A stretch of 64,000 nt of DNA from assembly GCF_964036635.1 (NCBI RefSeq), contig NZ_OZ038524.1:1660001-1724000 (forward strand), given 5' to 3'. This DNA comes from Tenacibaculum dicentrarchi. GTDB taxonomy: Bacteria > Bacteroidota > Bacteroidia > Flavobacteriales > Flavobacteriaceae. Both the position numbers and the translations under genes were made by a program. Of the stretch, positions 1 through 64,000 are shown in pieces (within the stretch, counting starts at the first letter, position 1; every line of letters starts with the position of its first letter). Under the pieces are notes generated by a model, which did not search any database, was not told the DNA's origin, and worked only from the letters and a program-made list of their open reading frames with translations.

Positions 1-2
1 TA

Positions 3-857
3 ATAAAATCCCAAAATGGTGTAATCTGTATTGAGAATAAACTTAAATCTTCACAGCATTCAAATCAATTAAATAGATATAAAGAATCTATTCAACAAAA
101 ATATGGTAATATAAATACAGACTTTTTCTTTTTAACTTTAATAGATGAAAAATCAAATAATGACAATTGGAAAAACATTAGCTACAATCAATTATTGAAT
201 TCACTACAGAAACTTAAAATACAAAATAACACTGACGGACTAATTTTATTGGAGTATATCAAAACACTTGAGAATTTTTCAATTATTATAGCTGACTTTC
301 TTGAAACACCTTCTGATTTCATTAATGTATTTGATGATGGACACAAAACCAAACATCAAAAAAAGGAAGAAATTAAAAACCCAAAACAGCGATTTATAAG
401 TGACAACCAACTTGAAACTATTTTTCAAAAAATGTATTTTAAAAAAGTGGCTGACTTATTAAACTTAACAGATTATTACATCGTAGAAACTCACGGGAAT
501 GCCATTTTGGGAGTACCTATAGAAAAAGAGATTTTAATAGACGGTAAATATTTCAATTTTGGTTTCGACTATCAAAAAGGAACATTTAAAACAATGTGTA
601 TTTCGACAGATTATGAAAATTCAAAATCAACAGACATTCCTAGTCAAATCCCCGAATTATTTGAAAAAATAAAGCACAATCAAAAGTATGGATATAAGAG
701 AGTAAACAAACCAAGAACTAAAGCTCAACATTCTCTTACAAAGAATAACAAAAACAATATTGGAATAGATATTAAACAATTTGCAGAAATTTTTAAAATC
801 GAAATGAATTTATCAAAAGAATTAATACAGAACGAAATAATAAAAAACGTTTGCTAA
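3..857 (+). CDS. PD-(D/E)XK-type nuclease, 5'-truncated by the window (copy 1)
   Basis: This is the 3' part of a gene whose start lies left of the window; the frame is open from base 3. From base 1 on it is essentially identical to the complete gene at 1066-2118 (offset 1261 bases), so the two are tandem copies of one cassette. The visible part begins at the nuclease core: an Ile-Leu-Ile-Lys strand, then the ENK of the (D/E)XK motif in the stretch VICIENKL, followed by a Gln/Tyr-containing helix. The C-terminal 200 residues have no recognised domain. See the complete copy for function. Truncation comes from the window edge, not from mutation. Confidence 0.85.
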   Translation: MKSQNGVICIENKLKSSQHSNQLNRYKESIQQKYGNINTDFFFLTLIDEKSNNDNWKNISYNQLLNSLQKLKIQNNTDGLILLEYIKTLENFSIIIADFLETPSDFINVFDDGHKTKHQKKEEIKNPKQRFISDNQLETIFQKMYFKKVADLLNLTDYYIVETHGNAILGVPIEKEILIDGKYFNFGFDYQKGTFKTMCISTDYENSKSTDIPSQIPELFEKIKHNQKYGYKRVNKPRTKAQHSLTKNNKNNIGIDIKQFAEIFKIEMNLSKELIQNEIIKNVC

Positions 858-1045
858 CAACGTGTATAAAACATAGCTAGCAAGTGCTAAACCCAAAGTT
901 ATCGCTTATTTACAAAGTCCGCCAAATATAAAATTTGCGTTTAAAAATAAAAAAATAAAAGCAAAATATTTATATTCGGCTAAGTATATAACCTGAAACT
1001 GTAATCTATTTTTACACGCTACGTTTCATACACAAACCGTTAGCA
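849..1045 (+). other. attC site (long type) of partial cassette 0
   Basis: Left box GTTTGCTAAC (849-858) is the exact reverse complement of right box GTTAGCAAAC (from 1039). The arms GTGTATaAAAC and GTTTcATACAC follow, and an inner stem pairs the regions around CCGCCAAATATA and TATATTCGG. About 197 bp, one of the long attC class. Confidence 0.88.
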
Positions 1046-1065
1046 AACATTAAAATAAATCACGA

Positions 1066-2118
1066 ATGAATAGAACTTTTTTTGAATATTTAGGAATTGC
1101 TGATATGGAAAAAATCCATTCTCAAATACTACAATGGATATTATCAAAAGACAATAAAAGTTTGACTTCAAATCAAAAAAATGAATTTATTTCTGACTTT
1201 CTGAATATTACCAACTTTGAAGTTTCTGAAATAATAACAGAATATGAAAAAATAGATATTTTAATAAAATCCCAAAATGGTGTAATCTGTATTGAGAATA
1301 AACTTAAATCTTCACAGCATTCAAATCAATTAAATAGATATAAAGAATCTATTCAACAAAAATATGGTAATATAAATACAGACTTTTTCTTTTTAACTTT
1401 AATAGATGAAAAATCAAATAATGACAATTGGAAAAACATTAGCTACAATCAATTATTGAATTCACTACAGAAACTTAAAATACAAAATAACACTGACGGA
1501 CTAATTTTATTGGAGTATATCAAAACACTTGAGAATTTTTCAATTATTATAGCTGACTTTCTTGAAACACCTTCTGATTTCATTAATGTATTTGATGATG
1601 GACACAAAACCAAACATCAAAAAAAGGAAGAAATTAAAAACCCAAAACAGCGATTTATAAGTGACAACCAACTTGAAACTATTTTTCAAAAAATGTATTT
1701 TAAAAAAGTGGCTGACTTATTAAACTTAACAGATTATTACATCGTAGAAACTCACGGGAATGCCATTTTGGGAGTACCTATAGAAAAAGAGATTTTAATA
1801 GACGGTAAATATTTCAATTTTGGTTTCGACTATCAAAAAGGAACATTTAAAACAATGTGTATTTCGACAGATTATGAAAATTCAAAATCAACAGACATTC
1901 CTAGTCAAATCCCCGAATTATTTGAAAAAATAAAGCACAATCAAAAGTATGGATATAAGAGAGTAAACAAACCAAGAACTAAAGCTCAACATTCTCTTAC
2001 AAAGAATAACAAAAACAATATTGGAATAGATATTAAACAATTTGCAGAAATTTTTAAAATCGAAATGAATTTATCAAAAGAATTAATACAGAACGAAATA
2101 ATAAAAAACGTTTGCTAA
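1066..2118 (+). CDS. PD-(D/E)XK nuclease superfamily protein (copy 2)
   Basis: 350 residues. The N-terminal ~130 residues look like a PD-(D/E)XK nuclease core: a helix with ADMEKIHSQILQWIL, then YEKIDILI (catalytic Asp about residue 64), VICIENKL (E-x-K about residues 76-78) and a downstream Gln- and Tyr-rich helix. This order is typical of the PDDEXK_4-like family in Bacteroidota. The remaining ~220 residues are unassigned and may bind DNA or a partner. The start ATG lies 26 bases after the cassette boundary. The only gene of its cassette (1040-2300), which is duplicated in tandem with the preceding partial copy. Predicted role: DNA cleavage, plausibly in phage or plasmid defence; the substrate is unknown. 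Confidence 0.8.
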   Translation: MNRTFFEYLGIADMEKIHSQILQWILSKDNKSLTSNQKNEFISDFLNITNFEVSEIITEYEKIDILIKSQNGVICIENKLKSSQHSNQLNRYKESIQQKYGNINTDFFFLTLIDEKSNNDNWKNISYNQLLNSLQKLKIQNNTDGLILLEYIKTLENFSIIIADFLETPSDFINVFDDGHKTKHQKKEEIKNPKQRFISDNQLETIFQKMYFKKVADLLNLTDYYIVETHGNAILGVPIEKEILIDGKYFNFGFDYQKGTFKTMCISTDYENSKSTDIPSQIPELFEKIKHNQKYGYKRVNKPRTKAQHSLTKNNKNNIGIDIKQFAEIFKIEMNLSKELIQNEIIKNVC

Positions 2119-2306
2119 CAACGTGTATAAAACATAGCTAGCAAGTGCTAAACCCAAAGTTATCGCTTATTTACAAAGTCCGCCAAATATAAAATTTGCG
2201 TTTAAAAATAAAAAAATAAAAGCAAAATATTTATATTCGGCTAAGTATATAACCTGAAACTGTAGTCTATTTTTACACGCTACGTTTCATACACAAACCG
2301 TTGTGC
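2110..2306 (+). other. attC site (long type) of cassette 1040-2300
   Basis: Left box GTTTGCTAAC matches the start of its own cassette (GTTAGCAAAC at 1039). The right box is GTTGTGC of the next cassette. Nearly identical to the attC at 849-1045 (one visible change, caatcta to cagtcta-like). The gene's stop codon lies inside the left box. Confidence 0.88.
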
Positions 2307-2340
2307 CACATTAGCAACTAGAACCCAAATAAAAATAACT

Positions 2341-2658
2341 ATGAAAGAGCTATTTATTAATGCGATACACAATAAGCAGAAAATTAAAGTAACGTTTTTT
2401 GCTAAAAAGTATAACGAGGATATAACAAGAATTTGCGCACCTATGGATTTCGGAATGTCTCAAGGGAAAAACACTAAAGACAAATCAGAAAAATATCACC
2501 TATGGGATTTTGAGAGCTCAAGCGGAGGACACACTCTTCCTTTAAAACCTGATGTTATTAAAAACATAGAGGTTTTAGACATTAATTTTGAGCCTTCTGA
2601 ATTTGTTACGTGGAATGCTAATTGGATTGTATCACGTGACTGGGGTCAATTTAGTTAA
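2341..2658 (+). CDS. small protein, weakly WYL-like
   Basis: 105 residues, not firmly recognised. It opens with a helix (KELFINAIHNKQKIKVTFF) followed by beta strands, a central WDFESS segment and a C-terminal WNANWIVSRDWGQF. The layout recalls small WYL-type ligand-binding modules, in which a helix is followed by strands, but no diagnostic motif is present. The start is 40 bases after the cassette boundary. It converges on the minus-strand gene 2632-2877, overlapping its 3' end by 27 bases, so this cassette carries two opposing genes. Confidence 0.6.
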   Translation: MKELFINAIHNKQKIKVTFFAKKYNEDITRICAPMDFGMSQGKNTKDKSEKYHLWDFESSSGGHTLPLKPDVIKNIEVLDINFEPSEFVTWNANWIVSRDWGQFS

Positions 2659-2877
2659 TATAGATTTTAACTTTTCAGCTTCTTTTAAAGAAGGGACAAC
2701 TATAAACTCGTTAAATTCTGGGTGAATACCATTAACAGAAACAGTGTATAATGTTTGCCTCCCTTCTTTATTTTTGGCTAAGTCATCTACGCTTTCAGAG
2801 AAAAAAGAATCCGTAGAGAACTCATTTAATAAAATATCGTTGTCTATAATTATAGGATTTAATGCTTTGTTTTTCAT
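2632..2877 (-). CDS. small unknown protein, minus strand
   Basis: 81 residues, on the opposite strand to the cassette polarity. The protein is acidic, has a balanced composition and ends in an amphipathic helix (SLKEAEKLKSILTKL). That looks like a real gene rather than a shadow: most of it lies beyond the end of the convergent plus-strand gene. No family recognised. Minus-strand genes in integron cassettes usually bring their own promoter; AT-rich sequence precedes the start, but no clear element is seen. Confidence 0.55.
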   Translation of the reverse strand: MKNKALNPIIIDNDILLNEFSTDSFFSESVDDLAKNKEGRQTLYTVSVNGIHPEFNEFIVVPSLKEAEKLKSILTKLTPVT

Positions 2878-2947
2878 AATATTTTGAATTTTAACAACTC
2901 ATTCTCTTTAATATTGGCGGAATGAAAAGCCATTTACTGAATAAAAC

Positions 2948-3082
2948 GTGGCACAACAACATATATAATTTATTGCTAGTACTCATCTACTTACGAAAAT
3001 CCTTAGGGATTTTCTATTCCGTTATAATTTATTATATTCGTTACCCGAAACACGCAACAAACCATATATAAAAACGTTAACC
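2948..3082 (+). other. attC site of cassette 2301-3076
   Basis: Left box GTGGCACAAC is the exact reverse complement of the cassette start GTTGTGCCAC (2300-2309). The arms ATATATAATTTATTG and CAACAAACCATATAT flank an inner hairpin GAAAATCC-ttag-GGATTTTC. This is the common 130-135 bp attC class of the array. Confidence 0.9.
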
Positions 3083-3525
3083 TGCATTAAGCCAAATTAC
3101 ACGGAATATTAACAGAATTAAGCGTTTTCAAAAAGTAAAATCCTGACAAAGATTACGTAAATCTGTTTGTAATGAAAATAGCGGACTTTCTAGCTCGTTT
3201 ACGCAATAGAAACGGAATCGTAAAATAGCAGATTTTGAAAAATATTACGCAAGAATTTGTCTATAATTCTGAAATAAAAATGGCGGACTTTTTAGTTCGT
3301 TTACGCAATCGAAAATAAAAATGAAAAAATGTTCGGAATATTCCCGATGTTAGATTTTTTAGCGTAAATTTATATGAAAATTTAGACAAGTTAAACGCCG
3401 AATAAAAACGCTGAAAAATGTGTGATTTTATAACGGTATTTTAATTAAAAAAGAAAAAACGCACGTTAACAAAGTGTATGAGCGCATATTTTCCTGGCGG
3501 AAAAATACGCCACATACACTAGGCG
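3077..3525 (+). repeat. family A gene-free cassette, copy 1 (449 bp), with attC 3465-3531
   Basis: It starts GTTAACCTGCATTAAGCC and ends in the short A-type attC (GTTAACAAAGTGTATG...CATACACTAGGCGTT). The body holds two diverged tandem units of about 100 bp, each containing GCGGACTTT..TAGYTCGTTTACGCAAT. No gene is credible: the longest micro-frame has an internal TAG in this copy. Confidence 0.88.
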
Positions 3526-3975
3526 TTAACCTGCATTAAGCCAAAATTACACGGAATATTAACATAATTAAGCGTTTTCGAAAAGCAAAATCCTGACAAA
3601 GATTACGTGAATCTGTTTGTAATGAAAATAGCCGACTTTCTAGCTCGTTTACGCAATAGAAACGGAATCGTAAAACAGCAGATTTTGAAAAATATTACGT
3701 AAGATTTTGCTTATAATTCCGAAATGAAAATGGCGGACTTTTTAGTTCGTTTACGCAATCGAAAATAAAAATGAAAAAATGTTCGGAATATTCCCGATGT
3801 TAGATTTTTTAGCGTAAATTTATATGAAAATTTAGACAAGTTAAACGCCGAATAAAAACGCTGAAAAATGTGTGATTTTATAACGGTATTTTAATTAAAA
3901 AAGAAAAAACGCACGTTAACAAAGTGTATGAGCGCATATTTTCCTGGCGGAAAAATACGCCACATACACTAGGCG
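3526..3975 (+). repeat. family A gene-free cassette, copy 2 (450 bp), with attC 3915-3981
   Basis: Same layout as copy 1 and directly adjacent to it. Its attC ends in the CTAGG variant. Differs from its neighbours by scattered single-base changes. Confidence 0.88.
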
Positions 3976-4424
3976 TTAACCTGCATTAAGCCAAATTACA
4001 CGGAATATTAACGGAATAAGCGTTTTCGAAAAGTAAAATCCTGACAAAGATTACGTGAATCTGTTTGTAATGAAAATAGCGGACTTTCTAGCTCGTTTAC
4101 GCAATCGAAACGGAATCGTAAAACAGTAGATTTTGACAAATACCACGTAAGAATTTGTCTATAATTCCGAAATGAAAATGGCGGACTTTTTAGCTCGTTT
4201 ACGCAATCGAAAATAAAAATGAAAAAATGTTCGGAATATTGCCGATTTTAGATTTTTTCACGTAAGTTTATATCAAAATTTAGACAAGTTAAACGCCCAA
4301 TAAAAACGCTGAAAAATATGTGATTTTATAACGGTATTTTAATTAAAAAAGAAAAAAACGCACGTTAACAAAGTGTATGAGCGCATATTTTCCTGGCGGA
4401 AAAATACGCCACATACACTAGGCG
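3976..4424 (+). repeat. family A gene-free cassette, copy 3 (449 bp), with attC 4364-4430
   Basis: Third of three family A cassettes in a row. CTAGG variant attC. It carries the cacgtaag variant late in the body, where its two neighbours have agcgtaaa. Confidence 0.88.
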
Positions 4425-4448
4425 TTAGCACACATTTGAAAAAAACCT

Positions 4449-6146
4449 ATGATAATAAAGAAAATTACAGCTAAAAACTACAGAAGTTTAGAAGATATTG
4501 AAATTGAATTTAATCCTTACTACAATGCATTATCAGGAAAAAATAATTCAGGAAAATCTAATATAATTAAAGCTATATTATCTTTCTTAACCTACGATTA
4601 TAAAATGTTTTCTCAAGGTCCTTCTGGACCAGTAAACTATAGTTCTGATTATCCATATTGGAAAAACAAAGAAAAAACTAAAGAATCTATATACATAGAA
4701 ATAGCATTAGAATTAGATAAAAATAATGATGCAGGACTCTATAAATTTATTAGAGAAATGGTTTTTAAAGAAGAGGAAACAACAGAATCTGAAAAAGAAA
4801 TATTACTAATAAAAGCAACTAACTTACCCGATAAAAACTCTACAAATATTGAGATATTTTTTAGCGGTCATAAAATTGAAGACGAATACAAGAGAGATGA
4901 ATTATTAAACAGAATTAGGAGCTCAGAAAGTGTTTTATTCCATAATTCAACGGAAAATGAGCCTTTCTTCTTTGCACAAAAACGAAGAGATTCTTTATCG
5001 TCATACTTGAATAGTGATGATTTAGAACTGATAACGAAAAAGAAAAAAACTTTAGAAAGTGCAGTAAAAAAATCCCTTAAAAAACATCAAACAGAGTTTG
5101 GTTCTTTACTTGGAAGATTAACTGAAAAATATGATGTTTCTCTTGGAATACCAAGTCTAAACATAGATAGAGAAAGTATTGAAATTTCATTAAAAGAAAA
5201 AGGTATAGAAGTTTCTTTAGAAGATTATGGTTCAGGAACAAAAAACAGAACGCTTATTCTGCTAAACTTAATGAACGCAAAACGAATACAACAATCTTCA
5301 AATCTAAATAAAAGACTAACACCTATTGTAATAGTTGAAGAACCTGAAAGTTTTTTACATCCATCTGCTCAAGCTGAATTTGGCAGAATATTACAAGATA
5401 TTGCAGTTGAATTTAAAATTCAAATACTCGTTGCAACTCACAGTCCATATTTATTAAGTCATAAAGAACCAAAAGCTAATTTATTATTAGAAAGAGATTT
5501 AAATAAAAAAGAGAAAGGTTCTAAATTAATAGATACGGAAGGAGAAAAATGGTATGAGCCTTTTGCATTGTCGTTAGGAATAACAGGAGAAGATTTCGGA
5601 CCTTTAAAATCAACCATATTTAGTGGGAAAAATGATATTATTTTAGTAGAAGGAACTTCTGACAAAGAATATTTCGAACTTCTGAAAAAATCAAAACACG
5701 GAAGTAAAAAGCTGAATTTCGATGGAGAAATTTTCCCTTATGGTGGTGCTGGAAATATTAAGAATAATATTCTTTTAAGGTTTATTAAAGAAAGATTTAA
5801 ACGCTTTATTGTAACGGTAGACTTAGACAAATATTCGGATACTAAAAAGACTTTTCTATCATTAGGCTTAACAGAAAACAAAGAATTTATAATCATTGGT
5901 AAAAATGAAACTGGAAAAAAATGTATAGAAGGACTTGTTCCTTCTAATCTGCTTTCTAAGGTATATTCTGAAAATGTAGATTTAGTTCAACAATCAATGG
6001 AAAATTCTGAAGACGGAAAATCAGCAAGGTCAAAAATTAAAACAAAAGTACTTGAAGCGTTCAAGGAAGAGGAAAAAAAGGGGAATTTGAATATTTTTAA
6101 AGATTTTTATCCAATAATAGAAAAAATGAACAAAGCATTCAAATAA
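4449..6146 (+). CDS. OLD-family ATPase/TOPRIM nuclease
   Basis: 565 residues, sole gene of cassette 4425-6279. The N-terminal half is an ABC/SMC-like ATPase: Walker A GKNNSGKS (residues 30-37), a signature-like YGSGTKNRTLILL (about 259-271), Walker B PIVIVEEPESFLHP (about 292-305) and the switch His in ATHSPYLL (about 330). The C-terminal half is a TOPRIM nuclease with the conserved Glu in IILVEGTSD (about 400) and DLD (about 458). This order is that of OLD (overcoming lysogenization defect) nucleases, ATP-regulated DNA nucleases often found in phage defence. No UvrD-like GajB partner is adjacent, so it resembles stand-alone (class 1) OLD rather than Gabija. The start ATG is 24 bases after the boundary. 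Confidence 0.9.
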   Translation: MIIKKITAKNYRSLEDIEIEFNPYYNALSGKNNSGKSNIIKAILSFLTYDYKMFSQGPSGPVNYSSDYPYWKNKEKTKESIYIEIALELDKNNDAGLYKFIREMVFKEEETTESEKEILLIKATNLPDKNSTNIEIFFSGHKIEDEYKRDELLNRIRSSESVLFHNSTENEPFFFAQKRRDSLSSYLNSDDLELITKKKKTLESAVKKSLKKHQTEFGSLLGRLTEKYDVSLGIPSLNIDRESIEISLKEKGIEVSLEDYGSGTKNRTLILLNLMNAKRIQQSSNLNKRLTPIVIVEEPESFLHPSAQAEFGRILQDIAVEFKIQILVATHSPYLLSHKEPKANLLLERDLNKKEKGSKLIDTEGEKWYEPFALSLGITGEDFGPLKSTIFSGKNDIILVEGTSDKEYFELLKKSKHGSKKLNFDGEIFPYGGAGNIKNNILLRFIKERFKRFIVTVDLDKYSDTKKTFLSLGLTENKEFIIIGKNETGKKCIEGLVPSNLLSKVYSENVDLVQQSMENSEDGKSARSKIKTKVLEAFKEEEKKGNLNIFKDFYPIIEKMNKAFK

Positions 6147-6150
6147 AAAC

Positions 6151-6285
6151 GTGTGCTAACACCGTATATAAAAAATAGCGGTTTAAGTGCTTTATCAAAG
6201 GTAAATTTTATAAATTTAAGGTCAGTACAAAACCGAAAGTTTAGTGCATAAAATCCGCTACTATTCATATACAAGACCGTTGCCC
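6151..6285 (+). other. attC site of cassette 4425-6279
   Basis: Left box GTGTGCTAAC is the exact reverse complement of the cassette start GTTAGCACAC (4424-4433). The right box is GTTGCCC of the next cassette. The arms contain AGCGGTTTAAG and CGCTACTATTCATATAC. Confidence 0.88.
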
Positions 6286-6330
6286 ACAATTTAAAAAAAA
6301 CCGTACGAATAAATAATAAATCAAAGAATT

Positions 6331-6768
6331 ATGAAAAAATTACTGAAACTTGGAATGATTTCTTGCTTTGTGCTTACCCTTTTTGGCTGTAGCAATGACG
6401 ATGAAAATATAAAAGACGAAAATTCGATTGTAGGAACGTGGAAACTAATAGAAGTTTATAGTGACCCTGGAGATGGTTCTGGTAGTTGGAATTCTGTTGA
6501 AAACGGATATACATATAGTTTTTCTGTAAATGGAGAATTTACTTCAACTCGTTTCTCTGAATGTAGCTCTGGCAACTATACCATAAATTCTAATAAACTG
6601 ACTTTGGATTTTGATTGTGACGGATTTACAGCTGGAATTGAAAACCCAGAAGGAACATTTATTGAAAATTACACTTTGGAATCAAATAGAATAATATTAG
6701 TTCCAACTTATTTGAATTGCGACGAAGGATGTGGTTGGAAATTTGAAAAAATTAATCAATCGGAATAA
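6331..6768 (+). CDS. lipocalin-like lipoprotein
   Basis: 145 residues. A signal peptide ends in the lipobox LFGC (Cys about residue 20), so it is probably anchored in the outer membrane. After an acidic linker comes IVGTWKLIEVY, the strand-A signature of small lipocalin-like domains (Lipocalin_4/5-type) common in Flavobacteriia, then several beta strands and paired cysteines (ECSSG, CDG, NCDEGCGW). Function unknown; the fold suggests binding of a small hydrophobic ligand. Sole gene of cassette 6280-6900, starting 51 bases after the boundary. Confidence 0.78.
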   Translation: MKKLLKLGMISCFVLTLFGCSNDDENIKDENSIVGTWKLIEVYSDPGDGSGSWNSVENGYTYSFSVNGEFTSTRFSECSSGNYTINSNKLTLDFDCDGFTAGIENPEGTFIENYTLESNRIILVPTYLNCDEGCGWKFEKINQSE

Positions 6769-6772
6769 AAAC

Positions 6773-6906
6773 TGTGGGCAACAATGTGTATAATTAATGG
6801 CTAGTTCGAGCCTACTTACGAAAATCCTCGCGGATTTTCTATTCGGTTTTTATTTGCTAAATTAGGTGCTTAAACACGCCACTAATCATACACAAACACG
6901 TTGTAG
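6773..6906 (+). other. attC site of cassette 6280-6900
   Basis: Left box TGTGGGCAAC matches the cassette start GTTGCCCACA exactly in reverse complement. Inner hairpin GAAAATCC-tcgc-GGATTTTC. The right box GTTGTAGG begins the next cassette. Confidence 0.9.
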
Positions 6907-6914
6907 GTAATAAC

Positions 6915-7022
6915 CTACTTATACCTATTTTTATTACTACCTTTAGGTTCTTTATAATCTCCTGCTTCATCTAATTTTTTTGCTATTAAATAAGCTATTC
7001 CAAAAGTTATTAATCCAAACAT
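6915..7022 (-). CDS. 35-residue single-membrane-segment protein, minus strand
   Basis: A small frame on the minus strand, the only coding content of the 249-bp cassette 6901-7149. It translates to a hydrophobic N-terminal segment (GLITFGIAYLIA, residues 3-14) followed by a charged tail rich in Lys, Glu and Asp. One membrane helix with a short cytoplasmic tail is likely. The frame fills nearly all the space between boundary and attC, which supports it being real. Function unknown; size and layout suit a membrane micro-protein or a type I toxin-like peptide, but there is no direct evidence for that. Confidence 0.5.
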   Translation of the reverse strand: MFGLITFGIAYLIAKKLDEAGDYKEPKGSNKNRYK

Positions 7023-7081
7023 TTATTTTTGATTTAAGTTAATATTTATTTATTTTTTAATTTAAACACCGTAGGATTAAA

Positions 7082-7155
7082 ACCTACAACAAAACCTATG
7101 TCGCATATTTTCCCTGCGGGAAAAATACGACGTACATAGCTGTGAAACGTTAGGC
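7082..7155 (+). other. attC site (short type) of cassette 6901-7149
   Basis: Left box ACCTACAAC pairs with the cassette start GTTGTAGGT. The core CTATGTCGCATATTTTCC..GGGAAAAATACGACGTACATAG is related to the short attC of family A cassettes but carries different outer arms. It is the only short attC outside family A. Confidence 0.85.
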
Positions 7156-7169
7156 ATAATAAGATAAAA

Positions 7170-8000
7170 ATGAATCTAAAAGAAAAAAACAAAGCGATTT
7201 CAATCCTAAGAAAAGTATATCATCATACAAATACAGATTTTGATACCAAATATGATTATGGCGTAAGGGGGAAAAAAATCGATTTTTTAACTGATGAGCA
7301 AAAAGATTTATTGAAAAAACATAATCTTGTGCCAAATACAATGCAAAAACGTACACATAATGAATTTATTGAAGAATTTTTAGAATTAAAGAAAAACAGA
7401 AAATTAACATTAGATTTTGCAACAGCTTTATTTATAAAAGGTTTGACTGGGGAAGTTCCAAGATTTAGACAAACTCTAATAAGTTATTTATACCTTCAAG
7501 ATGTTAAAAAACATGAATATAAAACTGATGAATATTCAACCTGTGTTATTTGTAATCTTCCAAAAGAAGATGCAAGTGATAGAATGTATTGGCTCATAGG
7601 TAAATATCTTGGTCATTCTTGGAATGAAAAACCATCAACTTTTTTGGAAGAATTAAAGGATATTTTACAATACGAAAAACCAATAATAACCCAAAAAGAT
7701 AACGATTACCTAATTAAGTTGCTTTTATCAATTAACAAAGCAGATGAAAATGAAACACCAGGGCAACTTGAAAAGCGTATTGGAAAAGAAAAATTATTGC
7801 CTAAAACTGACAAATATAAAAGGTATGGGATTTTACAAACATTAGCTATATTAGGAATTTTAGACAGTAAACAGGAATTAGACAAACAACCTGCCCGTTC
7901 TGATATTGTCATGCCTTTAGCTGGTTGGAAAGGAAAACTTGGTGTGAATTTCAAAAGAGCGGAAGAAATATTTAAAATTACTATGCCTAACAATGTATAA
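7170..8000 (+). CDS. unknown protein with CxxC motif
   Basis: 276 residues, no family recognised. Predominantly helical. A CVICNLPKED segment (about residues 126-135) could be half of a zinc site, but no second CxxC is present. Near the C-terminus PLAGWKGKLGVNF is a Trp/Gly-rich motif preceding the last helix. The final residues (MPNNV) are encoded within attC, and the stop codon lies just past the left box. Sole gene of cassette 7150-8173, with a start 20 bases after the boundary that leaves no room for a promoter. Confidence 0.65.
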   Translation: MNLKEKNKAISILRKVYHHTNTDFDTKYDYGVRGKKIDFLTDEQKDLLKKHNLVPNTMQKRTHNEFIEEFLELKKNRKLTLDFATALFIKGLTGEVPRFRQTLISYLYLQDVKKHEYKTDEYSTCVICNLPKEDASDRMYWLIGKYLGHSWNEKPSTFLEELKDILQYEKPIITQKDNDYLIKLLLSINKADENETPGQLEKRIGKEKLLPKTDKYKRYGILQTLAILGILDSKQELDKQPARSDIVMPLAGWKGKLGVNFKRAEEIFKITMPNNV

Positions 8001-8179
8001 AAAACATAGGGCTGAAGTGCTAACTTCAAAGTTCTGTGTTTATTTATAAAGTCCGCCAAATATAAAATTTGGCATTTTCAATATAAAAGATAAATACAAA
8101 ATATTATATTTGGCTAAGTTTCAAACCCGCAAGTCAGTGCCTATCCTCTGCCCTACGTGTTTTATACTAAACGTTAACC
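7982..8179 (+). other. attC site (long type) of cassette 7150-8173
   Basis: Left box TATGCCTAAC pairs with the cassette start GTTAGGCATA exactly. Long (about 198 bp), with inner segments CCGCCAAATATAAAATTTGG and TTATATTTGGCTAAG. It overlaps the last codons of the upstream gene. Confidence 0.88.
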
Positions 8180-8622
8180 TGCATTAAGCCAAGTTACACG
8201 GAATATTAACGTAATTAAGCGTTTTCGAAAAGTAAAATCCTGACAAAGATTACGTGAATCTGTTTGTAATGAAAACAGCGGACTTTCTAGCTCGTTTACG
8301 CAATAGAAACGGAATCGTAAAACAGCAGATTTTAAAAAATATCACGTAAGAATTTGTCTATAATTCCGAAATGAAAATGGCGGACTTTTTAGCTCGTTTA
8401 CGCAATAGAAAATAAAAATGAAAAAATGTTCGGAATATTCCCGATTTTAGATTTTTTAGCGTAAGTTTATATGAAAATTTAGACAAGTTAAACACCGAAT
8501 AAAAATGCTGAAAAATATGTGATTTTATAACGGTATTTTAATTAAAAAAGAAAAAACGCACGTTAACAAAGTGTATGAGCGCATATTTTCCTGGCGGAAA
8601 AATACGCAACATACACTAGGCG
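8174..8622 (+). repeat. family A gene-free cassette, copy 4 (449 bp), with attC 8562-8628
   Basis: GTTAACCTGCATTAAGCC start and the two internal tandem units. The attC carries the TACGCAACATACAC variant (others TACGCCACATACAC) and ends CTAGG. Confidence 0.88.
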
Positions 8623-8647
8623 TTGTAGCACATTTGACCAAAAACCA

Positions 8648-9262
8648 ATGAACATAGTTAAAAAAAATAGAGATTTTAACAAACCAATAAAATGGAATGG
8701 TGACTTAAAAAACGATTGCATAGCGAAATGGTCAGGTCTAATATTACGTGCTGAATGGATGGATGAAAATTATTGGTGGTGGTGTGTTTACGATATACTT
8801 AATAAAGAAAACCAAATTGATAGTTCTAATGAATATGATAAACGAATTATTTGCGGAGAGAAAGCAAGAGAAAAAGTTGAACAAATTGCTCGAAACTATC
8901 TAAAAGAGGAGTTGATTAATAAACTGAAAAAAGGTGAAGAAGAAGCAGATATAGACAAATTAATTGTGGATTTAAAACTTATTGGAATCTCGCCAATGCA
9001 TTCTATTCTTACTTTAATAAAAGATTTCGGATTTAACCATAAAGAAGCAAAAAACAAGGTATTTAATTCACCTATTTGGAAAGGATTAAGAGAACAATCT
9101 GAAATGTTGACACAAGCCTTTTTGAATGTTGGAGTAGAAAATTCTGATGAAGTGGAAATCGTTGATGGACAAGTAGCTTCAATAACTTTTGATTTGACAA
9201 AAGACGATACTAAAAAAGAAAAACAAACTTTTTGGAAAAGAATAAAAACGAAATTTAAATAA
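8648..9262 (+). CDS. unknown protein, possible L7/L12-C-terminal-like region
   Basis: 204 residues. The N-terminal part is Trp-rich (AEWMDENYWWWCVYDIL). The central segment IGISPMHSILTLIKDFGFNHKEAKNKV (about residues 112-138) has the pattern of the small ribosomal-L7/L12-like fold seen in several small bacterial proteins, though the match is weak. The C-terminus is basic. Sole gene of cassette 8623-9399. No function can be assigned. Confidence 0.62.
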   Translation: MNIVKKNRDFNKPIKWNGDLKNDCIAKWSGLILRAEWMDENYWWWCVYDILNKENQIDSSNEYDKRIICGEKAREKVEQIARNYLKEELINKLKKGEEEADIDKLIVDLKLIGISPMHSILTLIKDFGFNHKEAKNKVFNSPIWKGLREQSEMLTQAFLNVGVENSDEVEIVDGQVASITFDLTKDDTKKEKQTFWKRIKTKFK

Positions 9263-9269
9263 TAAAAAC

Positions 9270-9405
9270 GTACTACAACACCGTATATAATTTATTGCTA
9301 GTACTAACCTACTTACGAAAATCCTTAGGGGATTTTCTATTCCGCTTTTATTTACTAAATTAGGTGCTCGAAATACGCAACAAATAATATACAAAAACGT
9401 TGGGC
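9270..9405 (+). other. attC site of cassette 8623-9399
   Basis: Left box GTACTACAAC against cassette start GTTGTAGCAC (one mismatch). Inner hairpin GAAAATCC-ttagg-GGATTTTC; arms CCGTATATAATTTATTG and CAACAAATAATATAC. Confidence 0.87.
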
Positions 9406-9430
9406 TACATTACCAATCACATTTAAATAA

Positions 9431-9778
9431 ATGAGTGAAAAAAAAGAAAATAACGAGGAAATAAAAAACACTGAGTTAAAACCTTTATTTGATTTTGTAG
9501 AAAATATCATTAAGGATTTAAAAATCAGTGAAATTATTGAAAAAAACAATGAAATTAAATCAAAGAAAATTGAAGCAGATAAAATATTAGATAATAGTAA
9601 ACTAACATTTTGGAAATGGAAAATGTCTAAAGATTTAATTATATGTATTTTACTTTTATTTACAATCATTTTATTATCTATGAATGGAGTTATTAAAGAA
9701 TCTATTACTGGAACTTTATTAGGTTCTGTAATTGGTTATACAATTGGAAATGGTTCGGTAAAAAAACAAAAAGACTAA
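9431..9778 (+). CDS. small membrane protein with coiled N-terminus
   Basis: 115 residues. Residues 1-65 are charged and helical. Two hydrophobic segments follow: DLIICILLLFTIILLSM (about 71-87) and a glycine-rich ITGTLLGSVIGYTIGNG (about 92-108), with a basic tail. It probably sits in the inner membrane. No family recognised; the small glycine-rich second segment recalls phage holin-like or cell-envelope stress proteins, but this is only a resemblance. Plus-strand gene of cassette 9400-10075, convergent with 9775-9921. Confidence 0.62.
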   Translation: MSEKKENNEEIKNTELKPLFDFVENIIKDLKISEIIEKNNEIKSKKIEADKILDNSKLTFWKWKMSKDLIICILLLFTIILLSMNGVIKESITGTLLGSVIGYTIGNGSVKKQKD

Positions 9779-9921
9779 TAATCTGAATATGTTTTTTGTA
9801 TCGGTTTTTCCGAATCTTTTGTTACTGTTTTAATGACCACAGCCAAAAACGTAAGAGTTGAGGCAAAAAGAATAACTTGTTTTACATCTTTTGAAGATGG
9901 TTTTTTAATTTCTATTTTCAT
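9775..9921 (-). CDS. 48-residue single-membrane-segment protein, minus strand
   Basis: A small frame on the minus strand between the membrane-protein gene and attC, overlapping its convergent neighbour by four bases. A basic N-terminus is followed by one hydrophobic helix (QVILFASTLTFLAVVI, about residues 15-30) and a charged tail. The frame fills the space left in the cassette, as in the 6915-7022 case. Function unknown. Confidence 0.45.
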   Translation of the reverse strand: MKIEIKKPSSKDVKQVILFASTLTFLAVVIKTVTKDSEKPIQKTYSDY

Positions 9922-9947
9922 AATTTTAAATTTTAATATAAAAAAAC

Positions 9948-10081
9948 GTAGCCCAACAAAATATATAATTTATTGCTGGTACTCGCCTACTTACGAAAAT
10001 CCTTAGGGATTTTCTATTGCGTTTTTATTTATTATATTTAGTGCATGGAAAACGCAACAAACCATATACAAACCGTTAACC
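9948..10081 (+). other. attC site of cassette 9400-10075
   Basis: Left box GTAGCCCAAC is the exact complement of the cassette start GTTGGGCTAC. Inner hairpin GAAAATCC-ttag-GGATTTTC. The right box GTTAACC starts a family A cassette. Confidence 0.9.
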
Positions 10082-10524
10082 TGCATTAAGCCAAATTACA
10101 CGGAATATTAACGGAATTAAGCGTTTTCGAAAAGTAAAATCCTGACAAAGATTACGTGAATCTGTTTGTAATGAAAATAGCGGACTTTCTAGCTCGTTTG
10201 CGCAATAGAAACGGAATCGTAAAACAGCAGATTTTAAAAAATATTACGTAAGATTTTACTTATAATTCCGAAATGAAAATGGCGGACTTTTTAGCTCGTT
10301 TACGCAATCGAAAATAAAAATGAAAAAATGTTCGGAATATTCCCGATTTTAGATTTTTTCACGTAAGTTTATATGAAAATTTAGACAAGTTAAACGCCGA
10401 ATAAAAACGCTGAAAAATGTGTGATTTTATAACGGTATTTTAATTAAAAAAGAAAAAACGCACGTTAACAAAGTGTATGAGCGCATATTTTCCTGGCGGA
10501 AAAATACGCCACATACACATGGCG
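10076..10524 (+). repeat. family A gene-free cassette, copy 5 (449 bp), with attC 10464-10530
   Basis: Standard layout. CATGG attC variant, which places an ATG two bases before the boundary CGTT. Followed by a family B cassette. Confidence 0.88.
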
Positions 10525-11036
10525 TTAGCTTTCATTAACAAAAAAAATGCGTGAAATTGGAAAAATAAAGCGTTTTCCTAAAGTAGAATCCTGATAAATA
10601 TTACGCAATTAGAAATGGAATTTTAACGCAGAAGATTTTGAAAAATATTACGTAAGAATCTGTCCGCAATTATGAAATAGAAACGGTGGAATTTTATCCT
10701 GTTTATGCAATCGGAAATGAAAAACTGTGGGATTCTGACAAATATTACGCAAGAATCTGTCTGTAATTCTGAAATGAAAATGGCGGACTTTTAGCCTGTT
10801 TGCGAAATTAGGAATGAAAATTTAGACAAGTTAAACGCCGAATAAAAACGCTGAAAAATATGTGGTTTTATATCGGTATTTTAATTGTAAAAAAGGAAAA
10901 ATAAACGAAAAGCTAACAAAATATATAATTTATTGCTAGTGCTCGCCTACCTACGAAAATCCTTAGGGGATTTTCTATTCCGTTTTTATTTACTTAATTT
11001 AGTGCTTCAAAAATGCAACAAACCATATATAAATCG
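10525..11036 (+). repeat. family B gene-free cassette, copy 1 (512 bp, subtype 1), with attC 10908-11042
   Basis: Starts GTTAGCTTTCATTAAC; its left box AAAAGCTAAC pairs with that start. The body has repeated units with ATTACGCAAGAATCTGTCTG and GGCGGACTTTTAGCCTG, homologous to the units of family A. The attC is of the common 135-bp class (TATATAATTTATTGCTAGTG). Confidence 0.87.
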
Positions 11037-11485
11037 TTAACCTGCATTAAGCCAAATTACACGGAATATTAACGGAATTAAGCGTTTTCGAAAAGTAAAA
11101 TCCTGACAAAGATTACGTGAATCTGTTTGTAATGAAAACAGCGGACTTTCTAGCTCGTTTACGCAATAGAAACGGAATCGTAAAACAGCAGATTTTAAAA
11201 AATATTACGCAAGAATTTGTCTATAATTCCGAAATGAAAATGGCGGACTTTTTAGCTCGTTTACGCAATAGAAAATAAAAATGAAAAAATGTTCGGAATA
11301 TTCCCGATGTTAGATTTTTTAGCGTAAGTTTATATGAAAATTTAGACAAGTTAAACACCGAATAAAAATGCTGAAAAATATGTGATTTTATAACGGTATT
11401 TTAATTAAAAAAGAAAAAACGCACGTTAACAAAGTGTATGAGCGCATATTTTCCTGGCGGAAAAATACGCCACATACACATGGCG
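11037..11485 (+). repeat. family A gene-free cassette, copy 6 (449 bp), with attC 11425-11491
   Basis: Standard layout, CATGG attC variant. Shares the ACACCGAATAAAAATGCTG variant with copies 4, 8 and 13, suggesting a sub-lineage. Confidence 0.88.
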
Positions 11486-11648
11486 TTGTAAGTAATTTGA
11501 AACAATAGAATGGAAAAGTAACTCACTAAAAGAGAATATTTGAATCATTAAATCCAATTTATGAATGAATTCAAAAAGTTTATAACAGTCGGAATAAGCA
11601 GAATTAAGACTTAAAATTAGGAGTAGGCAGAAATTTTAATTATTAAAA

Positions 11649-12011
11649 ATGAGTTGGATATTTATAACATTAATTGGTATAGGAATAATCATTTTTGTAA
11701 AAAAAATGTTTTCATTTGAAAATTTACAAGATTTAGGTATAAAAAGATATAGGGAAGGAAATTTTTCGGAATCTATAACATATTTAGAAAAAGCAATTAA
11801 GAAGAGACCAAATCATCCAGAAACAATATGTGCTTTAGGTGAATCTTATTTACAACAGTCATTGAAGGTAGAAAGTATTTCTCTTTCTGCTTCTAAAATT
11901 TATCAATCAAAAGCAATACTAAATTTCAAAAAATACTTACAATTAGAACCTAATGGGTATCATAAAACTCAAATAATTCAAAAATTAGAATATATAAAAC
12001 TTCATAAATAA
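11649..12011 (+). CDS. membrane-anchored TPR protein
   Basis: 120 residues. An N-terminal membrane helix (WIFITLIGIGIIIFV, residues 3-17) is followed by about two tetratricopeptide-like helical hairpins: LGIKRYREGNFSESITYLEKAIKKRP (about 29-54) and the following ALGESYLQQS...KYLQLEPNG. It is probably inner-membrane anchored with a cytoplasmic protein-binding domain. First gene of cassette 11486-12693, with an unusually long 160-bp leader that has space for a promoter; the next gene starts 13 bases after its stop, so the two form an operon. Confidence 0.75.
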   Translation: MSWIFITLIGIGIIIFVKKMFSFENLQDLGIKRYREGNFSESITYLEKAIKKRPNHPETICALGESYLQQSLKVESISLSASKIYQSKAILNFKKYLQLEPNGYHKTQIIQKLEYIKLHK

Positions 12012-12024
12012 AATAAAAACGAAT

Positions 12025-12495
12025 ATGGTAAATCAAGAAAGTTGGAAAAACAGTAAATATTTCGGAATTACAATTAACATAATTTTTTTTTCTGCTTATT
12101 ATGTATTAAGTTGGGTATTTCTGAGAAAACTATTTGATAACACAATCATTTTTTTAATATCATATGTTATAACAATAATTATACTAAAATATATAACGAC
12201 AAAAATTTATTCATCTTTAACAAAAGGAAATCAAATGGATAAAATAAATGAAATGATGTACGGAATCAATAATCGTGCAAATTGGGGTGGTATTTTCACA
12301 GAATTAGTTGACCCTGAAAAAAAGCATTTAGGAGATACTTGTAAGAGTACTCTTAAATCATTAAGAGATAGACCTAAAACACCACAAATTTTAAAAGATA
12401 TAGATGAATTAGAAGAAAAACTAAAAGAAATATCTGATGTAGTTACAGGCGGTACTATATTTGAGTTATTTTTCTGTTTAAAAAGTAGATTATAG
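12025..12495 (+). CDS. two-helix membrane protein of unknown function
   Basis: 156 residues. Two membrane segments, INIIFFSAYYVLSWVFL (about 17-33) and NTIIFLISYVITIIILKYI (about 38-56), are followed by a soluble, charged, helical tail with LKDIDELEEKLKEISDVV. Second gene of the cassette, after the TPR protein. The pairing suggests the two act together at the membrane. Family not recognised. Confidence 0.68.
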   Translation: MVNQESWKNSKYFGITINIIFFSAYYVLSWVFLRKLFDNTIIFLISYVITIIILKYITTKIYSSLTKGNQMDKINEMMYGINNRANWGGIFTELVDPEKKHLGDTCKSTLKSLRDRPKTPQILKDIDELEEKLKEISDVVTGGTIFELFFCLKSRL

Positions 12496-12504
12496 AATAA
12501 AACT

Positions 12505-12699
12505 ACTTACAACATAGCATATAAAAAATAGGGGTTTTGTGCTAACTCTAAAGTTCCGTGTTTATTTACAAAGTCCGCTAAATATAAAATTTGGCATTTA
12601 AACGAAAATTAAAAACAAAATATTTATATTTAGCTAAGTATTAAACCGAAAAGATAGTGCTTATCTACTGCCCTACTTTTCATATACTAACCGTTAACC
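12505..12699 (+). other. attC site (long type) of cassette 11486-12693
   Basis: Left box ACTTACAAC pairs with the cassette start GTTGTAAGT. About 195 bp, with the inner segments CCGCTAAATATA and TATATTTAGCTAAG. Confidence 0.87.
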
Positions 12700-13142
12700 T
12701 GCATTAAGCCAAATTACACGGAATATTAACGTAATTAAGCATTTTCGAAAAGTAAAATTCTGACAAAGATTACGTGAATCTGTTTGTAATGAAAACAGCG
12801 GACTTTCTAGCTCGTTTGCGCAATATAAACGGAATCGTAAAACAGCAGATTTTAAAAAATATTACGTAAGATTTTGCTTATAATTCCGAAATAAAACCGT
12901 AGATTTTTTAGCTCGTTTACGCAATCGAAAATAAAAATGAATAAATGTTCTGAATATTCCCGATTTTAGATTTTTTAGCGTAAGTTTATATGAAAATTTA
13001 GACAAGTTAAATGCCGAATAAAAACGCTGAAAAATATGTGATTTTATAACGGTATTTTAATTAAAAAAGAAAAAAACGCACGTTAACAAAGTGTATGAGC
13101 GCATATTTTCCTGGCGGAAAAATACGCCACATACACTAGGCG
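12694..13142 (+). repeat. family A gene-free cassette, copy 7 (449 bp), with attC 13082-13148
   Basis: Standard layout, CTAGG attC variant. Carries ATAAAACCGTAGA instead of ATGAAAATGGCGGA in the second tandem unit, which breaks the micro-frame. Confidence 0.88.
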
Positions 13143-13197
13143 TTGGCAAAAATGCTAAAAACGAAAAAACAATTACTAATTAAAAACTAAATGATTT

Positions 13198-13689
13198 ATG
13201 AGAAATTTAAACAAACTGAAATTAATATTAATTTGTTGTATATTTTTGCTAACTTCATGTTTACCTTCAGATGAAGAAAATGTTCAAATTGGATTTATGT
13301 TTGAAATAAGAAATACAACCGGATTAGAATACGAAAATGTAAAAGTAACTATAGGAGGTATAAAAAATGGGGAATTTGTAGATACAGGATCTTACACGTT
13401 ACCTCTCATAAGAATAAGAAATAATAACTCCGAAGCTCAATATGTTGCAGTCGACCATAATAGATGGAAGCCCAATTTGAACTTGGTAAAAGAGATTTCT
13501 GATAAAGCGTACTTTACAGTTCAATTAGAAGGACAAGGAGTAATATCTTTATATAATGAATTTGAAAATAATATATTAGTTAGTGCAAATATTACCGAAA
13601 ATGGATTCCTAAAAAATGATTACGGAGGAGATTTGAGTATTGCTATTTTTGAAGATTCAATAAAAGGTCTTTTTTTCGAGCAAGAATAA
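13198..13689 (+). CDS. lipoprotein of unknown function
   Basis: 163 residues. The signal peptide KLILICCIFLLTSC gives a lipobox Cys at about residue 21, followed by acidic residues. The mature part is beta-rich (IGFMFEIRNTTGLEYENVKVTIGG), resembling an immunoglobulin-like or FxLD-type extracytoplasmic domain; no family assigned. Probably a periplasmic or surface lipoprotein. Sole gene of cassette 13143-13836; a start at 13198 keeps the signal peptide in frame, whereas the ATG at 13191 is in another frame. Confidence 0.72.
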   Translation: MRNLNKLKLILICCIFLLTSCLPSDEENVQIGFMFEIRNTTGLEYENVKVTIGGIKNGEFVDTGSYTLPLIRIRNNNSEAQYVAVDHNRWKPNLNLVKEISDKAYFTVQLEGQGVISLYNEFENNILVSANITENGFLKNDYGGDLSIAIFEDSIKGLFFEQE

Positions 13690-13708
13690 TTGAAAAATAA
13701 ATACGCAC

Positions 13709-13842
13709 ATTTGCCAACACAGTATATAAAAAACAGCAGTCAAGTGCAAACTACAAAATTTGTGCTTTACTGCTATCTTTATTGCTAAATTGAAAGTTAT
13801 AGCTTTTTTATTCTGCTACTTTTCATATACAAACCGTTGCCC
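13709..13842 (+). other. attC site of cassette 13143-13836
   Basis: Left box ATTTGCCAAC against the cassette start GTTGGCAAAA (one mismatch). Arms AGTATATAAAAAACAGCAG and CTGCTACTTTTCATATAC. Confidence 0.87.
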
Positions 13843-13848
13843 ACAATT

Positions 13849-14265
13849 ATGAAAAAAATGCTAACCGAGAATGATATAGTTGAAAAAGTAACCGATTTCC
13901 TTGAAACTAAAGGTTATCGAATTACCCAAAGTTTGACCACTAATCAACAAGGAATTGATATAATTGCGGAAACGGAATCTGAAACTTTATATATTGAGGC
14001 TAAAGGAGAAACAAGCTCTGTGGAAACGTCTAAAAGGTTTGGACTACCATTTAATCGGAATCAAATTAAATCACATATTTCGGTAGCTTTATTAGCAACT
14101 ATGAAAGTTATCTCAAGTTTACCAAGTGGAAACAAAACGAAAGTTGGAATAGCATTGCCAGATACCGAAGAACAAAGAATAGTAATTAATAAAATTAATC
14201 CTGCATTAAAAAAACTCGATATTAGAATATATTGGGTAAGTAGAACAAAAGTAATAGTTGAATAA
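13849..14265 (+). CDS. Mrr/restriction-endonuclease-like PD-(D/E)XK protein
   Basis: 138 residues. The short nuclease-fold core shows GYRITQSLTTNQQGIDIIAETESETLYIEAKGE, with the catalytic Asp in GIDIIA (about 37) and E-x-K in IEAKG (about 50-52), as in Mrr-like and VRR-like endonucleases. The Gln/Lys after it (NRNQIKSHISVALLATMK) is the usual accessory helix. I chose ATG 13849 rather than the TTG at 13837, which lies in the attC right box. It is followed after one base by 14267-14668, so the two are translationally coupled. Likely a DNA-cleaving defence or regulatory pair. Confidence 0.78.
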   Translation: MKKMLTENDIVEKVTDFLETKGYRITQSLTTNQQGIDIIAETESETLYIEAKGETSSVETSKRFGLPFNRNQIKSHISVALLATMKVISSLPSGNKTKVGIALPDTEEQRIVINKINPALKKLDIRIYWVSRTKVIVE

Positions 14266-14266
14266 A

Positions 14267-14668
14267 ATGGGAGTTGTAGAATTTATTGGAAAAACACTTT
14301 TAGTAGAGTCAATTAGGGCTTCAATAAAAGAATTAAAGAAACTCAATCTTACAGGAATATCGCAAGAAAGAAGAGAAAATTTATCAGATGCTTTGACTTC
14401 AATCCAATTAGCGTCAATTAAAACTCGGAATTTTATTGATAATAATGGTTATGAACCGAATATGGATTTAGCGGAATTATGGAATGTTGCTTTACAGAAA
14501 TCAATCAATGCTGAATTGAAAGATTTACCTGATTATTTGCATAGTAAATCGAAATTTTGGGGAAAACCACAAGATTGGCTGAATGAACCAACTTCAATGG
14601 AATTAGTTCCTAAATTGAATTATATTAACGACCAATGTGATATGTTATTAATCGAACTGAAAAAATAA
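14267..14668 (+). CDS. helical partner of the small nuclease
   Basis: 133 residues, almost all helical, with no recognised domain. ATG 14267 follows the nuclease stop after a single base (TAAAATG), a classic coupled arrangement; an upstream TTG at 14258 in the same frame overlaps the nuclease and is less likely. Residues such as ELWNVALQKSINAELKDLPDYLHSKSKFWGKPQDWL are well conserved-looking helix and loop patterns. It could act as specificity subunit, regulator or antitoxin. Inference rests only on the pairing. Confidence 0.7.
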   Translation: MGVVEFIGKTLLVESIRASIKELKKLNLTGISQERRENLSDALTSIQLASIKTRNFIDNNGYEPNMDLAELWNVALQKSINAELKDLPDYLHSKSKFWGKPQDWLNEPTSMELVPKLNYINDQCDMLLIELKK

Positions 14669-14669
14669 C

Positions 14670-14805
14670 TGTGGGCAACAACATATATAATTTATTGCTA
14701 GTGCTTATCTACTTACGAAAATCCTTAGGGGATTTTCTATTCCATTTTTATTTAATATATTTAGAACTTGAAATACGCAACAAACCATATACAAAACCGT
14801 TGTGC
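14670..14805 (+). other. attC site of cassette 13837-14799
   Basis: Left box TGTGGGCAAC matches the cassette start GTTGCCCACA exactly. Inner hairpin GAAAATCC-ttagg-GGATTTTC. Confidence 0.9.
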
Positions 14806-14962
14806 ATAATGCAAAAAATCGTTCTAAAATTCAACATTTGAACTAAAAAAGCCAACCGCACAAACAGCACATTTATTTTTTTTGCCAACGCGAAATACCA
14901 ACGCTAAAAAAATAAAAGAGCTGTTTTTCGCCAACGCTCGAAAAAAATGATACATTAGGAAA

Positions 14963-15373
14963 ATGCAAACTGAAGAAGAAATCCTAAAAATAAAAAAAGT
15001 AAAAAACACCGCAGTCAGAACTGTGGTTTTACGACATCTTTTGAGCCAAGAAAAAGCCCAATCTTTAAAAGATATTGAAAACGCATTGGCATATACTGAC
15101 AGAAGTTCGATTTTCAGAACGCTGAAAACATTTGAGGAAAACAAAGTTATCCACAGCATTGAAGATGGTTCTGGAATGACCAAATATGCGGTTTGTGCCA
15201 AAGGCTGTAACTGCGACCCAAAGGATTTGCACTATCATTTTTACTGTACAAACTGCGATAAAACATTCTGCCTTTTCGATGTTCCAATTCCTCAAATTGA
15301 ACTTCCTCAAAACTTCAAACTACAACAAGCTAATATGGTTGTAAAAGGCTTGTGCGACAACTGCAACAAGTAA
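14963..15373 (+). CDS. Fur-family metal-dependent regulator
   Basis: 136 residues. N-terminal winged helix (VRTVVLRHLLSQEKAQSLKDIENALAYT.. with the recognition segment DRSSIFRTLKTFEENKVI, about 50-67), then a dimerisation domain with HYHFYCTNCDKTFCL (about 89-103) and a C-terminal CDNCNK. The two CxxC pairs form the structural zinc site of Fur/Zur/PerR proteins, and the HYHF histidines contribute to metal sensing. First gene of the 4-kb cassette 14800-18760, followed by a TonB receptor and a CDF exporter, so it probably controls them in response to metal. The metal (zinc more likely than iron) is inferred, not shown. Confidence 0.88.
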   Translation: MQTEEEILKIKKVKNTAVRTVVLRHLLSQEKAQSLKDIENALAYTDRSSIFRTLKTFEENKVIHSIEDGSGMTKYAVCAKGCNCDPKDLHYHFYCTNCDKTFCLFDVPIPQIELPQNFKLQQANMVVKGLCDNCNK

Positions 15374-15377
15374 TCTT

Positions 15378-15392
15378 TGCAATCGAGTTGCA
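15378..15392. promoter_or_regulatory. candidate Fur/Zur-type operator
   Basis: The perfect inverted repeat TGCAA-tcgag-TTGCA lies between the Fur-family gene and the TonB receptor gene, just upstream of the TACATTTG element. Its position suits a metal-dependent operator controlling the receptor. Binding is inferred. Confidence 0.4.
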
Positions 15393-15404
15393 GTAAAAGG
15401 AATT

Positions 15405-15412
15405 TACATTTG
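15405..15412 (+). promoter_or_regulatory. candidate Bacteroidota -7 element (TACATTTG)
   Basis: TACATTTG fits the TAnnTTTG -7 consensus of Bacteroidota and lies 29 bases before the receptor start. Two possible upstream elements, TTTG at 15376 and TTG at 15388, are not at the ideal spacing. Confidence 0.45.
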
Positions 15413-15440
15413 TACTATTCTTTTAAATCAGAATAAGCAG

Positions 15441-17624
15441 ATGAAAAACATATTTTTAAACACATTATTTTTATTCGTATCAATCATATCGTTCTCACAG
15501 ACGAGCGATATTTCCATTTCTGTTAGCGATGCAGGAACCAACGAACCATTATTGGGTGCTACCGTCTATTTTGAAGAATTAGCAAAAGGAGCAGTAACAG
15601 ATTTTTACGGAATTGCCACATTTACAGAAATCCCAAATGGAAACCACATTATAAAAATTTCATACATAGGCTTCAAAACCATAGAAACTACTATTGATGT
15701 TGGAACAAAAAAGGAGTTCGCTTTCAAGCTCGAATCTGGAGGTAATGAACTTGACGAAGTTGTCATACAATCTTCAAGAAGTACACGAACTGTTAGAAAA
15801 ATTCCAACTCGAATTGAATTTATTGGAGCGGAAGAATTAGGCGAAAAAGCAGTAATGAACCCGACAAATATTTCAATGGTACTTCGAGAAAGTACAGGCA
15901 TACAGATGCAACAAACTTCGTTAAGTAGCGGAAATACCAACATTAGAATTCAAGGTCTCGATGGACGCTATACACAACTTTTGAGAGATGGATTTCCACT
16001 TTATGGCGGTTTTTCCAGCGGTTTGAGTATTTTACAAATTCCGCCATTAGACTTAAAACAATTTGAAATAATAAAAGGAAGTTCATCAACGCTTTATGGT
16101 GGTGGTGCAATTGCAGGTTTGATAAATATGGTTTCCAAAACACCAGACGAAGAACCTGCTTTGGATATTATGTTGACACAAACCCAAGCTCTGGGAAGTA
16201 CAGCAAATGTATTTTACAGCAAACGGAATGAAAAATTTGGTGTTTCACTTTATGGTTCAGGTCATTATCAAAAAGCGTATGACCCAGAAGATGATGACTT
16301 TAGTAACTTGCCAAAAACAACTTCGATTTCATTCAACCCAAAGTTCTTTTATTATCCATCGGAAAAAACAACATTTTGGTTTGGCTTAAACGGAACGTAT
16401 GACGACAGAATTGGTGGCGACATCACAAAAATTGAAAGTGGCGAAAATGGCATCCATCAATATACCGAAGAAAACGTATCGAAAAGATTGAGCAGTCAAG
16501 CGGTTTACGAAACTCAAATAGATTCCGTCAGTTCATTAACTATCAAAAATAGTATCTCGTTCTTCGACAGAGAACTGACCATTCCCGATTTTACATTTGA
16601 CGGTAAACAAACCAATACATTCACGGAAATAAACTATCAAAAGTCAGCCAATAAAACAGATTGGATTTTTGGAGCAAACCTATATACTTCTGATTTTGAT
16701 GAAAATGATAATGCAACTTTGCAACGCGACCAAACAGATATAACTTATGGAGCATTTGCAAATAACATTTATGACATTTCGGATAATTGGATTTTGGAAA
16801 CAGGATTGCGAGCAGATTACAATACTGATTTTGGCTTTTTTCCGCTTCCACGAGTTTCATTGCTATACAAAAACGATAGTGGATTTTCGAGCAGAATTGG
16901 TGGTGGATTAGGTTACAAAATTCCAGATATTTTTACAGAAGAGGCGGAATTTATCAATTTTGAAAATGTACTTGGTATTGATAAATCTTCACTAAATGCG
17001 GAACGTTCTTACGGTGTAAATCTTGATTTCAACTATCAAACACGTTTATTTGAAACCGTTGGTTTTTCTATTAATCAACTGTTTTATGTAACTGCGATTA
17101 ATGATGCATTACTGTTAAATTCAACTGATAATGGATTTTTCCAATTTGAGAATGCAACAGATGAAATTTTGAGCAAAGGTGCTGAAACAAACATCAAGTT
17201 TACCTATAAAGATTTTCGTTGGTTCTTGAATTATGCACTCATTGACACAAAATTGAATTATTTGGCTGGAAATCCACAAAAACCGCTAACTGCAAAACAT
17301 AACGCAGGAAGTGTTTTGATGTACGAATCTGAAAAATGGCGAATCGGTTACGAAACGTTTTACACAGGAAAACAATTTTTGTCTAATGGAACAGAAACAA
17401 CCGACTTCATAACAATGGGTTTTGTGGCAATGCGAAATTTTAAATGGGGAACAACGTTTGTGAATTTTGAAAACTTTACGGACAGAAGACAAAGCAGGTT
17501 TTCGCCATTGGTTTTGCCACCACACGACAATCCAGAATTTTCCGAAATTTATGCACCAACAGACGGTTTTATATTTAGCGTTGGAGTAATAATCAAACCT
17601 TTTGGAAACGAAGATGACGACTAA
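15441..17624 (+). CDS. TonB-dependent outer-membrane receptor
   Basis: 727 residues. Signal peptide (ends about ISFSQ, residue 20), then an N-terminal CarboxypepD_reg-like domain (about 24-105, GTNEPLLGATVYFEELAKG), a plug domain (about 115-240, with NTNIRIQGLDGRYTQLLRDG and IEIIKGSS-like QFEIIKGSSSTLYGGGAIAG), and a beta-barrel to the C-terminus. Energy-dependent uptake of a metal chelate or metal across the outer membrane is the likely role. It lies 67 bases after a Fur-family gene and one base before a CDF transporter, all in one integron cassette, an unusually large and complete metabolic cargo. The final barrel strand is present although the C-terminus carries extra acidic residues. Confidence 0.88.
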   Translation: MKNIFLNTLFLFVSIISFSQTSDISISVSDAGTNEPLLGATVYFEELAKGAVTDFYGIATFTEIPNGNHIIKISYIGFKTIETTIDVGTKKEFAFKLESGGNELDEVVIQSSRSTRTVRKIPTRIEFIGAEELGEKAVMNPTNISMVLRESTGIQMQQTSLSSGNTNIRIQGLDGRYTQLLRDGFPLYGGFSSGLSILQIPPLDLKQFEIIKGSSSTLYGGGAIAGLINMVSKTPDEEPALDIMLTQTQALGSTANVFYSKRNEKFGVSLYGSGHYQKAYDPEDDDFSNLPKTTSISFNPKFFYYPSEKTTFWFGLNGTYDDRIGGDITKIESGENGIHQYTEENVSKRLSSQAVYETQIDSVSSLTIKNSISFFDRELTIPDFTFDGKQTNTFTEINYQKSANKTDWIFGANLYTSDFDENDNATLQRDQTDITYGAFANNIYDISDNWILETGLRADYNTDFGFFPLPRVSLLYKNDSGFSSRIGGGLGYKIPDIFTEEAEFINFENVLGIDKSSLNAERSYGVNLDFNYQTRLFETVGFSINQLFYVTAINDALLLNSTDNGFFQFENATDEILSKGAETNIKFTYKDFRWFLNYALIDTKLNYLAGNPQKPLTAKHNAGSVLMYESEKWRIGYETFYTGKQFLSNGTETTDFITMGFVAMRNFKWGTTFVNFENFTDRRQSRFSPLVLPPHDNPEFSEIYAPTDGFIFSVGVIIKPFGNEDDD

Positions 17625-17625
17625 A

Positions 17626-18420
17626 ATGAACAAAACGATATTTGAAATCAGTAAGATGGATTGTCCTTCCGAGGAAAATCTTATACGAATGAAATTGGAT
17701 GGAATCCAAGAAATCAAAAATCTCGATTTTGACATTCCCAACCGAAAATTGACCGTTTTTCACGATGGTCATAACGACCAAATTGAAAAGTCAATTATCG
17801 AATTAAAATTAGGCGGAAAGAAAATCTCGACCGAAGAAACCAACAAAAAAGATTTTGTAGAAAACACCAACCAAAAAAAGCTACTTTGGATTGTACTGGC
17901 GATAAATTTTGTCTTCTTCATTATCGAAATGACCACAGGGCTCATCTCGAAATCAATGGGATTGGTTGCCGATAGTTTGGATATGCTTGCCGACAGTTTT
18001 GTTTACGGAATTAGCTTGTTTGCGGTTGGCGGAACGTTGATTAAGAAAAAACGGATTGCAAAAATTGCAGGCTATTTTCAGATAACACTTGCGATTATCG
18101 GATTTGTGGAAGTGTTGAGAAGATTTTTTGGAGCCGAGAAACTTCCCGATTTTTCAACGATGATTATCGTTTCGATTTTAGCACTTATCGCAAACGGAAT
18201 TTGTCTTTACATTTTGCAAAAGTCAAAGAGCAAAGAAGAGGCACATATGAAAGCGAGTATGATTTTTACTTCCAATGACGTGATTATCAATTTGGGAGTA
18301 ATAATCGCAGGAATTTTAGTGAATTGGCTAAATTCCAACAAACCTGATTTGATTATCGGAACAATCGTTTTTATAGTGGTAATACAAGGTGCATTTCGGA
18401 TTTTGAAATTAAGTAAGTAA
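17626..18420 (+). CDS. cation diffusion facilitator-like metal exporter (copy 1)
   Basis: 264 residues. The N-terminal ~75 residues are a small soluble domain beginning KTIFEISKMDCPSEENLIRMKL, like a heavy-metal-associated fold with an MDCPSE motif in place of the usual CxxC. Membrane segments follow, with the CDF pattern ADSLDMLADSFVYGISL in TM2 and TSNDVIINLGVI in TM5, which carry the metal-coordinating Asp residues. Most likely exports Zn, Co or a similar divalent metal. ATG 17626 follows the receptor stop by one base and matches the start of the paralog at 20489; the upstream in-frame ATG overlaps the receptor gene. Confidence 0.83.
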   Translation: MNKTIFEISKMDCPSEENLIRMKLDGIQEIKNLDFDIPNRKLTVFHDGHNDQIEKSIIELKLGGKKISTEETNKKDFVENTNQKKLLWIVLAINFVFFIIEMTTGLISKSMGLVADSLDMLADSFVYGISLFAVGGTLIKKKRIAKIAGYFQITLAIIGFVEVLRRFFGAEKLPDFSTMIIVSILALIANGICLYILQKSKSKEEAHMKASMIFTSNDVIINLGVIIAGILVNWLNSNKPDLIIGTIVFIVVIQGAFRILKLSK

Positions 18421-18567
18421 TCGGAATTGCCAACGCTGAAAGCCATACACATTTACAGTCGCTCAAGCCATCGCACCACCAAAACTGTAAAAGAATATGT
18501 CTTGCCAACGCTCAATTTAGAACTAAATAACAAACATCGGAAAACCAAGCAAAACGTGAAAAGCACT

Positions 18568-18766
18568 ATGCACAACAATGTATATAAAACATAGCTATTA
18601 CAGGCTTTCCGAGAGGTTTTTGCTTCTCTATTAAGTCCACCAAATTTTTATTTTTGTATATTTAAAAAATTAAAGATAAATAGAAAAAATAAAAATTTGG
18701 CTCGTGTATAATCCGAAAAGTTAGTGTTTATTTATACGCTACGTTTCATATACTAGACCGTTAACC
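18568..18766 (+). other. attC site (long type) of the 4-kb metal cassette 14800-18760
   Basis: Left box TATGCACAAC pairs with the cassette start GTTGTGCATA exactly. About 199 bp. This pair of boxes proves that the three-gene metal locus is one mobile unit. Confidence 0.88.
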
Positions 18767-19209
18767 TGCATTAAGCCAAGTTACACGGAATATTAACGTA
18801 ATTAAGCGTTTTCGAAAAGTAAAATCCTGACAAAGATTACGTGAATCTGTTTGTAATGAAAACAGCGGACTTTCTAGCTCGTTTACGCAATAGAAACAGA
18901 ATCGTAAAACAGCAGACTTTAAAAAATATCACGTAAGAATTTGTCTATAATTCCGAAATGAAAATGGCGGACTTTTTAGCTCGTTTACGCAATAGAAAAT
19001 AAAAATGAAAAAATGTTCGGAATATTCCCGATTTTAGATTTTTTAGCGTAAGTTTATATGAAAATTTAGACAAGTTAAACACCGAATAAAAATGCTGAAA
19101 AATATGTGATTTTATAACGGTATTTTAATTAAAAAAGAAAAAACGCACGTTAACAAAGTGTATGAGCGCATATTTTCCTGGCGGAAAAATACGCCACATA
19201 CACTAGGCG
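18761..19209 (+). repeat. family A gene-free cassette, copy 8 (449 bp), with attC 19149-19215
   Basis: Standard layout, CTAGG attC variant. Same ACACCGAATAAAAATGCTG sub-lineage as copies 4, 6 and 13. Followed by a family B cassette. Confidence 0.88.
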
Positions 19210-19711
19210 TTAGCTTTCATTAACAAAAAATACGCAAAAATTGAAAAAATAAAGCGGTTTAAAAAAGTAGAATCCTGATAAATATTACGCAATTAGAAAT
19301 GGAATCGTAAAGCTGTAAATTTTGACAAATATTACGCAAGAATTTGTTTGTAATTATGAAATGAAAACGGCGGACTTTTAGCCTGTTTATGCAATCGGAA
19401 ATGAAAAACTATAGGATTCTGACAAATATTACGCAAGAATCCGTCTGTAATTCTGAAATGAAAACGGCGGACTTTTAGCCTGTTTATGCAATCAGAAATG
19501 AAAATTTAGACAAGTTAAACGCCGAATAAAAATGCTGAAAATATGTGATTTTATAACAGTATTTTAATTGTAAAAAAATAACGAAAAGCTAACAAAGTAT
19601 ATAAAAAATGCTTAATTTGGTCATAACACAAAAGTCAGTGCCGTTTTGCTACATCTGATTTTCCTGCGGAAAATCCTCGCACACAAAACAGCACTTTTCA
19701 TATACAAAACG
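19210..19711 (+). repeat. family B gene-free cassette, copy 2 (502 bp, subtype 2), with attC 19584-19717
   Basis: Starts GTTAGCTTTCATTAAC, but body and attC differ from subtype 1: the leader is AATACGCAAAAATTGAAAAA, and the attC has AAAAATGCTTAATTTGG and CAAAACAGCACTTTTC arms with a GATTTTCC-tgc-GGAAAATC hairpin. Confidence 0.87.
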
Positions 19712-19735
19712 TTGTAGGTAATTAAAACCAAAAAT

Positions 19736-20296
19736 ATGAAAAACAGTATTTTAAAATTATTAGTTATAGTCTTATTAGTTCAATTTTTTAACTCTTGTGA
19801 TAGTGAAGAAATACTTGACTCTAATGTACAGTCAAGTATTGATGTGAAATTTTATGACAATGATGGAAACGATTTAAGAGGAGAGAATATTAAAATAAGT
19901 AACTACCTTAGTAAATTGAAAATTAAAGTAACTTCTGAAAATGATAATGAAAACTTTGAAGTTATGTACTATAATCAAACTGAAAAAAGATTGAATGAAA
20001 TTATGGTTCCTTTGAAAATGAATTCGGAATATTTAAAAAATGAACTTCCAAAATCAAGTTCAGATTATGATGTTTTCGAATATTCACTTCTACAAGGTAA
20101 AGAAATTATTTTTAAAGAAAAATTTAAATTAAGATACAGAGAAGGGAATCCATTTGAAGTTATTACCGAAATGAGTAATTTAGATTCTAAAGGAGAATGG
20201 AAGGAATATAAACCTAAAAGAAGTGAAATAATCATAAATGGAAAAACTACTGGGATGTTCTTTTTAGTTGGAACGAGATATATAGAGAAGAACTAA
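19736..20296 (+). CDS. lipoprotein of unknown function
   Basis: 186 residues. Signal peptide LLVIVLLVQFFNSC with the lipobox Cys at about residue 21, then acidic residues. The mature part is beta-rich with no family recognised. Probably an envelope-anchored protein. Sole gene of cassette 19712-20456, starting 24 bases after the boundary. Confidence 0.7.
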   Translation: MKNSILKLLVIVLLVQFFNSCDSEEILDSNVQSSIDVKFYDNDGNDLRGENIKISNYLSKLKIKVTSENDNENFEVMYYNQTEKRLNEIMVPLKMNSEYLKNELPKSSSDYDVFEYSLLQGKEIIFKEKFKLRYREGNPFEVITEMSNLDSKGEWKEYKPKRSEIIINGKTTGMFFLVGTRYIEKN

Positions 20297-20326
20297 CGGA
20301 TATTAATATACACCTGAAAAACAACT

Positions 20327-20462
20327 ACCTACAACACCGTATATAATTTATTGCTGGCTTCTAGCCTACTTACGAAAGTCCTCGCGGACTTTCTTGGTCG
20401 GTAATTATTTACTAAATTAGTTGCTTGAAACACGCAACAAACCATATACAACAACGTTGTAA
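20327..20462 (+). other. attC site of cassette 19712-20456
   Basis: Left box ACCTACAAC pairs with the cassette start GTTGTAGGT. Inner hairpin GAAAGTCC-tcgc-GGACTTTC, a variant of the usual GAAAATCC arms. Confidence 0.88.
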
Positions 20463-20488
20463 GTAATGCCGAAAAACCCAGAAACCGA

Positions 20489-21283
20489 ATGAAAAAGACA
20501 ATATTTGAAATTACCAAAATGGACTGTCCTTCAGAGGAAAATCTAATCCGAATGAAATTAGATGGAATTTCAAGCATTGCGAATTTGGACTTTGATATTC
20601 CGAATCGAAAATTGACCGTTTTTCACAGCGGAGAAATTGACCAAATCGAAAAGTCAGTTATCGAACTAAATTTAGGTGGAAAGAAAATCTCGACTAAACA
20701 AACCGACCAAACAGAATTTAAAGAAAACAAAAACCAAAAAAAGCTACTTTGGTCTGTACTCGTTATAAATTTTGCGTTTTTTATAATCGAAATGACAACA
20801 GGAATTATCTCAAAATCTATGGGACTTGTTGCCGATAGTTTAGATATGCTTGCGGACAGTTTTGTTTACGGAATTAGTTTGTTTGCGGTTGGCGGAACAG
20901 TAATAAAGAAAAAACGGATTGCCAAACTTGCTGGATATTTTCAAATAATACTTGCGATTATTGGATTTGTAGAAGTTTTAAGAAGATTTTTCGAAGACGA
21001 GAAACTTCCCGATTTTTCGACAATGATTATCGTTTCGATTTTCGCACTTATCGCAAACGGAATTTGTCTTTATATTTTGCAAAAGTCAAAAAGTAAAGAA
21101 GAAGCACATATGAAAGCGAGTATGATTTTCACCTCGAATGACGTGATTATAAATTTAGGAGTAATAATTGCAGGAATTTTAGTGCATTATTTGAGTTCTA
21201 ATAAACCTGATTTGATTATTGGAACAATCGTTTTTATATTGGTAATTCAAGGAGCGTTTAGGATTTTGAAATTAAGTAAGTGA
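20489..21283 (+). CDS. cation diffusion facilitator-like metal exporter (copy 2)
   Basis: 264 residues, closely similar along its whole length to the exporter at 17626-18420: identical TM2 ADSLDMLADSFVYGISL and TM5 TSNDVIINLGVI, same MDCPSE N-terminal domain. It sits alone in cassette 20457-21488, without regulator or receptor. The two exporters are three boundaries apart, in unrelated cassettes with different boundary boxes and attC sequences, so the relationship is not a simple duplication of one cassette. Predicted inner-membrane divalent-metal exporter. The start is 32 bases after the boundary and independently supports the start chosen for copy 1. Confidence 0.83.
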   Translation: MKKTIFEITKMDCPSEENLIRMKLDGISSIANLDFDIPNRKLTVFHSGEIDQIEKSVIELNLGGKKISTKQTDQTEFKENKNQKKLLWSVLVINFAFFIIEMTTGIISKSMGLVADSLDMLADSFVYGISLFAVGGTVIKKKRIAKLAGYFQIILAIIGFVEVLRRFFEDEKLPDFSTMIIVSIFALIANGICLYILQKSKSKEEAHMKASMIFTSNDVIINLGVIIAGILVHYLSSNKPDLIIGTIVFILVIQGAFRILKLSK

Positions 21284-21297
21284 ATGAAAAAAGCACT

Positions 21298-21494
21298 ACT
21301 TACAACACCGTATATAGCTCATAGCTGGGCAGTTGCTTAATCGAAGTTTAGGCATATTTGCGAAGTCCGCCAAATTTTTTAATTTGACTTATTGAGAAAA
21401 AAAGGTAATAAGAAAATTAAAAAATCCGGCTAGTGCTTAACCGAAAAAATATTGATAATTTGCACACTACGAGCCATATACAAGACCGTTGTAC
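21298..21494 (+). other. attC site (long type) of cassette 20457-21488
   Basis: Left box ACTTACAAC pairs with the cassette start GTTGTAAGT. About 197 bp; arms CCGTATATAGCTCATAGC and GAGCCATATAC, inner CCGCCAAATTTTTTAATTTG. Confidence 0.87.
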
Positions 21495-21515
21495 ACAATA
21501 TCTAAAAAATAACGA

Positions 21516-22484
21516 ATGAAGAAAAAATTACAAATATTTGTTTCATCCACATTTACTGATTTGATACAAGAAAGACAATCAGCAGTTCAAGCAATTTTAA
21601 GAGCTGGTAATATTCCTGCTGGAATGGAACTTTTCTCAGCGGGAAATAAAAGTCAATTAGACACCATTAAACGCTGGATTGATGAATCAGATATATACGT
21701 TCTAATTTTAGGAGGAAGATATGGCTCATTGGAACCAGAATCAGGGTTATCTTATACAGAAATTGAATACAATTATGCAATTGAAATTGGCAAGCCTTTT
21801 TTTGCTTTAGTATTAGACAAAAATTTTATAGATTTAAAAGTAAAATCAGAAGGTCAAATGGTTTTAGAACTTGATAATCAAAAAAAATATAAAGATTTTA
21901 GAAAAAATGTAATGTCTAAAGTTTGTCGTATTTGCGAAAACGATAGTGATATTAAATTAGCAATTTTAGAATCTATTATCGATATTCAAAATGAGTTTGA
22001 TTTGGAAGGTTGGATAAAAGGAGACGAAATTCCAAATAATTCTGTAATAATAAATGAATTAGAAATTCTAAGAACTGAACGAGATGAATTACAAAAAAAA
22101 GTTACATCATTAGAAACTTTGACTAAAAGAAAAAGTCAAAATGATAATATTGGAGACTACAGTTTCGATGAAATTTATGAAGTGCTAAATACTAAAGAAA
22201 TTACTTTACCAGCTAGTATGAATTCCAAAGAAGAAGATTCTATACATACAGTATTAAAACTTTTTGTTAGTTTTCAAGGTTCTCTTACAAATGGAGTTAC
22301 CGAATTTATGTCGAATCACAACCAAAGATACATAACTCGAAATTTAGTACCTATCTTATTAAATTTCGGTTTAGTTCAACGTGAAAAAATAAAAACTACT
22401 AGAACTAATTATGACAAGTTTTTTATATCGCCATTGGGTAATAAATTTTTGTCAAAATATCAAATTAAGAAATTGAAAAAATAA
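21516..22484 (+). CDS. DUF4062 protein with C-terminal winged helix
   Basis: 322 residues. The N-terminus (residues 4-100) is a clear DUF4062 domain: KLQIFVSSTFTDLIQERQSA, ILGGRYGS and SYTEIEYNYAIEIGKPFFA, a Rossmann-like fold related to TIR and nucleoside deoxyribosyltransferase domains and frequent in defence proteins. A coiled-coil (about 185-210, ILRTERDELQKKVTSLETL) links to a C-terminal winged-helix-like domain (about 240-320) with ITRNLVPILLNFGLVQREKI. Probably a sensor/effector protein that handles a nucleotide ligand; catalysis is not shown. Sole gene of cassette 21489-22615. Confidence 0.83.
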   Translation: MKKKLQIFVSSTFTDLIQERQSAVQAILRAGNIPAGMELFSAGNKSQLDTIKRWIDESDIYVLILGGRYGSLEPESGLSYTEIEYNYAIEIGKPFFALVLDKNFIDLKVKSEGQMVLELDNQKKYKDFRKNVMSKVCRICENDSDIKLAILESIIDIQNEFDLEGWIKGDEIPNNSVIINELEILRTERDELQKKVTSLETLTKRKSQNDNIGDYSFDEIYEVLNTKEITLPASMNSKEEDSIHTVLKLFVSFQGSLTNGVTEFMSNHNQRYITRNLVPILLNFGLVQREKIKTTRTNYDKFFISPLGNKFLSKYQIKKLKK

Positions 22485-22487
22485 TAC

Positions 22488-22621
22488 TGTGTACAACACC
22501 GTATATAATTAATGGCTAGTTTTAGCTTACTTACGAAAATCCTCGCCGATTTTCTATCTGGTGATTATTTGCTAAATTAGGTACTTAAACACACCACTAA
22601 TCATATACAAAAACGTTGTAA
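22488..22621 (+). other. attC site of cassette 21489-22615
   Basis: Left box TGTGTACAAC is the exact complement of the cassette start GTTGTACACA. Inner hairpin GAAAATCC-tcgcc-GATTTTC. Confidence 0.9.
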
Positions 22622-23104
22622 TTAATGGCGGAATTTCAGCCTGAAATTCCTAATTAGTGATTTATCTTTTCTAGAAATTAATATTGAATAATATTGCGCT
22701 GGAAAAATTGAAAATGACTGCTACTCTATTTTTAGAAAGTAAACCCTAAAAAAGAGAAAAACAGAATTGAACGCTGAAAAATGAAGCGTGAATAAATAGG
22801 CGGAAATTAATGAAAGCGGAGTTTTAAGCAGAAACGTGAAAAAAGCAGAAGTTAACGCTGAAAATAAAGCGTGAATAAATAGGTGGAGTTTTAAGTAGAA
22901 ACGTAAAAAAAAGAAAGAGAAATAAAACGGAAAAATTGAAAATTAAGAAATGAGAAATTTAGTTAGAAAATCACTAATTACAACAACATATATAATTTAT
23001 TGCTAGTGCTTATCTACTTACAAAAATCCTTAGGGGATTTTCTATTTCGTTTTTATTTAATATATTTAGAACTTGAAACACGCAACAAACCATATATAAA
23101 ACCG
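22616..23104 (+). repeat. family C gene-free cassette, copy 1 (489 bp), with attC 22975-23110
   Basis: Starts GTTGTAATTAATGGCGG; left box TAATTACAAC matches exactly. Near the start GGAATTTCAG-c-CTGAAATTCC (22630-22650) is a near-perfect palindrome. The body holds repeated ACGCTGAAAA..AAGCGTGAATAAATAGG units. No gene. Shorter than the other two copies by loss of part of one unit. Confidence 0.87.
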
Positions 23105-23135
23105 TTGTGCCTAATATAGAAGAACATCCCCAAAT

Positions 23136-26100
23136 ATGATAGAAATCCTGAATAATCACTGTAACAAAGAAAACGGATTATTATTATTTAACCCACCTAC
23201 TGGTTCTGGAAAAACTCATACAGTTCTAACTTGGGTTTTTGAAAATTATAAAAATTATTGTAAAGAAAATAGAAAGATATTTTTTGTAACAAACCTCAAA
23301 AAAAATCTTCCTTTTGATGAATTAAGAGAAGACTTTTTTATACCTAAAAAGAAGCTTCAAGAATTTGAGAAAGATATTACTTTTTTAGACTCAAACTCTG
23401 ACTGTCTAGTTAAGCGTTTTCAAGATGTAGAAAACTCAATAAACGACTATTTTAAAAACTACAAAGTTTTTTATTCAATCAAAAGCAATGTTGCTGAAAT
23501 AAAAAATAACGAAAAAAATAACTCATTAAAAACGTATGTTTCAAAACTTAAAGATGAGCTTAGAACAGATTTTGAACCAAAATTCAGAAGAATAATTGAA
23601 AAGTATTTAAAAGACAAATTCAAAAATAGACAAGACCGTATTAAAGCAATTCAAACTAATAATGAATTAAAATGGATTGGAGAGCTTTATCCTGCTGTTT
23701 TTACATCAAAAAGAAAAGTATTCTTCTTAAGTATTGATAAATTCTATCATAAAAATAGTACGTTAGTAGAACCATCTTATTCTTTCTTAGAAAATGACTT
23801 GACAAAAGATGCAATTATTTTCATAGATGAATTTGATGCTACAAAAGACAACATTCTCAAAAATATTATTGAGAAAGGAAAAAAACAACGAATTGATTTC
23901 ATTCATCTTTTTACAGAAATTTATTGGGCATTATCAAAAAATGTTTTTCCTCAAAAATTCATAACACATTCAGAAAAAAGACAAGAATTAATTGATAATA
24001 ATTATGGCTTACCACTTCACGACATACAAGAAGTCTTATTAAAAAAATCAGAAGAAATTGTAACCAAATATCAACTTGACTACAGCTTTAAAACCCAAAA
24101 TCACGAAAATGAAAACATAAATCAAAGAAATTTATTGTTTCACGATTTTCAATATCATTCTGTTTATCGAAACGATAAAAGGTTTATTCGTTTGAATAAA
24201 AACAAATCATCTAAAACAAATGAAATAATTTTTGAAGACACAAAACCCAAAGGCGAAAGTATGGTTCATTTATTGAACCAAATAAAAGGCTTTGTAAATT
24301 ATTTTAGTGGAGTGTTAAAAAGTATTGCAGAAAATTATCAGCAACTTGAAACACAAGAAAGAGAAAGCAACCCAAGAAGAGCTGAATTTACATTTGATTT
24401 GGCATTAAGCACAGTTATTGAAGAGTTTGGTTTAGATTCTAAATACAAAAACTTTTTAATCGATAATATTTTAAGTGCTAGAGAAAAACCAACAAAAAGC
24501 AAAAACGGAAAAACCGAACTTAATTATGATTTGAGTGTTTATGAAAATGGTTTTAGGTATTATGATTTTGTAGATGATGATTCTCATCAATCAAAAACAA
24601 AAACATTCATATACAGTTTCCAAAATACACCTGAAAAGTTTTTGTTAAAGCTTGCTGAAAAATCAAAGGTCATAGGAATTTCTGCAACTGCACTAGTAAA
24701 AACGGTTACAGGTAATTACGACATTACCTATTTTAAAAGACAACTTGGTTCAAAATTTATAGAATTAAATAATGAAGAAAATAAAATTCTAACTGATATA
24801 TTTAATGAGCAGAATAAATACTACTCTAAAACAAAGATTCAAACAAAGTGGTTAGGATTTAACAATTTCGAATCAGATTTCGAAAATTTATTAAGCAGTA
24901 AAGAACTTTCAAGAGAAATTATTTCTAAAATAAAATCTAAAAATTCAAAAATAACTGAATATCTTTTTAACCGTTATTTAAAAATATCCTATGCTTTCAA
25001 GCAGTTTTTAATTCAAGATGATATTAAAGGTTTTCTTTGTTTATTAAACAAAGAACCAAAATGGAACGACAAAGCTCTTGACTTATCTATTTTGGAAGAA
25101 ATATTTGAAATCCTAATTGAAGAAAACAATCTTGCTAACGAATTCATAATCAATGACAAATTTAAGGTTAAAAATGCCTATACAGTCATAAACAGTAATG
25201 ACTTTGATAACAAAAAACAAAACTTTATAAGACGTCTTGAGGAAGGGAAAAAAGTCTTTATCATCTCTATGTATCAGACAATGGGAGCTGGACAAAATTT
25301 ACAGTTTATTGCACCAAATCCCAAAAATCTAATAAATGTTAGAAGCAAAAAACTATTTAACTGGAATACTAAAGGAAAGACTGACATTAATGCTATTTAT
25401 TTAGACAAGCCAACGCATATTATACAGCAAGTTAATAAAGATTTAAATGAGGAAGGTTTTATTAAATACCTTTTTCAATTAGAATTTTTAACACAAGTTG
25501 GAATCATTTCCATACACCAATTAAACACAGAAGTTACTAGAGCATTTAAACACTTATTAGCATCTTTTAATACTAAAGAAGACTTAGGTAAACCAAAAGT
25601 CAACCTTTATCAAGACGACAATATTAAACAGCATTACGCTAAATACATCATTCAAGCAATTGGAAGAATTTGTAGAACAAATTTAAAAGCACCAAATATC
25701 TACATTTATGCAGATAAAGAATTAGATAAATTGATTTGCAATTTTGACACAGAAAACAACTTAGTACTGAATGAATTTAAAGCTTTGGTTAATTCAAGTA
25801 AACAACAAATCAAAATGCATCAGCAGACAGATTTTACTTTTAAAAATTTAGCAACTGCGACTAACAAAAAAGTTCATTCCTTAATTCAAAAATTTATATC
25901 AAACGAAGATTGGGGATGGAATGAAAAGCGAGTAAAAGAATGGGAAAAGTTAAGAGAAATGTGCTTGCGTTTTCCAACGATATCAGAGCAAGATATAAAT
26001 ACCCTGAATTTAAATCGCATTTTAGATTTATATGTTGAATTTCCAAATCCATCTAACAAATATCACTTTGAACTAAAAAAATCTGATTTCTTCAATGATT

Positions 26101-26657
26101 TCAAGAATGTTATTGTTGATTTTAAATCTAATAATGGAAGTGAAATTTCTTCTGAAACTGCAAGGCTAAATGAACTTTTAGAAATAGATGGAGTAAAAGA
26201 CCTTTTTGATGAAAAGAAATGGGCAAAATCGTTCAAAACCAATAAGTATATTATACCACCTGTTATGTTTAACAACATTTACAAAGGAGCTTTAGGTGAA
26301 GAAATTGGCAAATTTATTTTTGAAAAACATTTTGGTATTCAACTTGAAGAACTGTCAACAGAGAATTATGAAATTTTTGATTACAAAATAAAAGATTCAA
26401 ATATTTATGTAGATTTTAAACATTGGAAGGAAACTACAGAAATTGGATTTGAAAATCAAGAATCAAAAATCAGAAAGAAATTGGAAAAAGTACAAGCTGA
26501 TAAAGTGTTTATAATAAATATTCTTTCTACCATCAATTGGCAAACAGTTAAATCTACTGACGGAAAAATAGTTGAAGTTCCGTTTTTATGGAATTCAGAA
26601 ACAAAGGAGTTAAATCATTCATTTTTAAAAGAGATTAACACTTATGCAAGCTTGTAA
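23136..26657 (+). CDS. large helicase-nuclease fusion, putative defence protein
   Basis: 1173 residues. Walker A NPPTGSGKT (19-27), Walker B IIFIDEFDA (about 228-236), a motif III/SAT-like GISATAL (about 513-519) and motif VI YIIQAIGRICRTN (about 836-848) identify a superfamily 2 DEAD/DEAH helicase with a long insertion between the lobes. The C-terminus (about 1050-1100) has GEEIGKFIFE, then FDYKI and IYVDFKHWKE, a PD-(D/E)XK-type nuclease core with D-F-K. It therefore resembles a type III-restriction-like motor joined to its own nuclease, without a methyltransferase. It overlaps the next gene by 14 bases. I do not recognise the two-gene system; anti-phage or anti-plasmid activity is inferred. 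Confidence 0.8.
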   Translation: MIEILNNHCNKENGLLLFNPPTGSGKTHTVLTWVFENYKNYCKENRKIFFVTNLKKNLPFDELREDFFIPKKKLQEFEKDITFLDSNSDCLVKRFQDVENSINDYFKNYKVFYSIKSNVAEIKNNEKNNSLKTYVSKLKDELRTDFEPKFRRIIEKYLKDKFKNRQDRIKAIQTNNELKWIGELYPAVFTSKRKVFFLSIDKFYHKNSTLVEPSYSFLENDLTKDAIIFIDEFDATKDNILKNIIEKGKKQRIDFIHLFTEIYWALSKNVFPQKFITHSEKRQELIDNNYGLPLHDIQEVLLKKSEEIVTKYQLDYSFKTQNHENENINQRNLLFHDFQYHSVYRNDKRFIRLNKNKSSKTNEIIFEDTKPKGESMVHLLNQIKGFVNYFSGVLKSIAENYQQLETQERESNPRRAEFTFDLALSTVIEEFGLDSKYKNFLIDNILSAREKPTKSKNGKTELNYDLSVYENGFRYYDFVDDDSHQSKTKTFIYSFQNTPEKFLLKLAEKSKVIGISATALVKTVTGNYDITYFKRQLGSKFIELNNEENKILTDIFNEQNKYYSKTKIQTKWLGFNNFESDFENLLSSKELSREIISKIKSKNSKITEYLFNRYLKISYAFKQFLIQDDIKGFLCLLNKEPKWNDKALDLSILEEIFEILIEENNLANEFIINDKFKVKNAYTVINSNDFDNKKQNFIRRLEEGKKVFIISMYQTMGAGQNLQFIAPNPKNLINVRSKKLFNWNTKGKTDINAIYLDKPTHIIQQVNKDLNEEGFIKYLFQLEFLTQVGIISIHQLNTEVTRAFKHLLASFNTKEDLGKPKVNLYQDDNIKQHYAKYIIQAIGRICRTNLKAPNIYIYADKELDKLICNFDTENNLVLNEFKALVNSSKQQIKMHQQTDFTFKNLATATNKKVHSLIQKFISNEDWGWNEKRVKEWEKLREMCLRFPTISEQDINTLNLNRILDLYVEFPNPSNKYHFELKKSDFFNDFKNVIVDFKSNNGSEISSETARLNELLEIDGVKDLFDEKKWAKSFKTNKYIIPPVMFNNIYKGALGEEIGKFIFEKHFGIQLEELSTENYEIFDYKIKDSNIYVDFKHWKETTEIGFENQESKIRKKLEKVQADKVFIINILSTINWQTVKSTDGKIVEVPFLWNSETKELNHSFLKEINTYASL

Positions 26658-28623
26658 AACAAATCAATTAAACATACGGTTTAACTTTCAGCAATTAGTG
26701 AAAGAATATACAATTGTTAAGTTTTCTACTTCTGAGAATTTCATAAAATATGGAGCGTTGATACTTGATAAAATTGAACTTGAGTTAAACGCTAAAAGTA
26801 TCATTTTTGAAAGAGGTAAATCTTTTTATGCGTTGTTTGATAAAAATTATATTTCTAATGTTGATTTATCAAAACAACTTGAAAAAATTGAAGATGGCAA
26901 CAAACTATCTTTTAAGATTTTAAATAAAACTGAACTTGAGTTGTTGGAAACTCATACACTCTCTCAATTATTAATTAACTCAATAGCAACGCCAAATCAT
27001 AAAAGACTAACATTTAACAATCTGACTGGAAAACTTTATTTATTCAATCCAAATCATTTAAAAATTAGTAAATCAAAAGATAAAGAGCAGATTTTTAAAA
27101 TTGTAGGCTTAGAGTTTTATATTGACCCAAATTGTTGTTTACAATTAAACGTAAAAACATTTTCAAGTGTATTACTAAGTAAACAAATGGATTTTTCAAA
27201 AAAGAAACTCAAAGAATATCCAAAGTATACTTTTGTTCATTCAACTAACACACTCAAACGTGTTTTACCTAGCGAAAGTATTAAAGGAGAAAATCTATTC
27301 ATTCTAAAACAGACTTCAAAAAAAGGTTCATTAGAAAAAAATAATATTCCGTTTTTTGATTTTAGTAATCTAAATGAATTTAAAAATAGTAAAATAGGAA
27401 TGCTATCAGATATTTTTGATAGCATTAAAGAGAAACTATCCAACTATTTAAGTATTGAATTTAAAAGTGCTAAAACAAATAATGTAATTCGACATTCAAT
27501 TACTTTTGATTATTCTAAATTAAACGAAAGCATTTTTTTAATTGATGGTATCAAAGATGAAAACTCTAACGAACATCTTGAAAGTATTAAAGGAGAAATT
27601 GAAAATCATATTCCAAATTCAAAAATTGAATTATCTAAAAAAGAAAACAAAACGGGTTATAATTTTAAGCTAATTCATAATAAGAGTTTTTATCAAAAAT
27701 ACGAACAGAAAGACCCTTATAAACCATCAAATAATATCCAGCACATAACTTCTGAAGATTTTAAACTAAATTCAAAAGCCAGTATTAAAGCAATTATTAA
27801 AGAATTGGTAATTAAAAATGATATTAGGAACAAGAAAATATCAATAATTGATTGGTCGAAATATAACTACAAAAACAAATGGATTTTTGGCATTAAAAGT
27901 AATATCGACTTCTACTTCTTGACCATTGAGCCAAATGGAGTTTTGAGTTATGAAAAATTCGAAGCAGATTTATTTAATCAAAGTGAATATGATGAATTAT
28001 GTTCTATTTATGATAATGACAGTAATATTGAATTTATTGTAAAAGACGATATTGGAAATATTAATATCATAAAGCGAACCAGCAACTTTACACTTCCAGA
28101 ATTTGAAAAAATAAATGATACTTTAATAAAAGAAAACTCTAAAATTAGTATCAAAAAAGATTTAGCATTATCTGTAGTGAATGAAGTGTTTGAAACTGAA
28201 AAAGTTAAAGAATTTGAAAACAAAATAAAACAAATTGAGAACTGGAATAAGGAAAACCTACTAAATTGTTTCAAAAACAGAAATGATAAAAAAATCTTTG
28301 TTGAAAAAGTTAAGCAGGAAACAGGAGAAGTATTAAAATCATATTTTAGAGATAAGTCAAGGTATGAAATTTTAGACAGTCAGTTAGATATTCATTCTTT
28401 TAAGGAAAACGAAAGGAATTATTATTTTGTTGGTATAAAAGGAAAGGGAATTCAACAGTCTATATCAAGAGCTTCAGTAATTAGAAAAATTGAAACTTAC
28501 GGAAATTCAGAATATGTTTTTGAAAAATTATTACCCCTTATGAATGTAGACTTTGTTAAGAATGGTGACTTAACAGTTTTACCGTTCCCAATAAAGTATT
28601 TAAGAGAATGGAAAAAATACTAG
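26644..28623 (+). CDS. partner of the helicase-nuclease, unknown family
   Basis: 659 residues, overlapping the helicase-nuclease stop by 14 bases, which implies translational coupling and a shared complex or pathway. No catalytic motif found. The protein is long, mixed alpha/beta, Lys- and Asn-rich, with a coiled stretch (about 515-545, EVFETEKVKEFENKIKQIENW) and a C-terminal LPFPIKYLREW. The stop codon lies inside the attC left box, so the cassette is packed to its limit. It could recognise DNA or a phage component. This pair fills the 5.6-kb cassette 23105-28749. Confidence 0.75.
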   Translation: MQACKTNQLNIRFNFQQLVKEYTIVKFSTSENFIKYGALILDKIELELNAKSIIFERGKSFYALFDKNYISNVDLSKQLEKIEDGNKLSFKILNKTELELLETHTLSQLLINSIATPNHKRLTFNNLTGKLYLFNPNHLKISKSKDKEQIFKIVGLEFYIDPNCCLQLNVKTFSSVLLSKQMDFSKKKLKEYPKYTFVHSTNTLKRVLPSESIKGENLFILKQTSKKGSLEKNNIPFFDFSNLNEFKNSKIGMLSDIFDSIKEKLSNYLSIEFKSAKTNNVIRHSITFDYSKLNESIFLIDGIKDENSNEHLESIKGEIENHIPNSKIELSKKENKTGYNFKLIHNKSFYQKYEQKDPYKPSNNIQHITSEDFKLNSKASIKAIIKELVIKNDIRNKKISIIDWSKYNYKNKWIFGIKSNIDFYFLTIEPNGVLSYEKFEADLFNQSEYDELCSIYDNDSNIEFIVKDDIGNINIIKRTSNFTLPEFEKINDTLIKENSKISIKKDLALSVVNEVFETEKVKEFENKIKQIENWNKENLLNCFKNRNDKKIFVEKVKQETGEVLKSYFRDKSRYEILDSQLDIHSFKENERNYYFVGIKGKGIQQSISRASVIRKIETYGNSEYVFEKLLPLMNVDFVKNGDLTVLPFPIKYLREWKKY

Positions 28624-28755
28624 GCACAACAATGTGTATAAGTAATAGCGGTTTAAGTGATAAAACGAAAGTATAAACATAAAACAAAGGTCAATGCAAA
28701 ACCGAAAGGTTCGTAAGTAGAAATCCGCTACTACTCATACACGAGACCGTTAACC
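28621..28755 (+). other. attC site of the 5.6-kb helicase cassette 23105-28749
   Basis: Left box TAGGCACAAC pairs with the cassette start GTTGTGCCTA exactly and contains the stop codon of the partner gene. Arms AATAGCGGTTTAAG and CGCTACTACTCATAC. Confidence 0.9.
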
Positions 28756-29203
28756 TGCATTAAGCCAAATTACACGGAATATTAACGTAATTAAGCGTTT
28801 TCGAAAAGTAAAATCCTGACAAAGATTACGTGAATCTGTTTGTAATGAAAATAGCCGACTTTCTAGCTCGTTTACGCAATAGAAACGGAATCGTAAAACA
28901 GTAGATTTTGACAAATATCACGTAAGATTTTGCTTATAATTCCGAAATGAAAATGGCGGACTTTTTAGCTCGTTTACGCAATCGAAAATAAAAATGAAAA
29001 AATGTTCGGAATATTCCCGATGTTAGATTTTTTAGCGTAAGTTTATATGAAAATTTAGACAAGTTAAATGCCGAATAAAAACGCTGAAAAATATGTGATT
29101 TTATAACGGTATTTTAATTAAAAAAGAAAGAAAAAAACGCACGTTAACAAAGTGTATGAGCGCATATTTTCCTGGTGGAAAAATACGCCACATACACATG
29201 GCG
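28750..29203 (+). repeat. family A gene-free cassette, copy 9 (454 bp), with attC 29143-29209
   Basis: Standard layout with a few extra bases in the A-rich run before the attC and CTGGTGG in the attC loop. CATGG variant. Confidence 0.87.
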
Positions 29204-29652
29204 TTAACCTGCATTAAGCCAAATTACACGGAATATTAACGGAATTAAGCGTTTTCGAAAAGTAAAATCCTAACAAAGATTACGTGAATCTGTTTGTAAT
29301 GAAAATAGCCGACTTTCTAGCTCGTTTGCGCAATCAAAACGGAATCGTAAAACAGCAGAATTTGAAAAATATCACGCAAGAATTTGTCTATAATTCTGAA
29401 ATGAAAATGGCGGACTTTTTAGCTCGTTTGCGCAATCGAAAATAAAAATGAATAAATGTTCTGAATATTCCCGATTTTAGATTTTTTAGCGTAAGTTTAT
29501 ATCAAAATTTAGACAAGTTAAACGCCGAATAAAAATGCTGAAAAATATGTGATTTTATAACGGTATTTTAATTAAAAAAGAAAAAACGCACGTTAACAAA
29601 GTGTATGAGCGCATATTTTCCTGGCGGAAAAATACGCCACATACACTAGGCG
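29204..29652 (+). repeat. family A gene-free cassette, copy 10 (449 bp), with attC 29592-29658
   Basis: Directly follows copy 9. CTAGG variant. In this copy the micro-frame spans both tandem units without a stop (48 codons); in others it is broken, so I do not call it a gene. Confidence 0.88.
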
Positions 29653-29697
29653 TTGTAGCTAAGCTAAAAACCGAAATAAATCAATGAAATTCGAACT

Positions 29698-30216
29698 ATG
29701 AAAAAAGATCCTTATTCTGGACTTTCTTGGATGACAGAGGAAATAAAAAACGAATTAATTATACGAGATAAAATTGTTAAAAATGAAGATATCAAAAGTC
29801 TTTTTTCTTTAAAAGACAATTCTGACTTTTCAATTGCATTATTTGAAATCCTTCAAAAAAGAAATGAAAAAAAACCGAACTCACTAAATGAAATTGAACT
29901 GAATTTATTTTTATGTATGAATTTGGAAAATGCAGGTCAAGCAGATAGTATTTTGACTTTTTTACAAGAATGGTTTCCTGAACAGAATGAAAAAGTTATT
30001 AAATCGCTGAATGAAATTGGAGCGACTAAATCATCTGAAATAATAAAAAAAGCGGTTGAATTGCTTCCTGAAAATGGTAGTTGGTTTTTTGAAAGTTCAA
30101 ACGAAGAATCTGAAAGAATAATGAGTGAATTAGATTCTAAATTTTCTAATTACCCAGATGGTTCAATGAAAAATTTATATCGGAAATATGCCGAAAAACA
30201 TAGGACTGAATTCTAA
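29698..30216 (+). CDS. DUF4375/DMP19-like protein
   Basis: 172 residues. The central region LNEIELNLFLCMNLENAGQADSILTFLQEWFPEQ (about 62-95) followed by SLNEIGATKSSEIIKKAVELLP matches the helical DUF4375 fold, known from the DNA-mimic protein DMP19. Such proteins act as DNA-mimic inhibitors or immunity-type proteins. Only mildly acidic here, so DNA mimicry is not obvious. Sole gene of cassette 29653-30350, starting 45 bases after the boundary. Confidence 0.68.
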   Translation: MKKDPYSGLSWMTEEIKNELIIRDKIVKNEDIKSLFSLKDNSDFSIALFEILQKRNEKKPNSLNEIELNLFLCMNLENAGQADSILTFLQEWFPEQNEKVIKSLNEIGATKSSEIIKKAVELLPENGSWFFESSNEESERIMSELDSKFSNYPDGSMKNLYRKYAEKHRTEF

Positions 30217-30221
30217 AAGCC

Positions 30222-30356
30222 TACCTACAACACCGTGTATATTTTATTGCTTTCTTTTAGCCTACTTACGAAAATCCTCGCGGATTTTCTATTCAGTAAT
30301 TATTTGCTAACTTTACGCTAAACCAACGCAACAAAGCATACACAAACACGTTGTGC
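30222..30356 (+). other. attC site of cassette 29653-30350
   Basis: Left box TACCTACAAC against the cassette start GTTGTAGCTA (one mismatch). Inner hairpin GAAAATCC-tcgc-GGATTTTC. Confidence 0.87.
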
Positions 30357-30391
30357 GTCATTTGAGAAAAATCTAGAACAAAATAAAAATT

Positions 30392-30892
30392 ATGGGAATA
30401 TTTAACTTTTTTAAGAAAAAAACAAACGGAAAACCTAGTGAAAATCCGATTGATGAAGCTCAATTAGAATTTATTGAAAAATCGACAAATAATGCTGAAA
30501 AACTTATTTCCAGTTTCAATGAAAGACTTGATGACGGATTAGATTATACTGAATCTAGTTTAGCAGTTTTAGATGACGAAATTTTGAGTTTATTTTCAGA
30601 AAATAAAGACGATATGGATTCTGGAATGTTGGAAGATATAATCGCACAAGCTGGCTCTTATATATTTGAAGTTGCCAGAAGAAACTACGGAGGAAAATAT
30701 TATTGGTATGACCAATTAAATCAACCGATTTTAGTTACTGGACAACCTGAATTTGAAATTTCTATTCTAGCTTTTGAGAAAGTTAAACAACGAATTGAAA
30801 ATGGAACTGAAGATAATATTCCTTTCTTTTTTGCTGGATATTCTGAACGAGTTAAAAAAGGAAAAAAAGGAGATAAAGCAATGATAACGTAA
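30392..30892 (+). CDS. small soluble protein, immunity-like (DUF3806/6278-like pattern)
   Basis: 166 residues. After a basic N-terminus, LDYTESSLAVLDDEILSLFSE (about 50-70) and IIAQAGSYIFEVARRNYGGKYYWYD (about 84-108) form the pattern of small immunity-type proteins, in which a helix is followed by GxYlxEVxRRxxGGxW. The family assignment is tentative. Sole gene of cassette 30351-31030. Confidence 0.62.
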   Translation: MGIFNFFKKKTNGKPSENPIDEAQLEFIEKSTNNAEKLISSFNERLDDGLDYTESSLAVLDDEILSLFSENKDDMDSGMLEDIIAQAGSYIFEVARRNYGGKYYWYDQLNQPILVTGQPEFEISILAFEKVKQRIENGTEDNIPFFFAGYSERVKKGKKGDKAMIT

Positions 30893-30901
30893 AAAAAAAC
30901 G

Positions 30902-31036
30902 AACGCACAACACCGTATATAATTTATTGCTAGTTCTTGCCTACTTACGAAAATCCTCGTGGATTTTCTATTCGGTTTTTATTTGCTAAATTAGGTGCTT
31001 AAAACACGCAACAAACCATATACAAACACGTTGTAA
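30902..31036 (+). other. attC site of cassette 30351-31030
   Basis: Left box AACGCACAAC against the cassette start GTTGTGCGTC (one mismatch). Inner hairpin GAAAATCC-tcgt-GGATTTTC. Confidence 0.88.
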
Positions 31037-31536
31037 TTAATGGCGGAATTTCAGCCTGAAATTCCTAATTAGTGATTTATCTTTTCTAGAAATTAATATT
31101 GAATAATATTGCGCTGGAAAAATTGAAAATGACTACTACTCTATTTTTAGAAAGTAAACCCTAAAAAAGAGAAAAACAGAATTGAACGCTGAAAAATAAA
31201 GCGTGAATAAATAAGCGGAAATTAATTAGGGCGGAGTTTTAAGCTCAAACGTGAAAAAAGGCAGAATTGAACGCTGAAAATAAAGCGTGAATAAATAGGT
31301 GGAAATTAATTAAGGCGGAGTTTTAAGTAGAAACGTAAAAAAAAGAAAGAGAAATAAAACGGAAAAATTGAAAATTAAGAAATGAGAAATTTAGTTAGAA
31401 AATCACTAATTACAACAACATATATAATTTATTGCTAGTGCTTATCTACTTACGAAAATCCTTAGGGGATTTTCTATTCCGTTTTTATTTACTAAATTAG
31501 TTGCTCGAAATACGCAACAAACCATATATAAAACCG
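31031..31536 (+). repeat. family C gene-free cassette, copy 2 (506 bp), with attC 31407-31542
   Basis: Same start, palindrome and A-rich end as copy 1, with an extra GGCGGAGTTTTAAG unit. Left box TAATTACAAC pairs exactly with GTTGTAATTA. Confidence 0.87.
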
Positions 31537-31616
31537 TTGTAGCCAATTAAAAACTGAACTTAACAATTAAAGTCCTGAAAATATTTCATAATTTTGTTTA
31601 TAATTAAACTATTAAT

Positions 31617-32078
31617 ATGAATAATCCTAAATATCAATACAAATCTGAGAATAAATACCAACATTTTGAATTTATTAGTGAGGGTAAAAAAGGATTAATT
31701 AGAAAAATGGTTGAATATACCTTCACCGGACAAGAAAATGTATATAACTTGGGATTTGGAGATTATGATGATAAAACTAAATCTATAAATGATTTATCTG
31801 TAACCAATAACGGAGATAGTTTGAAAGTTTTAGCTACCGTAGCATCAACAGTATATGCTTTTACTGAACAAAACCCAAATGCTTGGATTTTTGCAACAGG
31901 TAGTACAAAAGTAAGAACTCGACTTTATAGAATGGGAATAACTAACAATTTGGCTGAAATACAGAAAGATTTTAAAGTTTTTGGTCTAACAATTGAAAAG
32001 GATGAATGGGAAGAGTTTATCGTTGGAGAAGATTACAGTGCTTTTTTATTAACTAATATTGAAAATTATGGCAACTAA
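31617..32078 (+). CDS. DUF6934 family protein
   Basis: 153 residues. The pattern HFEFISEGKKGLIRKMVEYT, YNLGFGDYDD, VTNNGDSLKVLATVASTVYAFTE and FATGSTKVRTRLYRMGITNNL matches the DUF6934 family of Bacteroidota. It overlaps a 51-residue gene by 11 bases, the arrangement seen for this family elsewhere, which suggests a two-component (possibly toxin-antitoxin-like) module. Function is not established. Cassette 31537-32353; the start lies 80 bases after the boundary, leaving room for a promoter. Confidence 0.78.
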   Translation: MNNPKYQYKSENKYQHFEFISEGKKGLIRKMVEYTFTGQENVYNLGFGDYDDKTKSINDLSVTNNGDSLKVLATVASTVYAFTEQNPNAWIFATGSTKVRTRLYRMGITNNLAEIQKDFKVFGLTIEKDEWEEFIVGEDYSAFLLTNIENYGN

Positions 32079-32223
32079 AATTGATAAATTAAATACGTCG
32101 AAAGTACCTATTATAGTATTTGATAAGAAATTAGAAGAATTACAAGACAGAGTTCTATTTCCTAAAAAATTAGAGAAAGCAAAAAAAATACTTGCGAAAG
32201 TAGGTTTACCAAAAAAGAAGTAA
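32068..32223 (+). CDS. 51-residue partner of the DUF6934 protein
   Basis: ATG 32068 overlaps the DUF6934 gene by 11 bases and the frame runs to a stop at 32221-32223, directly before the attC. The protein is Lys-rich and helical (TSKVPIIVFDKKLEELQDRV.. LEKAKKILAKVGLPKKK). The tight overlap and full use of the space support it as real. Likely acts with its upstream neighbour. Confidence 0.68.
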   Translation: MATKIDKLNTSKVPIIVFDKKLEELQDRVLFPKKLEKAKKILAKVGLPKKK

Positions 32224-32224
32224 C

Positions 32225-32359
32225 TGGCTACAACATTGTATAAACAAAATAGCGAGTTAAGTGCCTTAACTCAACCTTTTTGTATATTTACAGAATTAGT
32301 ACTTAATTCGAATTTTCGGCTTTTTTATTCGCTACTTCGTTTATACGTTATCGTTAACC
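32225..32359 (+). other. attC site of cassette 31537-32353
   Basis: Left box TGGCTACAAC pairs with the cassette start GTTGTAGCCA exactly. Arms TTGTATAAACAAAATAGCGA and TCGCTACTTCGTTTATAC. Confidence 0.89.
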
Positions 32360-32801
32360 TGCATTAAGCCAAATTACACGGAATATTAACGTAATTAAGC
32401 GTTTTCGAAAAGTAAAATCCTGACAAAGATTACGTGAATCTGTTTGTAATGAAAATAGCCGACTTTCTAGCTCGTTTGCGCAGTAGAAACGGAATCGTAA
32501 AACAGCAGATTTTGAAAAATATTACGTAAGATTTTGCTTATAATTCCGAAATAAAACCGCAGACTTTTTAGCTCGTTTACGCAATCGAAAATAAAAATGA
32601 AAAAATGTTCGGAATATCCCCGATTTTAGATTTTTTCACGTAAGTTTATATGAAAATTTAGACAAGTTAAACGCCCAATAAAAACGCTGAAAAATATGTG
32701 ATTTTATAACGGTATTTTAATTAAAAAAGAAAAAACGCACGTTAACAAAGTGTATGAGCGCATATTTTCCTGGCGGAAAAATACGCCACATACACATGGC
32801 G
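32354..32801 (+). repeat. family A gene-free cassette, copy 11 (448 bp), with attC 32741-32807
   Basis: Standard layout, CATGG variant, one base shorter. Second unit reads ATAAAACCGCAGA. Followed by a family B cassette. Confidence 0.88.
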
Positions 32802-33312
32802 TTAGCTTTCATTAACAAAAAAAATGCGTGAAATTGGAAAAATAAAGCGTTTTCCTAAAGTAGAATCCTGATAAATATTACGCAATTAGAAATGGAATTT
32901 TAACGCAGAAGATTTTGAAAAATATTACGTAAGAATCTGTCCGCAATTATGAAATAGAAACGGCAGACTTTAGCCTGTTTATGCAATCGGAAATGAAAAA
33001 CTGTGGGATTCTGACAAATATTACGCAAGAATCTGTCTGTAATTCTGAAATGAAAATGGCGGACTTTTAGCCTGTTTACGAAATTAGGAATGAAAATTTA
33101 GACAAGTTAAACACCGAATAAAAACGCTGAAAAATATGTGGTTTTATATCGGTATTTTAATTGTAAATAAGGAAAAATAAACGAAAAGCTAACAAAATAT
33201 ATAATTTATTGCTAGTGCTCGCCTACCTACGAAAATCCTTAGGGGATTTTCTATTTCGTTTTTATTTACTAAATTAGTTGCTCGAAAAACACAACAAACC
33301 ATATATAAACCG
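32802..33312 (+). repeat. family B gene-free cassette, copy 3 (511 bp, subtype 1), with attC 33184-33318
   Basis: Subtype 1 body (AATGCGTGAAATTGGAAAAA leader) and common-class attC; left box AAAAGCTAAC matches its start. Confidence 0.87.
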
Positions 33313-33342
33313 TTGTGGTGCATTTCAGACGAACATCGCTCC

Positions 33343-34437
33343 ATTCAATAACTTAACGCAACAAATCTAAAATTATAGATTTGTAAAATGAAAATAAAAA
33401 AGCATAGACGTTTAACTCTAAAAGAAAGAGTTATTATTCAGACTCTTTTAAATGAAAAAAAGTCTAAATCTTATATCGCTAAAACATTAAAAAGAGCACG
33501 TTCAACAATCTTTAGAGAAGTCTCTAAATGGGTACAAAATAAAGAAGATAAATATGATGCTGAATTAGCACATTGGAACGCTAAAGATGATTATGCGAAC
33601 AAAAGAAACCTTGATAAAATAAGCACCTATTCCCTACTCAAGTTTTTTGTTTATAAAGGACTTTTATCTAACTGGACTCCTGAACAAATTTCTGGAAGAC
33701 TCAAAGAGATATATCCAAACAACCCAATAATGTCTATTTCACATGAAGCTATCTATAGACACATTTACACCAGACCACAAGCTAGTTTAAATAAAAAACT
33801 AATCAAACTTCTAGTTCGTAAAAAAACAAGACGCAGACCTCATAAAAAAAGACGTGGTGGTGGTTCTAAAATAAGCAATCAAGTTAGTATTGACAACAGA
33901 CCTAAGCATATTGAACTTAGAGATGAAGTTGGACATTGGGAAGGCGACTTAATCATTGGAAAAAACCATAAAAGTGCTATCGGAACAATTGTTGAACGCA
34001 AAACAAGGTTCACTTTAATCATTAAACTAAAATCGAAAAAAGCCATGGAAGTTGCCAATCAATTTAGTGAAATATTCACTAAATTAAATCCTATTTATAA
34101 AAAATCAATGACATATGACAACGGAATTGAAATGGCAAGGCATCAAAAAATAACGCAAAAAACAGGTATGAAAATTTACTTTGCACATCCATATTCTTCC
34201 TGGGAAAGAGGCACCAATGAAAACACAAATGGACTCATTAGAAGGTATCTGCCTAAGGGTACTAATTTTAATGAAATTAGCGAAAATCAACTACAAATTA
34301 TTCAACAAAAATTAAACAATAGACCTCGGAAAATTATCGGGTACAAAACGCCTAAAGAAATGATGGATATTGAAATAAAAAACATAGCTTAGTAGCATCA
34401 AAAATTAACAACGCTTTGTTGCGTTAGAACATTGAAT
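33343..34437 (+). mobile_element. IS30-family insertion sequence inside a cassette
   Basis: 1095 bp, bounded by imperfect 23-bp inverted repeats (left 33343-33365, right 34415-34437; 19 of 23 positions match, sharing ATTCAAT and TAACGCAACAAA). A 2-bp direct repeat CC flanks it on both sides, as expected of the family. It interrupts the leader of cassette 33313-35759, 75 bases before removal of the element would restore an unbroken run into the gene at 34469. One transposase gene, 33388-34392. Confidence 0.85.
33388..34392 (+). CDS. IS30-family DDE transposase
   Basis: 334 residues. N-terminal helix-turn-helix (LTLKERVIIQTLLNEKKSKSYIAKTLKRARSTIFREV, about 9-45), then an RNase H-like catalytic core: first Asp in HWEGDLIIG (about 190), second Asp in TYDNGIEMARH (about 243), third Glu in RGTNENTNGLIRRYLPKGT (about 279). 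Catalyses copy-out/paste-in movement of the surrounding element. Full length and intact, so probably active. Confidence 0.93.
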   Translation: MKIKKHRRLTLKERVIIQTLLNEKKSKSYIAKTLKRARSTIFREVSKWVQNKEDKYDAELAHWNAKDDYANKRNLDKISTYSLLKFFVYKGLLSNWTPEQISGRLKEIYPNNPIMSISHEAIYRHIYTRPQASLNKKLIKLLVRKKTRRRPHKKRRGGGSKISNQVSIDNRPKHIELRDEVGHWEGDLIIGKNHKSAIGTIVERKTRFTLIIKLKSKKAMEVANQFSEIFTKLNPIYKKSMTYDNGIEMARHQKITQKTGMKIYFAHPYSSWERGTNENTNGLIRRYLPKGTNFNEISENQLQIIQQKLNNRPRKIIGYKTPKEMMDIEIKNIA

Positions 34438-34468
34438 CCAAGATCGAAACTAACAAGAAAATTGACAA

Positions 34469-35623
34469 ATGACAGAATCGGAATTACTTTATTATTATCC
34501 ATATTCTATTGACAAAAAAAATAATTACAGAAATTTTGCCAACGATAATGACGGGTTTTTAAGACAGTTCATTCCAAACTATGATAGTACAGAAACAAAC
34601 CGACACGAATTTATTAAAAAACACACGAATTTCACAGAGTTAGAAATAATTGAAATTGACTATAAGTATGGGGAATTTTCTAGATGGTTAGATTGGTACA
34701 AAAACGGTAAACATATTTTCGCATTCACAAAAGAATTACTAGAAATGCTTAAAAAAACCGATGTTAGTGAAATAACAGCCGATAAATTTCATCCACCTTA
34801 CGATAGGTTTTATCTTTCCTTAAAACCATTGAATTTAAAAATAACAAAAGATAGTAAAGAAGTTATAGAAGGTGTTTACATTGACCACCAAATATGGAAT
34901 GGAAACGGAGAAACCTATGACGGTTATTGTGAATTAGGATTGACTTTTACTGGAGAGTTTAAGAAAATCTATTTTGAGTATGTACAAAAAGTTAATAGTC
35001 AACTTCCATATAATATAGATGGTGTTGAAAAGTATGATATTTCACCATTAGGCGATTTTTGGAATGTTTGGCTATGGTTTGACCCTAAACAAAACAAGTT
35101 AACTGTCAAAAATTCCGTAGATGATTATCTAAAAGAACTAAAAAAGGAGATTTTCCCACTTAAAAATTCTAAAAGAGAAGTTACAGATGCAGAATTAGAT
35201 TTTTATAATTCTACTAAACAATTATTTGAGAATACAATTAATCTCATAATAAACTGCATACTATACCTATCTCAACCGACTGAAAAAGTTGACATAAAGA
35301 ATAATTTTCCAAAAGGTTTACCACATAATTTTGACCGCAAAAGAACATTTGCCAAAACTAAACGTGAAAATTCTAAACTTGACAAAAAAATTGAGAGTTT
35401 AGGATTTTCAAAAATTTCTTTTGTAGGACAATCTTTTAAGCATAAAAACAAAGAACTTTTCGGAAATTATACTGTTGAACCACATTGGAGACGAGGACAT
35501 TGGAGAAACCAAAAATATGGTAATGGTCTGAGTGAAAAAAAACTGATTTGGATATTACCAACTATTGTAAACAAACAAAAAGGAGAACCAAAGAAAGGTC
35601 AAGTTTATGAAGTAAATGAATAA
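34469..35623 (+). CDS. unknown protein with AcrVA2-like C-terminal motif
   Basis: 384 residues, mixed alpha/beta, no full-length family recognised. The C-terminal VEPHWRRGHWRNQKYG and the following IWILPTIVN form a distinctive PHxRRGHW...VxxxxPxxVN block that also closes AcrVA2-type anti-Cas12a proteins and other phage/plasmid proteins. The N-terminal parts do not show similarity that I can see. It sits behind the IS30 copy in the same cassette; the IS insertion moved it 1.1 kb away from the cassette start. Confidence 0.65.
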   Translation: MTESELLYYYPYSIDKKNNYRNFANDNDGFLRQFIPNYDSTETNRHEFIKKHTNFTELEIIEIDYKYGEFSRWLDWYKNGKHIFAFTKELLEMLKKTDVSEITADKFHPPYDRFYLSLKPLNLKITKDSKEVIEGVYIDHQIWNGNGETYDGYCELGLTFTGEFKKIYFEYVQKVNSQLPYNIDGVEKYDISPLGDFWNVWLWFDPKQNKLTVKNSVDDYLKELKKEIFPLKNSKREVTDAELDFYNSTKQLFENTINLIINCILYLSQPTEKVDIKNNFPKGLPHNFDRKRTFAKTKRENSKLDKKIESLGFSKISFVGQSFKHKNKELFGNYTVEPHWRRGHWRNQKYGNGLSEKKLIWILPTIVNKQKGEPKKGQVYEVNE

Positions 35624-35629
35624 AAAACG

Positions 35630-35765
35630 ACACCACAACACCGTATAAACTTTATTGCTGGTTTTAGCTCACTTGGGAAATTCCTCTGGAATTTCGCCGT
35701 TCGTACTTTATTTACTAAATTCACTGCTTAAACAACGCAACAAAGCTTATACAAAAACGTTAACC
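35630..35765 (+). other. attC site of cassette 33313-35759
   Basis: Left box ACACCACAAC against the cassette start GTTGTGGTGC (one mismatch). Inner hairpin GAAATTCC-tctg-GAATTTC. Confidence 0.87.
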
Positions 35766-36208
35766 TGCATTAAGCCAAATTACACGGAATATTAACGTAA
35801 TTAAGCGTTTTCGAAAAGTAAAATTCTGACAAAGATTACGTGAATCTGTTTGTAATGAAAATAGCCGACTTTCTAGCTCGTTTACGCAGTAGAAACGGAA
35901 TCGTAAAACAGCAGATTTTGAAAAATATTACGTAAGATTTTGCTTATAATTCCGAAATGAAAATGGCGGACTTTTTAGCTCGTTTACGCAATAGAAAATA
36001 AAAATGAAAAAATGTTCGGAATATTCCCAATTTTAGATTTTTTAGCGTAAGTTTATATCAAAATTTAGACAAGTTAAACGCCGAATAAAAACGCTGAAAA
36101 ATATGTGATTTTATAACGGTATTTTAATTAAAAAAGAAAAAACGCACGTTAACAAAGTGTATGAGCGCATATTTTCCTAGCGGAAAAATACGCCACATAC
36201 ACATGGCG
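35760..36208 (+). repeat. family A gene-free cassette, copy 12 (449 bp), with attC 36148-36214
   Basis: Standard layout; attC loop CCTAGCGG instead of CCTGGCGG, ending CATGG. Confidence 0.88.
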
Positions 36209-36230
36209 TTAGCAATAATTAAACCCAAAA

Positions 36231-36356
36231 ATGAGAAAAAATATGTTTGAAAAATTTGAAAATATAAAATCTGTACTTTATAAAATTGTATTTATGATTT
36301 TATTTTTTGTTCTTGCAAAATCTTGCGTTTCGGGATGGACGAAAATAAAATCTTAG
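36231..36356 (+). CDS. 41-residue membrane/lipoprotein-like peptide
   Basis: Short frame beginning 22 bases after the cassette boundary. A charged N-terminus is followed by a hydrophobic segment (KIVFMILFFVLAKSC) ending in a Cys in lipobox-like context. Could be a small lipoprotein, a membrane peptide, or the decayed 5' end of a longer lipoprotein gene. A strong terminator-like hairpin follows its stop after about 10 bases. Confidence 0.45.
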   Translation: MRKNMFEKFENIKSVLYKIVFMILFFVLAKSCVSGWTKIKS

Positions 36357-36364
36357 GTACCTCA

Positions 36365-36421
36365 AAAGTCGGGGACCTCTATAGTTATATAAGAAAGAAA
36401 AGAGGTCCCCGACTTTTTAAC
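36365..36421 (+). terminator. strong rho-independent-like terminator
   Basis: AAAGTCGGGGACCTCT (36365-36380) is perfectly complementary to AGAGGTCCCCGACTTT (36401-36416), giving a 16-bp stem with a 20-nt loop, followed by a T run. It is one of the longest perfect stems in the window outside attC sites. It could end transcription of the array or be a mobile hairpin. Confidence 0.7.
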
Positions 36422-36656
36422 CCTATTCTTGGGCTATTTTAAGGCTTTTTCTCAAGATTTAAAATCAGCATGCCTGTAAAGGGCATTTTAAACCCTTTTA
36501 AGGGACTTTAACTTCTCTCTAGTATAGTAACTCATTTTGAGAACTTTTAAACGTTTTGAGAGAGGTTTTTGTAAAAACCAAAAAAGCGAGTTCGGGATAT
36601 TACAAAGAATATATTAAAGTATTAAAGGAGGAAAAGAGGAATTTGAAATAACAAAC
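36422..36656. other. gene-free tail of cassette 36209-36784
   Basis: Between the hairpin and the attC lie about 235 bases with no credible frame. The sequence contains imperfect direct motifs (TTTTAAGGCTTTTT, TTTTAAACCCTTTTAAGGG) and looks like degraded DNA of unlike composition to the repeat cassettes. Confidence 0.5.
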
Positions 36657-36790
36657 TATTGCTAACACCATATAAAATTAATTGCTGGTTTTAGCCTATT
36701 TACGAAAGTTCTCGCAGACTTTCTATCTGTGATTTATTTACTAACTTTAGTGCTTAAAATACGCAACTAATCTTATACAAACCGTTAGGC
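36657..36790 (+). other. attC site of cassette 36209-36784
   Basis: Left box TATTGCTAAC pairs with the cassette start GTTAGCAATA exactly. Inner hairpin GAAAGTTC-tcgc-AGACTTTC. Confidence 0.88.
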
Positions 36791-36807
36791 ACAATTAAAA
36801 AAAAAAA

Positions 36808-37677
36808 ATGGAAAACTTATTCTTTTCTGTATATAAAAAACTAGAAGAAGAATTTATTGAATTAAGTTACTCAATTTATATAAATGAAAATCAATTAAAA
36901 ACATTTTCAATACGTCTAGCTGATTTAATTCTAAGAACTTGTTCAGAATGTGAAAATATTGCTTTAGAATTATGTAAAATTGAAAATATAGAATTTAGAG
37001 ATAAAAATGATAAAATTAGAACATTTGTCAAGTTTAAAGAATATATAGATGAACTTGATAAATTGTATAATTTAAAACGGAAAGAAGTCAATTTTGATTT
37101 TGAAAACTGCGATAAAAGAACTTTTGATTCTAGTTTTTTATCCCCATTTAGAATTGATAGTTTTAAAGATGGTGATAAAGATATAAATAATTGGAAATGG
37201 TATTTTGCTTATAATAAGATAAAGCATGACAGAAATAAATATTTTCATTATGCGAATATTGAGAATTTAATTCATTCATTAGGTGCTTTATATATTTTAA
37301 ATCACTATTTAAGAAATGATAAATATTATTCAAAAAACCTAAATGATAAAGAAGATATAATTTATAAAATTAATCAACTATCTAAATTATTTTCTGTTCA
37401 TGCAATCCCTGATGTTCAAAATGAGAATCAAAATTTAGAATTTCCAAATCCTTATTTATTTGCTGAATTATTGAAACCAAGTTCGATTTATTTAATAAAA
37501 TTCGATAAAGAACTAGAAACAGAAAGAGATGAAATGAAAAAATTTTTTGATCAAATGAAAGATTGTGAATATCATGAAGATCAAAATGGCGAAATGATTA
37601 AAAAATATCCAGATTTAAAAATAATAGATTATAAAACCAATTGTGAATTATTAATTGAAGTTAATAAAGAATATTAA
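36808..37677 (+). CDS. HEPN-like helical protein
   Basis: 289 residues, nearly all helical. The segment WKWYFAYNKIKHDRNKYFHYANIENLIHSLGALYIL (about 132-167) resembles an R-x(4-6)-H HEPN RNase motif (HDRNKYFH), in a helical bundle with conserved-looking Cys/Glu-rich helices at the N-terminus (RTCSECENIALELCKI). HEPN proteins are common RNA-cleaving effectors in defence and toxin systems, but this link is weak. Sole gene of cassette 36785-37812. Confidence 0.65.
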   Translation: MENLFFSVYKKLEEEFIELSYSIYINENQLKTFSIRLADLILRTCSECENIALELCKIENIEFRDKNDKIRTFVKFKEYIDELDKLYNLKRKEVNFDFENCDKRTFDSSFLSPFRIDSFKDGDKDINNWKWYFAYNKIKHDRNKYFHYANIENLIHSLGALYILNHYLRNDKYYSKNLNDKEDIIYKINQLSKLFSVHAIPDVQNENQNLEFPNPYLFAELLKPSSIYLIKFDKELETERDEMKKFFDQMKDCEYHEDQNGEMIKKYPDLKIIDYKTNCELLIEVNKEY

Positions 37678-37683
37678 AAAAAA

Positions 37684-37818
37684 GTGCCTAACAACGTATA
37701 TAATTCATTGCTAGTACTCGCCTACTTACGAAAATCCTTAGGGGATTTTCTATTCCGCTTTTATTTACTATATTTAATGCTTGAAACACGCAACAAACCA
37801 TATACAAAAACGTTAACC
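37684..37818 (+). other. attC site of cassette 36785-37812
   Basis: Left box GTGCCTAAC pairs with the cassette start GTTAGGCAC. Inner hairpin GAAAATCC-ttagg-GGATTTTC. Confidence 0.89.
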
Positions 37819-38261
37819 TGCATTAAGCCAAGTTACACGGAATATTAACGTAATTAAGCGTTTTCGAAAAGTAAAATCCTGACAAAGATTACGTGAATCT
37901 GTTTGTAATGAAAACAGCGGACTTTCTAGCTCGTTTACGCAATAGAAACGGAATCGTAAAACAGCAGATTTTAAAAAATATCACGTAAGAATTTGTCTAT
38001 AATTCCGAAATGAAAATGGCGGACTTTTTAGCTCGTTTACGCAATAGAAAATAAAAATGAAAAAATGTTCGGAATATTCCCGATTTTAGATTTTTTAGCG
38101 TAAGTTTATATGAAAATTTAGACAAGTTAAACACCGAATAAAAATGCTGAAAAATATGTGATTTTATAACGGTATTTTAATTAAAAAAGAAAAAACGCAC
38201 GTTAACAAAGTGTATGAGCGCATATTTTCCTGGCGGAAAAATACGCAACATACACTAGGCG
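37813..38261 (+). repeat. family A gene-free cassette, copy 13 (449 bp), with attC 38201-38267
   Basis: Almost identical to copy 4, including the TACGCAACATACAC attC variant and ACACCGAATAAAAATGCTG; the two copies are separated by about 30 kb. Confidence 0.88.
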
Positions 38262-38279
38262 TTGCCAACAATACCGAAA

Positions 38280-39143
38280 ATGACCGCAAAAGAATGGAAA
38301 TACTGTCAAAATAATTCTGATTTAATTTTAATTTCAGGCTTAACCGAACTGAAAAAAAGCAAACGGAAAAACTTTGAATCTGACTTTGAAAATGGATATG
38401 GAAATTATCTAATTTCGGACAAAAAGAATCTATGGAATTATACAGGAGAATCGAAAAGTTTATCTAAAAGATTAAAACAACATTCAAGAGAAAAAACTTC
38501 AACGTTTTTTAAGAATTACTTGAAATCTGAAAAACAAAAAAGGGATTCAAAAAAACTTTTGAATATTTCGGATTTTGAAATTAGGACAATAAACACAGAA
38601 ATTGGCAGAAAAGAATTAGAAGAGTTTGGAATTGTAAATATTCCAACCAACTTAAATAAATTCCAACTTGGAAAAAGAAATTTATTTAAAGAAAAGACAA
38701 ACAGAAAATTATGGTTTGAGATTCAATCGAACAAAAGCCAAATTATTGAACAAGGAGAAAAAGAATTAAAAAAAGCTAAAGCATACAATTGGTTTTCTGC
38801 TCAAATAGAATCAAGTGCAGGACTTTATTGGGTTGAACATAAAACAAAAGGATTAATTTATATTGGAGAAAGTTCTGATATAAATAAAAGATACCAAACT
38901 CATTCTGTAAGAACATATTTCTCTGCTTTGAGAAGAAATTTAGGAGAAACGATTTTAGGATTTAAGTTACAAACAATAAATGGTAGGAAAAGATATTTTT
39001 CAGATATTGAGGACAAAAAAATAACTGAATTTCTAAAAAATTGTTCAATTAAAACTCTACCTATTTCATTTGGTAGATTTGAATTAGAAGAGTATTTAAT
39101 TAGAAAAAACAGTTCAATATTAAACCGAAAAGATAACAAATGA
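38280..39143 (+). CDS. double GIY-YIG nuclease-like protein
   Basis: 287 residues. Two GIY-YIG-type domains: an N-terminal one (about 38-75, YLISDKKNLWNYTGESKSLSKRLKQH) and a C-terminal one (about 181-260, GLYWVEHKTKGLIYIGESSDINKRYQTH) with the Arg in NKRYQTH and the distal Glu in LEEYLI. Both have Y-x-G-E-S in place of the classical GIY..YIG core, as in several GIY-YIG offshoots. Probably a DNA endonuclease. I take ATG 38280; the earlier TTG at 38262 lies in the attC right box. Sole gene of cassette 38262-39282. Confidence 0.78.
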   Translation: MTAKEWKYCQNNSDLILISGLTELKKSKRKNFESDFENGYGNYLISDKKNLWNYTGESKSLSKRLKQHSREKTSTFFKNYLKSEKQKRDSKKLLNISDFEIRTINTEIGRKELEEFGIVNIPTNLNKFQLGKRNLFKEKTNRKLWFEIQSNKSQIIEQGEKELKKAKAYNWFSAQIESSAGLYWVEHKTKGLIYIGESSDINKRYQTHSVRTYFSALRRNLGETILGFKLQTINGRKRYFSDIEDKKITEFLKNCSIKTLPISFGRFELEEYLIRKNSSILNRKDNK

Positions 39144-39152
39144 AAAAAGTAC

Positions 39153-39288
39153 TGGTGGCAACACCATATATAATTTATTGCTAATACTTATCTACTTACG
39201 AAAATCCTTAGGGGATTTTCTATTCCGTTTTTATTTAATATATTTAGAACTTGAAATACGCAACAAACCATATATAAAAACGTTGTAA
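39153..39288 (+). other. attC site of cassette 38262-39282
   Basis: Left box TGGTGGCAAC against the cassette start GTTGCCAACA (one mismatch). Inner hairpin GAAAATCC-ttagg-GGATTTTC. Confidence 0.87.
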
Positions 39289-39787
39289 TTAATGGCGGAA
39301 TTTCAGCCTGAAATTCCTAATTAGTGATTTATCTTTTCTAGAAATTAATATTGAATAATATTACGCTGGAAAAATTGAAAATGACTGCTACTCTATTTTT
39401 AGAAAGTAAATCCTAAAAAAGAGAAAAAAACAGAATTAAACTCTGAAAAGTGAAGCGTGAATAAATCGGTGGAAATTAATTAAAACGGAGTTTTAAGCAG
39501 AAACGTGAAAAAAGCAGAAGTTAACGCTGAAAATAAAGCGTGAATAAATAGGCGGAAATTAATTAAAGTGGAGTTTTAAGTAGAAACGTAAAAAAAAGAA
39601 AGAGAAATAAAACGGAAAATTGAAAATTAAGAAATGAGAAATTTAGTTAGAAAATCACTAATTACAACAACATATATAATTTATTGCTAGTGCTTATCTA
39701 CTTACGAAAATCCTTAGGGATTTTCTATTCCGTTTTTATTTACTAAATTAGTTGCTTCAAACACGCAACAAACCATATATAAAACCG
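39283..39787 (+). repeat. family C gene-free cassette, copy 3 (505 bp), with attC 39659-39793
   Basis: Same palindrome and AAGCGTGAATAAATMGG units as the other two family C copies; left box TAATTACAAC exact. Confidence 0.87.
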
Positions 39788-40236
39788 TTAACCTGCATTA
39801 AGCCAAATTACACGGAATATTAACGAAATTAAGCGTTTTCGAAAAGTAAAATCCTGACAAAGATTACGTGAATCTGTTTGTAATGAAAATAGCGGACTTT
39901 CTAGCTCGTTTGCGCAATAGAAACGGAATCGTAAAACAGTAGGTTTTGACAAATATCACGTAAGATTTTGCTTATAATTCCGAAATGAAAATGGCGGACT
40001 TTTTAGCTCGTTTACGCAATAGAAAATAAAAATGAAAAAATGTTCGGAATATTCCCGATTTTAGATTTTTTAGCGTAAGTTTATATCAAAATTTAGACAA
40101 GTTAAACGCCGAATAAAAACGCTGAAAAATGTGTGATTTTATAACGGTATTTTAATTAAAAAAGAAAAAACGCACGTTAACAAAGTGTATGAGCGCATAT
40201 TTTCCTGGCGGAAAAATACGCCACATACACTAGGCG
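39788..40236 (+). repeat. family A gene-free cassette, copy 14 (449 bp), with attC 40176-40242
   Basis: Standard layout, CTAGG variant. Its attC is open in frame into the next gene, creating a false GTG start at 40185. Confidence 0.88.
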
Positions 40237-40247
40237 TTGTGCAACAT

Positions 40248-41180
40248 ATGAGAGAACTAACACAAATTGAAATTAATGAATTTAATTTATTGCTTAATAC
40301 TTGCAATCAAATTTCAATGCGTGGAATAGATGAACAATGGGAAAAATGGATTTTAAGAAATTTACCTAAATATTTACCATTATTCACACATTTAGTTGCC
40401 TTTTATGATTTTAAGAAGTTAGAACGAATAACTGTAAATAAGAGGATTTTAGGAACTAACAAAAGAATAAGAAATATTGATTTTCTAAAATATCCGCCAG
40501 CGGAAAAAGTAAACAGATATGGAAGATGCAACTTAAAAAAGGAAAGTATTTTTTATGGAGCACCGATGATTACAACAGCATTATCTGAAATGCGTCCAAA
40601 AGTTGGAGAGTTAGTGACAAAGTCAATTTGGAAAGTAAAAGAAAAACATACTTTTAAAATCTGTCCAATATTCCATATTCAACCTACAAATGGAACAATG
40701 AATCCACATAGTTTTGAAATGGAACAAAGTTTTTACGAAGATGTCAATAAGAACTTTAAAGGAAAAACAAAAGAAGCAGTTATTAATTTGACAAAATTTA
40801 TAGCCTTTCATTTTAGTAAAAATGTTAATCCAGATAATGATAGAGATTATATTTTTAGTGCATTTTTTGCTAACAAACTTCTGAACGAACTTGACGGAGG
40901 AACAATAGAAGGAATTTTATATCCAAGCGTAAAAGAAAAACTATCATTTGAAAATGTGGCTTTGAAAGCAGATGTATTTGATAAATACTTTGAAATAGAT
41001 GAAGTTTCAGAATCAATAGTAGTGAAAGACCCAAGTGATGGTGGAGGCGGATTATTACAATATGGTTTAAGTCATTGTAAAGATTTTAATAACAAAGAAA
41101 TTTTGTGGAGCACCGAAATAAATCAACCGAAAGAAAGAATGGATTTTTACAATAAAGAATTTGAATTAGACCTGACATAA
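40248..41180 (+). CDS. RES-domain protein
   Basis: 310 residues. The C-terminal two thirds show the RES pattern: NRYGRCNLKKESIFYGAP (Arg about 92) followed by TTALSEMRP (Glu about 114), and later YIFSAFFANKLL with a Ser, then GTIEGILYPSV. RES toxins such as ParT and MbcT degrade NAD+; this protein is longer, with a ~80-residue N-terminal extension, and no antitoxin gene is next to it. Start ATG 40248, 11 bases after the boundary: the longer frame from GTG 40185 is attC read-through. Sole gene of cassette 40237-41318. Confidence 0.75.
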   Translation: MRELTQIEINEFNLLLNTCNQISMRGIDEQWEKWILRNLPKYLPLFTHLVAFYDFKKLERITVNKRILGTNKRIRNIDFLKYPPAEKVNRYGRCNLKKESIFYGAPMITTALSEMRPKVGELVTKSIWKVKEKHTFKICPIFHIQPTNGTMNPHSFEMEQSFYEDVNKNFKGKTKEAVINLTKFIAFHFSKNVNPDNDRDYIFSAFFANKLLNELDGGTIEGILYPSVKEKLSFENVALKADVFDKYFEIDEVSESIVVKDPSDGGGGLLQYGLSHCKDFNNKEILWSTEINQPKERMDFYNKEFELDLT

Positions 41181-41187
41181 AAAATAC

Positions 41188-41324
41188 GTTGCACAACACC
41201 GTATATAATTTATTGCTGGCTTCTCGCTTACTTACGAAAGTCCTCGCGGACTTTCTTGGTCGGTAATTATTTACTAAATTAGTTGCTTAAACCACGCAAC
41301 AAACCATATACAAACACATTAACC
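41188..41324 (+). other. attC site of cassette 40237-41318, with mutated right box
   Basis: Left box GTTGCACAAC pairs with the cassette start GTTGTGCAAC exactly. The right box reads ATTAACC instead of GTTAACC, the only loss of the conserved cut-site G that I see. Inner hairpin GAAAGTCC-tcgc-GGACTTTC. Confidence 0.85.
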
Positions 41325-41766
41325 TGCATTAAGCCAAATTACACGGAATATTAACGGAATTAAGCGTTTTCGAAAAGTAAAATCCTGACAAAGATTACGT
41401 GAATCTGTTTGTAATGAAAATAGCCGACTTTCTAGCTCGTTTTCGCAATAGAAACGGAATCGTAAAACAGCAGATTTTGAAAAATATTACGTAAGATTTT
41501 GCTTATAATTCCGAAATAAAACCGTAGACTTTTTAGCTCGTTTACGCAATCGAAAATAAAAATGAAAAAATGTTCGGAATATTCCCGATTTTAGATTTTT
41601 TAGCGTAAGTTTATATGAAAATTTAGACAAGTTAAACACAGAATAAAAATGCTGAAAAATATGTGATTTTATAACGGTATTTTAATTAAAAAAGAAAAAA
41701 CGCACGTTAACAAAGTGTATGAGCGCATATTTTCCTGGCGGAAAAATACGCCACATACACATGGCG
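41319..41766 (+). repeat. family A gene-free cassette, copy 15 (448 bp), with attC 41706-41772
   Basis: Starts (A)TTAACCTGC because of the mutated left boundary. CATGG variant; second unit ATAAAACCGTAGA. Confidence 0.87.
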
Positions 41767-41807
41767 TTGGCATTCATTAACATAAACTACTAAAAAAATA
41801 AATACAT

Positions 41808-41996
41808 ATGAATAAAATTGCATCAATAATATTCGGAATAATTGCTTTAGGAAACGTAATCTATAGTTTTTGGAAATATTCAGATTCAACAGAATTTTTT
41901 GGATATGAAATCAACGTCTGGATTTATAGACTTTTTTGGAGTTTAATTACTATTAAAATGTTTTACGATGGACTTAACAAAAAGAAAGTGAATTAA
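41808..41996 (+). CDS. small two-helix membrane protein
   Basis: 62 residues. Hydrophobic segment ASIIFGIIALGNVIYSFW (4-21) and a second WIYRLFWSLITIKMFY (38-53), with a basic tail LNKKKVN. Size and layout are typical of small inner-membrane proteins of unknown role. Only gene of cassette 41767-42314; about 190 bases of AT-rich, gene-free DNA follow it before the attC. Confidence 0.65.
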   Translation: MNKIASIIFGIIALGNVIYSFWKYSDSTEFFGYEINVWIYRLFWSLITIKMFYDGLNKKKVN

Positions 41997-42185
41997 AACA
42001 ATTACGGAATTTAAGCAAATTTGTAAAAATCAAATTGAAAGCGAAATTTAGCAAGTTGAGGAATTACTCACTCAAACGAAATTGAACAAGTTTGCAGAAT
42101 AAGTCGCTTACCGAATTCGCTAAAACGTTTGAAAAAATATAAACGGAATTAACCCGAATAATTAAAAGTCTGAATAAAAACAACG

Positions 42186-42320
42186 AAATGCCAACACCGT
42201 ATAAAATTAATTGCTGGTTTTTGCCAATTTACGAAAGTCCTTCCGGACTTTCTATTTGTGATTTATTTGCTAACTTTAGTGCTTAAAACACGCAACTAAT
42301 CTTACACAAAAACGTTACCA
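42186..42320 (+). other. attC site of cassette 41767-42314
   Basis: Left box AAATGCCAAC against the cassette start GTTGGCATTC (one mismatch). Inner hairpin GAAAGTCC-ttcc-GGACTTTC. Confidence 0.88.
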
Positions 42321-42326
42321 AAAATT

Positions 42327-42968
42327 ATGAAAATCATACTGCAAACAATAATGCTTCTGATTACGATTACAACTTTTTCACAAGAAAAATTAATCGGAAA
42401 ATATTGTTCGATTCCAATTGGTGAATCAGATGTAACGTGTATTGATTTTAAAGAAAATAATCGATTTGATTATTTCGTTTCTGGATGTTTAGGAGTTTCG
42501 GCAATTGGTAGTGGAAAATTTGAATTGAAAGACGAAAAACTAAACTTGGTTTTTGACAAAGCTGAACAGGTTTCAAAAAGTGAAATTAAAATAACGGAAT
42601 CTAAAGCGAAATCTGAAAAAGAAATTAAAGTTAAATTTAAAGTTAAAGACGAAAATGGAATTGAAATTCCAGCTAATGTCATACGAACATCTGACCGCAA
42701 ACACTTCTTCTTTGATGAACTAAACAAAGTTTTTTTAGTCGATAAAAATAGCCCAAAAGCAAACTACAAAATTGAATTTATTGGTTATGAAACACTTGAA
42801 TTGGAAATTGACAACAGTTATGATAAAATAATTGAAATTGATTTATTTCCTGCTCAAGCAAAAGTCATTTCTGATAAGGAAATTTCTTGGAAATGGGAAA
42901 AAGTGAATGATAATGAATTTAAAACTGGAACAAACTTTTGGGACAGATTTAAAAAAGTAAAAAAATAA
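42327..42968 (+). CDS. secreted or periplasmic protein
   Basis: 213 residues. Cleavable signal peptide (KIILQTIMLLITITTFSQ, cut after about residue 19; no lipobox Cys). The mature part is beta-rich; residues about 110-170 (VKDENGIEIPANVI..., YKIEFIGYETLELEI) resemble a carboxypeptidase-regulatory-like or beta-sandwich module that decorates envelope proteins. No function assigned. The start ATG is 12 bases after the boundary, one of the tightest in the array. Sole gene of cassette 42315-43098. Confidence 0.7.
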   Translation: MKIILQTIMLLITITTFSQEKLIGKYCSIPIGESDVTCIDFKENNRFDYFVSGCLGVSAIGSGKFELKDEKLNLVFDKAEQVSKSEIKITESKAKSEKEIKVKFKVKDENGIEIPANVIRTSDRKHFFFDELNKVFLVDKNSPKANYKIEFIGYETLELEIDNSYDKIIEIDLFPAQAKVISDKEISWKWEKVNDNEFKTGTNFWDRFKKVKK

Positions 42969-42969
42969 C

Positions 42970-43104
42970 TTTTGGTAACACCGTGTATAATTAATGGCTA
43001 GTTCAAGCCTACTTACGAAAATCCTCGCGGATTTTCTATTCGGTTTTTATTTGCTAAATTAGTTGCATAAAACACGCCTCTAATCATACACAAAACCGTT
43101 AACC
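42970..43104 (+). other. attC site of cassette 42315-43098
   Basis: Left box TTTTGGTAAC pairs with the cassette start GTTACCAAAA exactly. Inner hairpin GAAAATCC-tcgc-GGATTTTC. Confidence 0.9.
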
Positions 43105-43548
43105 TGCATTAAGCCAAATTACACGGAATATTAACGTAATTAAGCGTTTTCGAAAAGTAAAATTCTGACAAAGATTACGTGAATCTGTTTGTAATGAAAA
43201 TAGCCGACTTTCTAGCTCGTTTACGCAGTAGAAACGGAATCGTAAAACAGCAGATTTTGAAAAATATTACGTAAGATTTTGCTTATAATTCCGAAATGAA
43301 AATGGCGGACTTTTTAGCTCGTTTACGCAATAGAAAATAAAAATGAAAAAATGTTCGGAATATTCCCAATTTTAGATTTTTTAGCGTAAGTTTATATCAA
43401 AATTTAGACAAGTTAAACGCCGAATAAAAACGCTGAAAAATATGTGATTTTATAACGATATTTTAATTAAAAAAGAAAAAAACGCACGTTAACAAAGTGT
43501 ATGAGCGCATATTTTCCTGGCGGAAAAATACGCCACATACACATGGCG
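43099..43548 (+). repeat. family A gene-free cassette, copy 16 (450 bp), with attC 43488-43554
   Basis: Standard layout, CATGG variant, closely similar to copy 12. Followed by two family B cassettes. Confidence 0.88.
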
Positions 43549-44050
43549 TTAGCTTTCATTAACAAAAAATACGCAAAAATTGAAAAAATAAAGCGGTTTA
43601 AAAAAGTAGAATCCTGATAAATATTACGCAATTAGAAATGGAATCGTAAAGCTGTAAATTTTGACAAATATTACGCAAGAATTTGTTTGTAATTATGAAA
43701 TGAAAACGGCGGACTTTTAGCCTGTTTATGCAATCGGAAATGAAAAACTATAGGATTCTGACAAATATTACGCAAGAATCCGTCTGTAATTCTGAAATGG
43801 AAACAGCGGACTTTTAGCCTATTTATGCAATCGGAAATGAAAATTTAGACAAGTTAAACACTGAATAAAAACGCTGAAAATATGTGATTTTATAACAGTA
43901 TTTTAATTGTAAAAAAATAACGAAAAGCTAACAAAGTATATAAAAAATGCTTAATTTCGTCATAACACAAAAGTCAGTGCCGTTTTGCTACATCTGATTT
44001 TCCTGCGGAAAATCCTCGTACACAAAACAGCACTTTTCATATACAAACCG
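43549..44050 (+). repeat. family B gene-free cassette, copy 4 (502 bp, subtype 2), with attC 43923-44056
   Basis: Subtype 2 leader, body and attC (AAAAATGCTTAATTTCG). First of two family B cassettes in tandem. Confidence 0.87.
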
Positions 44051-44553
44051 TTAGCTTTCATTAACAAAAAATACGCAAAAATTGAAAAAATAAAGCGGTT
44101 TAAAAAAGTAGAATCCTGATAAATATTACGCAATTAGAAATGGAATTTTAACGCAGAATATTTTGAAAAATATTACGTAAGAATCTGTCCGCAATTATGA
44201 AATAGAAACGGCAGACTTTAGCCTGTTTATGCAATCGGAAATGAAAAACTGTGGGATTCTGACAAATATTACGCAAGAATCTGTCTGTAATTCTGAAATG
44301 AAAATGGCGGACTTTTAGCCTGTTTGCGAAATTAGGAATGAAAATTTAGACAAGTTAAACGCCGAATAAAAACGCTGAAAATATGTGATTTTATAACAGT
44401 ATTTTAATTGTAAAAAAAATTAACGAAAAGCTAACAACGTATATAAAAAATGCTTAATTTAGTCATAATACAAAAGTCAGTGCCGTTTTGCTACATCTGA
44501 TTTTCCTGCGGAAAATCCTCGTACACAAAACAGCACTTTTCATATACTAACCG
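44051..44553 (+). repeat. family B gene-free cassette, copy 5 (503 bp, mosaic), with attC 44426-44559
   Basis: Leader and attC are subtype 2, but the middle (GGAATTTTAACGCAGAATATTTTG..CTGTCCGCAATTATG) is subtype 1: a recombinant between the two subtypes. Confidence 0.87.
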
Positions 44554-45002
44554 TTAACCTGCATTAAGCCAAATTACACGGAATATTAACGTAATTAAGC
44601 GTTTTCGAAAAGTAAAATCCTGACAAAGATTACGTGAATCTGTTTGTAATGAAAACAGCGGACTTTCTAGCTCGTTTGCGCAATAGAAACGGAATCGTAA
44701 AACAGCAGATTTTAAAAAATATTACGTAAGATTTTGCTTATAATTCCGAAAATAAAACCGTAGATTTTTTAGCTCGTTTACGCAATCGAAAATAAAAATG
44801 AAAAAATGTTCGGAATATCCCCGATGTTAGATTTTTTAGCGTAAATTTATATGAAAATTTAGACAAGTTAAACGCCGAATAAAAACGCTGAAAAATGTGT
44901 GATTTTATAACGGTATTTTAATTAAAAAAGAAAAAACGCACGTTAACAAAGTGTATGAGCGCATATTTTCCTGGCGGAAAAATACGCCACATACACTAGG
45001 CG
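44554..45002 (+). repeat. family A gene-free cassette, copy 17 (449 bp), with attC 44942-45008
   Basis: Standard layout, CTAGG variant. First of two in tandem. Confidence 0.88.
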
Positions 45003-45452
45003 TTAACCTGCATTAAGCCAAATTACACGAAATATTAACGTAATTAAACATTTTCGAAAAGTAAAATTCTGACAAAGATTACGTGAATCTGTTTGTAATG
45101 AAAACAGCGGATTTCCTAGCTTATTTGCGCAATCAAAACGGAATTGTAAAACAGCAGATTTTGAAAAATATCACGCAAGAATTTGTCTATAATTCCGAAA
45201 TGAAAATGGCGGACTTTTTAGCTCGTTTACGCAATCGAAAATAAAAATGAAAAAATGTTCTGAATATTCCCAATTTTAGATTTTTTAGCGTAAGTTTATA
45301 TGAAAATTTAGACAAGTTAAACGCCGAATAAAAACGCTGAAAAATATGTGATTTTATAACGGTATTTTAATTAAAAAAGAAAAAAACGCACGTTAACAAA
45401 GTGTATGAGCGCATATTTTCCTGGCGGAAAAATACGCCACATACACTAGGCG
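45003..45452 (+). repeat. family A gene-free cassette, copy 18 (450 bp), with attC 45392-45458
   Basis: One of the more diverged family A copies (ACACGAAATATTAACG, GGATTTCCTAGCTTATTTGCGC). CTAGG variant; its attC opens in frame into the next gene. Confidence 0.87.
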
Positions 45453-45484
45453 TTGTGCGTCATACAAAAACTCACTCAAAACAA

Positions 45485-46462
45485 ATGAAAATTAATAAAA
45501 CTTACCAAAGTTTATTAGATAAATCTATCAATTCTATGCTATCAGCAATTGAGATTTATAATAAACCTGATTTTAAATACCGTGAGGAAACATTTTCTAT
45601 ACTTTCAATAAATGCGTGGGAATTATTGTTCAAGGCTCGAATATTAAAACTATCAAAATACAATATGAATTCCATTTATGTAATGGAAAATAAAAAAAAG
45701 AAAAATGGTGAAAAATCTAAAGTATTAACACCAAAACTCAATAGAGCACGAAATCCAATGACCATAAGTCTTGCGGAATCAATGCTAAGATTAAGAAAAC
45801 ACGAGGAAAAAATAAGTTTAAATTTAGTTAAAAGTCTTTTCGCTCTTATAGAGTTAAGAGACAATTCTATACATTTTCATAACGCATCCGATATTTCTAA
45901 GGAAATTCAAGAATTAGGATTTGCTTGTATTAAAAACTATATGGAATTAATTCAATATTGGGAATCAAGAGTTGATTTATCAAAATACAATTTTTACTTA
46001 ATGCCTTTAGCTTATGTTGACTCAAAAGTTGATTCAACTTCTGTTTTAACCGAAGAAGTAAAAAATTACTTAAATTTTATAAAAAAGAAAGTTTCGGAAA
46101 CAGATTCATTAGATGATAAATTTAGTGTAGCTATAGGAATTGATATCAGTTTTAAAAAATCTAAAACAATCGATGGAATTGGAATGAGATATGATAAAGA
46201 TGGAGTTCCTGTAAAAATCAGCGAAGAAGACATTACTTTAAAATATCCTCTTTCATATTCTGACGTTACAAATACCGCAAATAAAAAATATTCGAATTTT
46301 AAAGTAAATACAGCCTTTCATTCATTAATGAGAATTATAAAACAAGATAAAAAACTTGCACATAATCGAAAATTAGACCCGAAAAACCCAAAGTCTCAAA
46401 CAAAAAATTTTTACAATTCTAATATTTGGAAAGAATTTGATAATCAATATACGAGAAAATAA
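45485..46462 (+). CDS. DUF3644 protein
   Basis: 325 residues. The N-terminus INKTYQSLLDKSINSMLSAIEIYNKPDFKYREETFSILSINAWELLFKARIL and the later LIELRDNSIHFHNASD (about 125-140) match the DUF3644 family, helical HEPN-related proteins associated with restriction and abortive-infection loci. The R-D-N-S-x-H block is the probable active or structural centre. Start ATG 45485; the longer frame from GTG 45401 is attC read-through. Sole gene of cassette 45453-46596. Confidence 0.78.
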   Translation: MKINKTYQSLLDKSINSMLSAIEIYNKPDFKYREETFSILSINAWELLFKARILKLSKYNMNSIYVMENKKKKNGEKSKVLTPKLNRARNPMTISLAESMLRLRKHEEKISLNLVKSLFALIELRDNSIHFHNASDISKEIQELGFACIKNYMELIQYWESRVDLSKYNFYLMPLAYVDSKVDSTSVLTEEVKNYLNFIKKKVSETDSLDDKFSVAIGIDISFKKSKTIDGIGMRYDKDGVPVKISEEDITLKYPLSYSDVTNTANKKYSNFKVNTAFHSLMRIIKQDKKLAHNRKLDPKNPKSQTKNFYNSNIWKEFDNQYTRK

Positions 46463-46467
46463 GTACG

Positions 46468-46602
46468 AACGCACAACAACATATATAATTTATTGCTAGT
46501 GTTTATCTACTTACGAAAATCCTTAGGGATTTTCTATTCCGTTTTTATTTAATATATTTAGAACTTGAAACACGCAACAAACCATATATAAAAACGTTGG
46601 GG
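46468..46602 (+). other. attC site of cassette 45453-46596
   Basis: Left box AACGCACAAC against the cassette start GTTGTGCGTC (one mismatch). Inner hairpin GAAAATCC-ttag-GGATTTTC. Confidence 0.88.
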
Positions 46603-46622
46603 CTAATTAAAAAAAGAAAGAA

Positions 46623-48224
46623 ATGACATTTTTACTTACTATTTGTATAATAATTATTATCGTTTTATTATCTAAAAATTCTTCAATAAAAAAAGAAAGA
46701 GATAATAAAGGAAAAGAAATATCTGATTTAAATGATGAATTAAAAAAAGAAAGAGATAATAAAGAAAAGGAAATATCTGATTTAAATGAAAAATTTAAAA
46801 AGGAGAAAAATAATTTTTCAGAATACCAAAAATCTACTGAATACTTAAAAAAATATGAGCCAATAAAAGATATTGATAATGAATTAAAAAAAATTTCTAA
46901 TGAAATTGAGCAAAGGTTAGAAAAAACTAAAATTGAAGTTGAAGAGATTATTCAAAGTTCAAAATCAGAAGTAAATACAATAAGAAAAGAAGCAAGAGAA
47001 AAGGCAACTGAAACAAAAAATAGAGCTGAAATTATATTAGAAAATGCTCATAAAATTGCAACAAAAATTGAAAATGAAGCTAATTCAAAAGCTGAAAGTA
47101 TAGCCGGAGAAGCTTGGGAAGCAAAGAATAATGCTGAACAGTATCAAAAAACTGTAAAAGCTATGAAAAATATCATTAAAGGTTATGGAGACGAATATTT
47201 AATACCTAACCATTCACTTCTAGACGATTTAGCAGAAGAATATAATCATAAAAAAGCTGGTCAAGAACTTGCACAAATTAGAACACTTATAAAGTCTATG
47301 ATTAAAAATAATGAAGTTGCAGAATGTGATTATGTTGAAGTTCATAGAAAAACAACAGCAATTGAATTTGTCCTAGATGCCTTTAATGGAAAAGTTGATA
47401 CTATAATGGCTAAAGTTAAATATGACAATTATGGCAAACTTCAACAATCTTTAAAAGATGCTTTTCGTCTGGTAAATCATAATGGTAAAGCCTTTAGAAA
47501 TGCAAAAATTACAAATAGATATTATGAAACCGTTTTAGAACAATTAAAATTAGCAGTTACAGTTCACGAAATAAAGAAACAAGATTTACAAGAGCAAAGA
47601 GAAATACGAGAAGCTATTAGAGAAGAAGAAAAAGCAAGAAGAGATTTTGAAAAAGCTAGAAAAGAAGCTGAAAAAGAAGAAAAAATGCTTGAAAAAGCAA
47701 GGAAAGAAATTGAGGCAAAATTACTAAAAGTTGCTGACGAAGATAGAGCTAAATTTGAGCAAGAACTAGAAAATATTAAGCAAAAACTATTTATAGCAGA
47801 AGAGAAAGGACAAAGAGCAATGTCAATGGCTCAACAAACAAAAAGAGGACACGTTTACATAATTTCTAATGTTGGTTCATTTGGAGAAAACGTATATAAA
47901 ATTGGACTAACAAGAAGGTTAGAACCTTTAGACAGAGTTAAAGAATTAGGAGATGCTTCTGTTCCATTTACATTTGACGTTCACGCAATGATTCATTCAG
48001 AAGATGCTCCGAAATTAGAAAAAGAATTACATAGAACTTTCGATTCTGAAAGAGTAAATAAAGTAAATTACAGAAAGGAATTTTTCGCTATGCCAATTAG
48101 TGAAATCAAGGCTAAAGTCGATACATTTAAATTAGAAACACATTGGACAATGAAATCAGAAGCTTTGGAATACAGAGAGAGTTTAGAAATGAAGAAAAGA
48201 CTGCTAGAAAAAACAAATAACTAG
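46623..48224 (+). CDS. coiled-coil DUF4041/T5orf172 GIY-YIG protein
   Basis: 533 residues. N-terminal membrane helix (FLLTICIIIIIVLLS, 2-16), long coiled coil (about 20-180, with two near-identical ERDNKxKEISDLNxxxK repeats), a DUF4041-like middle (about 190-320), a second very charged coil (about 320-405), and a C-terminal T5orf172 GIY-YIG domain (about 409-490: HVYIISN..GENVYKIGLTRR, ELHRTFDSERVNKVNYRKEFF). Such proteins occur in phages and defence regions; the nuclease probably acts near the membrane. The stop codon is inside the attC left box. Sole gene of cassette 46597-48349. Confidence 0.85.
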   Translation: MTFLLTICIIIIIVLLSKNSSIKKERDNKGKEISDLNDELKKERDNKEKEISDLNEKFKKEKNNFSEYQKSTEYLKKYEPIKDIDNELKKISNEIEQRLEKTKIEVEEIIQSSKSEVNTIRKEAREKATETKNRAEIILENAHKIATKIENEANSKAESIAGEAWEAKNNAEQYQKTVKAMKNIIKGYGDEYLIPNHSLLDDLAEEYNHKKAGQELAQIRTLIKSMIKNNEVAECDYVEVHRKTTAIEFVLDAFNGKVDTIMAKVKYDNYGKLQQSLKDAFRLVNHNGKAFRNAKITNRYYETVLEQLKLAVTVHEIKKQDLQEQREIREAIREEEKARRDFEKARKEAEKEEKMLEKARKEIEAKLLKVADEDRAKFEQELENIKQKLFIAEEKGQRAMSMAQQTKRGHVYIISNVGSFGENVYKIGLTRRLEPLDRVKELGDASVPFTFDVHAMIHSEDAPKLEKELHRTFDSERVNKVNYRKEFFAMPISEIKAKVDTFKLETHWTMKSEALEYRESLEMKKRLLEKTNN

Positions 48225-48355
48225 CCCCAACAACGTATATAATTTATTGCTAGTACTAGCCTACTTACGAAAATCCTTAGGGATTTTCTATTCCGTTTTT
48301 ATTTACTAAATTTAGTGCTTTAAAAACGCAACAAACCATATACAAACCGTTAGCT
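48222..48355 (+). other. attC site of cassette 46597-48349
   Basis: Left box TAGCCCCAAC pairs with the cassette start GTTGGGGCTA exactly, and its first three bases are the stop codon of the gene. Inner hairpin GAAAATCC-ttag-GGATTTTC. Confidence 0.9.
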
Positions 48356-48851
48356 TTCATTAACAAAAAATACGCAAAAATTGAAAAAATAAAGCGGTTT
48401 AAAAAAGTAGAATCCTGATAAATATTACGCAATTAGAAATGGAATCGTAAAGCTGTAAATTTTGACAAATATTACGCAAGAATTTGTTTGTAATTATGAA
48501 ATGAAAACGGCGGACTTTTAGCCTGTTTATGCAATCGGAAATGAAAAACTATAGGATTCTGACAAATATTACGCAAGAATCCGTCTGTAATTCTGAAATG
48601 AAAACGGCGGACTTTTAGCCTGTTTATGCAATCAGAAATGAAAATTTAGACAAGTTAAACGCCGAATAAAAATGCTGAAAATATGTGATTTTATAACAGT
48701 ATTTTAATTGTAAAAAAATAACGAAAAGCTAACAAAATATATAAAAAATGCTTAATTTAGTCATAATACAAAAGTCAGTGCCGTTTTGCTACATCTGATT
48801 TTCCTGCGGAAAATCCTCGTACACAAAACAGCACTTTTCATATACAAACCG
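48350..48851 (+). repeat. family B gene-free cassette, copy 6 (502 bp, subtype 2), with attC 48724-48857
   Basis: Nearly identical to copy 2 (19210-19711) although 29 kb away; subtype 2 leader and attC. Confidence 0.87.
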
Positions 48852-48889
48852 TTGTAACACATTAATAAAAAACACCCTGAATTAAAGAT

Positions 48890-49465
48890 ATGAACAAGAC
48901 ATTAACATTCCTTTTTTCTTTAATAATTTTAAGTTCCTGCCAAGAGAAAAAAAATTTTGAGAACAAGGATGAATTATGTAAAATAATTGTTGGAATTATT
49001 GAAAGTGACCAAAAATATCGCGGATTACCTGAAATGGAAGACCCTTTTTTTAGTGTTTTAGATTCTTTGAGAAAAGTAAATAATATTGAAGTGAAAGACT
49101 ATGCTAATTTAAGTAGAGAGCAACAATTAGAATGGGGGAAAAAAGCAAGAGAAATATCTGATAAAATATCTCAAACGAGTAAACACAAGCAAGATTCGTT
49201 AATGAGATTACAAATCGAAATTGATAACCATAATACGGAATTATTGATTGACATAGTTAAAGAAAAGGGTTGGATAACAGAAAACACTCTTGAATGTAAA
49301 GAAAATGTTTCAACTTGGATTATTTTTAGACATTCACAAACTAAATATTGGACAGAAATAAGAGAAATCATAGAAAAAGAAAAAGCTAAAAAGAGAATTA
49401 ATGATTTTGAATATGAGATGATAGACAACCATATCAAAGGAAGACCTACGATTAAAAGAAAATAA
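48890..49465 (+). CDS. DUF6624-like lipoprotein
   Basis: 191 residues. Signal peptide LTFLFSLIILSSC with the lipobox Cys at about residue 17. The mature C-terminal part, LLIDIVKEKGWITENTLECKENVSTWIIFRHSQTKYWTEIREIIEKE...FEYEMIDNHIKGR (about 118-187), matches the DUF6624 pattern (GWP...AxxAWLLxQH...DR). Envelope-anchored, function unknown. Sole gene of cassette 48852-49611. Confidence 0.73.
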   Translation: MNKTLTFLFSLIILSSCQEKKNFENKDELCKIIVGIIESDQKYRGLPEMEDPFFSVLDSLRKVNNIEVKDYANLSREQQLEWGKKAREISDKISQTSKHKQDSLMRLQIEIDNHNTELLIDIVKEKGWITENTLECKENVSTWIIFRHSQTKYWTEIREIIEKEKAKKRINDFEYEMIDNHIKGRPTIKRK

Positions 49466-49482
49466 TAATTTGCAAAAATAAC

Positions 49483-49617
49483 GTGTTACAACAATGGCTA
49501 TAATTCATTGTGGCATTTGAACAAAATTTGATATTTTTACAATCCAATCGGCTGATTTCATAAGCGGAAAAATCTCCGATATTTTCCACAACGAAATCAT
49601 AGCCGAGACCGTTAACC
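49483..49617 (+). other. attC site (distinct core) of cassette 48852-49611
   Basis: Left box GTGTTACAAC pairs with the cassette start GTTGTAACAC exactly. The core differs from all others: arms ATGGCTATAATTCATTGTGG and CCACAACGAAATCATAGCC. Confidence 0.87.
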
Positions 49618-50060
49618 TGCATTAAGCCAAATTACACGGAATATTAACGGAATTAAGCGTTTTCGAAAAGTAAAATCCTGACAAAGATTACGTGAATCTG
49701 TTTGTAATGAAAATAGCGGACTTTCTAGCTCGTTTGCGCAATAGAAACGGAATCGTAAAACAGCAGATTTTAAAAAATATTACGTAAGATTTTACTTATA
49801 ATTCCGAAATGAAAATGGCGGACTTTTTAGCTCGTTTACGCAATCGAAAATAAAAATGAAAAAATGTTCGGAATATTCCCGATTTTAGATTTTTTCACGT
49901 AAGTTTATATGAAAATTTAGACAAGTTAAACGCCGAATAAAAACGCTGAAAAATGTATGATTTTATAACGGTATTTTAATTAAAAAAGAAAAAACGCACG
50001 TTAACAAAGTGTATGAGCGCATATTTTCCTGGCGGAAAAATACGCCACATACACATGGCG
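49612..50060 (+). repeat. family A gene-free cassette, copy 19 (449 bp), with attC 50000-50066
   Basis: Standard layout, CATGG variant; the ATG created here is in frame with the next gene. Confidence 0.88.
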
Positions 50061-50072
50061 TTGGGTACAATT

Positions 50073-50654
50073 ATGAAAAACAACATTTTCCACAACAAAA
50101 AATTTGAAATAAATGGAATTTATGTACCTGAATTTAAATTAAAAAGCGGAAACCTAATTAGAATTTATATTCCAAATTTCAATTTTGAAAACTTACCTTT
50201 AGGTTTTGACTTGACTATCGAATTAATAAAACGATTCCAAAATCAAAAGACTGATTTTCCTTGGGCAAAAAACTACCGACAAAATAGTCTTATAGAGTTT
50301 TTAAGTCCTTTGACTGTAAATAAATACTTGATTAATAAAATGTCTATTGACAAATTGACCGCAAAAATAATCGCAGAGGAAATCGGAATTAGTTTAAATG
50401 AAAAATTTGAATATTTAAGTTTCAAAAACAAAAAAGCACTAATTATAAAAGCCTATTTTGAAAAAAACGATTATATTCTTTTAGATTATTATGGAGTCGA
50501 TGCAATGGGAATTAAGTTTTTAGAGAATTTAATTAATTCTGAAATAGAAAAAGGAAAATCTGCGATTGCTTTTGACAATTTACAATACGCAAATAAAAAA
50601 GAACCTTATGAAAATATTAAAGCGATAAAAATAACTGTACCCAACAACGTATAA
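50073..50654 (+). CDS. unknown protein, faint ABC-ATPase-like tail
   Basis: 193 residues. No Walker A. Near the C-terminus ILLDYYGVDAMGIKFLENLINSEIEKGKSAIAFDN (about 135-170) resembles the D-loop and switch region of ABC ATPases, so it may be a degenerate or truncated ATPase-like fold; uncertain. Start ATG 50073, 12 bases after the boundary. Longer in-frame starts at 50013 and 50055 (ATG in the CATGG attC end) would add attC-encoded residues. The stop lies just inside the attC. Sole gene of cassette 50061-50764. Confidence 0.62.
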   Translation: MKNNIFHNKKFEINGIYVPEFKLKSGNLIRIYIPNFNFENLPLGFDLTIELIKRFQNQKTDFPWAKNYRQNSLIEFLSPLTVNKYLINKMSIDKLTAKIIAEEIGISLNEKFEYLSFKNKKALIIKAYFEKNDYILLDYYGVDAMGIKFLENLINSEIEKGKSAIAFDNLQYANKKEPYENIKAIKITVPNNV

Positions 50655-50770
50655 AAATAATGCTTAATTTAGTGCTTAATTAAAAACCTGTGCACTTTTG
50701 TTACGTCTGATTTTCCTTCGGAAAATCCTCGCACACAAAACCGCACTATTATTATACAAAACCGTTAACC
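50636..50770 (+). other. attC site of cassette 50061-50764
   Basis: Left box TGTACCCAAC pairs with the cassette start GTTGGGTACA exactly. Core like family B subtype 2 (AAATAATGCTTAATTTAG, hairpin GATTTTCC-ttc-GGAAAATC). The coding frame above ends inside it. Confidence 0.89.
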
Positions 50771-51214
50771 TGCATTAAGCCAAATTACACGGAATATTAA
50801 CGTAATTAAGCGTTTTCTAAAAGTAAAATTCTGACAAAGATTACGTGAATCTGTTTGTAATGAGAATAGCGGACTTTCTAGCTCCTTTGCGCAATAGAAA
50901 CGGAATCGTAAAACAGCAGATTTTGAAAAATATTACGTAAGATTTTACTTATAATTCCGAAATGAAAATGGCGGACTTTTTAGCTCGTTTACGCAATCGA
51001 AAATAAAAATGAAAAAATGTTCGGAATATTCCCGATGTTAGATTTTTTAGCGTAAGTTTATATGAAAATTTAGACAAGTTAAATGCCGAATAAAAACGCT
51101 GAAAAATATGTGATTTTATAACGGTATTTTAATTAAAAAAGAAAAAAACGCACGTTAACAAAGTGTATGAGCGCATATTTTCCTGGCGGAAAAATACGCC
51201 ACATACACATGGCG
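50765..51214 (+). repeat. family A gene-free cassette, copy 20 (450 bp), with attC 51154-51220
   Basis: Standard layout, CATGG variant; carries CTCCTTTGCGC, shared with copies 21 and 23. Confidence 0.88.
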
Positions 51215-51246
51215 TTGGCATTCATACAAATAAACATTCACTAAAA

Positions 51247-52173
51247 ATGACATTTTACATAATAATCGGAGTAGTTTTATTTTTTATAATAATGTATTTC
51301 ATCGGAGATAAAGATGAAAAAAAGAAAAATAACTCATCTGCCAAAGCTGAAAAAAAAGTATCAAAAAAGAGAATTAATTCTTCAAAAAAAGAAATAAATT
51401 CCTCTAAATGGGAAATAGTTTACAGAAATTCCGAAAGATGGAATGAACTTGGATTTCAAAGCGGAGAATTATTTCCAGGTTACGGAAAATTATTTGAGAG
51501 AGAATTTGAAGTTTGGTATTCTGATGTTGGTTCAAAAGAAAAAAAGGATATTCAAAAATTTAATGATAAATTCCCTCTGAATTATACGCCAAATAATAGT
51601 TCTGAAATTACTGGAGAAAATGTTCATTTAGAAAGACTTGAAAAAACAAAAGGGTATGAAGCTCTTTTTTCTGGTTTAGATAATAAAAATAGAAAAAGAT
51701 GGTATTTCGCACTTGTAAATACAATTCCTACTTGGATTGAAGTTGAAAGAGAAATTGAAAAAGAAGATATTGAAAGCGAATATATTCCTGAACCTATTGA
51801 AATTCCTGAAGGTTGGGAATTAGTTAGAAGAAAAACAACAAAATGGAAAGAATTAGGATTTGGAGACAATGAATTATTTCCGGGTTATGGTAAAATATAC
51901 GAAAGGGAATTTTCAGTTTGGTACAATGAAATTGGTTCTAAAGAAAAAAATATACAACCCGATTTCACAGATAAAGCGACAATTAATTTAAAGAAAGTAA
52001 TTTATTCTAACATAGCAGAATTGAATAATAAAAATCTTGAATTTAATTATTTGGAGAAAAAACAAGGATTTAAAATGTTACTTACAACAGTCGACAAAAA
52101 AGAAAGGAAAAGATGGTATTTTGGATTAAAAGAAACTGAACCAACTTATATATTTACAGAAAGTGCTGAATAA
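51247..52173 (+). CDS. membrane-anchored protein with two tandem repeats
   Basis: 308 residues. N-terminal membrane helix (FYIIIGVVLFFIIMYFIG, 3-20), a Lys-rich linker, then two copies of a ~110-residue domain: KWEIVYRNSERWNELGFQ..ELFPGYGKLFEREFEVWY (about 57-94) and GWELVRRKTTKWKELGFG..ELFPGYGKIYEREFSVWY (about 196-233), each ending in KRWYF. Family unknown. Start ATG 51247; the longer frame from GTG 51163 is attC read-through. Sole gene of cassette 51215-52309. Confidence 0.7.
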   Translation: MTFYIIIGVVLFFIIMYFIGDKDEKKKNNSSAKAEKKVSKKRINSSKKEINSSKWEIVYRNSERWNELGFQSGELFPGYGKLFEREFEVWYSDVGSKEKKDIQKFNDKFPLNYTPNNSSEITGENVHLERLEKTKGYEALFSGLDNKNRKRWYFALVNTIPTWIEVEREIEKEDIESEYIPEPIEIPEGWELVRRKTTKWKELGFGDNELFPGYGKIYEREFSVWYNEIGSKEKNIQPDFTDKATINLKKVIYSNIAELNNKNLEFNYLEKKQGFKMLLTTVDKKERKRWYFGLKETEPTYIFTESAE

Positions 52174-52178
52174 GTACG

Positions 52179-52315
52179 AAATGCCAACACCGTATATAAT
52201 TTATTGCTGGCTTTTTGCTTACTTACGAAAGTCCTCGTGGACTTTCTTGGTCGGTAATTATTTACTAAATTAATTGCTTGAAACACGCAACAAACCATAT
52301 ACAAACACGTTAGCA
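52179..52315 (+). other. attC site of cassette 51215-52309
   Basis: Left box AAATGCCAAC against the cassette start GTTGGCATTC (one mismatch). Inner hairpin GAAAGTCC-tcgt-GGACTTTC. Confidence 0.88.
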
Positions 52316-52364
52316 ATAATTAAAAACGAGCATCGTAACAACAAAAAAACAAGTAAAATAAAAT

Positions 52365-52592
52365 ATGGGATTTTTAGATGATTTAATGAAAAGTGCGAAT
52401 AAAATGATTGACGAAATGGACTCTGGTTCTGATAATAGTAGAGGACAATCCTTTCTTGAAAAATTTTGGGACAAAAGAAATGAATTACAAGATGCAAAAG
52501 ATAGTAGTTACGGAGATGAAAAAAGTAGCATCAGTAAACTTCTTGATTTGTTTAATAGAAAAGGAAAAGATAATGATATGGAACCTTGGTAG
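52365..52592 (+). CDS. small acidic protein
   Basis: 75 residues, charged and helical with an acidic, Ser-rich middle. No family recognised. First gene of cassette 52310-54052; the next gene starts 44 bases later. A frame starting at 52408 overlaps it in another phase and is a shadow. The small-plus-large layout suggests a regulatory or immunity partner for the following protein. Confidence 0.58.
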   Translation: MGFLDDLMKSANKMIDEMDSGSDNSRGQSFLEKFWDKRNELQDAKDSSYGDEKSSISKLLDLFNRKGKDNDMEPW

Positions 52593-52636
52593 AAATTGAA
52601 TGAAAAAAATATTATTAATCAACTTAACAGAAATGA

Positions 52637-53920
52637 ATGAAAAATTGGATTAGGAAATTATTTGGACTTGACGAAATAAGCGAAATTATTATAAAAAATA
52701 ATGCCAAAACTCTGGAACAATTCAATCATTTAAACAATCGAATTAGTTTAGTTACAAATTCAGACAACACACCAATTCAAGACGAAACAGTTAATATCAT
52801 TAATGGTTTTAAAATCAAAAATGGATTAACCGAAATAAAGTTTGATGCTATTGATGAAAAACAATTTATAAATAGTTTACCAAAGATATACTTGAACAAA
52901 GAAAGTCAAGAAACGATTTCAGGAACATTATCAAATATTGTTGGTGGTGCAACAAATACGGCAATTACTACATCTGCAACTTATGGACTTTTCAAAGCTA
53001 CAGCAGACCCAAGTACTTTAATGAAACTTTCAAGTGGCGGAGTTGCATCTGCTGTAACTGAAGGTGGAAAAATAACACAACAAGCTGGTTTTATTCAACA
53101 AGGTAGCACAATGTTTACACCAATGGTAGCATTTCAAATTGCATCAATTGCTACTGGTCAATATTATATGGATAATATTGCCAAACAATTAAATTCTGTA
53201 CAAGAAAAATTAGACGAACTTTTAAACTTATTTCATATAGAAAGACAAGCTAAACTAATTAAGTCTTTTAAGTTTCTAACTGAATATTTAAACAAAAAAA
53301 ACTTTGTAATTGAGGATTTTGTTTTACTCAAATCTATAATTTCAGAACTTACTAATGTTAGAGAGGAATATTTTTTAATGTTAGAAGATTCTGTTAGTGA
53401 AATAAAGAAAAATAACGAATATACTTCTGTCAATTCACTCAAAGAAGCTAAAAAGAAAGAAAAAGATTTTGAAAAAACAGGGTTTATATTTAAAATGAAA
53501 ACTTCATTAATCGCTGATGAATTATTTCATTTAGCGAAATTAACAGAATTCCATATGAATTTATGTTATAAAAATCCTGATATAAATAGAATAAATCTCA
53601 TAAGCGACCAACTAAAATCAATAACAGAATTTAATTCAGATAACATTTCATTCCATAAAACAAAAACCCTGTATAATGAAATTAGAAAAGAAACTTTAGG
53701 TTGGTTAGATACTGCAAAGGATAAAACTTGGTTTAATACAAATGAAATAACTGAAATCAAGAAAAATCTTGACAAACAATTTAAAACATTTGCAACAGAA
53801 AGAAACAAGAAAATTAAATCAATAACTTCAACATATGAAAATGTGATTGAACCTTTCAAAGAAAATAAAACGATAATAATCGACAATAGAAATGGGAATT
53901 CCGAATTATATATGGAATAA
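52637..53920 (+). CDS. putative membrane-active protein with Gly/Ala/Thr-rich hydrophobic core
   Basis: 427 residues. N-terminus WIRKLFGLDEI, then a long Gly/Ala/Thr/Ser-rich stretch (about 95-180: SGTLSNIVGGATNTAITTSATYGLF, SSGGVASAVTEGGKIT, FTPMVAFQIASIATGQYYM) that could form membrane-inserting helices, followed by a helical C-terminal domain with a heptad-like EKLDELLNLFHIERQAKL. This layout resembles pore-forming or membrane-disrupting effector proteins. No named family recognised. Together with the upstream 75-residue protein it fills cassette 52310-54052. Confidence 0.65.
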   Translation: MKNWIRKLFGLDEISEIIIKNNAKTLEQFNHLNNRISLVTNSDNTPIQDETVNIINGFKIKNGLTEIKFDAIDEKQFINSLPKIYLNKESQETISGTLSNIVGGATNTAITTSATYGLFKATADPSTLMKLSSGGVASAVTEGGKITQQAGFIQQGSTMFTPMVAFQIASIATGQYYMDNIAKQLNSVQEKLDELLNLFHIERQAKLIKSFKFLTEYLNKKNFVIEDFVLLKSIISELTNVREEYFLMLEDSVSEIKKNNEYTSVNSLKEAKKKEKDFEKTGFIFKMKTSLIADELFHLAKLTEFHMNLCYKNPDINRINLISDQLKSITEFNSDNISFHKTKTLYNEIRKETLGWLDTAKDKTWFNTNEITEIKKNLDKQFKTFATERNKKIKSITSTYENVIEPFKENKTIIIDNRNGNSELYME

Positions 53921-53924
53921 TAAC

Positions 53925-54058
53925 TATTGCTAACACCGTATATAATTTATTGCTAGTTCTAGCCTACTTACGAAAATCCTCGCGGATTTTCTATTCGGTT
54001 TTTATTTGCTAAATTACGTGCTTAACCACGCAACAAACCATATACAAACACGTTAGCT
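53925..54058 (+). other. attC site of cassette 52310-54052
   Basis: Left box TATTGCTAAC pairs with the cassette start GTTAGCAATA exactly. Inner hairpin GAAAATCC-tcgc-GGATTTTC. Confidence 0.9.
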
Positions 54059-54562
54059 TTCATTAACAAAAAAATGCGTGAAATTGGAAAAATAAAGCGG
54101 TTTAAAAAAGTAGAATCCTGATAAATATTACGCAATTAGAAATGGAATTTTAACGCAGAAGATTTTGAAAAATATTACGTAAGAATCTGTCCGCAATTAT
54201 GAAATAGAAACGGCAGACTTTAGCCTGTTTATGCAATCGGAAATGAAAAACTGTGGGATTCTGACAAATATTACGCAAGAATCTGTCTGTAATTCTGAAA
54301 TGAAAATGGCGGACTTTTAGCCTGTTTGCGAAATTAGGAATAAAAATTTAGACAAGTTAAACACCGAATAAAAACGCTGAAAAATATGTGGTTTTATATC
54401 GGTATTTTAATTGTAAAAAAGGAAAAATAAACGAAAAGCTAACAAAATATATAATTTATTGCTAGTGCTCGCCTACTTACGAAAATCCTTAGGGGATTTT
54501 CTATTTCGTTTTTATTTACTAAATTAGTTGCTCGAAAAACACAACAAACCATATATAAACCG
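54053..54562 (+). repeat. family B gene-free cassette, copy 7 (510 bp, mosaic), with attC 54434-54568
   Basis: Subtype 1 leader and attC, but GCGGTTTAAAAAAGTAG (subtype 2) in place of GCGTTTTCCTAAAGTAG: a small recombinant patch. Confidence 0.87.
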
Positions 54563-54754
54563 TTGCCAATAATACTTTGGAAACGTTATTTTTAATATAA
54601 ATTATTACTAAAAGTCTTTATTTTTTGCCACTGATTTTTTAGCTCGTTTTCGGAATTAATATACGAAATATTAATTTTATTCATTTAATTTTTGTAAGTT
54701 TAGTGTTGTTAATGAGTTATGTTTATAAATTGTACAATGATTAAAAATTTATCG

Positions 54755-54762
54755 TACATTTG
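54755..54762 (+). promoter_or_regulatory. candidate Bacteroidota promoter -7 element of the toxin-antitoxin pair
   Basis: TACATTTG matches TAnnTTTG and lies 47 bases before the antitoxin ATG; a TTG at 54730-54732 sits 22 bases upstream. The 247-bp leader of this cassette is the longest gene-free leader of any coding cassette, as expected of a toxin-antitoxin module with its own promoter. Confidence 0.5.
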
Positions 54763-54809
54763 CACGCTTTAAATAGAAAAGAATATTATTTATTTAAATA
54801 AAATAAAAA

Positions 54810-55391
54810 ATGAGTTATACTAAATCAGAAATAGATAAAATAGGAAATACTATTATTTATCTTCAAGAAAAAATAGGAGATAGTATATCTAAAACAAAAA
54901 CTATAAAATTACTTTATTTTTTAGAAGAATTCTCTATTAAAAAATATGGAAGACCTTTTTTAGGTTTAGAATGGGAAGTATGGCATTTAGGCCCTGTTTC
55001 AGAAGATTTATATGCTGAAATAAACGAACCATATATATTGAATGAACACATCAAACATTCTCATATAAATGGATTAGATGGTTGTTTTATTGAACCAAAA
55101 CATAATTTTGTTGATGACGAATTTTCTGATTCTGACATCCAATTAATGGACACTTTAATTGAAAATCTTGGTCATTTTAACGCTACAGAGTTAATTAACC
55201 AAACGCATTTACCACACACTTTGTGGTATAAAGTAGCAAAAGAAAATAATTTATTAGAAAGTTTTGAGAATAAATCAAGAAGAACAACTGATTTCAAAAT
55301 TAATTTAAATGAATTACTTTCAGAAGACAAACAAGAAATGTATAATATCTACATAGAATCAAAAGAGATTAGTAGGACTTATGCAATGTAA
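54810..55391 (+). CDS. Panacea/SocA-like (DUF4065) antitoxin
   Basis: 193 residues. The helical Panacea domain is visible at SKTKTIKLLYFLEEFSIKKYGRPFLGLEWEVWHLGPVSEDLYAEI (about 30-74), with the LGLEWEVWHLGPVS block. Such domains act as antitoxins for diverse toxins and as adaptors (SocA). The C-terminal part is helical and polar. It overlaps the downstream gene by 11 bases. First gene of cassette 54563-56029. Confidence 0.85.
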   Translation: MSYTKSEIDKIGNTIIYLQEKIGDSISKTKTIKLLYFLEEFSIKKYGRPFLGLEWEVWHLGPVSEDLYAEINEPYILNEHIKHSHINGLDGCFIEPKHNFVDDEFSDSDIQLMDTLIENLGHFNATELINQTHLPHTLWYKVAKENNLLESFENKSRRTTDFKINLNELLSEDKQEMYNIYIESKEISRTYAM

Positions 55392-55824
55392 TCCTTTTGA
55401 AATATTATATTTTCCAAATTTCATTTTTAAAAATGGTGCTAAACCAAAAGCAAAGTTTTTTATTACTTTAAAAAACGTTGATAATGAAATTATGGTTGTA
55501 AGCTTGCCTTCATCTCAAGACTTTGTTCCTGACAGTATAAAAGTAGAAGGATGTATAGAATGTCCTGACAGATTTATAAGTTGTTTTTGTTTTTACAAAG
55601 ACAAAGTAATATGTAATGATACTTCATTTAAGTTTTTGAAAGACACTTTTATCTATGCGAATTATATTGACACTTATAGTTTGTCTAAATTATCAGAACA
55701 TTATCCAGTAAAAGGTATTGACTACATAATTAAAGGAACTATATCAGAACCTTATAAAACTAACTTAGTTAATTGTTTAAAAAATAGTCACGACTTAAAA
55801 AGAAAGATTAAAAAAATTCTCTAG
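55381..55824 (+). CDS. PemK/MazF-like toxin of the Panacea pair
   Basis: 147 residues. PNFIFKNGAKPKAKFFITLKN and MVVSLPSSQDFVPDSIK resemble the beta-strand order and PK..R/K-type loop of PemK/MazF-like toxins, in the frequent toxin-after-Panacea layout. Overlapping start (11 bases) implies coupled translation with the antitoxin. The expected activity is RNA cleavage; this is inferred from family and context. Confidence 0.72.
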   Translation: MQCNPFEILYFPNFIFKNGAKPKAKFFITLKNVDNEIMVVSLPSSQDFVPDSIKVEGCIECPDRFISCFCFYKDKVICNDTSFKFLKDTFIYANYIDTYSLSKLSEHYPVKGIDYIIKGTISEPYKTNLVNCLKNSHDLKRKIKKIL

Positions 55825-55900
55825 AAAGTAATTTTACCCACGCTTAAAAAAAATAAAAAGTTTCGTAATGTCAATGAACTTTTGTAATTGGCAAACGTAC

Positions 55901-56035
55901 TATTGGCAACACCGTATATACTTTATAGCTTTTTTAGTGCTTATTTACGAAAATACTCGCCTACCTTTAATCTGGGTTTTATTTACTATTTTAGTGATTT
56001 AGAAACGCTACAAAGCATATACAAAAACGTTAACC
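55901..56035 (+). other. attC site of cassette 54563-56029
   Basis: Left box TATTGGCAAC pairs with the cassette start GTTGCCAATA exactly. The core is unlike the common type (AAAATACTCGCCTACCTTTAATC, no strong inner hairpin). Confidence 0.88.
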
Positions 56036-56478
56036 TGCATTAAGCCAAATTACACGGAATATTAACGGAATTAAGCGTTTTCGAAAAGTAAAATCCTGAC
56101 AAAGATTACGTGAATCTGTTTGTAATGAAAATAGCCGACTTTCTAGCTCCTTTGCGCAATAGAAACGGAATCGTAAAACAGCAGATTTTGACAAATATTA
56201 CGTAAGATTTTGCTTATAATTCCGAAATGAAAATGGCGGACTTTTTAGCTCGTTTACGCAATAGAAAATAAAAATGAAAAAATGTTCGGAATATTCCCAA
56301 TTTTAGATTTTTTAGCGTAAGTTTATATCAAAATTTATACAAGTTAAACGCCGAATAAAAACGCTGAAAAATATGTGATTTTATAACGGTATTTTAATTA
56401 AAAAAGAAAAAACGCACGTTAACAAAGTGTATGAGCGCATATTTTCCTGGCGGAAAAATACGCCACATACACATGGCG
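56030..56478 (+). repeat. family A gene-free cassette, copy 21 (449 bp), with attC 56418-56484
   Basis: Standard layout, CATGG variant; CTCCTTTGCGC sub-lineage; TTATACAAG instead of TTAGACAAG. Followed by family B. Confidence 0.88.
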
Positions 56479-56989
56479 TTAGCTTTCATTAACAAAAAAA
56501 ATGCGTGAAATTGGAAAAATAAAGCGTTTTCCTAAAGTAGAATCCTGATAAATATTACGCAATTAGAAATGGAATTTTAACACAGAAGATTTTGAAAAAT
56601 ATTACGCAAGAATCTGTCTGTAATTCTGAAATGGAAACGGCAGACTTTAGCCTGTTTATACAATCGGAAATGAAAAACTGTGGGATTCTGACAAATATTA
56701 CGCAAGAATCTGTCTGTAATTCTGAAATAAAAATGGCGGACTTTTAGCCTGTTTACGAAATTAGGAATGAAAATTTAGACAAGTTAAACGCCGAATAAAA
56801 ATGCTGAAAAATATGTAGTTTTATATCGGTATTTTAATTGTAAAAAAGGAAAAATAAACGAAAAGCTAACAAAATATATAATTTATTGCTAGTGCTCGCC
56901 TACCTACGAAAATCCTTAGGGGATTTTCTATTTCGTTTTTATTTACTAAATTAGTTGCTCGAAAAACACAACAAACCATATATAAACCG
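56479..56989 (+). repeat. family B gene-free cassette, copy 8 (511 bp, subtype 1), with attC 56861-56995
   Basis: Subtype 1, with CTGTCTGTAATTCTG in place of CTGTCCGCAATTATG in the first unit. Confidence 0.87.
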
Positions 56990-57438
56990 TTAACCTGCAT
57001 TAAGCCAAATTACACGGAATATTAACGGAATTAAGCGTTTTCGAAAAGTAAAATCCTGACAAAGATTACGTGAATCTGTTTGTAATGAAAATAGCCGACT
57101 TTCTAGCTCGTTTGCGCAATAGAAACGGAATCGTAAAACAGCAGATTTTGACAAATATCACGTAAGATTTTGCTTATAATTCCGAAATGAAAATGGCGGA
57201 ATTTTTAGCTCGTTTACGCAATCGAAAATAAAAATGAAAAAATGTTCGGAATATTCCCGATTTTAGATTTTTTCACGTAAGTTTATATGAAAATTTAGAC
57301 AAGTTAAACGCCGAATAAAAACGCTGAAAAATATGTGATTTTATAACGGTATTTTAATTAAAAAAGAAAAAACGCACGTTAACAAAGTGTATGAGCGCAT
57401 ATTTTCCTGGCGGAAAAATACGCCACATACACTAGGCG
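56990..57438 (+). repeat. family A gene-free cassette, copy 22 (449 bp), with attC 57378-57444
   Basis: Standard layout, CTAGG variant; attC opens in frame into the next gene. Confidence 0.88.
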
Positions 57439-57461
57439 TTGTAAATAATTTAAAAAAAAAT

Positions 57462-58265
57462 ATGAAAAAATTATTATTAATAATTGTAGTAACAATATTA
57501 AGTTGTAAAAGCGAGATAAAATCTCAAACAAGTGATGAAAAAGAAACCAAAAAAAATGAAATAAAAGTTGATACCGATAAATTAGATTTAACTAATAAAT
57601 TAGAAAAATATTTTCTGCAAGACGGTCTTGATAAAAGGAACTCTTTTTTGAACAATGTACTTACTAAAATAGATAAAGAAACAAACAAAAAAGAAAAAAA
57701 TGCACTTAATTACAACAATAGATATGGAAATACAGTAGAAAGCGAAAAAAAAATAATTAAAGCAAAAAAAGAAAGAGAAAATTTTTTACTACTTAAAAAA
57801 GAAATGAATAAGTTCTTTGAATCTAAAGACAGTAAAAAAATATTAGTTTATGATTTACAAAAATCTCCAAAAGGAGTTGTTGAGTATTTATTTTCATCTT
57901 TCCAAAAAGCAAGATTTTCAGAGTGGAAATACTTTATGGATCCATATCTTATAAAGTTTGATGAAGAAAACAAATTATTTATGATTTTTTCTTATTTACC
58001 TAAATCTACAAACTATAAATTAAACAACTCTAATAATTACAATAGTTATAGAAACACTAAATCATTGAATGAAAAGTATAAAGAGTTTAAAGCCTTAACT
58101 GAAAAAATAAATATCAATGTGAAAAATGTTAGAATAGAGAAAAATAAAGCTTTTGTATTGACTTCTATAATATCTAAAGAATCTGAACAGAAAAAACAAG
58201 AAGAAATTGTTATAGAGTTAGTAAATAGAAATGAATATTGGTTTATAACAGGAATAAGAGAATAA
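57462..58265 (+). CDS. lipoprotein of unknown function
   Basis: 267 residues. Signal peptide KKLLLIIVVTILSC with the lipobox Cys at about residue 15. Mature part Lys/Asn-rich and helical, with a C-terminal beta-rich segment (NVRIEKNKAFVLTSII, IVIELVNRNEYWFITG) resembling the last strands of an NTF2-like or nuclear-transport-like fold; uncertain. Start ATG 57462; the longer frame from GTG 57387 is attC read-through and would destroy the signal peptide. Sole gene of cassette 57439-58400. Confidence 0.7.
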   Translation: MKKLLLIIVVTILSCKSEIKSQTSDEKETKKNEIKVDTDKLDLTNKLEKYFLQDGLDKRNSFLNNVLTKIDKETNKKEKNALNYNNRYGNTVESEKKIIKAKKERENFLLLKKEMNKFFESKDSKKILVYDLQKSPKGVVEYLFSSFQKARFSEWKYFMDPYLIKFDEENKLFMIFSYLPKSTNYKLNNSNNYNSYRNTKSLNEKYKEFKALTEKININVKNVRIEKNKAFVLTSIISKESEQKKQEEIVIELVNRNEYWFITGIRE

Positions 58266-58270
58266 AAAAC

Positions 58271-58406
58271 TATTTACAACACCATATATAATTTATTGCT
58301 AGCTTCTCGCCTACTTACGAAAGTCCTCGTGGACTTTCTTGGTTGGTAATTATTTACTAAATTATTTGCTTGAAATACGCAACAAACCATATACAAAACG
58401 TTAACC
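58271..58406 (+). other. attC site of cassette 57439-58400
   Basis: Left box TATTTACAAC pairs with the cassette start GTTGTAAATA exactly. Inner hairpin GAAAGTCC-tcgt-GGACTTTC. Confidence 0.89.
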
Positions 58407-58848
58407 TGCATTAAGCCAAATTACACGGAATATTAACGTAATTAAGCGTTTTCGAAAAGTAAAATTCTGACAAAGATTACGTGAATCTGTTTGTAATGAA
58501 AATAGCCGACTTTCTAGCTCCTTTGCGCAATAGAAACGGAATCGTAAAACAGTAGATTTTGACAAATATCACGTAAGATTTTGCTTATAATTCCGAAATG
58601 AAACCGTAGATTTTTTAGCTCGTTTACGCAATCGAAAATAAAAATGAAAAAATGTTCGGAATATTCCCGATTTTAGATTTTTTAGCGTAAGTTTATATGA
58701 AAATTTAGACAAGTTAAACGCCGAATAAAAACGCTGAAAAATGTGTGATTTTATAACGGTATTTTAATTAAAAAAGAAAAAACGCACGTTAACAAAGTGT
58801 ATGAGCGCATATTTTCCTGGCGGAAAAATACGCAACATACACTAGGCG
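58401..58848 (+). repeat. family A gene-free cassette, copy 23 (448 bp), with attC 58788-58854
   Basis: Standard layout, CTAGG variant with TACGCAACATACAC. Directly followed by copy 24. Confidence 0.88.
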
Positions 58849-59291
58849 TTAACCTGCATTAAGCCAAATTACACAGAATATTAACGTAATTAAGCGTTTT
58901 CGAAAAGTAAAATCCTGACAAAGATTACGTGAATCTGTTTGTAATGAAAATAGCGGACTTTCTAGCTCGTTTACGCAATAGAAACGGAATCGTAAAACAG
59001 TAGATTTTGACAAATATCACGTAAGAATTTGTCTATAATTCCGAAATGAAAATGGCGGACTTTTTAGCTCGTTTACGCAATAGAAAATAAAAAAATGTTC
59101 GGAATATTGCCGATTTTAGATTTTTTCACGTAAGTTTATATCAAAATTTAGACAAGTTAAACGCCCAATAAAAACGCTGAAAAATATGTGATTTTATAAC
59201 GGTATTTTAATTAAAAAAGAAAAAACGCACGTTAACAAAGTGTATGAGCGCATATTTTCCTGGCGGAAAAATACGCCACATACACATGGCG
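58849..59291 (+). repeat. family A gene-free cassette, copy 24 (443 bp), with attC 59231-59297
   Basis: Lacks six bases between AATAAAA and AAATGTTCGG. CATGG variant. Confidence 0.88.
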
Positions 59292-59317
59292 TTGTAAAAC
59301 ATTTGAAACCAATAAAA

Positions 59318-59830
59318 ATGAAGAAAATAATATTGTTTACATTGATACTTCTAATTATCAATTCTTGTTGTAACGGAGACGAAGACGTAAGTATAAATAC
59401 TATCGAATCTGTTCGTGGATTTATATATTCTTATGATGAAAACGGAATATATCCTTATTTAGATGAATTTAATCCAAATGAATTAGGGATTGGAGTTTCT
59501 GCGGACTCAATAACAAACAGAATGGAAATGGGAGATGGTTGCGGACGAACTGATGTTATATATACAAATCAAATAGATTCACTAAATATAATCACAATTT
59601 ATGATTTCAACGACAACTATCCTGCTGGTAGTAATGTGAATGAATTACTTTTGGGACAAGATGGACTTGGTGGAACATATTCAACCGAAATAAATAATAA
59701 TTCTTCAATATCTCATACCTATAAATTTTCAGCAGTTCCCGAAAACGATTCTTTACAATTTGCAATATCTGGAAGAATAACTAATAAAGATAATTTCACA
59801 AATTTGACAGATTTAATAATAATCGATTAA
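59318..59830 (+). CDS. small lipoprotein of unknown function
   Basis: 170 residues. Signal peptide LFTLILLIINSCC with the lipobox Cys at about residue 14 and acidic residues after it. Mature part beta-rich, Asn/Asp/Gly-rich. No family recognised. Start ATG 59318; the frame from GTG 59240 adds only attC-encoded residues. Sole gene of cassette 59292-59978. Confidence 0.7.
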   Translation: MKKIILFTLILLIINSCCNGDEDVSINTIESVRGFIYSYDENGIYPYLDEFNPNELGIGVSADSITNRMEMGDGCGRTDVIYTNQIDSLNIITIYDFNDNYPAGSNVNELLLGQDGLGGTYSTEINNNSSISHTYKFSAVPENDSLQFAISGRITNKDNFTNLTDLIIID

Positions 59831-59849
59831 AAGATAATGAATAAAAAAC

Positions 59850-59984
59850 ATTTTACAACACCATGTATAATTAATTGCTGGTTTTAGCTAATTTACGAAA
59901 ATCCTCGCGGACTTTCTATCTGTGATTTATTTACTAACTTTAGTGCTTGAAACACGCAACTAATCATACACAAACACGTTAACC
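59850..59984 (+). other. attC site of cassette 59292-59978
   Basis: Left box ATTTTACAAC pairs with the cassette start GTTGTAAAAC (one mismatch). Inner hairpin GAAAATCC-tcgc-GGACTTTC has a bulge. Confidence 0.88.
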
Positions 59985-60325
59985 TGCATTAAGCCAAATT
60001 ACACGGAATATTAACGGAATTAAGCGTTTTCGAAAAGTAAAATCCTGACAAAGATTACGTGAATCTGTTTGTAATGAAAATAGCCGACTTTTTAGCTCGT
60101 TTACGCAATCGAAAATAAAAATGAAAAAATGTTCGGAATATCCCCGATTTTAGATTTTTTAGCGTAAGTTTATATGAAAATTTAGACAAGTTAAACGCCG
60201 AATAAAAACGCTGAAAAATGTGTGATTTTATAACGGTATTTTAATTAAAAAAGAAAAAACGCACGTTAACAAAGTGTATGAGCGCATATTTTCCTGGCGG
60301 AAAAATACGCCACATACACATGGCG
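59979..60325 (+). repeat. family A gene-free cassette, copy 25, internally deleted (347 bp), with attC 60265-60331
   Basis: 102 bp shorter than the usual 449. The missing part is exactly one internal tandem unit: the first GACTTT joins directly to TTAGCTCGTTTACGCAATC of the second. CATGG variant. Shows that the units recombine. Confidence 0.9.
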
Positions 60326-60837
60326 TTAGCTTTCATTAACAAAAAAAATGCGTGAAATTGGAAAAATAAAGCGTTTTCCTAAAGTAGAATCCTGATAAAT
60401 ATTACGCAATTAGAAATGGAATTTTAACGCAGAAGATTTTGAAAAATATTACGTAAGAATCTGTCCGCAATTATGAAATAGAAACGGTGGAATTTTATCC
60501 TGTTTATGCAATCGGAAATGAAAAACTGTGGGATTCTGACAAATATTACGCAAGAATCTGTCTGTAATTCTGAAATGAAAATGGCGGACTTTTAGCTTGT
60601 TTGCGAAATTATGAATGAAAATTTAGACAAGTTAAACGCCGAATAAAAACGCTGAAAAATATGTGGTTTTATATCGGTATTTTAATTGTAAAAAAGGAAA
60701 AATAAACGAAAAGCTAACAAAATATATAATTTATTGCTAGTGCTCGCCTACCTACGAAAATCCTTAGGGGATTTTCTATTTCGTTTTTATTTACTAAATT
60801 AGTTGCTCGAAAAACGCAACAAACCATATATAAACCG
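60326..60837 (+). repeat. family B gene-free cassette, copy 9 (512 bp, subtype 1), with attC 60709-60843
   Basis: Subtype 1, very close to copy 1 (10525-11036), including GAAACGGTGGAATTTTATCC. Confidence 0.87.
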
Positions 60838-60983
60838 TTAGAGTGCATTAAAACGCACAATAACAACGGTTATAAAAAATATGTGTTTTTAGTCACATAA
60901 GAAAGTCCATTGTTTACTATGTGTTTAGTGTTTATTTATTAGCTTAGTCACTTAACAGTCACATAAATTTCATACCCAAAACG
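60838..60983 (+). repeat. attC-only minimal cassette (146 bp), attC 60855-60989
   Basis: Starts GTTAGAGTGC; the left box GCACAATAAC (60855-60864) pairs with 8 of 10 bases of that start, leaving only 16-17 bases of body. Arms TTATAAAAAATATGTG and CACATAAATTTCATA. It carries no gene. Confidence 0.75.
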
Positions 60984-61003
60984 TTAGCTGTTATACAAGA
61001 AAT

Positions 61004-62005
61004 ATGAACAATAAAGTAAGTATATTTTACTCTTGGCAGAGTGACTGCCCTTCAGATACTAATCAAAAAGCCATTAGTATTTGCATTGAAGAAGCTAAAC
61101 TCAAAATAAAAAAAGACAACAATGAAATTGATATTTCAATTGATGAAGCTATAAGAAACAAATCAGGTAGCCCTGAAATACCTAAAACAATAATTGAGAA
61201 AATAGAAAAATCAGATATTTTTATTTGTGACCTTACAACGATAAATAGTAGTTGCAATTGTAATAACCGTAAATCTCCTAATCCAAATGTTGTTTTCGAG
61301 TTAGGATATGCTGTGTCTATGTTAGGATGGGAGAGAATTATTATGGTATTCAATAAAAAATATGGTAACTTTAAAGATGAATTACCATTTGATTTAGAAA
61401 AAAGAAGAGTTTCAGAATTTAAAATTGATGATAAAAATGATAAATCTGGAAAAGGGAATTTAACATCTATACTCAAAACAGGAATTGAATCGATTATTAA
61501 TTTAAACCCTTCAAAACCATACAAGATTGAAAATAATAGCGTAAAAAGAGATAGAGACATTGTTATTCTCAATCAATTTTTATCTTCAATACACATAGAA
61601 ACAATTGATATTTTTATTCAGAATTTACCCACTATGATTAAAAACGATATGTTCTTCTATTTTGATTTGGTAAGAAAATTATTTGAAAGTAGTAACTTCT
61701 TTATTTATGATGATGACCTAAAAATAAAATTATATAATTTTTATAAAAATTGGATTTCAATCATCCGATATGACAATTTATTTACTTCAAATAATTTTAA
61801 TAAAGACTTGATATTGAATTTAAAATTTGATGTTTTTGAAAAAAAACAAGACGAATTAGATTTTAAAAAGATGACAGTTAAGTCTTCAGAAATTAATGTA
61901 ACATTTAAAGAACTTCTTGATTACATCAAAAAAAATTATTTAATAGTTGACATTGAAAAAAACAGTGAATTAGCTAAAGGAAAATTTATAAAATACAACA
62001 GCTAA
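61004..62005 (+). CDS. TIR-like nucleotide-binding defence-type protein
   Basis: 333 residues. The N-terminal ~165 residues have the pattern KVSIFYSWQSDCPSDTNQKAI, DEAIRNKSGSPEIPKTIIEKIEKSDIFICDLT, and SPNPNVVFELGYAVSMLGWERIIMVFN...GNFKDELPFDLEKRR, the TIR-like predicted nucleotide-binding family common in defence islands; the Glu in VFELGYA occupies the catalytic-Glu position of TIR NADases. The C-terminal half (about 175-333) is helical with no recognised domain and is probably the sensing part. Sole gene of cassette 60984-62125; the stop overlaps the left box of attC. Confidence 0.83.
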   Translation: MNNKVSIFYSWQSDCPSDTNQKAISICIEEAKLKIKKDNNEIDISIDEAIRNKSGSPEIPKTIIEKIEKSDIFICDLTTINSSCNCNNRKSPNPNVVFELGYAVSMLGWERIIMVFNKKYGNFKDELPFDLEKRRVSEFKIDDKNDKSGKGNLTSILKTGIESIINLNPSKPYKIENNSVKRDRDIVILNQFLSSIHIETIDIFIQNLPTMIKNDMFFYFDLVRKLFESSNFFIYDDDLKIKLYNFYKNWISIIRYDNLFTSNNFNKDLILNLKFDVFEKKQDELDFKKMTVKSSEINVTFKELLDYIKKNYLIVDIEKNSELAKGKFIKYNS

Positions 62006-62131
62006 CACCGTGTATAATTAATTGCTAGTTTTAGCTCACTTTGGAAATTCCTTCGGAATTTCTGCCGTTCGTGTTTTATTTAGTAAATTAGTTGCTTAAA
62101 TAACGCAACAAATCATACACAAACCGTTGTG
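61997..62131 (+). other. attC site of cassette 60984-62125
   Basis: Left box AACAGCTAAC pairs with the cassette start GTTAGCTGTT exactly and contains the gene's stop codon. Inner hairpin GGAAATTCC-ttc-GGAATTTC. Confidence 0.9.
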
Positions 62132-62160
62132 GTGCATTACAAAAAAACGATATGAAATAA

Positions 62161-63213
62161 ATGAATAGTTTAGAAATAGATTTTTTACCTGTCGGAAATG
62201 GAGAAAAGAGCGGAGATGCTATTGCTTTTAGGTATGGTAATTTTTCCAATCCATCGGAACAGAAAGTTATTATAATTGATGGAGGCACAAAAGAATCAGG
62301 AAAAGAGTTATGTAAGCTTATAAAAGAAACATACAAGACATACATAATTGATATAGTTATTTGTACTCATCCGGATGGTGACCACGCATCTGGCTTAAGA
62401 GAAGTTCTTGGTGATGAAGAATTAACAATTAAATCCTTAATAATACATAAGCCTTGGGAACACTCTAAAGAGATTAAAGATTTATTTCACGATGGACGGA
62501 TTACATCAAATAGTTTATCTGAAAGGCTTAAAGAAGCTTATAATTTCGCTTACGAGTGTGTAGAGATTGCAGAACGTAGAGGAATTAAAATATACGAACC
62601 ATTTAGTGGTTTATCATATGATAATAAAATCATTAGAGTTCTTGGTCCAGATAAGAATTATTATTTATCATTACTTCCAGATTTTGCAAAAAGTCCTAAA
62701 GCTAAAGAAACAAGTCTTCAAAAGTCATTTAGTGCTGTAAAAGAAGCTGTCAATTGGGTTAGAGAATCAATGCAAATAGAGACTTTAAGTGAAGATGGTG
62801 AAACTTCTGCAGAAAATAATTCTAGTGCTGTTGTTCTTCTTGAACTGGACGGAGATAAATATTTATTTACTGGAGATACTGGAATTCCAGCTCTGAAAAG
62901 AATTATTGACTACTGCAATAATAAAGGAATTGATATTTCAAATGTGAAATTTATGCAAGTACCTCACCACGGAAGTAAAAGGAACATTTCACCTAGTATT
63001 CTAAATTCTATAAAATGTAAAACTGCATATGTATCAGCTTCTAAAGATGCTCCTAAACACCCTGCAAAAAAAGTGATTAATGCTTATATTAGAAGAGGTG
63101 CAAAAGTCTACACAACTGAGGGAACTGGACTAAATCATCATATAAATACTAATACTAGAATTGGATGGTCATCAGCAACACCAAAACCATTCTCTGAAAA
63201 CGTTGAAGATTAA
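62161..63213 (+). CDS. ComEC/Rec2-like metallo-beta-lactamase-fold protein
   Basis: 350 residues. The metallo-hydrolase core is clear: VGNGEKSGDAIAFRYG near the N-terminus, CTHPDGDHASGL (HxDxDH at about 70-75), YLFTGDTG (about 237-243) and VPHHGSKRN (about 268-275), ending in AYVSASKDAPKHPAKKVINAY. This is the soluble beta-lactamase-like domain of ComEC-type proteins, here free-standing. It abuts the following membrane-protein gene with no gap (stop TAA then ATG), so they probably form a complex. Likely a phosphodiesterase or nuclease acting on nucleic acid or nucleotide at the membrane; the substrate is inferred. Confidence 0.85.
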   Translation: MNSLEIDFLPVGNGEKSGDAIAFRYGNFSNPSEQKVIIIDGGTKESGKELCKLIKETYKTYIIDIVICTHPDGDHASGLREVLGDEELTIKSLIIHKPWEHSKEIKDLFHDGRITSNSLSERLKEAYNFAYECVEIAERRGIKIYEPFSGLSYDNKIIRVLGPDKNYYLSLLPDFAKSPKAKETSLQKSFSAVKEAVNWVRESMQIETLSEDGETSAENNSSAVVLLELDGDKYLFTGDTGIPALKRIIDYCNNKGIDISNVKFMQVPHHGSKRNISPSILNSIKCKTAYVSASKDAPKHPAKKVINAYIRRGAKVYTTEGTGLNHHINTNTRIGWSSATPKPFSENVED

Positions 63214-63921
63214 ATGAATATTTATAACTTAAAAGCTCGTATCTATCCAGTGATATTATCACTACTACCTATTATAATTATTGGAACATTATTCTCGATT
63301 CAGTTCCAATCCTATTATCAGTCATTAGGTAGCCTTGGATTAACAACTATTCTATTTTTTCTGTTTTCTCAGGTTGGACGAGATAGAGGAAAAAAGATAG
63401 AAATTGATTTATGGTCTGAATGGGGTGGCGCTCCAACAACTCAAATTTTTCGTTTTTCAGATAATACCATTAATTCAATAACAAAAAGAAAGTATCATCA
63501 AACTATGTGTGAGCTAATTCCAAACGAAATAACACCATCCGCATCAGAAGAAGAGAATTCTACAGGATTATTTGATGAAGTATACCAATCGTGGACAAAG
63601 TTTTTGATAAGTAAAACTAGAGACACAAAAAAGCACGACCTTTTATTCAACGAAAACATTAATTATGGTTTTAGAAGAAATACATTAGGGTTAAAACCTT
63701 TTTCCATTGTTGTAATTATTATTCTTTCAATTGGTATATGGACTAATAATTACATATCAAATGAAACAATTAATTATATGGATTCTTCTACTCTTATTTC
63801 TCAAATAATTCTATTGGTGTTTTTGTTATTCTGGATATTTATTGTCAATAAAAGTTGGGTGAAAATACCAGCTTTTGGATATGCCGAAAGACTACTTGAA
63901 ACAGTTGATAAGATAAAATAA
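63214..63921 (+). CDS. membrane partner of the MBL-fold protein
   Basis: 235 residues. Four membrane segments: IYPVILSLLPIIIIGTLFSI (about 10-29), SLGSLGLTTILFFLFSQV (about 36-53), SIVVIIILSIGIWTN (about 167-181) and STLISQIILLVFLLFWIFIV (about 191-210). A soluble loop of ~110 residues lies between the pairs, with LWSEWGGAPTTQIFRFSD. It starts directly at the stop of the MBL gene. Family not recognised; a membrane effector or docking partner is a reasonable guess. Confidence 0.75.
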   Translation: MNIYNLKARIYPVILSLLPIIIIGTLFSIQFQSYYQSLGSLGLTTILFFLFSQVGRDRGKKIEIDLWSEWGGAPTTQIFRFSDNTINSITKRKYHQTMCELIPNEITPSASEEENSTGLFDEVYQSWTKFLISKTRDTKKHDLLFNENINYGFRRNTLGLKPFSIVVIIILSIGIWTNNYISNETINYMDSSTLISQIILLVFLLFWIFIVNKSWVKIPAFGYAERLLETVDKIK

Positions 63922-63922
63922 C

Positions 63923-64000
63923 GCACCACAACAATGTGTATAGTTAATACGGGTTTAGTGCTTAACCAAAAGTTTTGTGTATATTTACTAAGTCCGTCAA
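63923..64000 (+). other. attC site (partial) of cassette 62126-end
   Basis: Left box GCACCACAAC pairs with the cassette start GTTGTGGTGC exactly. The right half lies beyond the window; what is visible (AAGTTTTGTGTATATTTACTAAGTCCGTC) suggests the long type. Confidence 0.87.

Follow-up and report, generated by a model that had tools for sequence, protein, structure and literature searches.

An array of about 200 cassettes in a Tenacibaculum chromosome, headed by a recombinase without the IntI-specific patch, suggests a separate integron lineage in Bacteroidota

Introduction

Classical integrons are cut at G^TT within hairpin sites made of R and L boxes, which form by folding of the bottom strand, and the start of each unit pairs with its own site. 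The classical R-box consensus is G^TTRRRY. In the canonical sedentary chromosomal integrons, as outlined in passages of one account (PMC8618304), an IntI with an additional domain is accompanied by an attI site and by attC arrays that can exceed 200 cassettes. Integrons are recognised by this IntI-specific domain (PMC9668308, PMC2426708), and one proposed step in their origin is its acquisition by a Xer-like ancestor (PMC4792948). In archaeal integrons (PMC9668308), which lie beyond the customary host range, the integrases form a clade of their own and attI is immediately downstream of intI. As for Bacteroidetes proper, the one complete integron named in the IntegronFinder 2.0 report is that of Salinibacter ruber (PMC9024848), and no integron was found in Tenacibaculum larymnensis (PMC10013915). 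A literature search, with preprints and most subscription journals outside it, returned no report of Tenacibaculum integrons or of integron integrases devoid of the additional domain.

Here, we describe a cassette array in the closed 2.8-Mb chromosome of a marine, Tenacibaculum dicentrarchi-like strain. As in canonical sedentary chromosomal integrons, a recombinase gene is followed by an attI site and by a long one-way cassette array. Judging from sequence, the locus is very probably a chromosomal integron with about 200 cassettes that is active or was so until recently, driven by the adjacent recombinase, a patch-less member of a lineage sister to IntI, and not by a canonical IntI. Its main novelty is a lineage of integrases that lack the patch and whose attC sites follow a design of their own.

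Extent and polarity of the array

The window, that is the whole stretch of 64,000 nucleotides that was analysed, was placed within the array by site calls and by mapping of attI and of the recombinase:

1..64000, plus, middle third of the cassette array

The giant integron-type array reported in a preliminary description of the window is thus real, and it reaches about three times further, over 181 kb (contig 1617584-1798690). From attI to contig position 1798690, 195 attC-like sites follow each other in a single orientation. They were located with a covariance model trained on 30 window sites and with a search pattern that matches short sites of 57 nt, the boundaries being set by consensus, by the model and by the own-start rule (see below). 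In the window, 71 attC sites were obtained, 46 by the model and 25 of the short type, slightly fewer than the 76 or so first announced; the own-start rule places two more. All are listed below. Long-type sites (AAC..GTT; bottom strand folds) were called by the covariance model and short 57 type sites by the short-type pattern; the two model-missed sites rest on the own-start rule only.

856..1041, minus, attC long type
2117..2302, minus, attC long type
2955..3078, minus, attC long type
3468..3527, minus, attC short 57 type
3918..3977, minus, attC short 57 type
4367..4426, minus, attC short 57 type
6158..6281, minus, attC long type
6780..6902, minus, attC long type
8565..8624, minus, attC short 57 type
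9277..9401, minus, attC long type
9955..10077, minus, attC long type
10467..10526, minus, attC short 57 type
10915..11038, minus, attC long type
11428..11487, minus, attC short 57 type
12511..12695, minus, attC, model-missed
13085..13144, minus, attC short 57 type
13716..13838, minus, attC long type
14677..14801, minus, attC long type
18574..18762, minus, attC long type
19152..19211, minus, attC short 57 type
19591..19713, minus, attC long type
20333..20458, minus, attC long type
21304..21490, minus, attC long type
22495..22617, minus, attC long type
22982..23106, minus, attC long type
28628..28751, minus, attC long type
29146..29205, minus, attC short 57 type
29595..29654, minus, attC short 57 type
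30229..30352, minus, attC long type
30909..31032, minus, attC long type
31414..31538, minus, attC long type
32232..32355, minus, attC long type
32744..32803, minus, attC short 57 type
33191..33314, minus, attC long type
35637..35761, minus, attC long type
36151..36210, minus, attC short 57 type
36664..36786, minus, attC long type
37690..37814, minus, attC long type
38204..38263, minus, attC short 57 type
39160..39284, minus, attC long type
39666..39789, minus, attC long type
40179..40238, minus, attC short 57 type
41195..41320, minus, attC long type
41709..41768, minus, attC short 57 type
42193..42316, minus, attC long type
42977..43100, minus, attC long type
43491..43550, minus, attC short 57 type
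43930..44052, minus, attC long type
44433..44555, minus, attC long type
44945..45004, minus, attC short 57 type
45395..45454, minus, attC short 57 type
46475..46598, minus, attC long type
48229..48351, minus, attC long type
48731..48853, minus, attC long type
49490..49613, minus, attC, model-missed
50003..50062, minus, attC short 57 type
50643..50766, minus, attC long type
51157..51216, minus, attC short 57 type
52186..52311, minus, attC long type
53932..54054, minus, attC long type
54441..54564, minus, attC long type
55908..56031, minus, attC long type
56421..56480, minus, attC short 57 type
56868..56991, minus, attC long type
57381..57440, minus, attC short 57 type
58278..58402, minus, attC long type
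58791..58850, minus, attC short 57 type
59234..59293, minus, attC short 57 type
59857..59980, minus, attC long type
60268..60327, minus, attC short 57 type
60716..60839, minus, attC long type
60862..60985, minus, attC long type
62004..62128, minus, attC long type

Over 284 kb the model gave 134 matches, every one on the same strand, as the preliminary description had stated for the window. They are confined to the window and its flanking pieces (L008-L014), and 80 kb of outer flanks (L007, L015-L017) gave none. A solo match at contig position 2514731 was inspected and set aside as a decayed stray site, its right box having no GTT.

Design of the attC sites

The self-complementarity first noticed in the window holds over the whole array: the six bases that follow G^TT complement the unit's own terminal left box (5 or 6 of 6) in 181 of 195 units, including 67 of the 71 of the window. 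Summed over the array, 1047 bases match, whereas 10,000 shuffles gave 424 on average and never more than 506. Of the 14 units that depart from this own-start rule, seven do so because a site escaped the model, and seven are unexplained. An IS- or MITE-type explanation was rejected on the strength of the rule, and no Rfam family matched the window at gathering thresholds.

As in canonical integrons, the sites are tandem, one-way, paired-arm hairpins with a predicted G^TT cut, and their bottom strand is favoured. Folding is better on this strand at 135 of 136 distinct circle-form sites, compared with 90/150 and 18/70 in controls. In the predicted hairpin, an outer R box of about 9-13 bp contains six variable bases that match the start of the same cassette; an asymmetric unpaired spacer separates it from an L box of 16 bp, in which G.T wobbles are fixed. 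Among 76 sites outside the training set (67 distinct), two-sided changes were seen in 12 of 16 pairs, with 100 two-sided cells versus 19.4 after shuffling and 11-21 after sliding, in an alignment that was itself fitted to the model. Unlike in canonical integrons, however, the G^TTRRRY consensus is not kept. Initially assigned to these sites, it fits only 6 of 195 boundaries (4 of 31 distinct ones), and G^TTR alone holds. The wobbles and the asymmetric spacer also differ from the canonical design, as do the AAC-to-GTT distances (113-123 nt in 129 sites, 57-58 nt in 61 and 183-186 nt in 5, out of 195).

The recombinase and the attI site

The window itself contains no integrase, as stated at the outset, but a tyrosine recombinase of 391 residues heads the array 42.5 kb upstream of it (contig 1616366-1617541, plus strand). 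The attI site lies directly 3' of its stop codon, with its G at contig position 1617584. An attI that adjoins the integrase gene and serves as insertion point is a canonical trait; here, unlike in canonical integrons, attI follows the stop codon, and the gene, attI and the cassettes share one reading direction. In four strains belonging to two species, a near-identical attI flank is followed by four different first cassettes, each starting exactly at G^, and the recombinases are near-identical in strains whose attI junctions differ. In one of these comparisons (strain L019), the first unit has no perfect left box of its own, a single 5-of-6 candidate being present on the 2.9-kb remnant of the contig. 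In 18 of 30 loci, the motif ATATAACnnG^TT occurs at a distance of 28-43 nt (once 115 nt) past the stop codon. A TAnnTTTG motif, which we take to be the Bacteroidetes -7 promoter element, is found near attI in 13 of the 30, at one fixed place in 8 and inside the gene end in 2 of the 13, for a background of 4.7% of 75-nt windows.

Residues R250, K275, H339, R342, H365 and Y374, presumably the catalytic ones, are invariant in 36 homologues of the recombinase. The IntI-specific patch, which the flanking recombinase had been expected to carry, was searched for and is absent. The spacing between the GLR and HxLRH motifs is 91-92 residues in 19/19 Tenacibaculum recombinases and in 25 of 28 measurable other patch-less proteins (96, 106 and 106 in the others), as against 133-138 in all 24 measurable sequences of 25 canonical IntI. 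With the canonical TIGR02249 model, the recombinase scores 195.9 bits, below the cut-off of 265, in two stretches that skip approximately profile positions 180-240. By spacing and by score, it is thus not an integrase with the IntI-specific additional domain: it differs from canonical IntI by the lack of the insertion of about 42 residues and by an extra N-terminal domain. The patch is reportedly necessary for IntI activity, according to the title of a 2001 study by Messier and Roy that PMC4792948 and PMC2426708 cite, which speaks against a patch-less integrase. Archaeal IntI resemble the present system in their distinct clade and attI position but keep the IntI-specific domain, and their longest single-contig array has 12 sites (PMC9668308).

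The best NCBIfam match is the XerA-type model NF040815, named 'site-specific tyrosine recombinase/integron integrase' (230.8 bits, over the cut-off of 220), and the best fold matches of the core are XerA-type chains (PDB 5hxy, 4a8e). As in XerA-type recombinases, there is no patch; unlike in these, the fold match begins only after an N-terminal domain. That domain weakly resembles fork-binding domains of the HARP/XPB kind (SMARCAL1 HARP, XPB damage-recognition domain; PDB 4o66, 6p66). With Pfam HARP (PF07443), 3 of 16 members matched at E up to 1, the best (E 0.01) at 15.8 bits against a gathering score of 25, and DUF5710 matched the domain in 4 of 16 (best E 0.0005). A HARP identity is suggestive only.

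Phylogeny of the recombinase

Motif spacings in XerC/XerD span 92-166 residues and overlap those of the patch-less proteins; therefore, the missing patch alone does not tie the latter to IntI. In a phylogenetic tree, the patch-less proteins form a clade (97/87) sister to IntI, and the two together are separated from XerC/XerD/XerA with a support of 100/97 (46 patch-less and 18 IntI rows), in a tree whose branches are long and which drew composition warnings. Dropped beforehand were six Xer rows that were long or fused, two long patch-less rows and seven near-identical IntI rows; L029 was omitted because of a stop codon, four loci yielded no usable ORF, and L198 was kept with 19% of the columns. 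The recombinase thus belongs to an IntI clade taken in the wide sense (IntI plus its patch-less sister). Its filing with the XerA family is weakened, since it groups with IntI and not with the two XerA segments.

The tree also bears on the idea that the host XerC/XerD move the cassettes, in an IMEX-like manner, the adjacent recombinase being a helper or unrelated. XerC- and XerD-like proteins are indeed encoded in the genome, and Xer enzymes can use folded phage DNA, according to part of one source (PMC4792948). However, both Xer genes lie at least about 300 kb from the array, attI sits behind the adjacent recombinase gene, and this recombinase groups with IntI rather than with Xer, which makes a Xer-driven array extremely unlikely.

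Distribution in Tenacibaculum and other Bacteroidota

No canonical IntI scores over the cut-off in 58 Tenacibaculum genomes, yet attC-type sites are present in 51 of them. Thirty Tenacibaculum neighbourhoods of the recombinase were fetched; 11 of the 41 recombinase loci outside this genome were left out. Tallied by eye, the recombinase heads an array in 26 of these 30, and 233 of 234 sites lie downstream of it in the expected orientation; the other four, with no site (L081, L104, L109) or a single wrong-side site (L107), speak against a fixed association. The recombinase-attI-array architecture recurs in other Bacteroidota families, and in six loci of other genera only about 50-120 nt separate the recombinase from the first boundary downstream. 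A chain finder returned chains of at least three in 12 of 28 loci (11 of 26 outside the genus, L168 and L172 being from Tenacibaculum); the first link looks weak in two of them (L029, L181). The finder is insensitive, scoring only 3 (reverse complement 2) on the known head of the present array, and several of the 16 loci without such a chain are on short contigs. Plain reversal served as control (chains 0-2); the reverse complement is unfit (chains up to 7), since the own-start rule reads the same on both strands.

The preliminary description had left room for a CALIN, an attC cluster without associated integrase, an option set aside by the recombinase and attI at the array head. A variant would be that a canonical IntI, now lost or acting from elsewhere, built the array beside a bystander recombinase. 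The absence of the patch would fit, and canonical IntI are common in other Bacteroidota families, the same search matching 105 of 395 genomes of the phylum over the cut-off. This variant is nevertheless very unlikely in view of the 0/58 and 51/58 counts in Tenacibaculum, of the position of the recombinase in 26 of 30 neighbourhoods and in the six loci of other genera, and of attI junctions that vary among strains with near-identical recombinases. That the recombinase at the head of this array lacks the patch suggests that a distinct lineage of gene-capturing integrons has been overlooked in Bacteroidota.

Proposed mechanism and evolutionary implications

As proposed here, the bottom strand of each attC would fold into a hairpin, and the recombinase would cut this single-stranded substrate at G^TT, excising cassettes as circles. 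These would be reinserted at attI, behind the recombinase stop codon and close to the putative promoter, or at another attC. Which strand folds may be set by the G.T wobbles, whose top-strand counterparts are A.C mismatches. In the absence of the additional domain, the forked hairpin may be held by the conserved N-terminal domain. Tentatively, as a possibility rather than a probability, the patch-less Bacteroidota integrases could be a second deep integron branch that split before IntI gained its additional domain and that handles folded single-stranded attC without it, the HARP/XPB-like domain and the fixed wobbles replacing the additional domain and the extrahelical bases.

Since a recombinase without the IntI-specific domain heads about 200 cassettes, integron surveys can overlook a whole lineage. 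The origin of integrons also becomes testable, because a group sister to IntI would, if confirmed, recombine without the additional domain.

Cassette content and duplicates

Unlike in canonical integrons, an ORF of 70 aa is lacking in 99 of the 195 cassettes. An ORF-less type of about 450 bp accounts for 53 units of 430-470 bp over the array. The following cassettes stand out in the window:

3077..4424, plus, the ORF-less type (about 450 bp) three times in succession
23105..28749, plus, largest cassette, encoding a DdmD-like protein (23136-26657) and, next to it, a protein of 659 aa that has no Pfam match
33313..35759, plus, 2447-bp cassette with a rve/HTH_38 transposase-like ORF
46597..48349, plus, 1753-bp cassette with a PD-Lambda-1-like defence protein

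The last two are base-for-base identical to cassettes upstream of the window, at window coordinates -16726 to -14280 and -5138 to -3386, respectively. Over the whole array there are 11 sets of base-identical cassettes, nine dispersed and two tandem. The 53 similar units and the two exact tandem duplicates offer ample homology for growth by homologous recombination or slippage between long repeats, without any site-specific recombinase. But the nine dispersed sets are single cassettes duplicated at a distance, and nowhere is a run of two identical cassettes duplicated; moreover, the own-start rule, two-sided covariation and different genes at one exact base of attI are not expected from repeat growth, which is barely conceivable as an explanation. 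If the array is instead shuffled by its recombinase, Tenacibaculum may keep in it a large stock of unknown and defence-like genes. Such an array is also a possible reason why draft assemblies break there.

Extent of the array and its recombination sites

By the sequence tests applied, the array behaves as an integron, with two exceptions: its recombinase is missing the IntI-specific domain, and the G^TTRRRY boundary fails. It is set apart here as a variant integron because of these two departures. We infer that the cassettes would be recombined by the array recombinase.

The genome carrying the array is closed (2,808,268 bases), and the window corresponds to contig positions 1660001-1724000. 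In the fetched flank, identity is 99.0% with Tenacibaculum dicentrarchi TDCHD05 (L018) and 92-98% with two T. finnmarkense strains (L019, L020). These values place the host among the flavobacteria (Bacteroidota), as a T. dicentrarchi-like organism.

In a first pattern scan, attC-like sites ran on past both window edges. A covariance model for attC (R1) was built from 30 window sites aligned on the bottom strand, with a 16-bp consensus stem. At E ≤ 0.01, R1 retrieves 134 sites in 284 kb, on one strand throughout, and none in 80 kb of neighbouring DNA (segments L007 and L015-L017). Genome-wide, 111 of 112 matches fall within 1618014-1798690 (among 150 of 5013 candidates scored). Adding a short type of 57 nt brings the array to 195 sites, of which the window contains 71. 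The single orientation claimed in the preliminary description is borne out by the model, while its count of about 76 attC in the window becomes 71. The distance from AAC to GTT is 113-123 in 129 sites, 57-58 in 61 and 183-186 in five. Units, delimited by successive cuts, have a median length of 561 bp (range 146-5645). Far from the array, a lone decayed attC-like site (L183 5732-5855; contig 2514731-2514854), whose right box is no longer GTT, is a possible old off-target insertion.

Unit boundaries

The hexamer behind G^TT is expected to be complementary to the left box of the unit's own terminal site, because both meet only in the excised circle. This pairing, already described from the sequence, covers at least five of the six positions in 181 of the 195 units. 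Summed matches reach 1047, whereas 10,000 shuffles average 424 and never exceed 506. In an earlier count of 171 units, pairing was 4.8 of 6 with the own site and 2.2 of 6 with the next unit. Among the 14 units breaking the rule, seven are two units fused through a missed site and seven have no such explanation; array-wide, the rule placed seven additional sites. The integron consensus G^TTRRRY, attributed to these boundaries in the preliminary description, fits only 6 of 195. Among 31 distinct unit starts, a purine is the sole constant after G^TT.

Fold of attC and strand preference

Covariation was followed in 76 sites beyond the training window (67 distinct), in an alignment that was fitted to R1 and is hence tilted towards the structure, with 98.9% of cells paired. 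Two-sided changes occur in 12 of 16 stem pairs of the 67 distinct sites, amounting to 100 cells versus 19.4 when shuffled and 11-21 in slid controls. One stem pair is G.T in 67/67 sites outside training and in 30/30 of the training set; a second is G.T in 60/67 (7 unpaired) and 29/30, respectively. The top strand turns both fixed pairs into A.C mismatches. Of 136 distinct sites, 135 fold more stably on the bottom strand in circle form (median -4.8 kcal/mol) and 132 in linear form; this is so for 90/150 control fragments from outside the array and 18/70 cassette bodies. In folded examples, the outer R box is followed by an asymmetric spacer that stays unpaired and then by an L box, nearly continuous in the five folds printed. 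Moreover, ATAYA lies close to the cut in the right arm of 185 of 195 sites (background 5.8%).

The recombinase and the missing patch

The flanks had been proposed as the place to seek a recombinase with the IntI-specific patch. A tyrosine recombinase is indeed present there, but spacing and alignment show no patch.

Contig 1616366-1617541, same direction as the cassettes: tyrosine recombinase gene, 391 aa

The catalytic residues are invariant in a 36-protein alignment, whose other 35 members are 60-87% identical to the array recombinase. The protein scores 230.8 bits with NCBIfam NF040815 (cut-off 220) and 195.9 bits with the integron integrase model TIGR02249 (cut-off 265). The latter match comes in two stretches, and that to IntI4 (2A3V) is likewise interrupted around the patch, leaving two parts. 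GLR-to-HxLRH spacing amounts to 91-92 in 19/19 Tenacibaculum proteins and in 25/28 other patch-less proteins, and 92-166 in 23 Xer rows. In canonical IntI, it is 133 in 10/10 of a first set and 133-138 in 24/24 measurable of the 25 in a larger one. A further alignment makes the missing block directly visible.

A maximum-likelihood tree of 46 patch-less, 18 IntI, 18 Xer and 2 XerA rows supports the patch-less clade (97/87), IntI (100/100) and their union (100/97). Quicker trees likewise unite the two; in one of them, without XerA rows, their branching order is unsettled, with long-branch warnings. The recombinase is sister to IntI, but without the domain that defines canonical integrons. Since XerC, XerD and XerA all lack the patch, its gain on the IntI branch would be the shorter story; a loss is also possible.

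The attI site and natural insertions

Between strain TDCHD05 (L018) and the array-bearing genome, identity stays at 99% across the recombinase and the flank 3' of it, beyond which the sequences diverge completely. The attI flank is near-identical in four strains of two species, ending ...TATTTGGTTG^, and the first cassettes start with ^TTGTAATT, ^TTGTGTGT, ^TTGCAAGT and ^TTGGCAAC. For the first unit of three of these strains, a perfect own left box lies downstream; that of L019 has just one 5-of-6 candidate. ATATAACnnG^TT follows the recombinase stop codon in 18 of 30 Tenacibaculum loci, its ATATAAC resembling the ATAYA of the attC right arm. TAnnTTTG, which we take to be the Bacteroidetes -7 element, lies near attI in 13/30 loci, versus 4.7% of background windows; in eight it takes one fixed position. 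One Tenacibaculum genome carries two or more arrays headed by a recombinase: its integrons L093 and L094 share the same attI and begin with different cassettes, and a third recombinase match there contains stop codons. Draft contigs L019, L021, L023 and L028 stop 0.2-2.9 kb past the recombinase, as would happen if assemblies broke at repeated cassettes.

Distribution in Tenacibaculum and Bacteroidota

Among 58 Tenacibaculum genomes, 51 have R1 sites (E ≤ 1e-6), 37 a recombinase homologue (E ≤ 1e-60) and none a canonical IntI over the cut-off; across the phylum, that search finds canonical IntI in 105/395 genomes. Neighbourhoods were fetched for 30 of 41 other Tenacibaculum recombinase loci: R1 sites lie behind the gene in 26, and 233 of 234 matches, tallied by eye, are downstream and in the expected orientation. 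In the phylum, 71/395 genomes have a homologue at E ≤ 1e-65, some matching the core alone. A chain finder working without a site model gave chains of 3-7 units in 12/28 loci (11/26 outside the genus), versus 0-2 in reversed sequence, with distances mostly of 114-125 nt, others falling at 56-100 or 151-189. The chain starts about 50-120 nt past the recombinase match at six loci (L028, L165, L166, L173, L175, L178); three belong to other Flavobacteriaceae, two to another family of the class, and L173 lies outside the class. In Marinoscillum (L030 11126-21125), five copies of a roughly 19-base repeat follow the homologous recombinase; R1 finds no site in this stretch, and chains there do not exceed 1.

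Cassette contents

No ORF of 70 aa is found in 99 of the 195 units, about half; 92 of the remaining 96 read along the array direction. Eleven sets of whole cassettes are base-identical, nine dispersed and two tandem, the longest measuring 2447 and 1753 bp. No run of two identical cassettes was found in the array. The commonest cassette, ORF-less and of about 450 bp, has 53 copies (49 distinct), including 22 in the window; it is preceded by 33 different unit starts and followed by 28. It may perhaps act as a promoter supply, a spacer or a selfish cassette.

A Pfam family is matched (E ≤ 0.001) by 17 of 40 window ORFs scanned. PADLOC matches (E ≤ 1e-5) were obtained for 6 of 10 ORFs hand-picked as likely defence genes, a proportion that says nothing on enrichment; they include DdmD (5e-49), PD-Lambda-1 (3e-111), PDC-S19 (4e-128) and an OLD/AriA-like protein.

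Cassette features in the window

3077-4424, and 19 further window units: ORF-less cassettes of about 450 bp
15441-17624: TonB-dependent receptor gene, in a 3961-bp cassette
23105-28749: largest cassette, DdmD-like protein (PADLOC E 5e-49) next to a 659-aa protein matching no Pfam family
33388-34392: transposase-like ORF (HTH_38 and rve), in a cassette present in two identical copies

The 659-aa neighbour is perhaps the DdmE partner, in which case the cassette would be a two-gene defence unit. The 3961-bp cassette with the receptor gene is large as cassette cargo goes.
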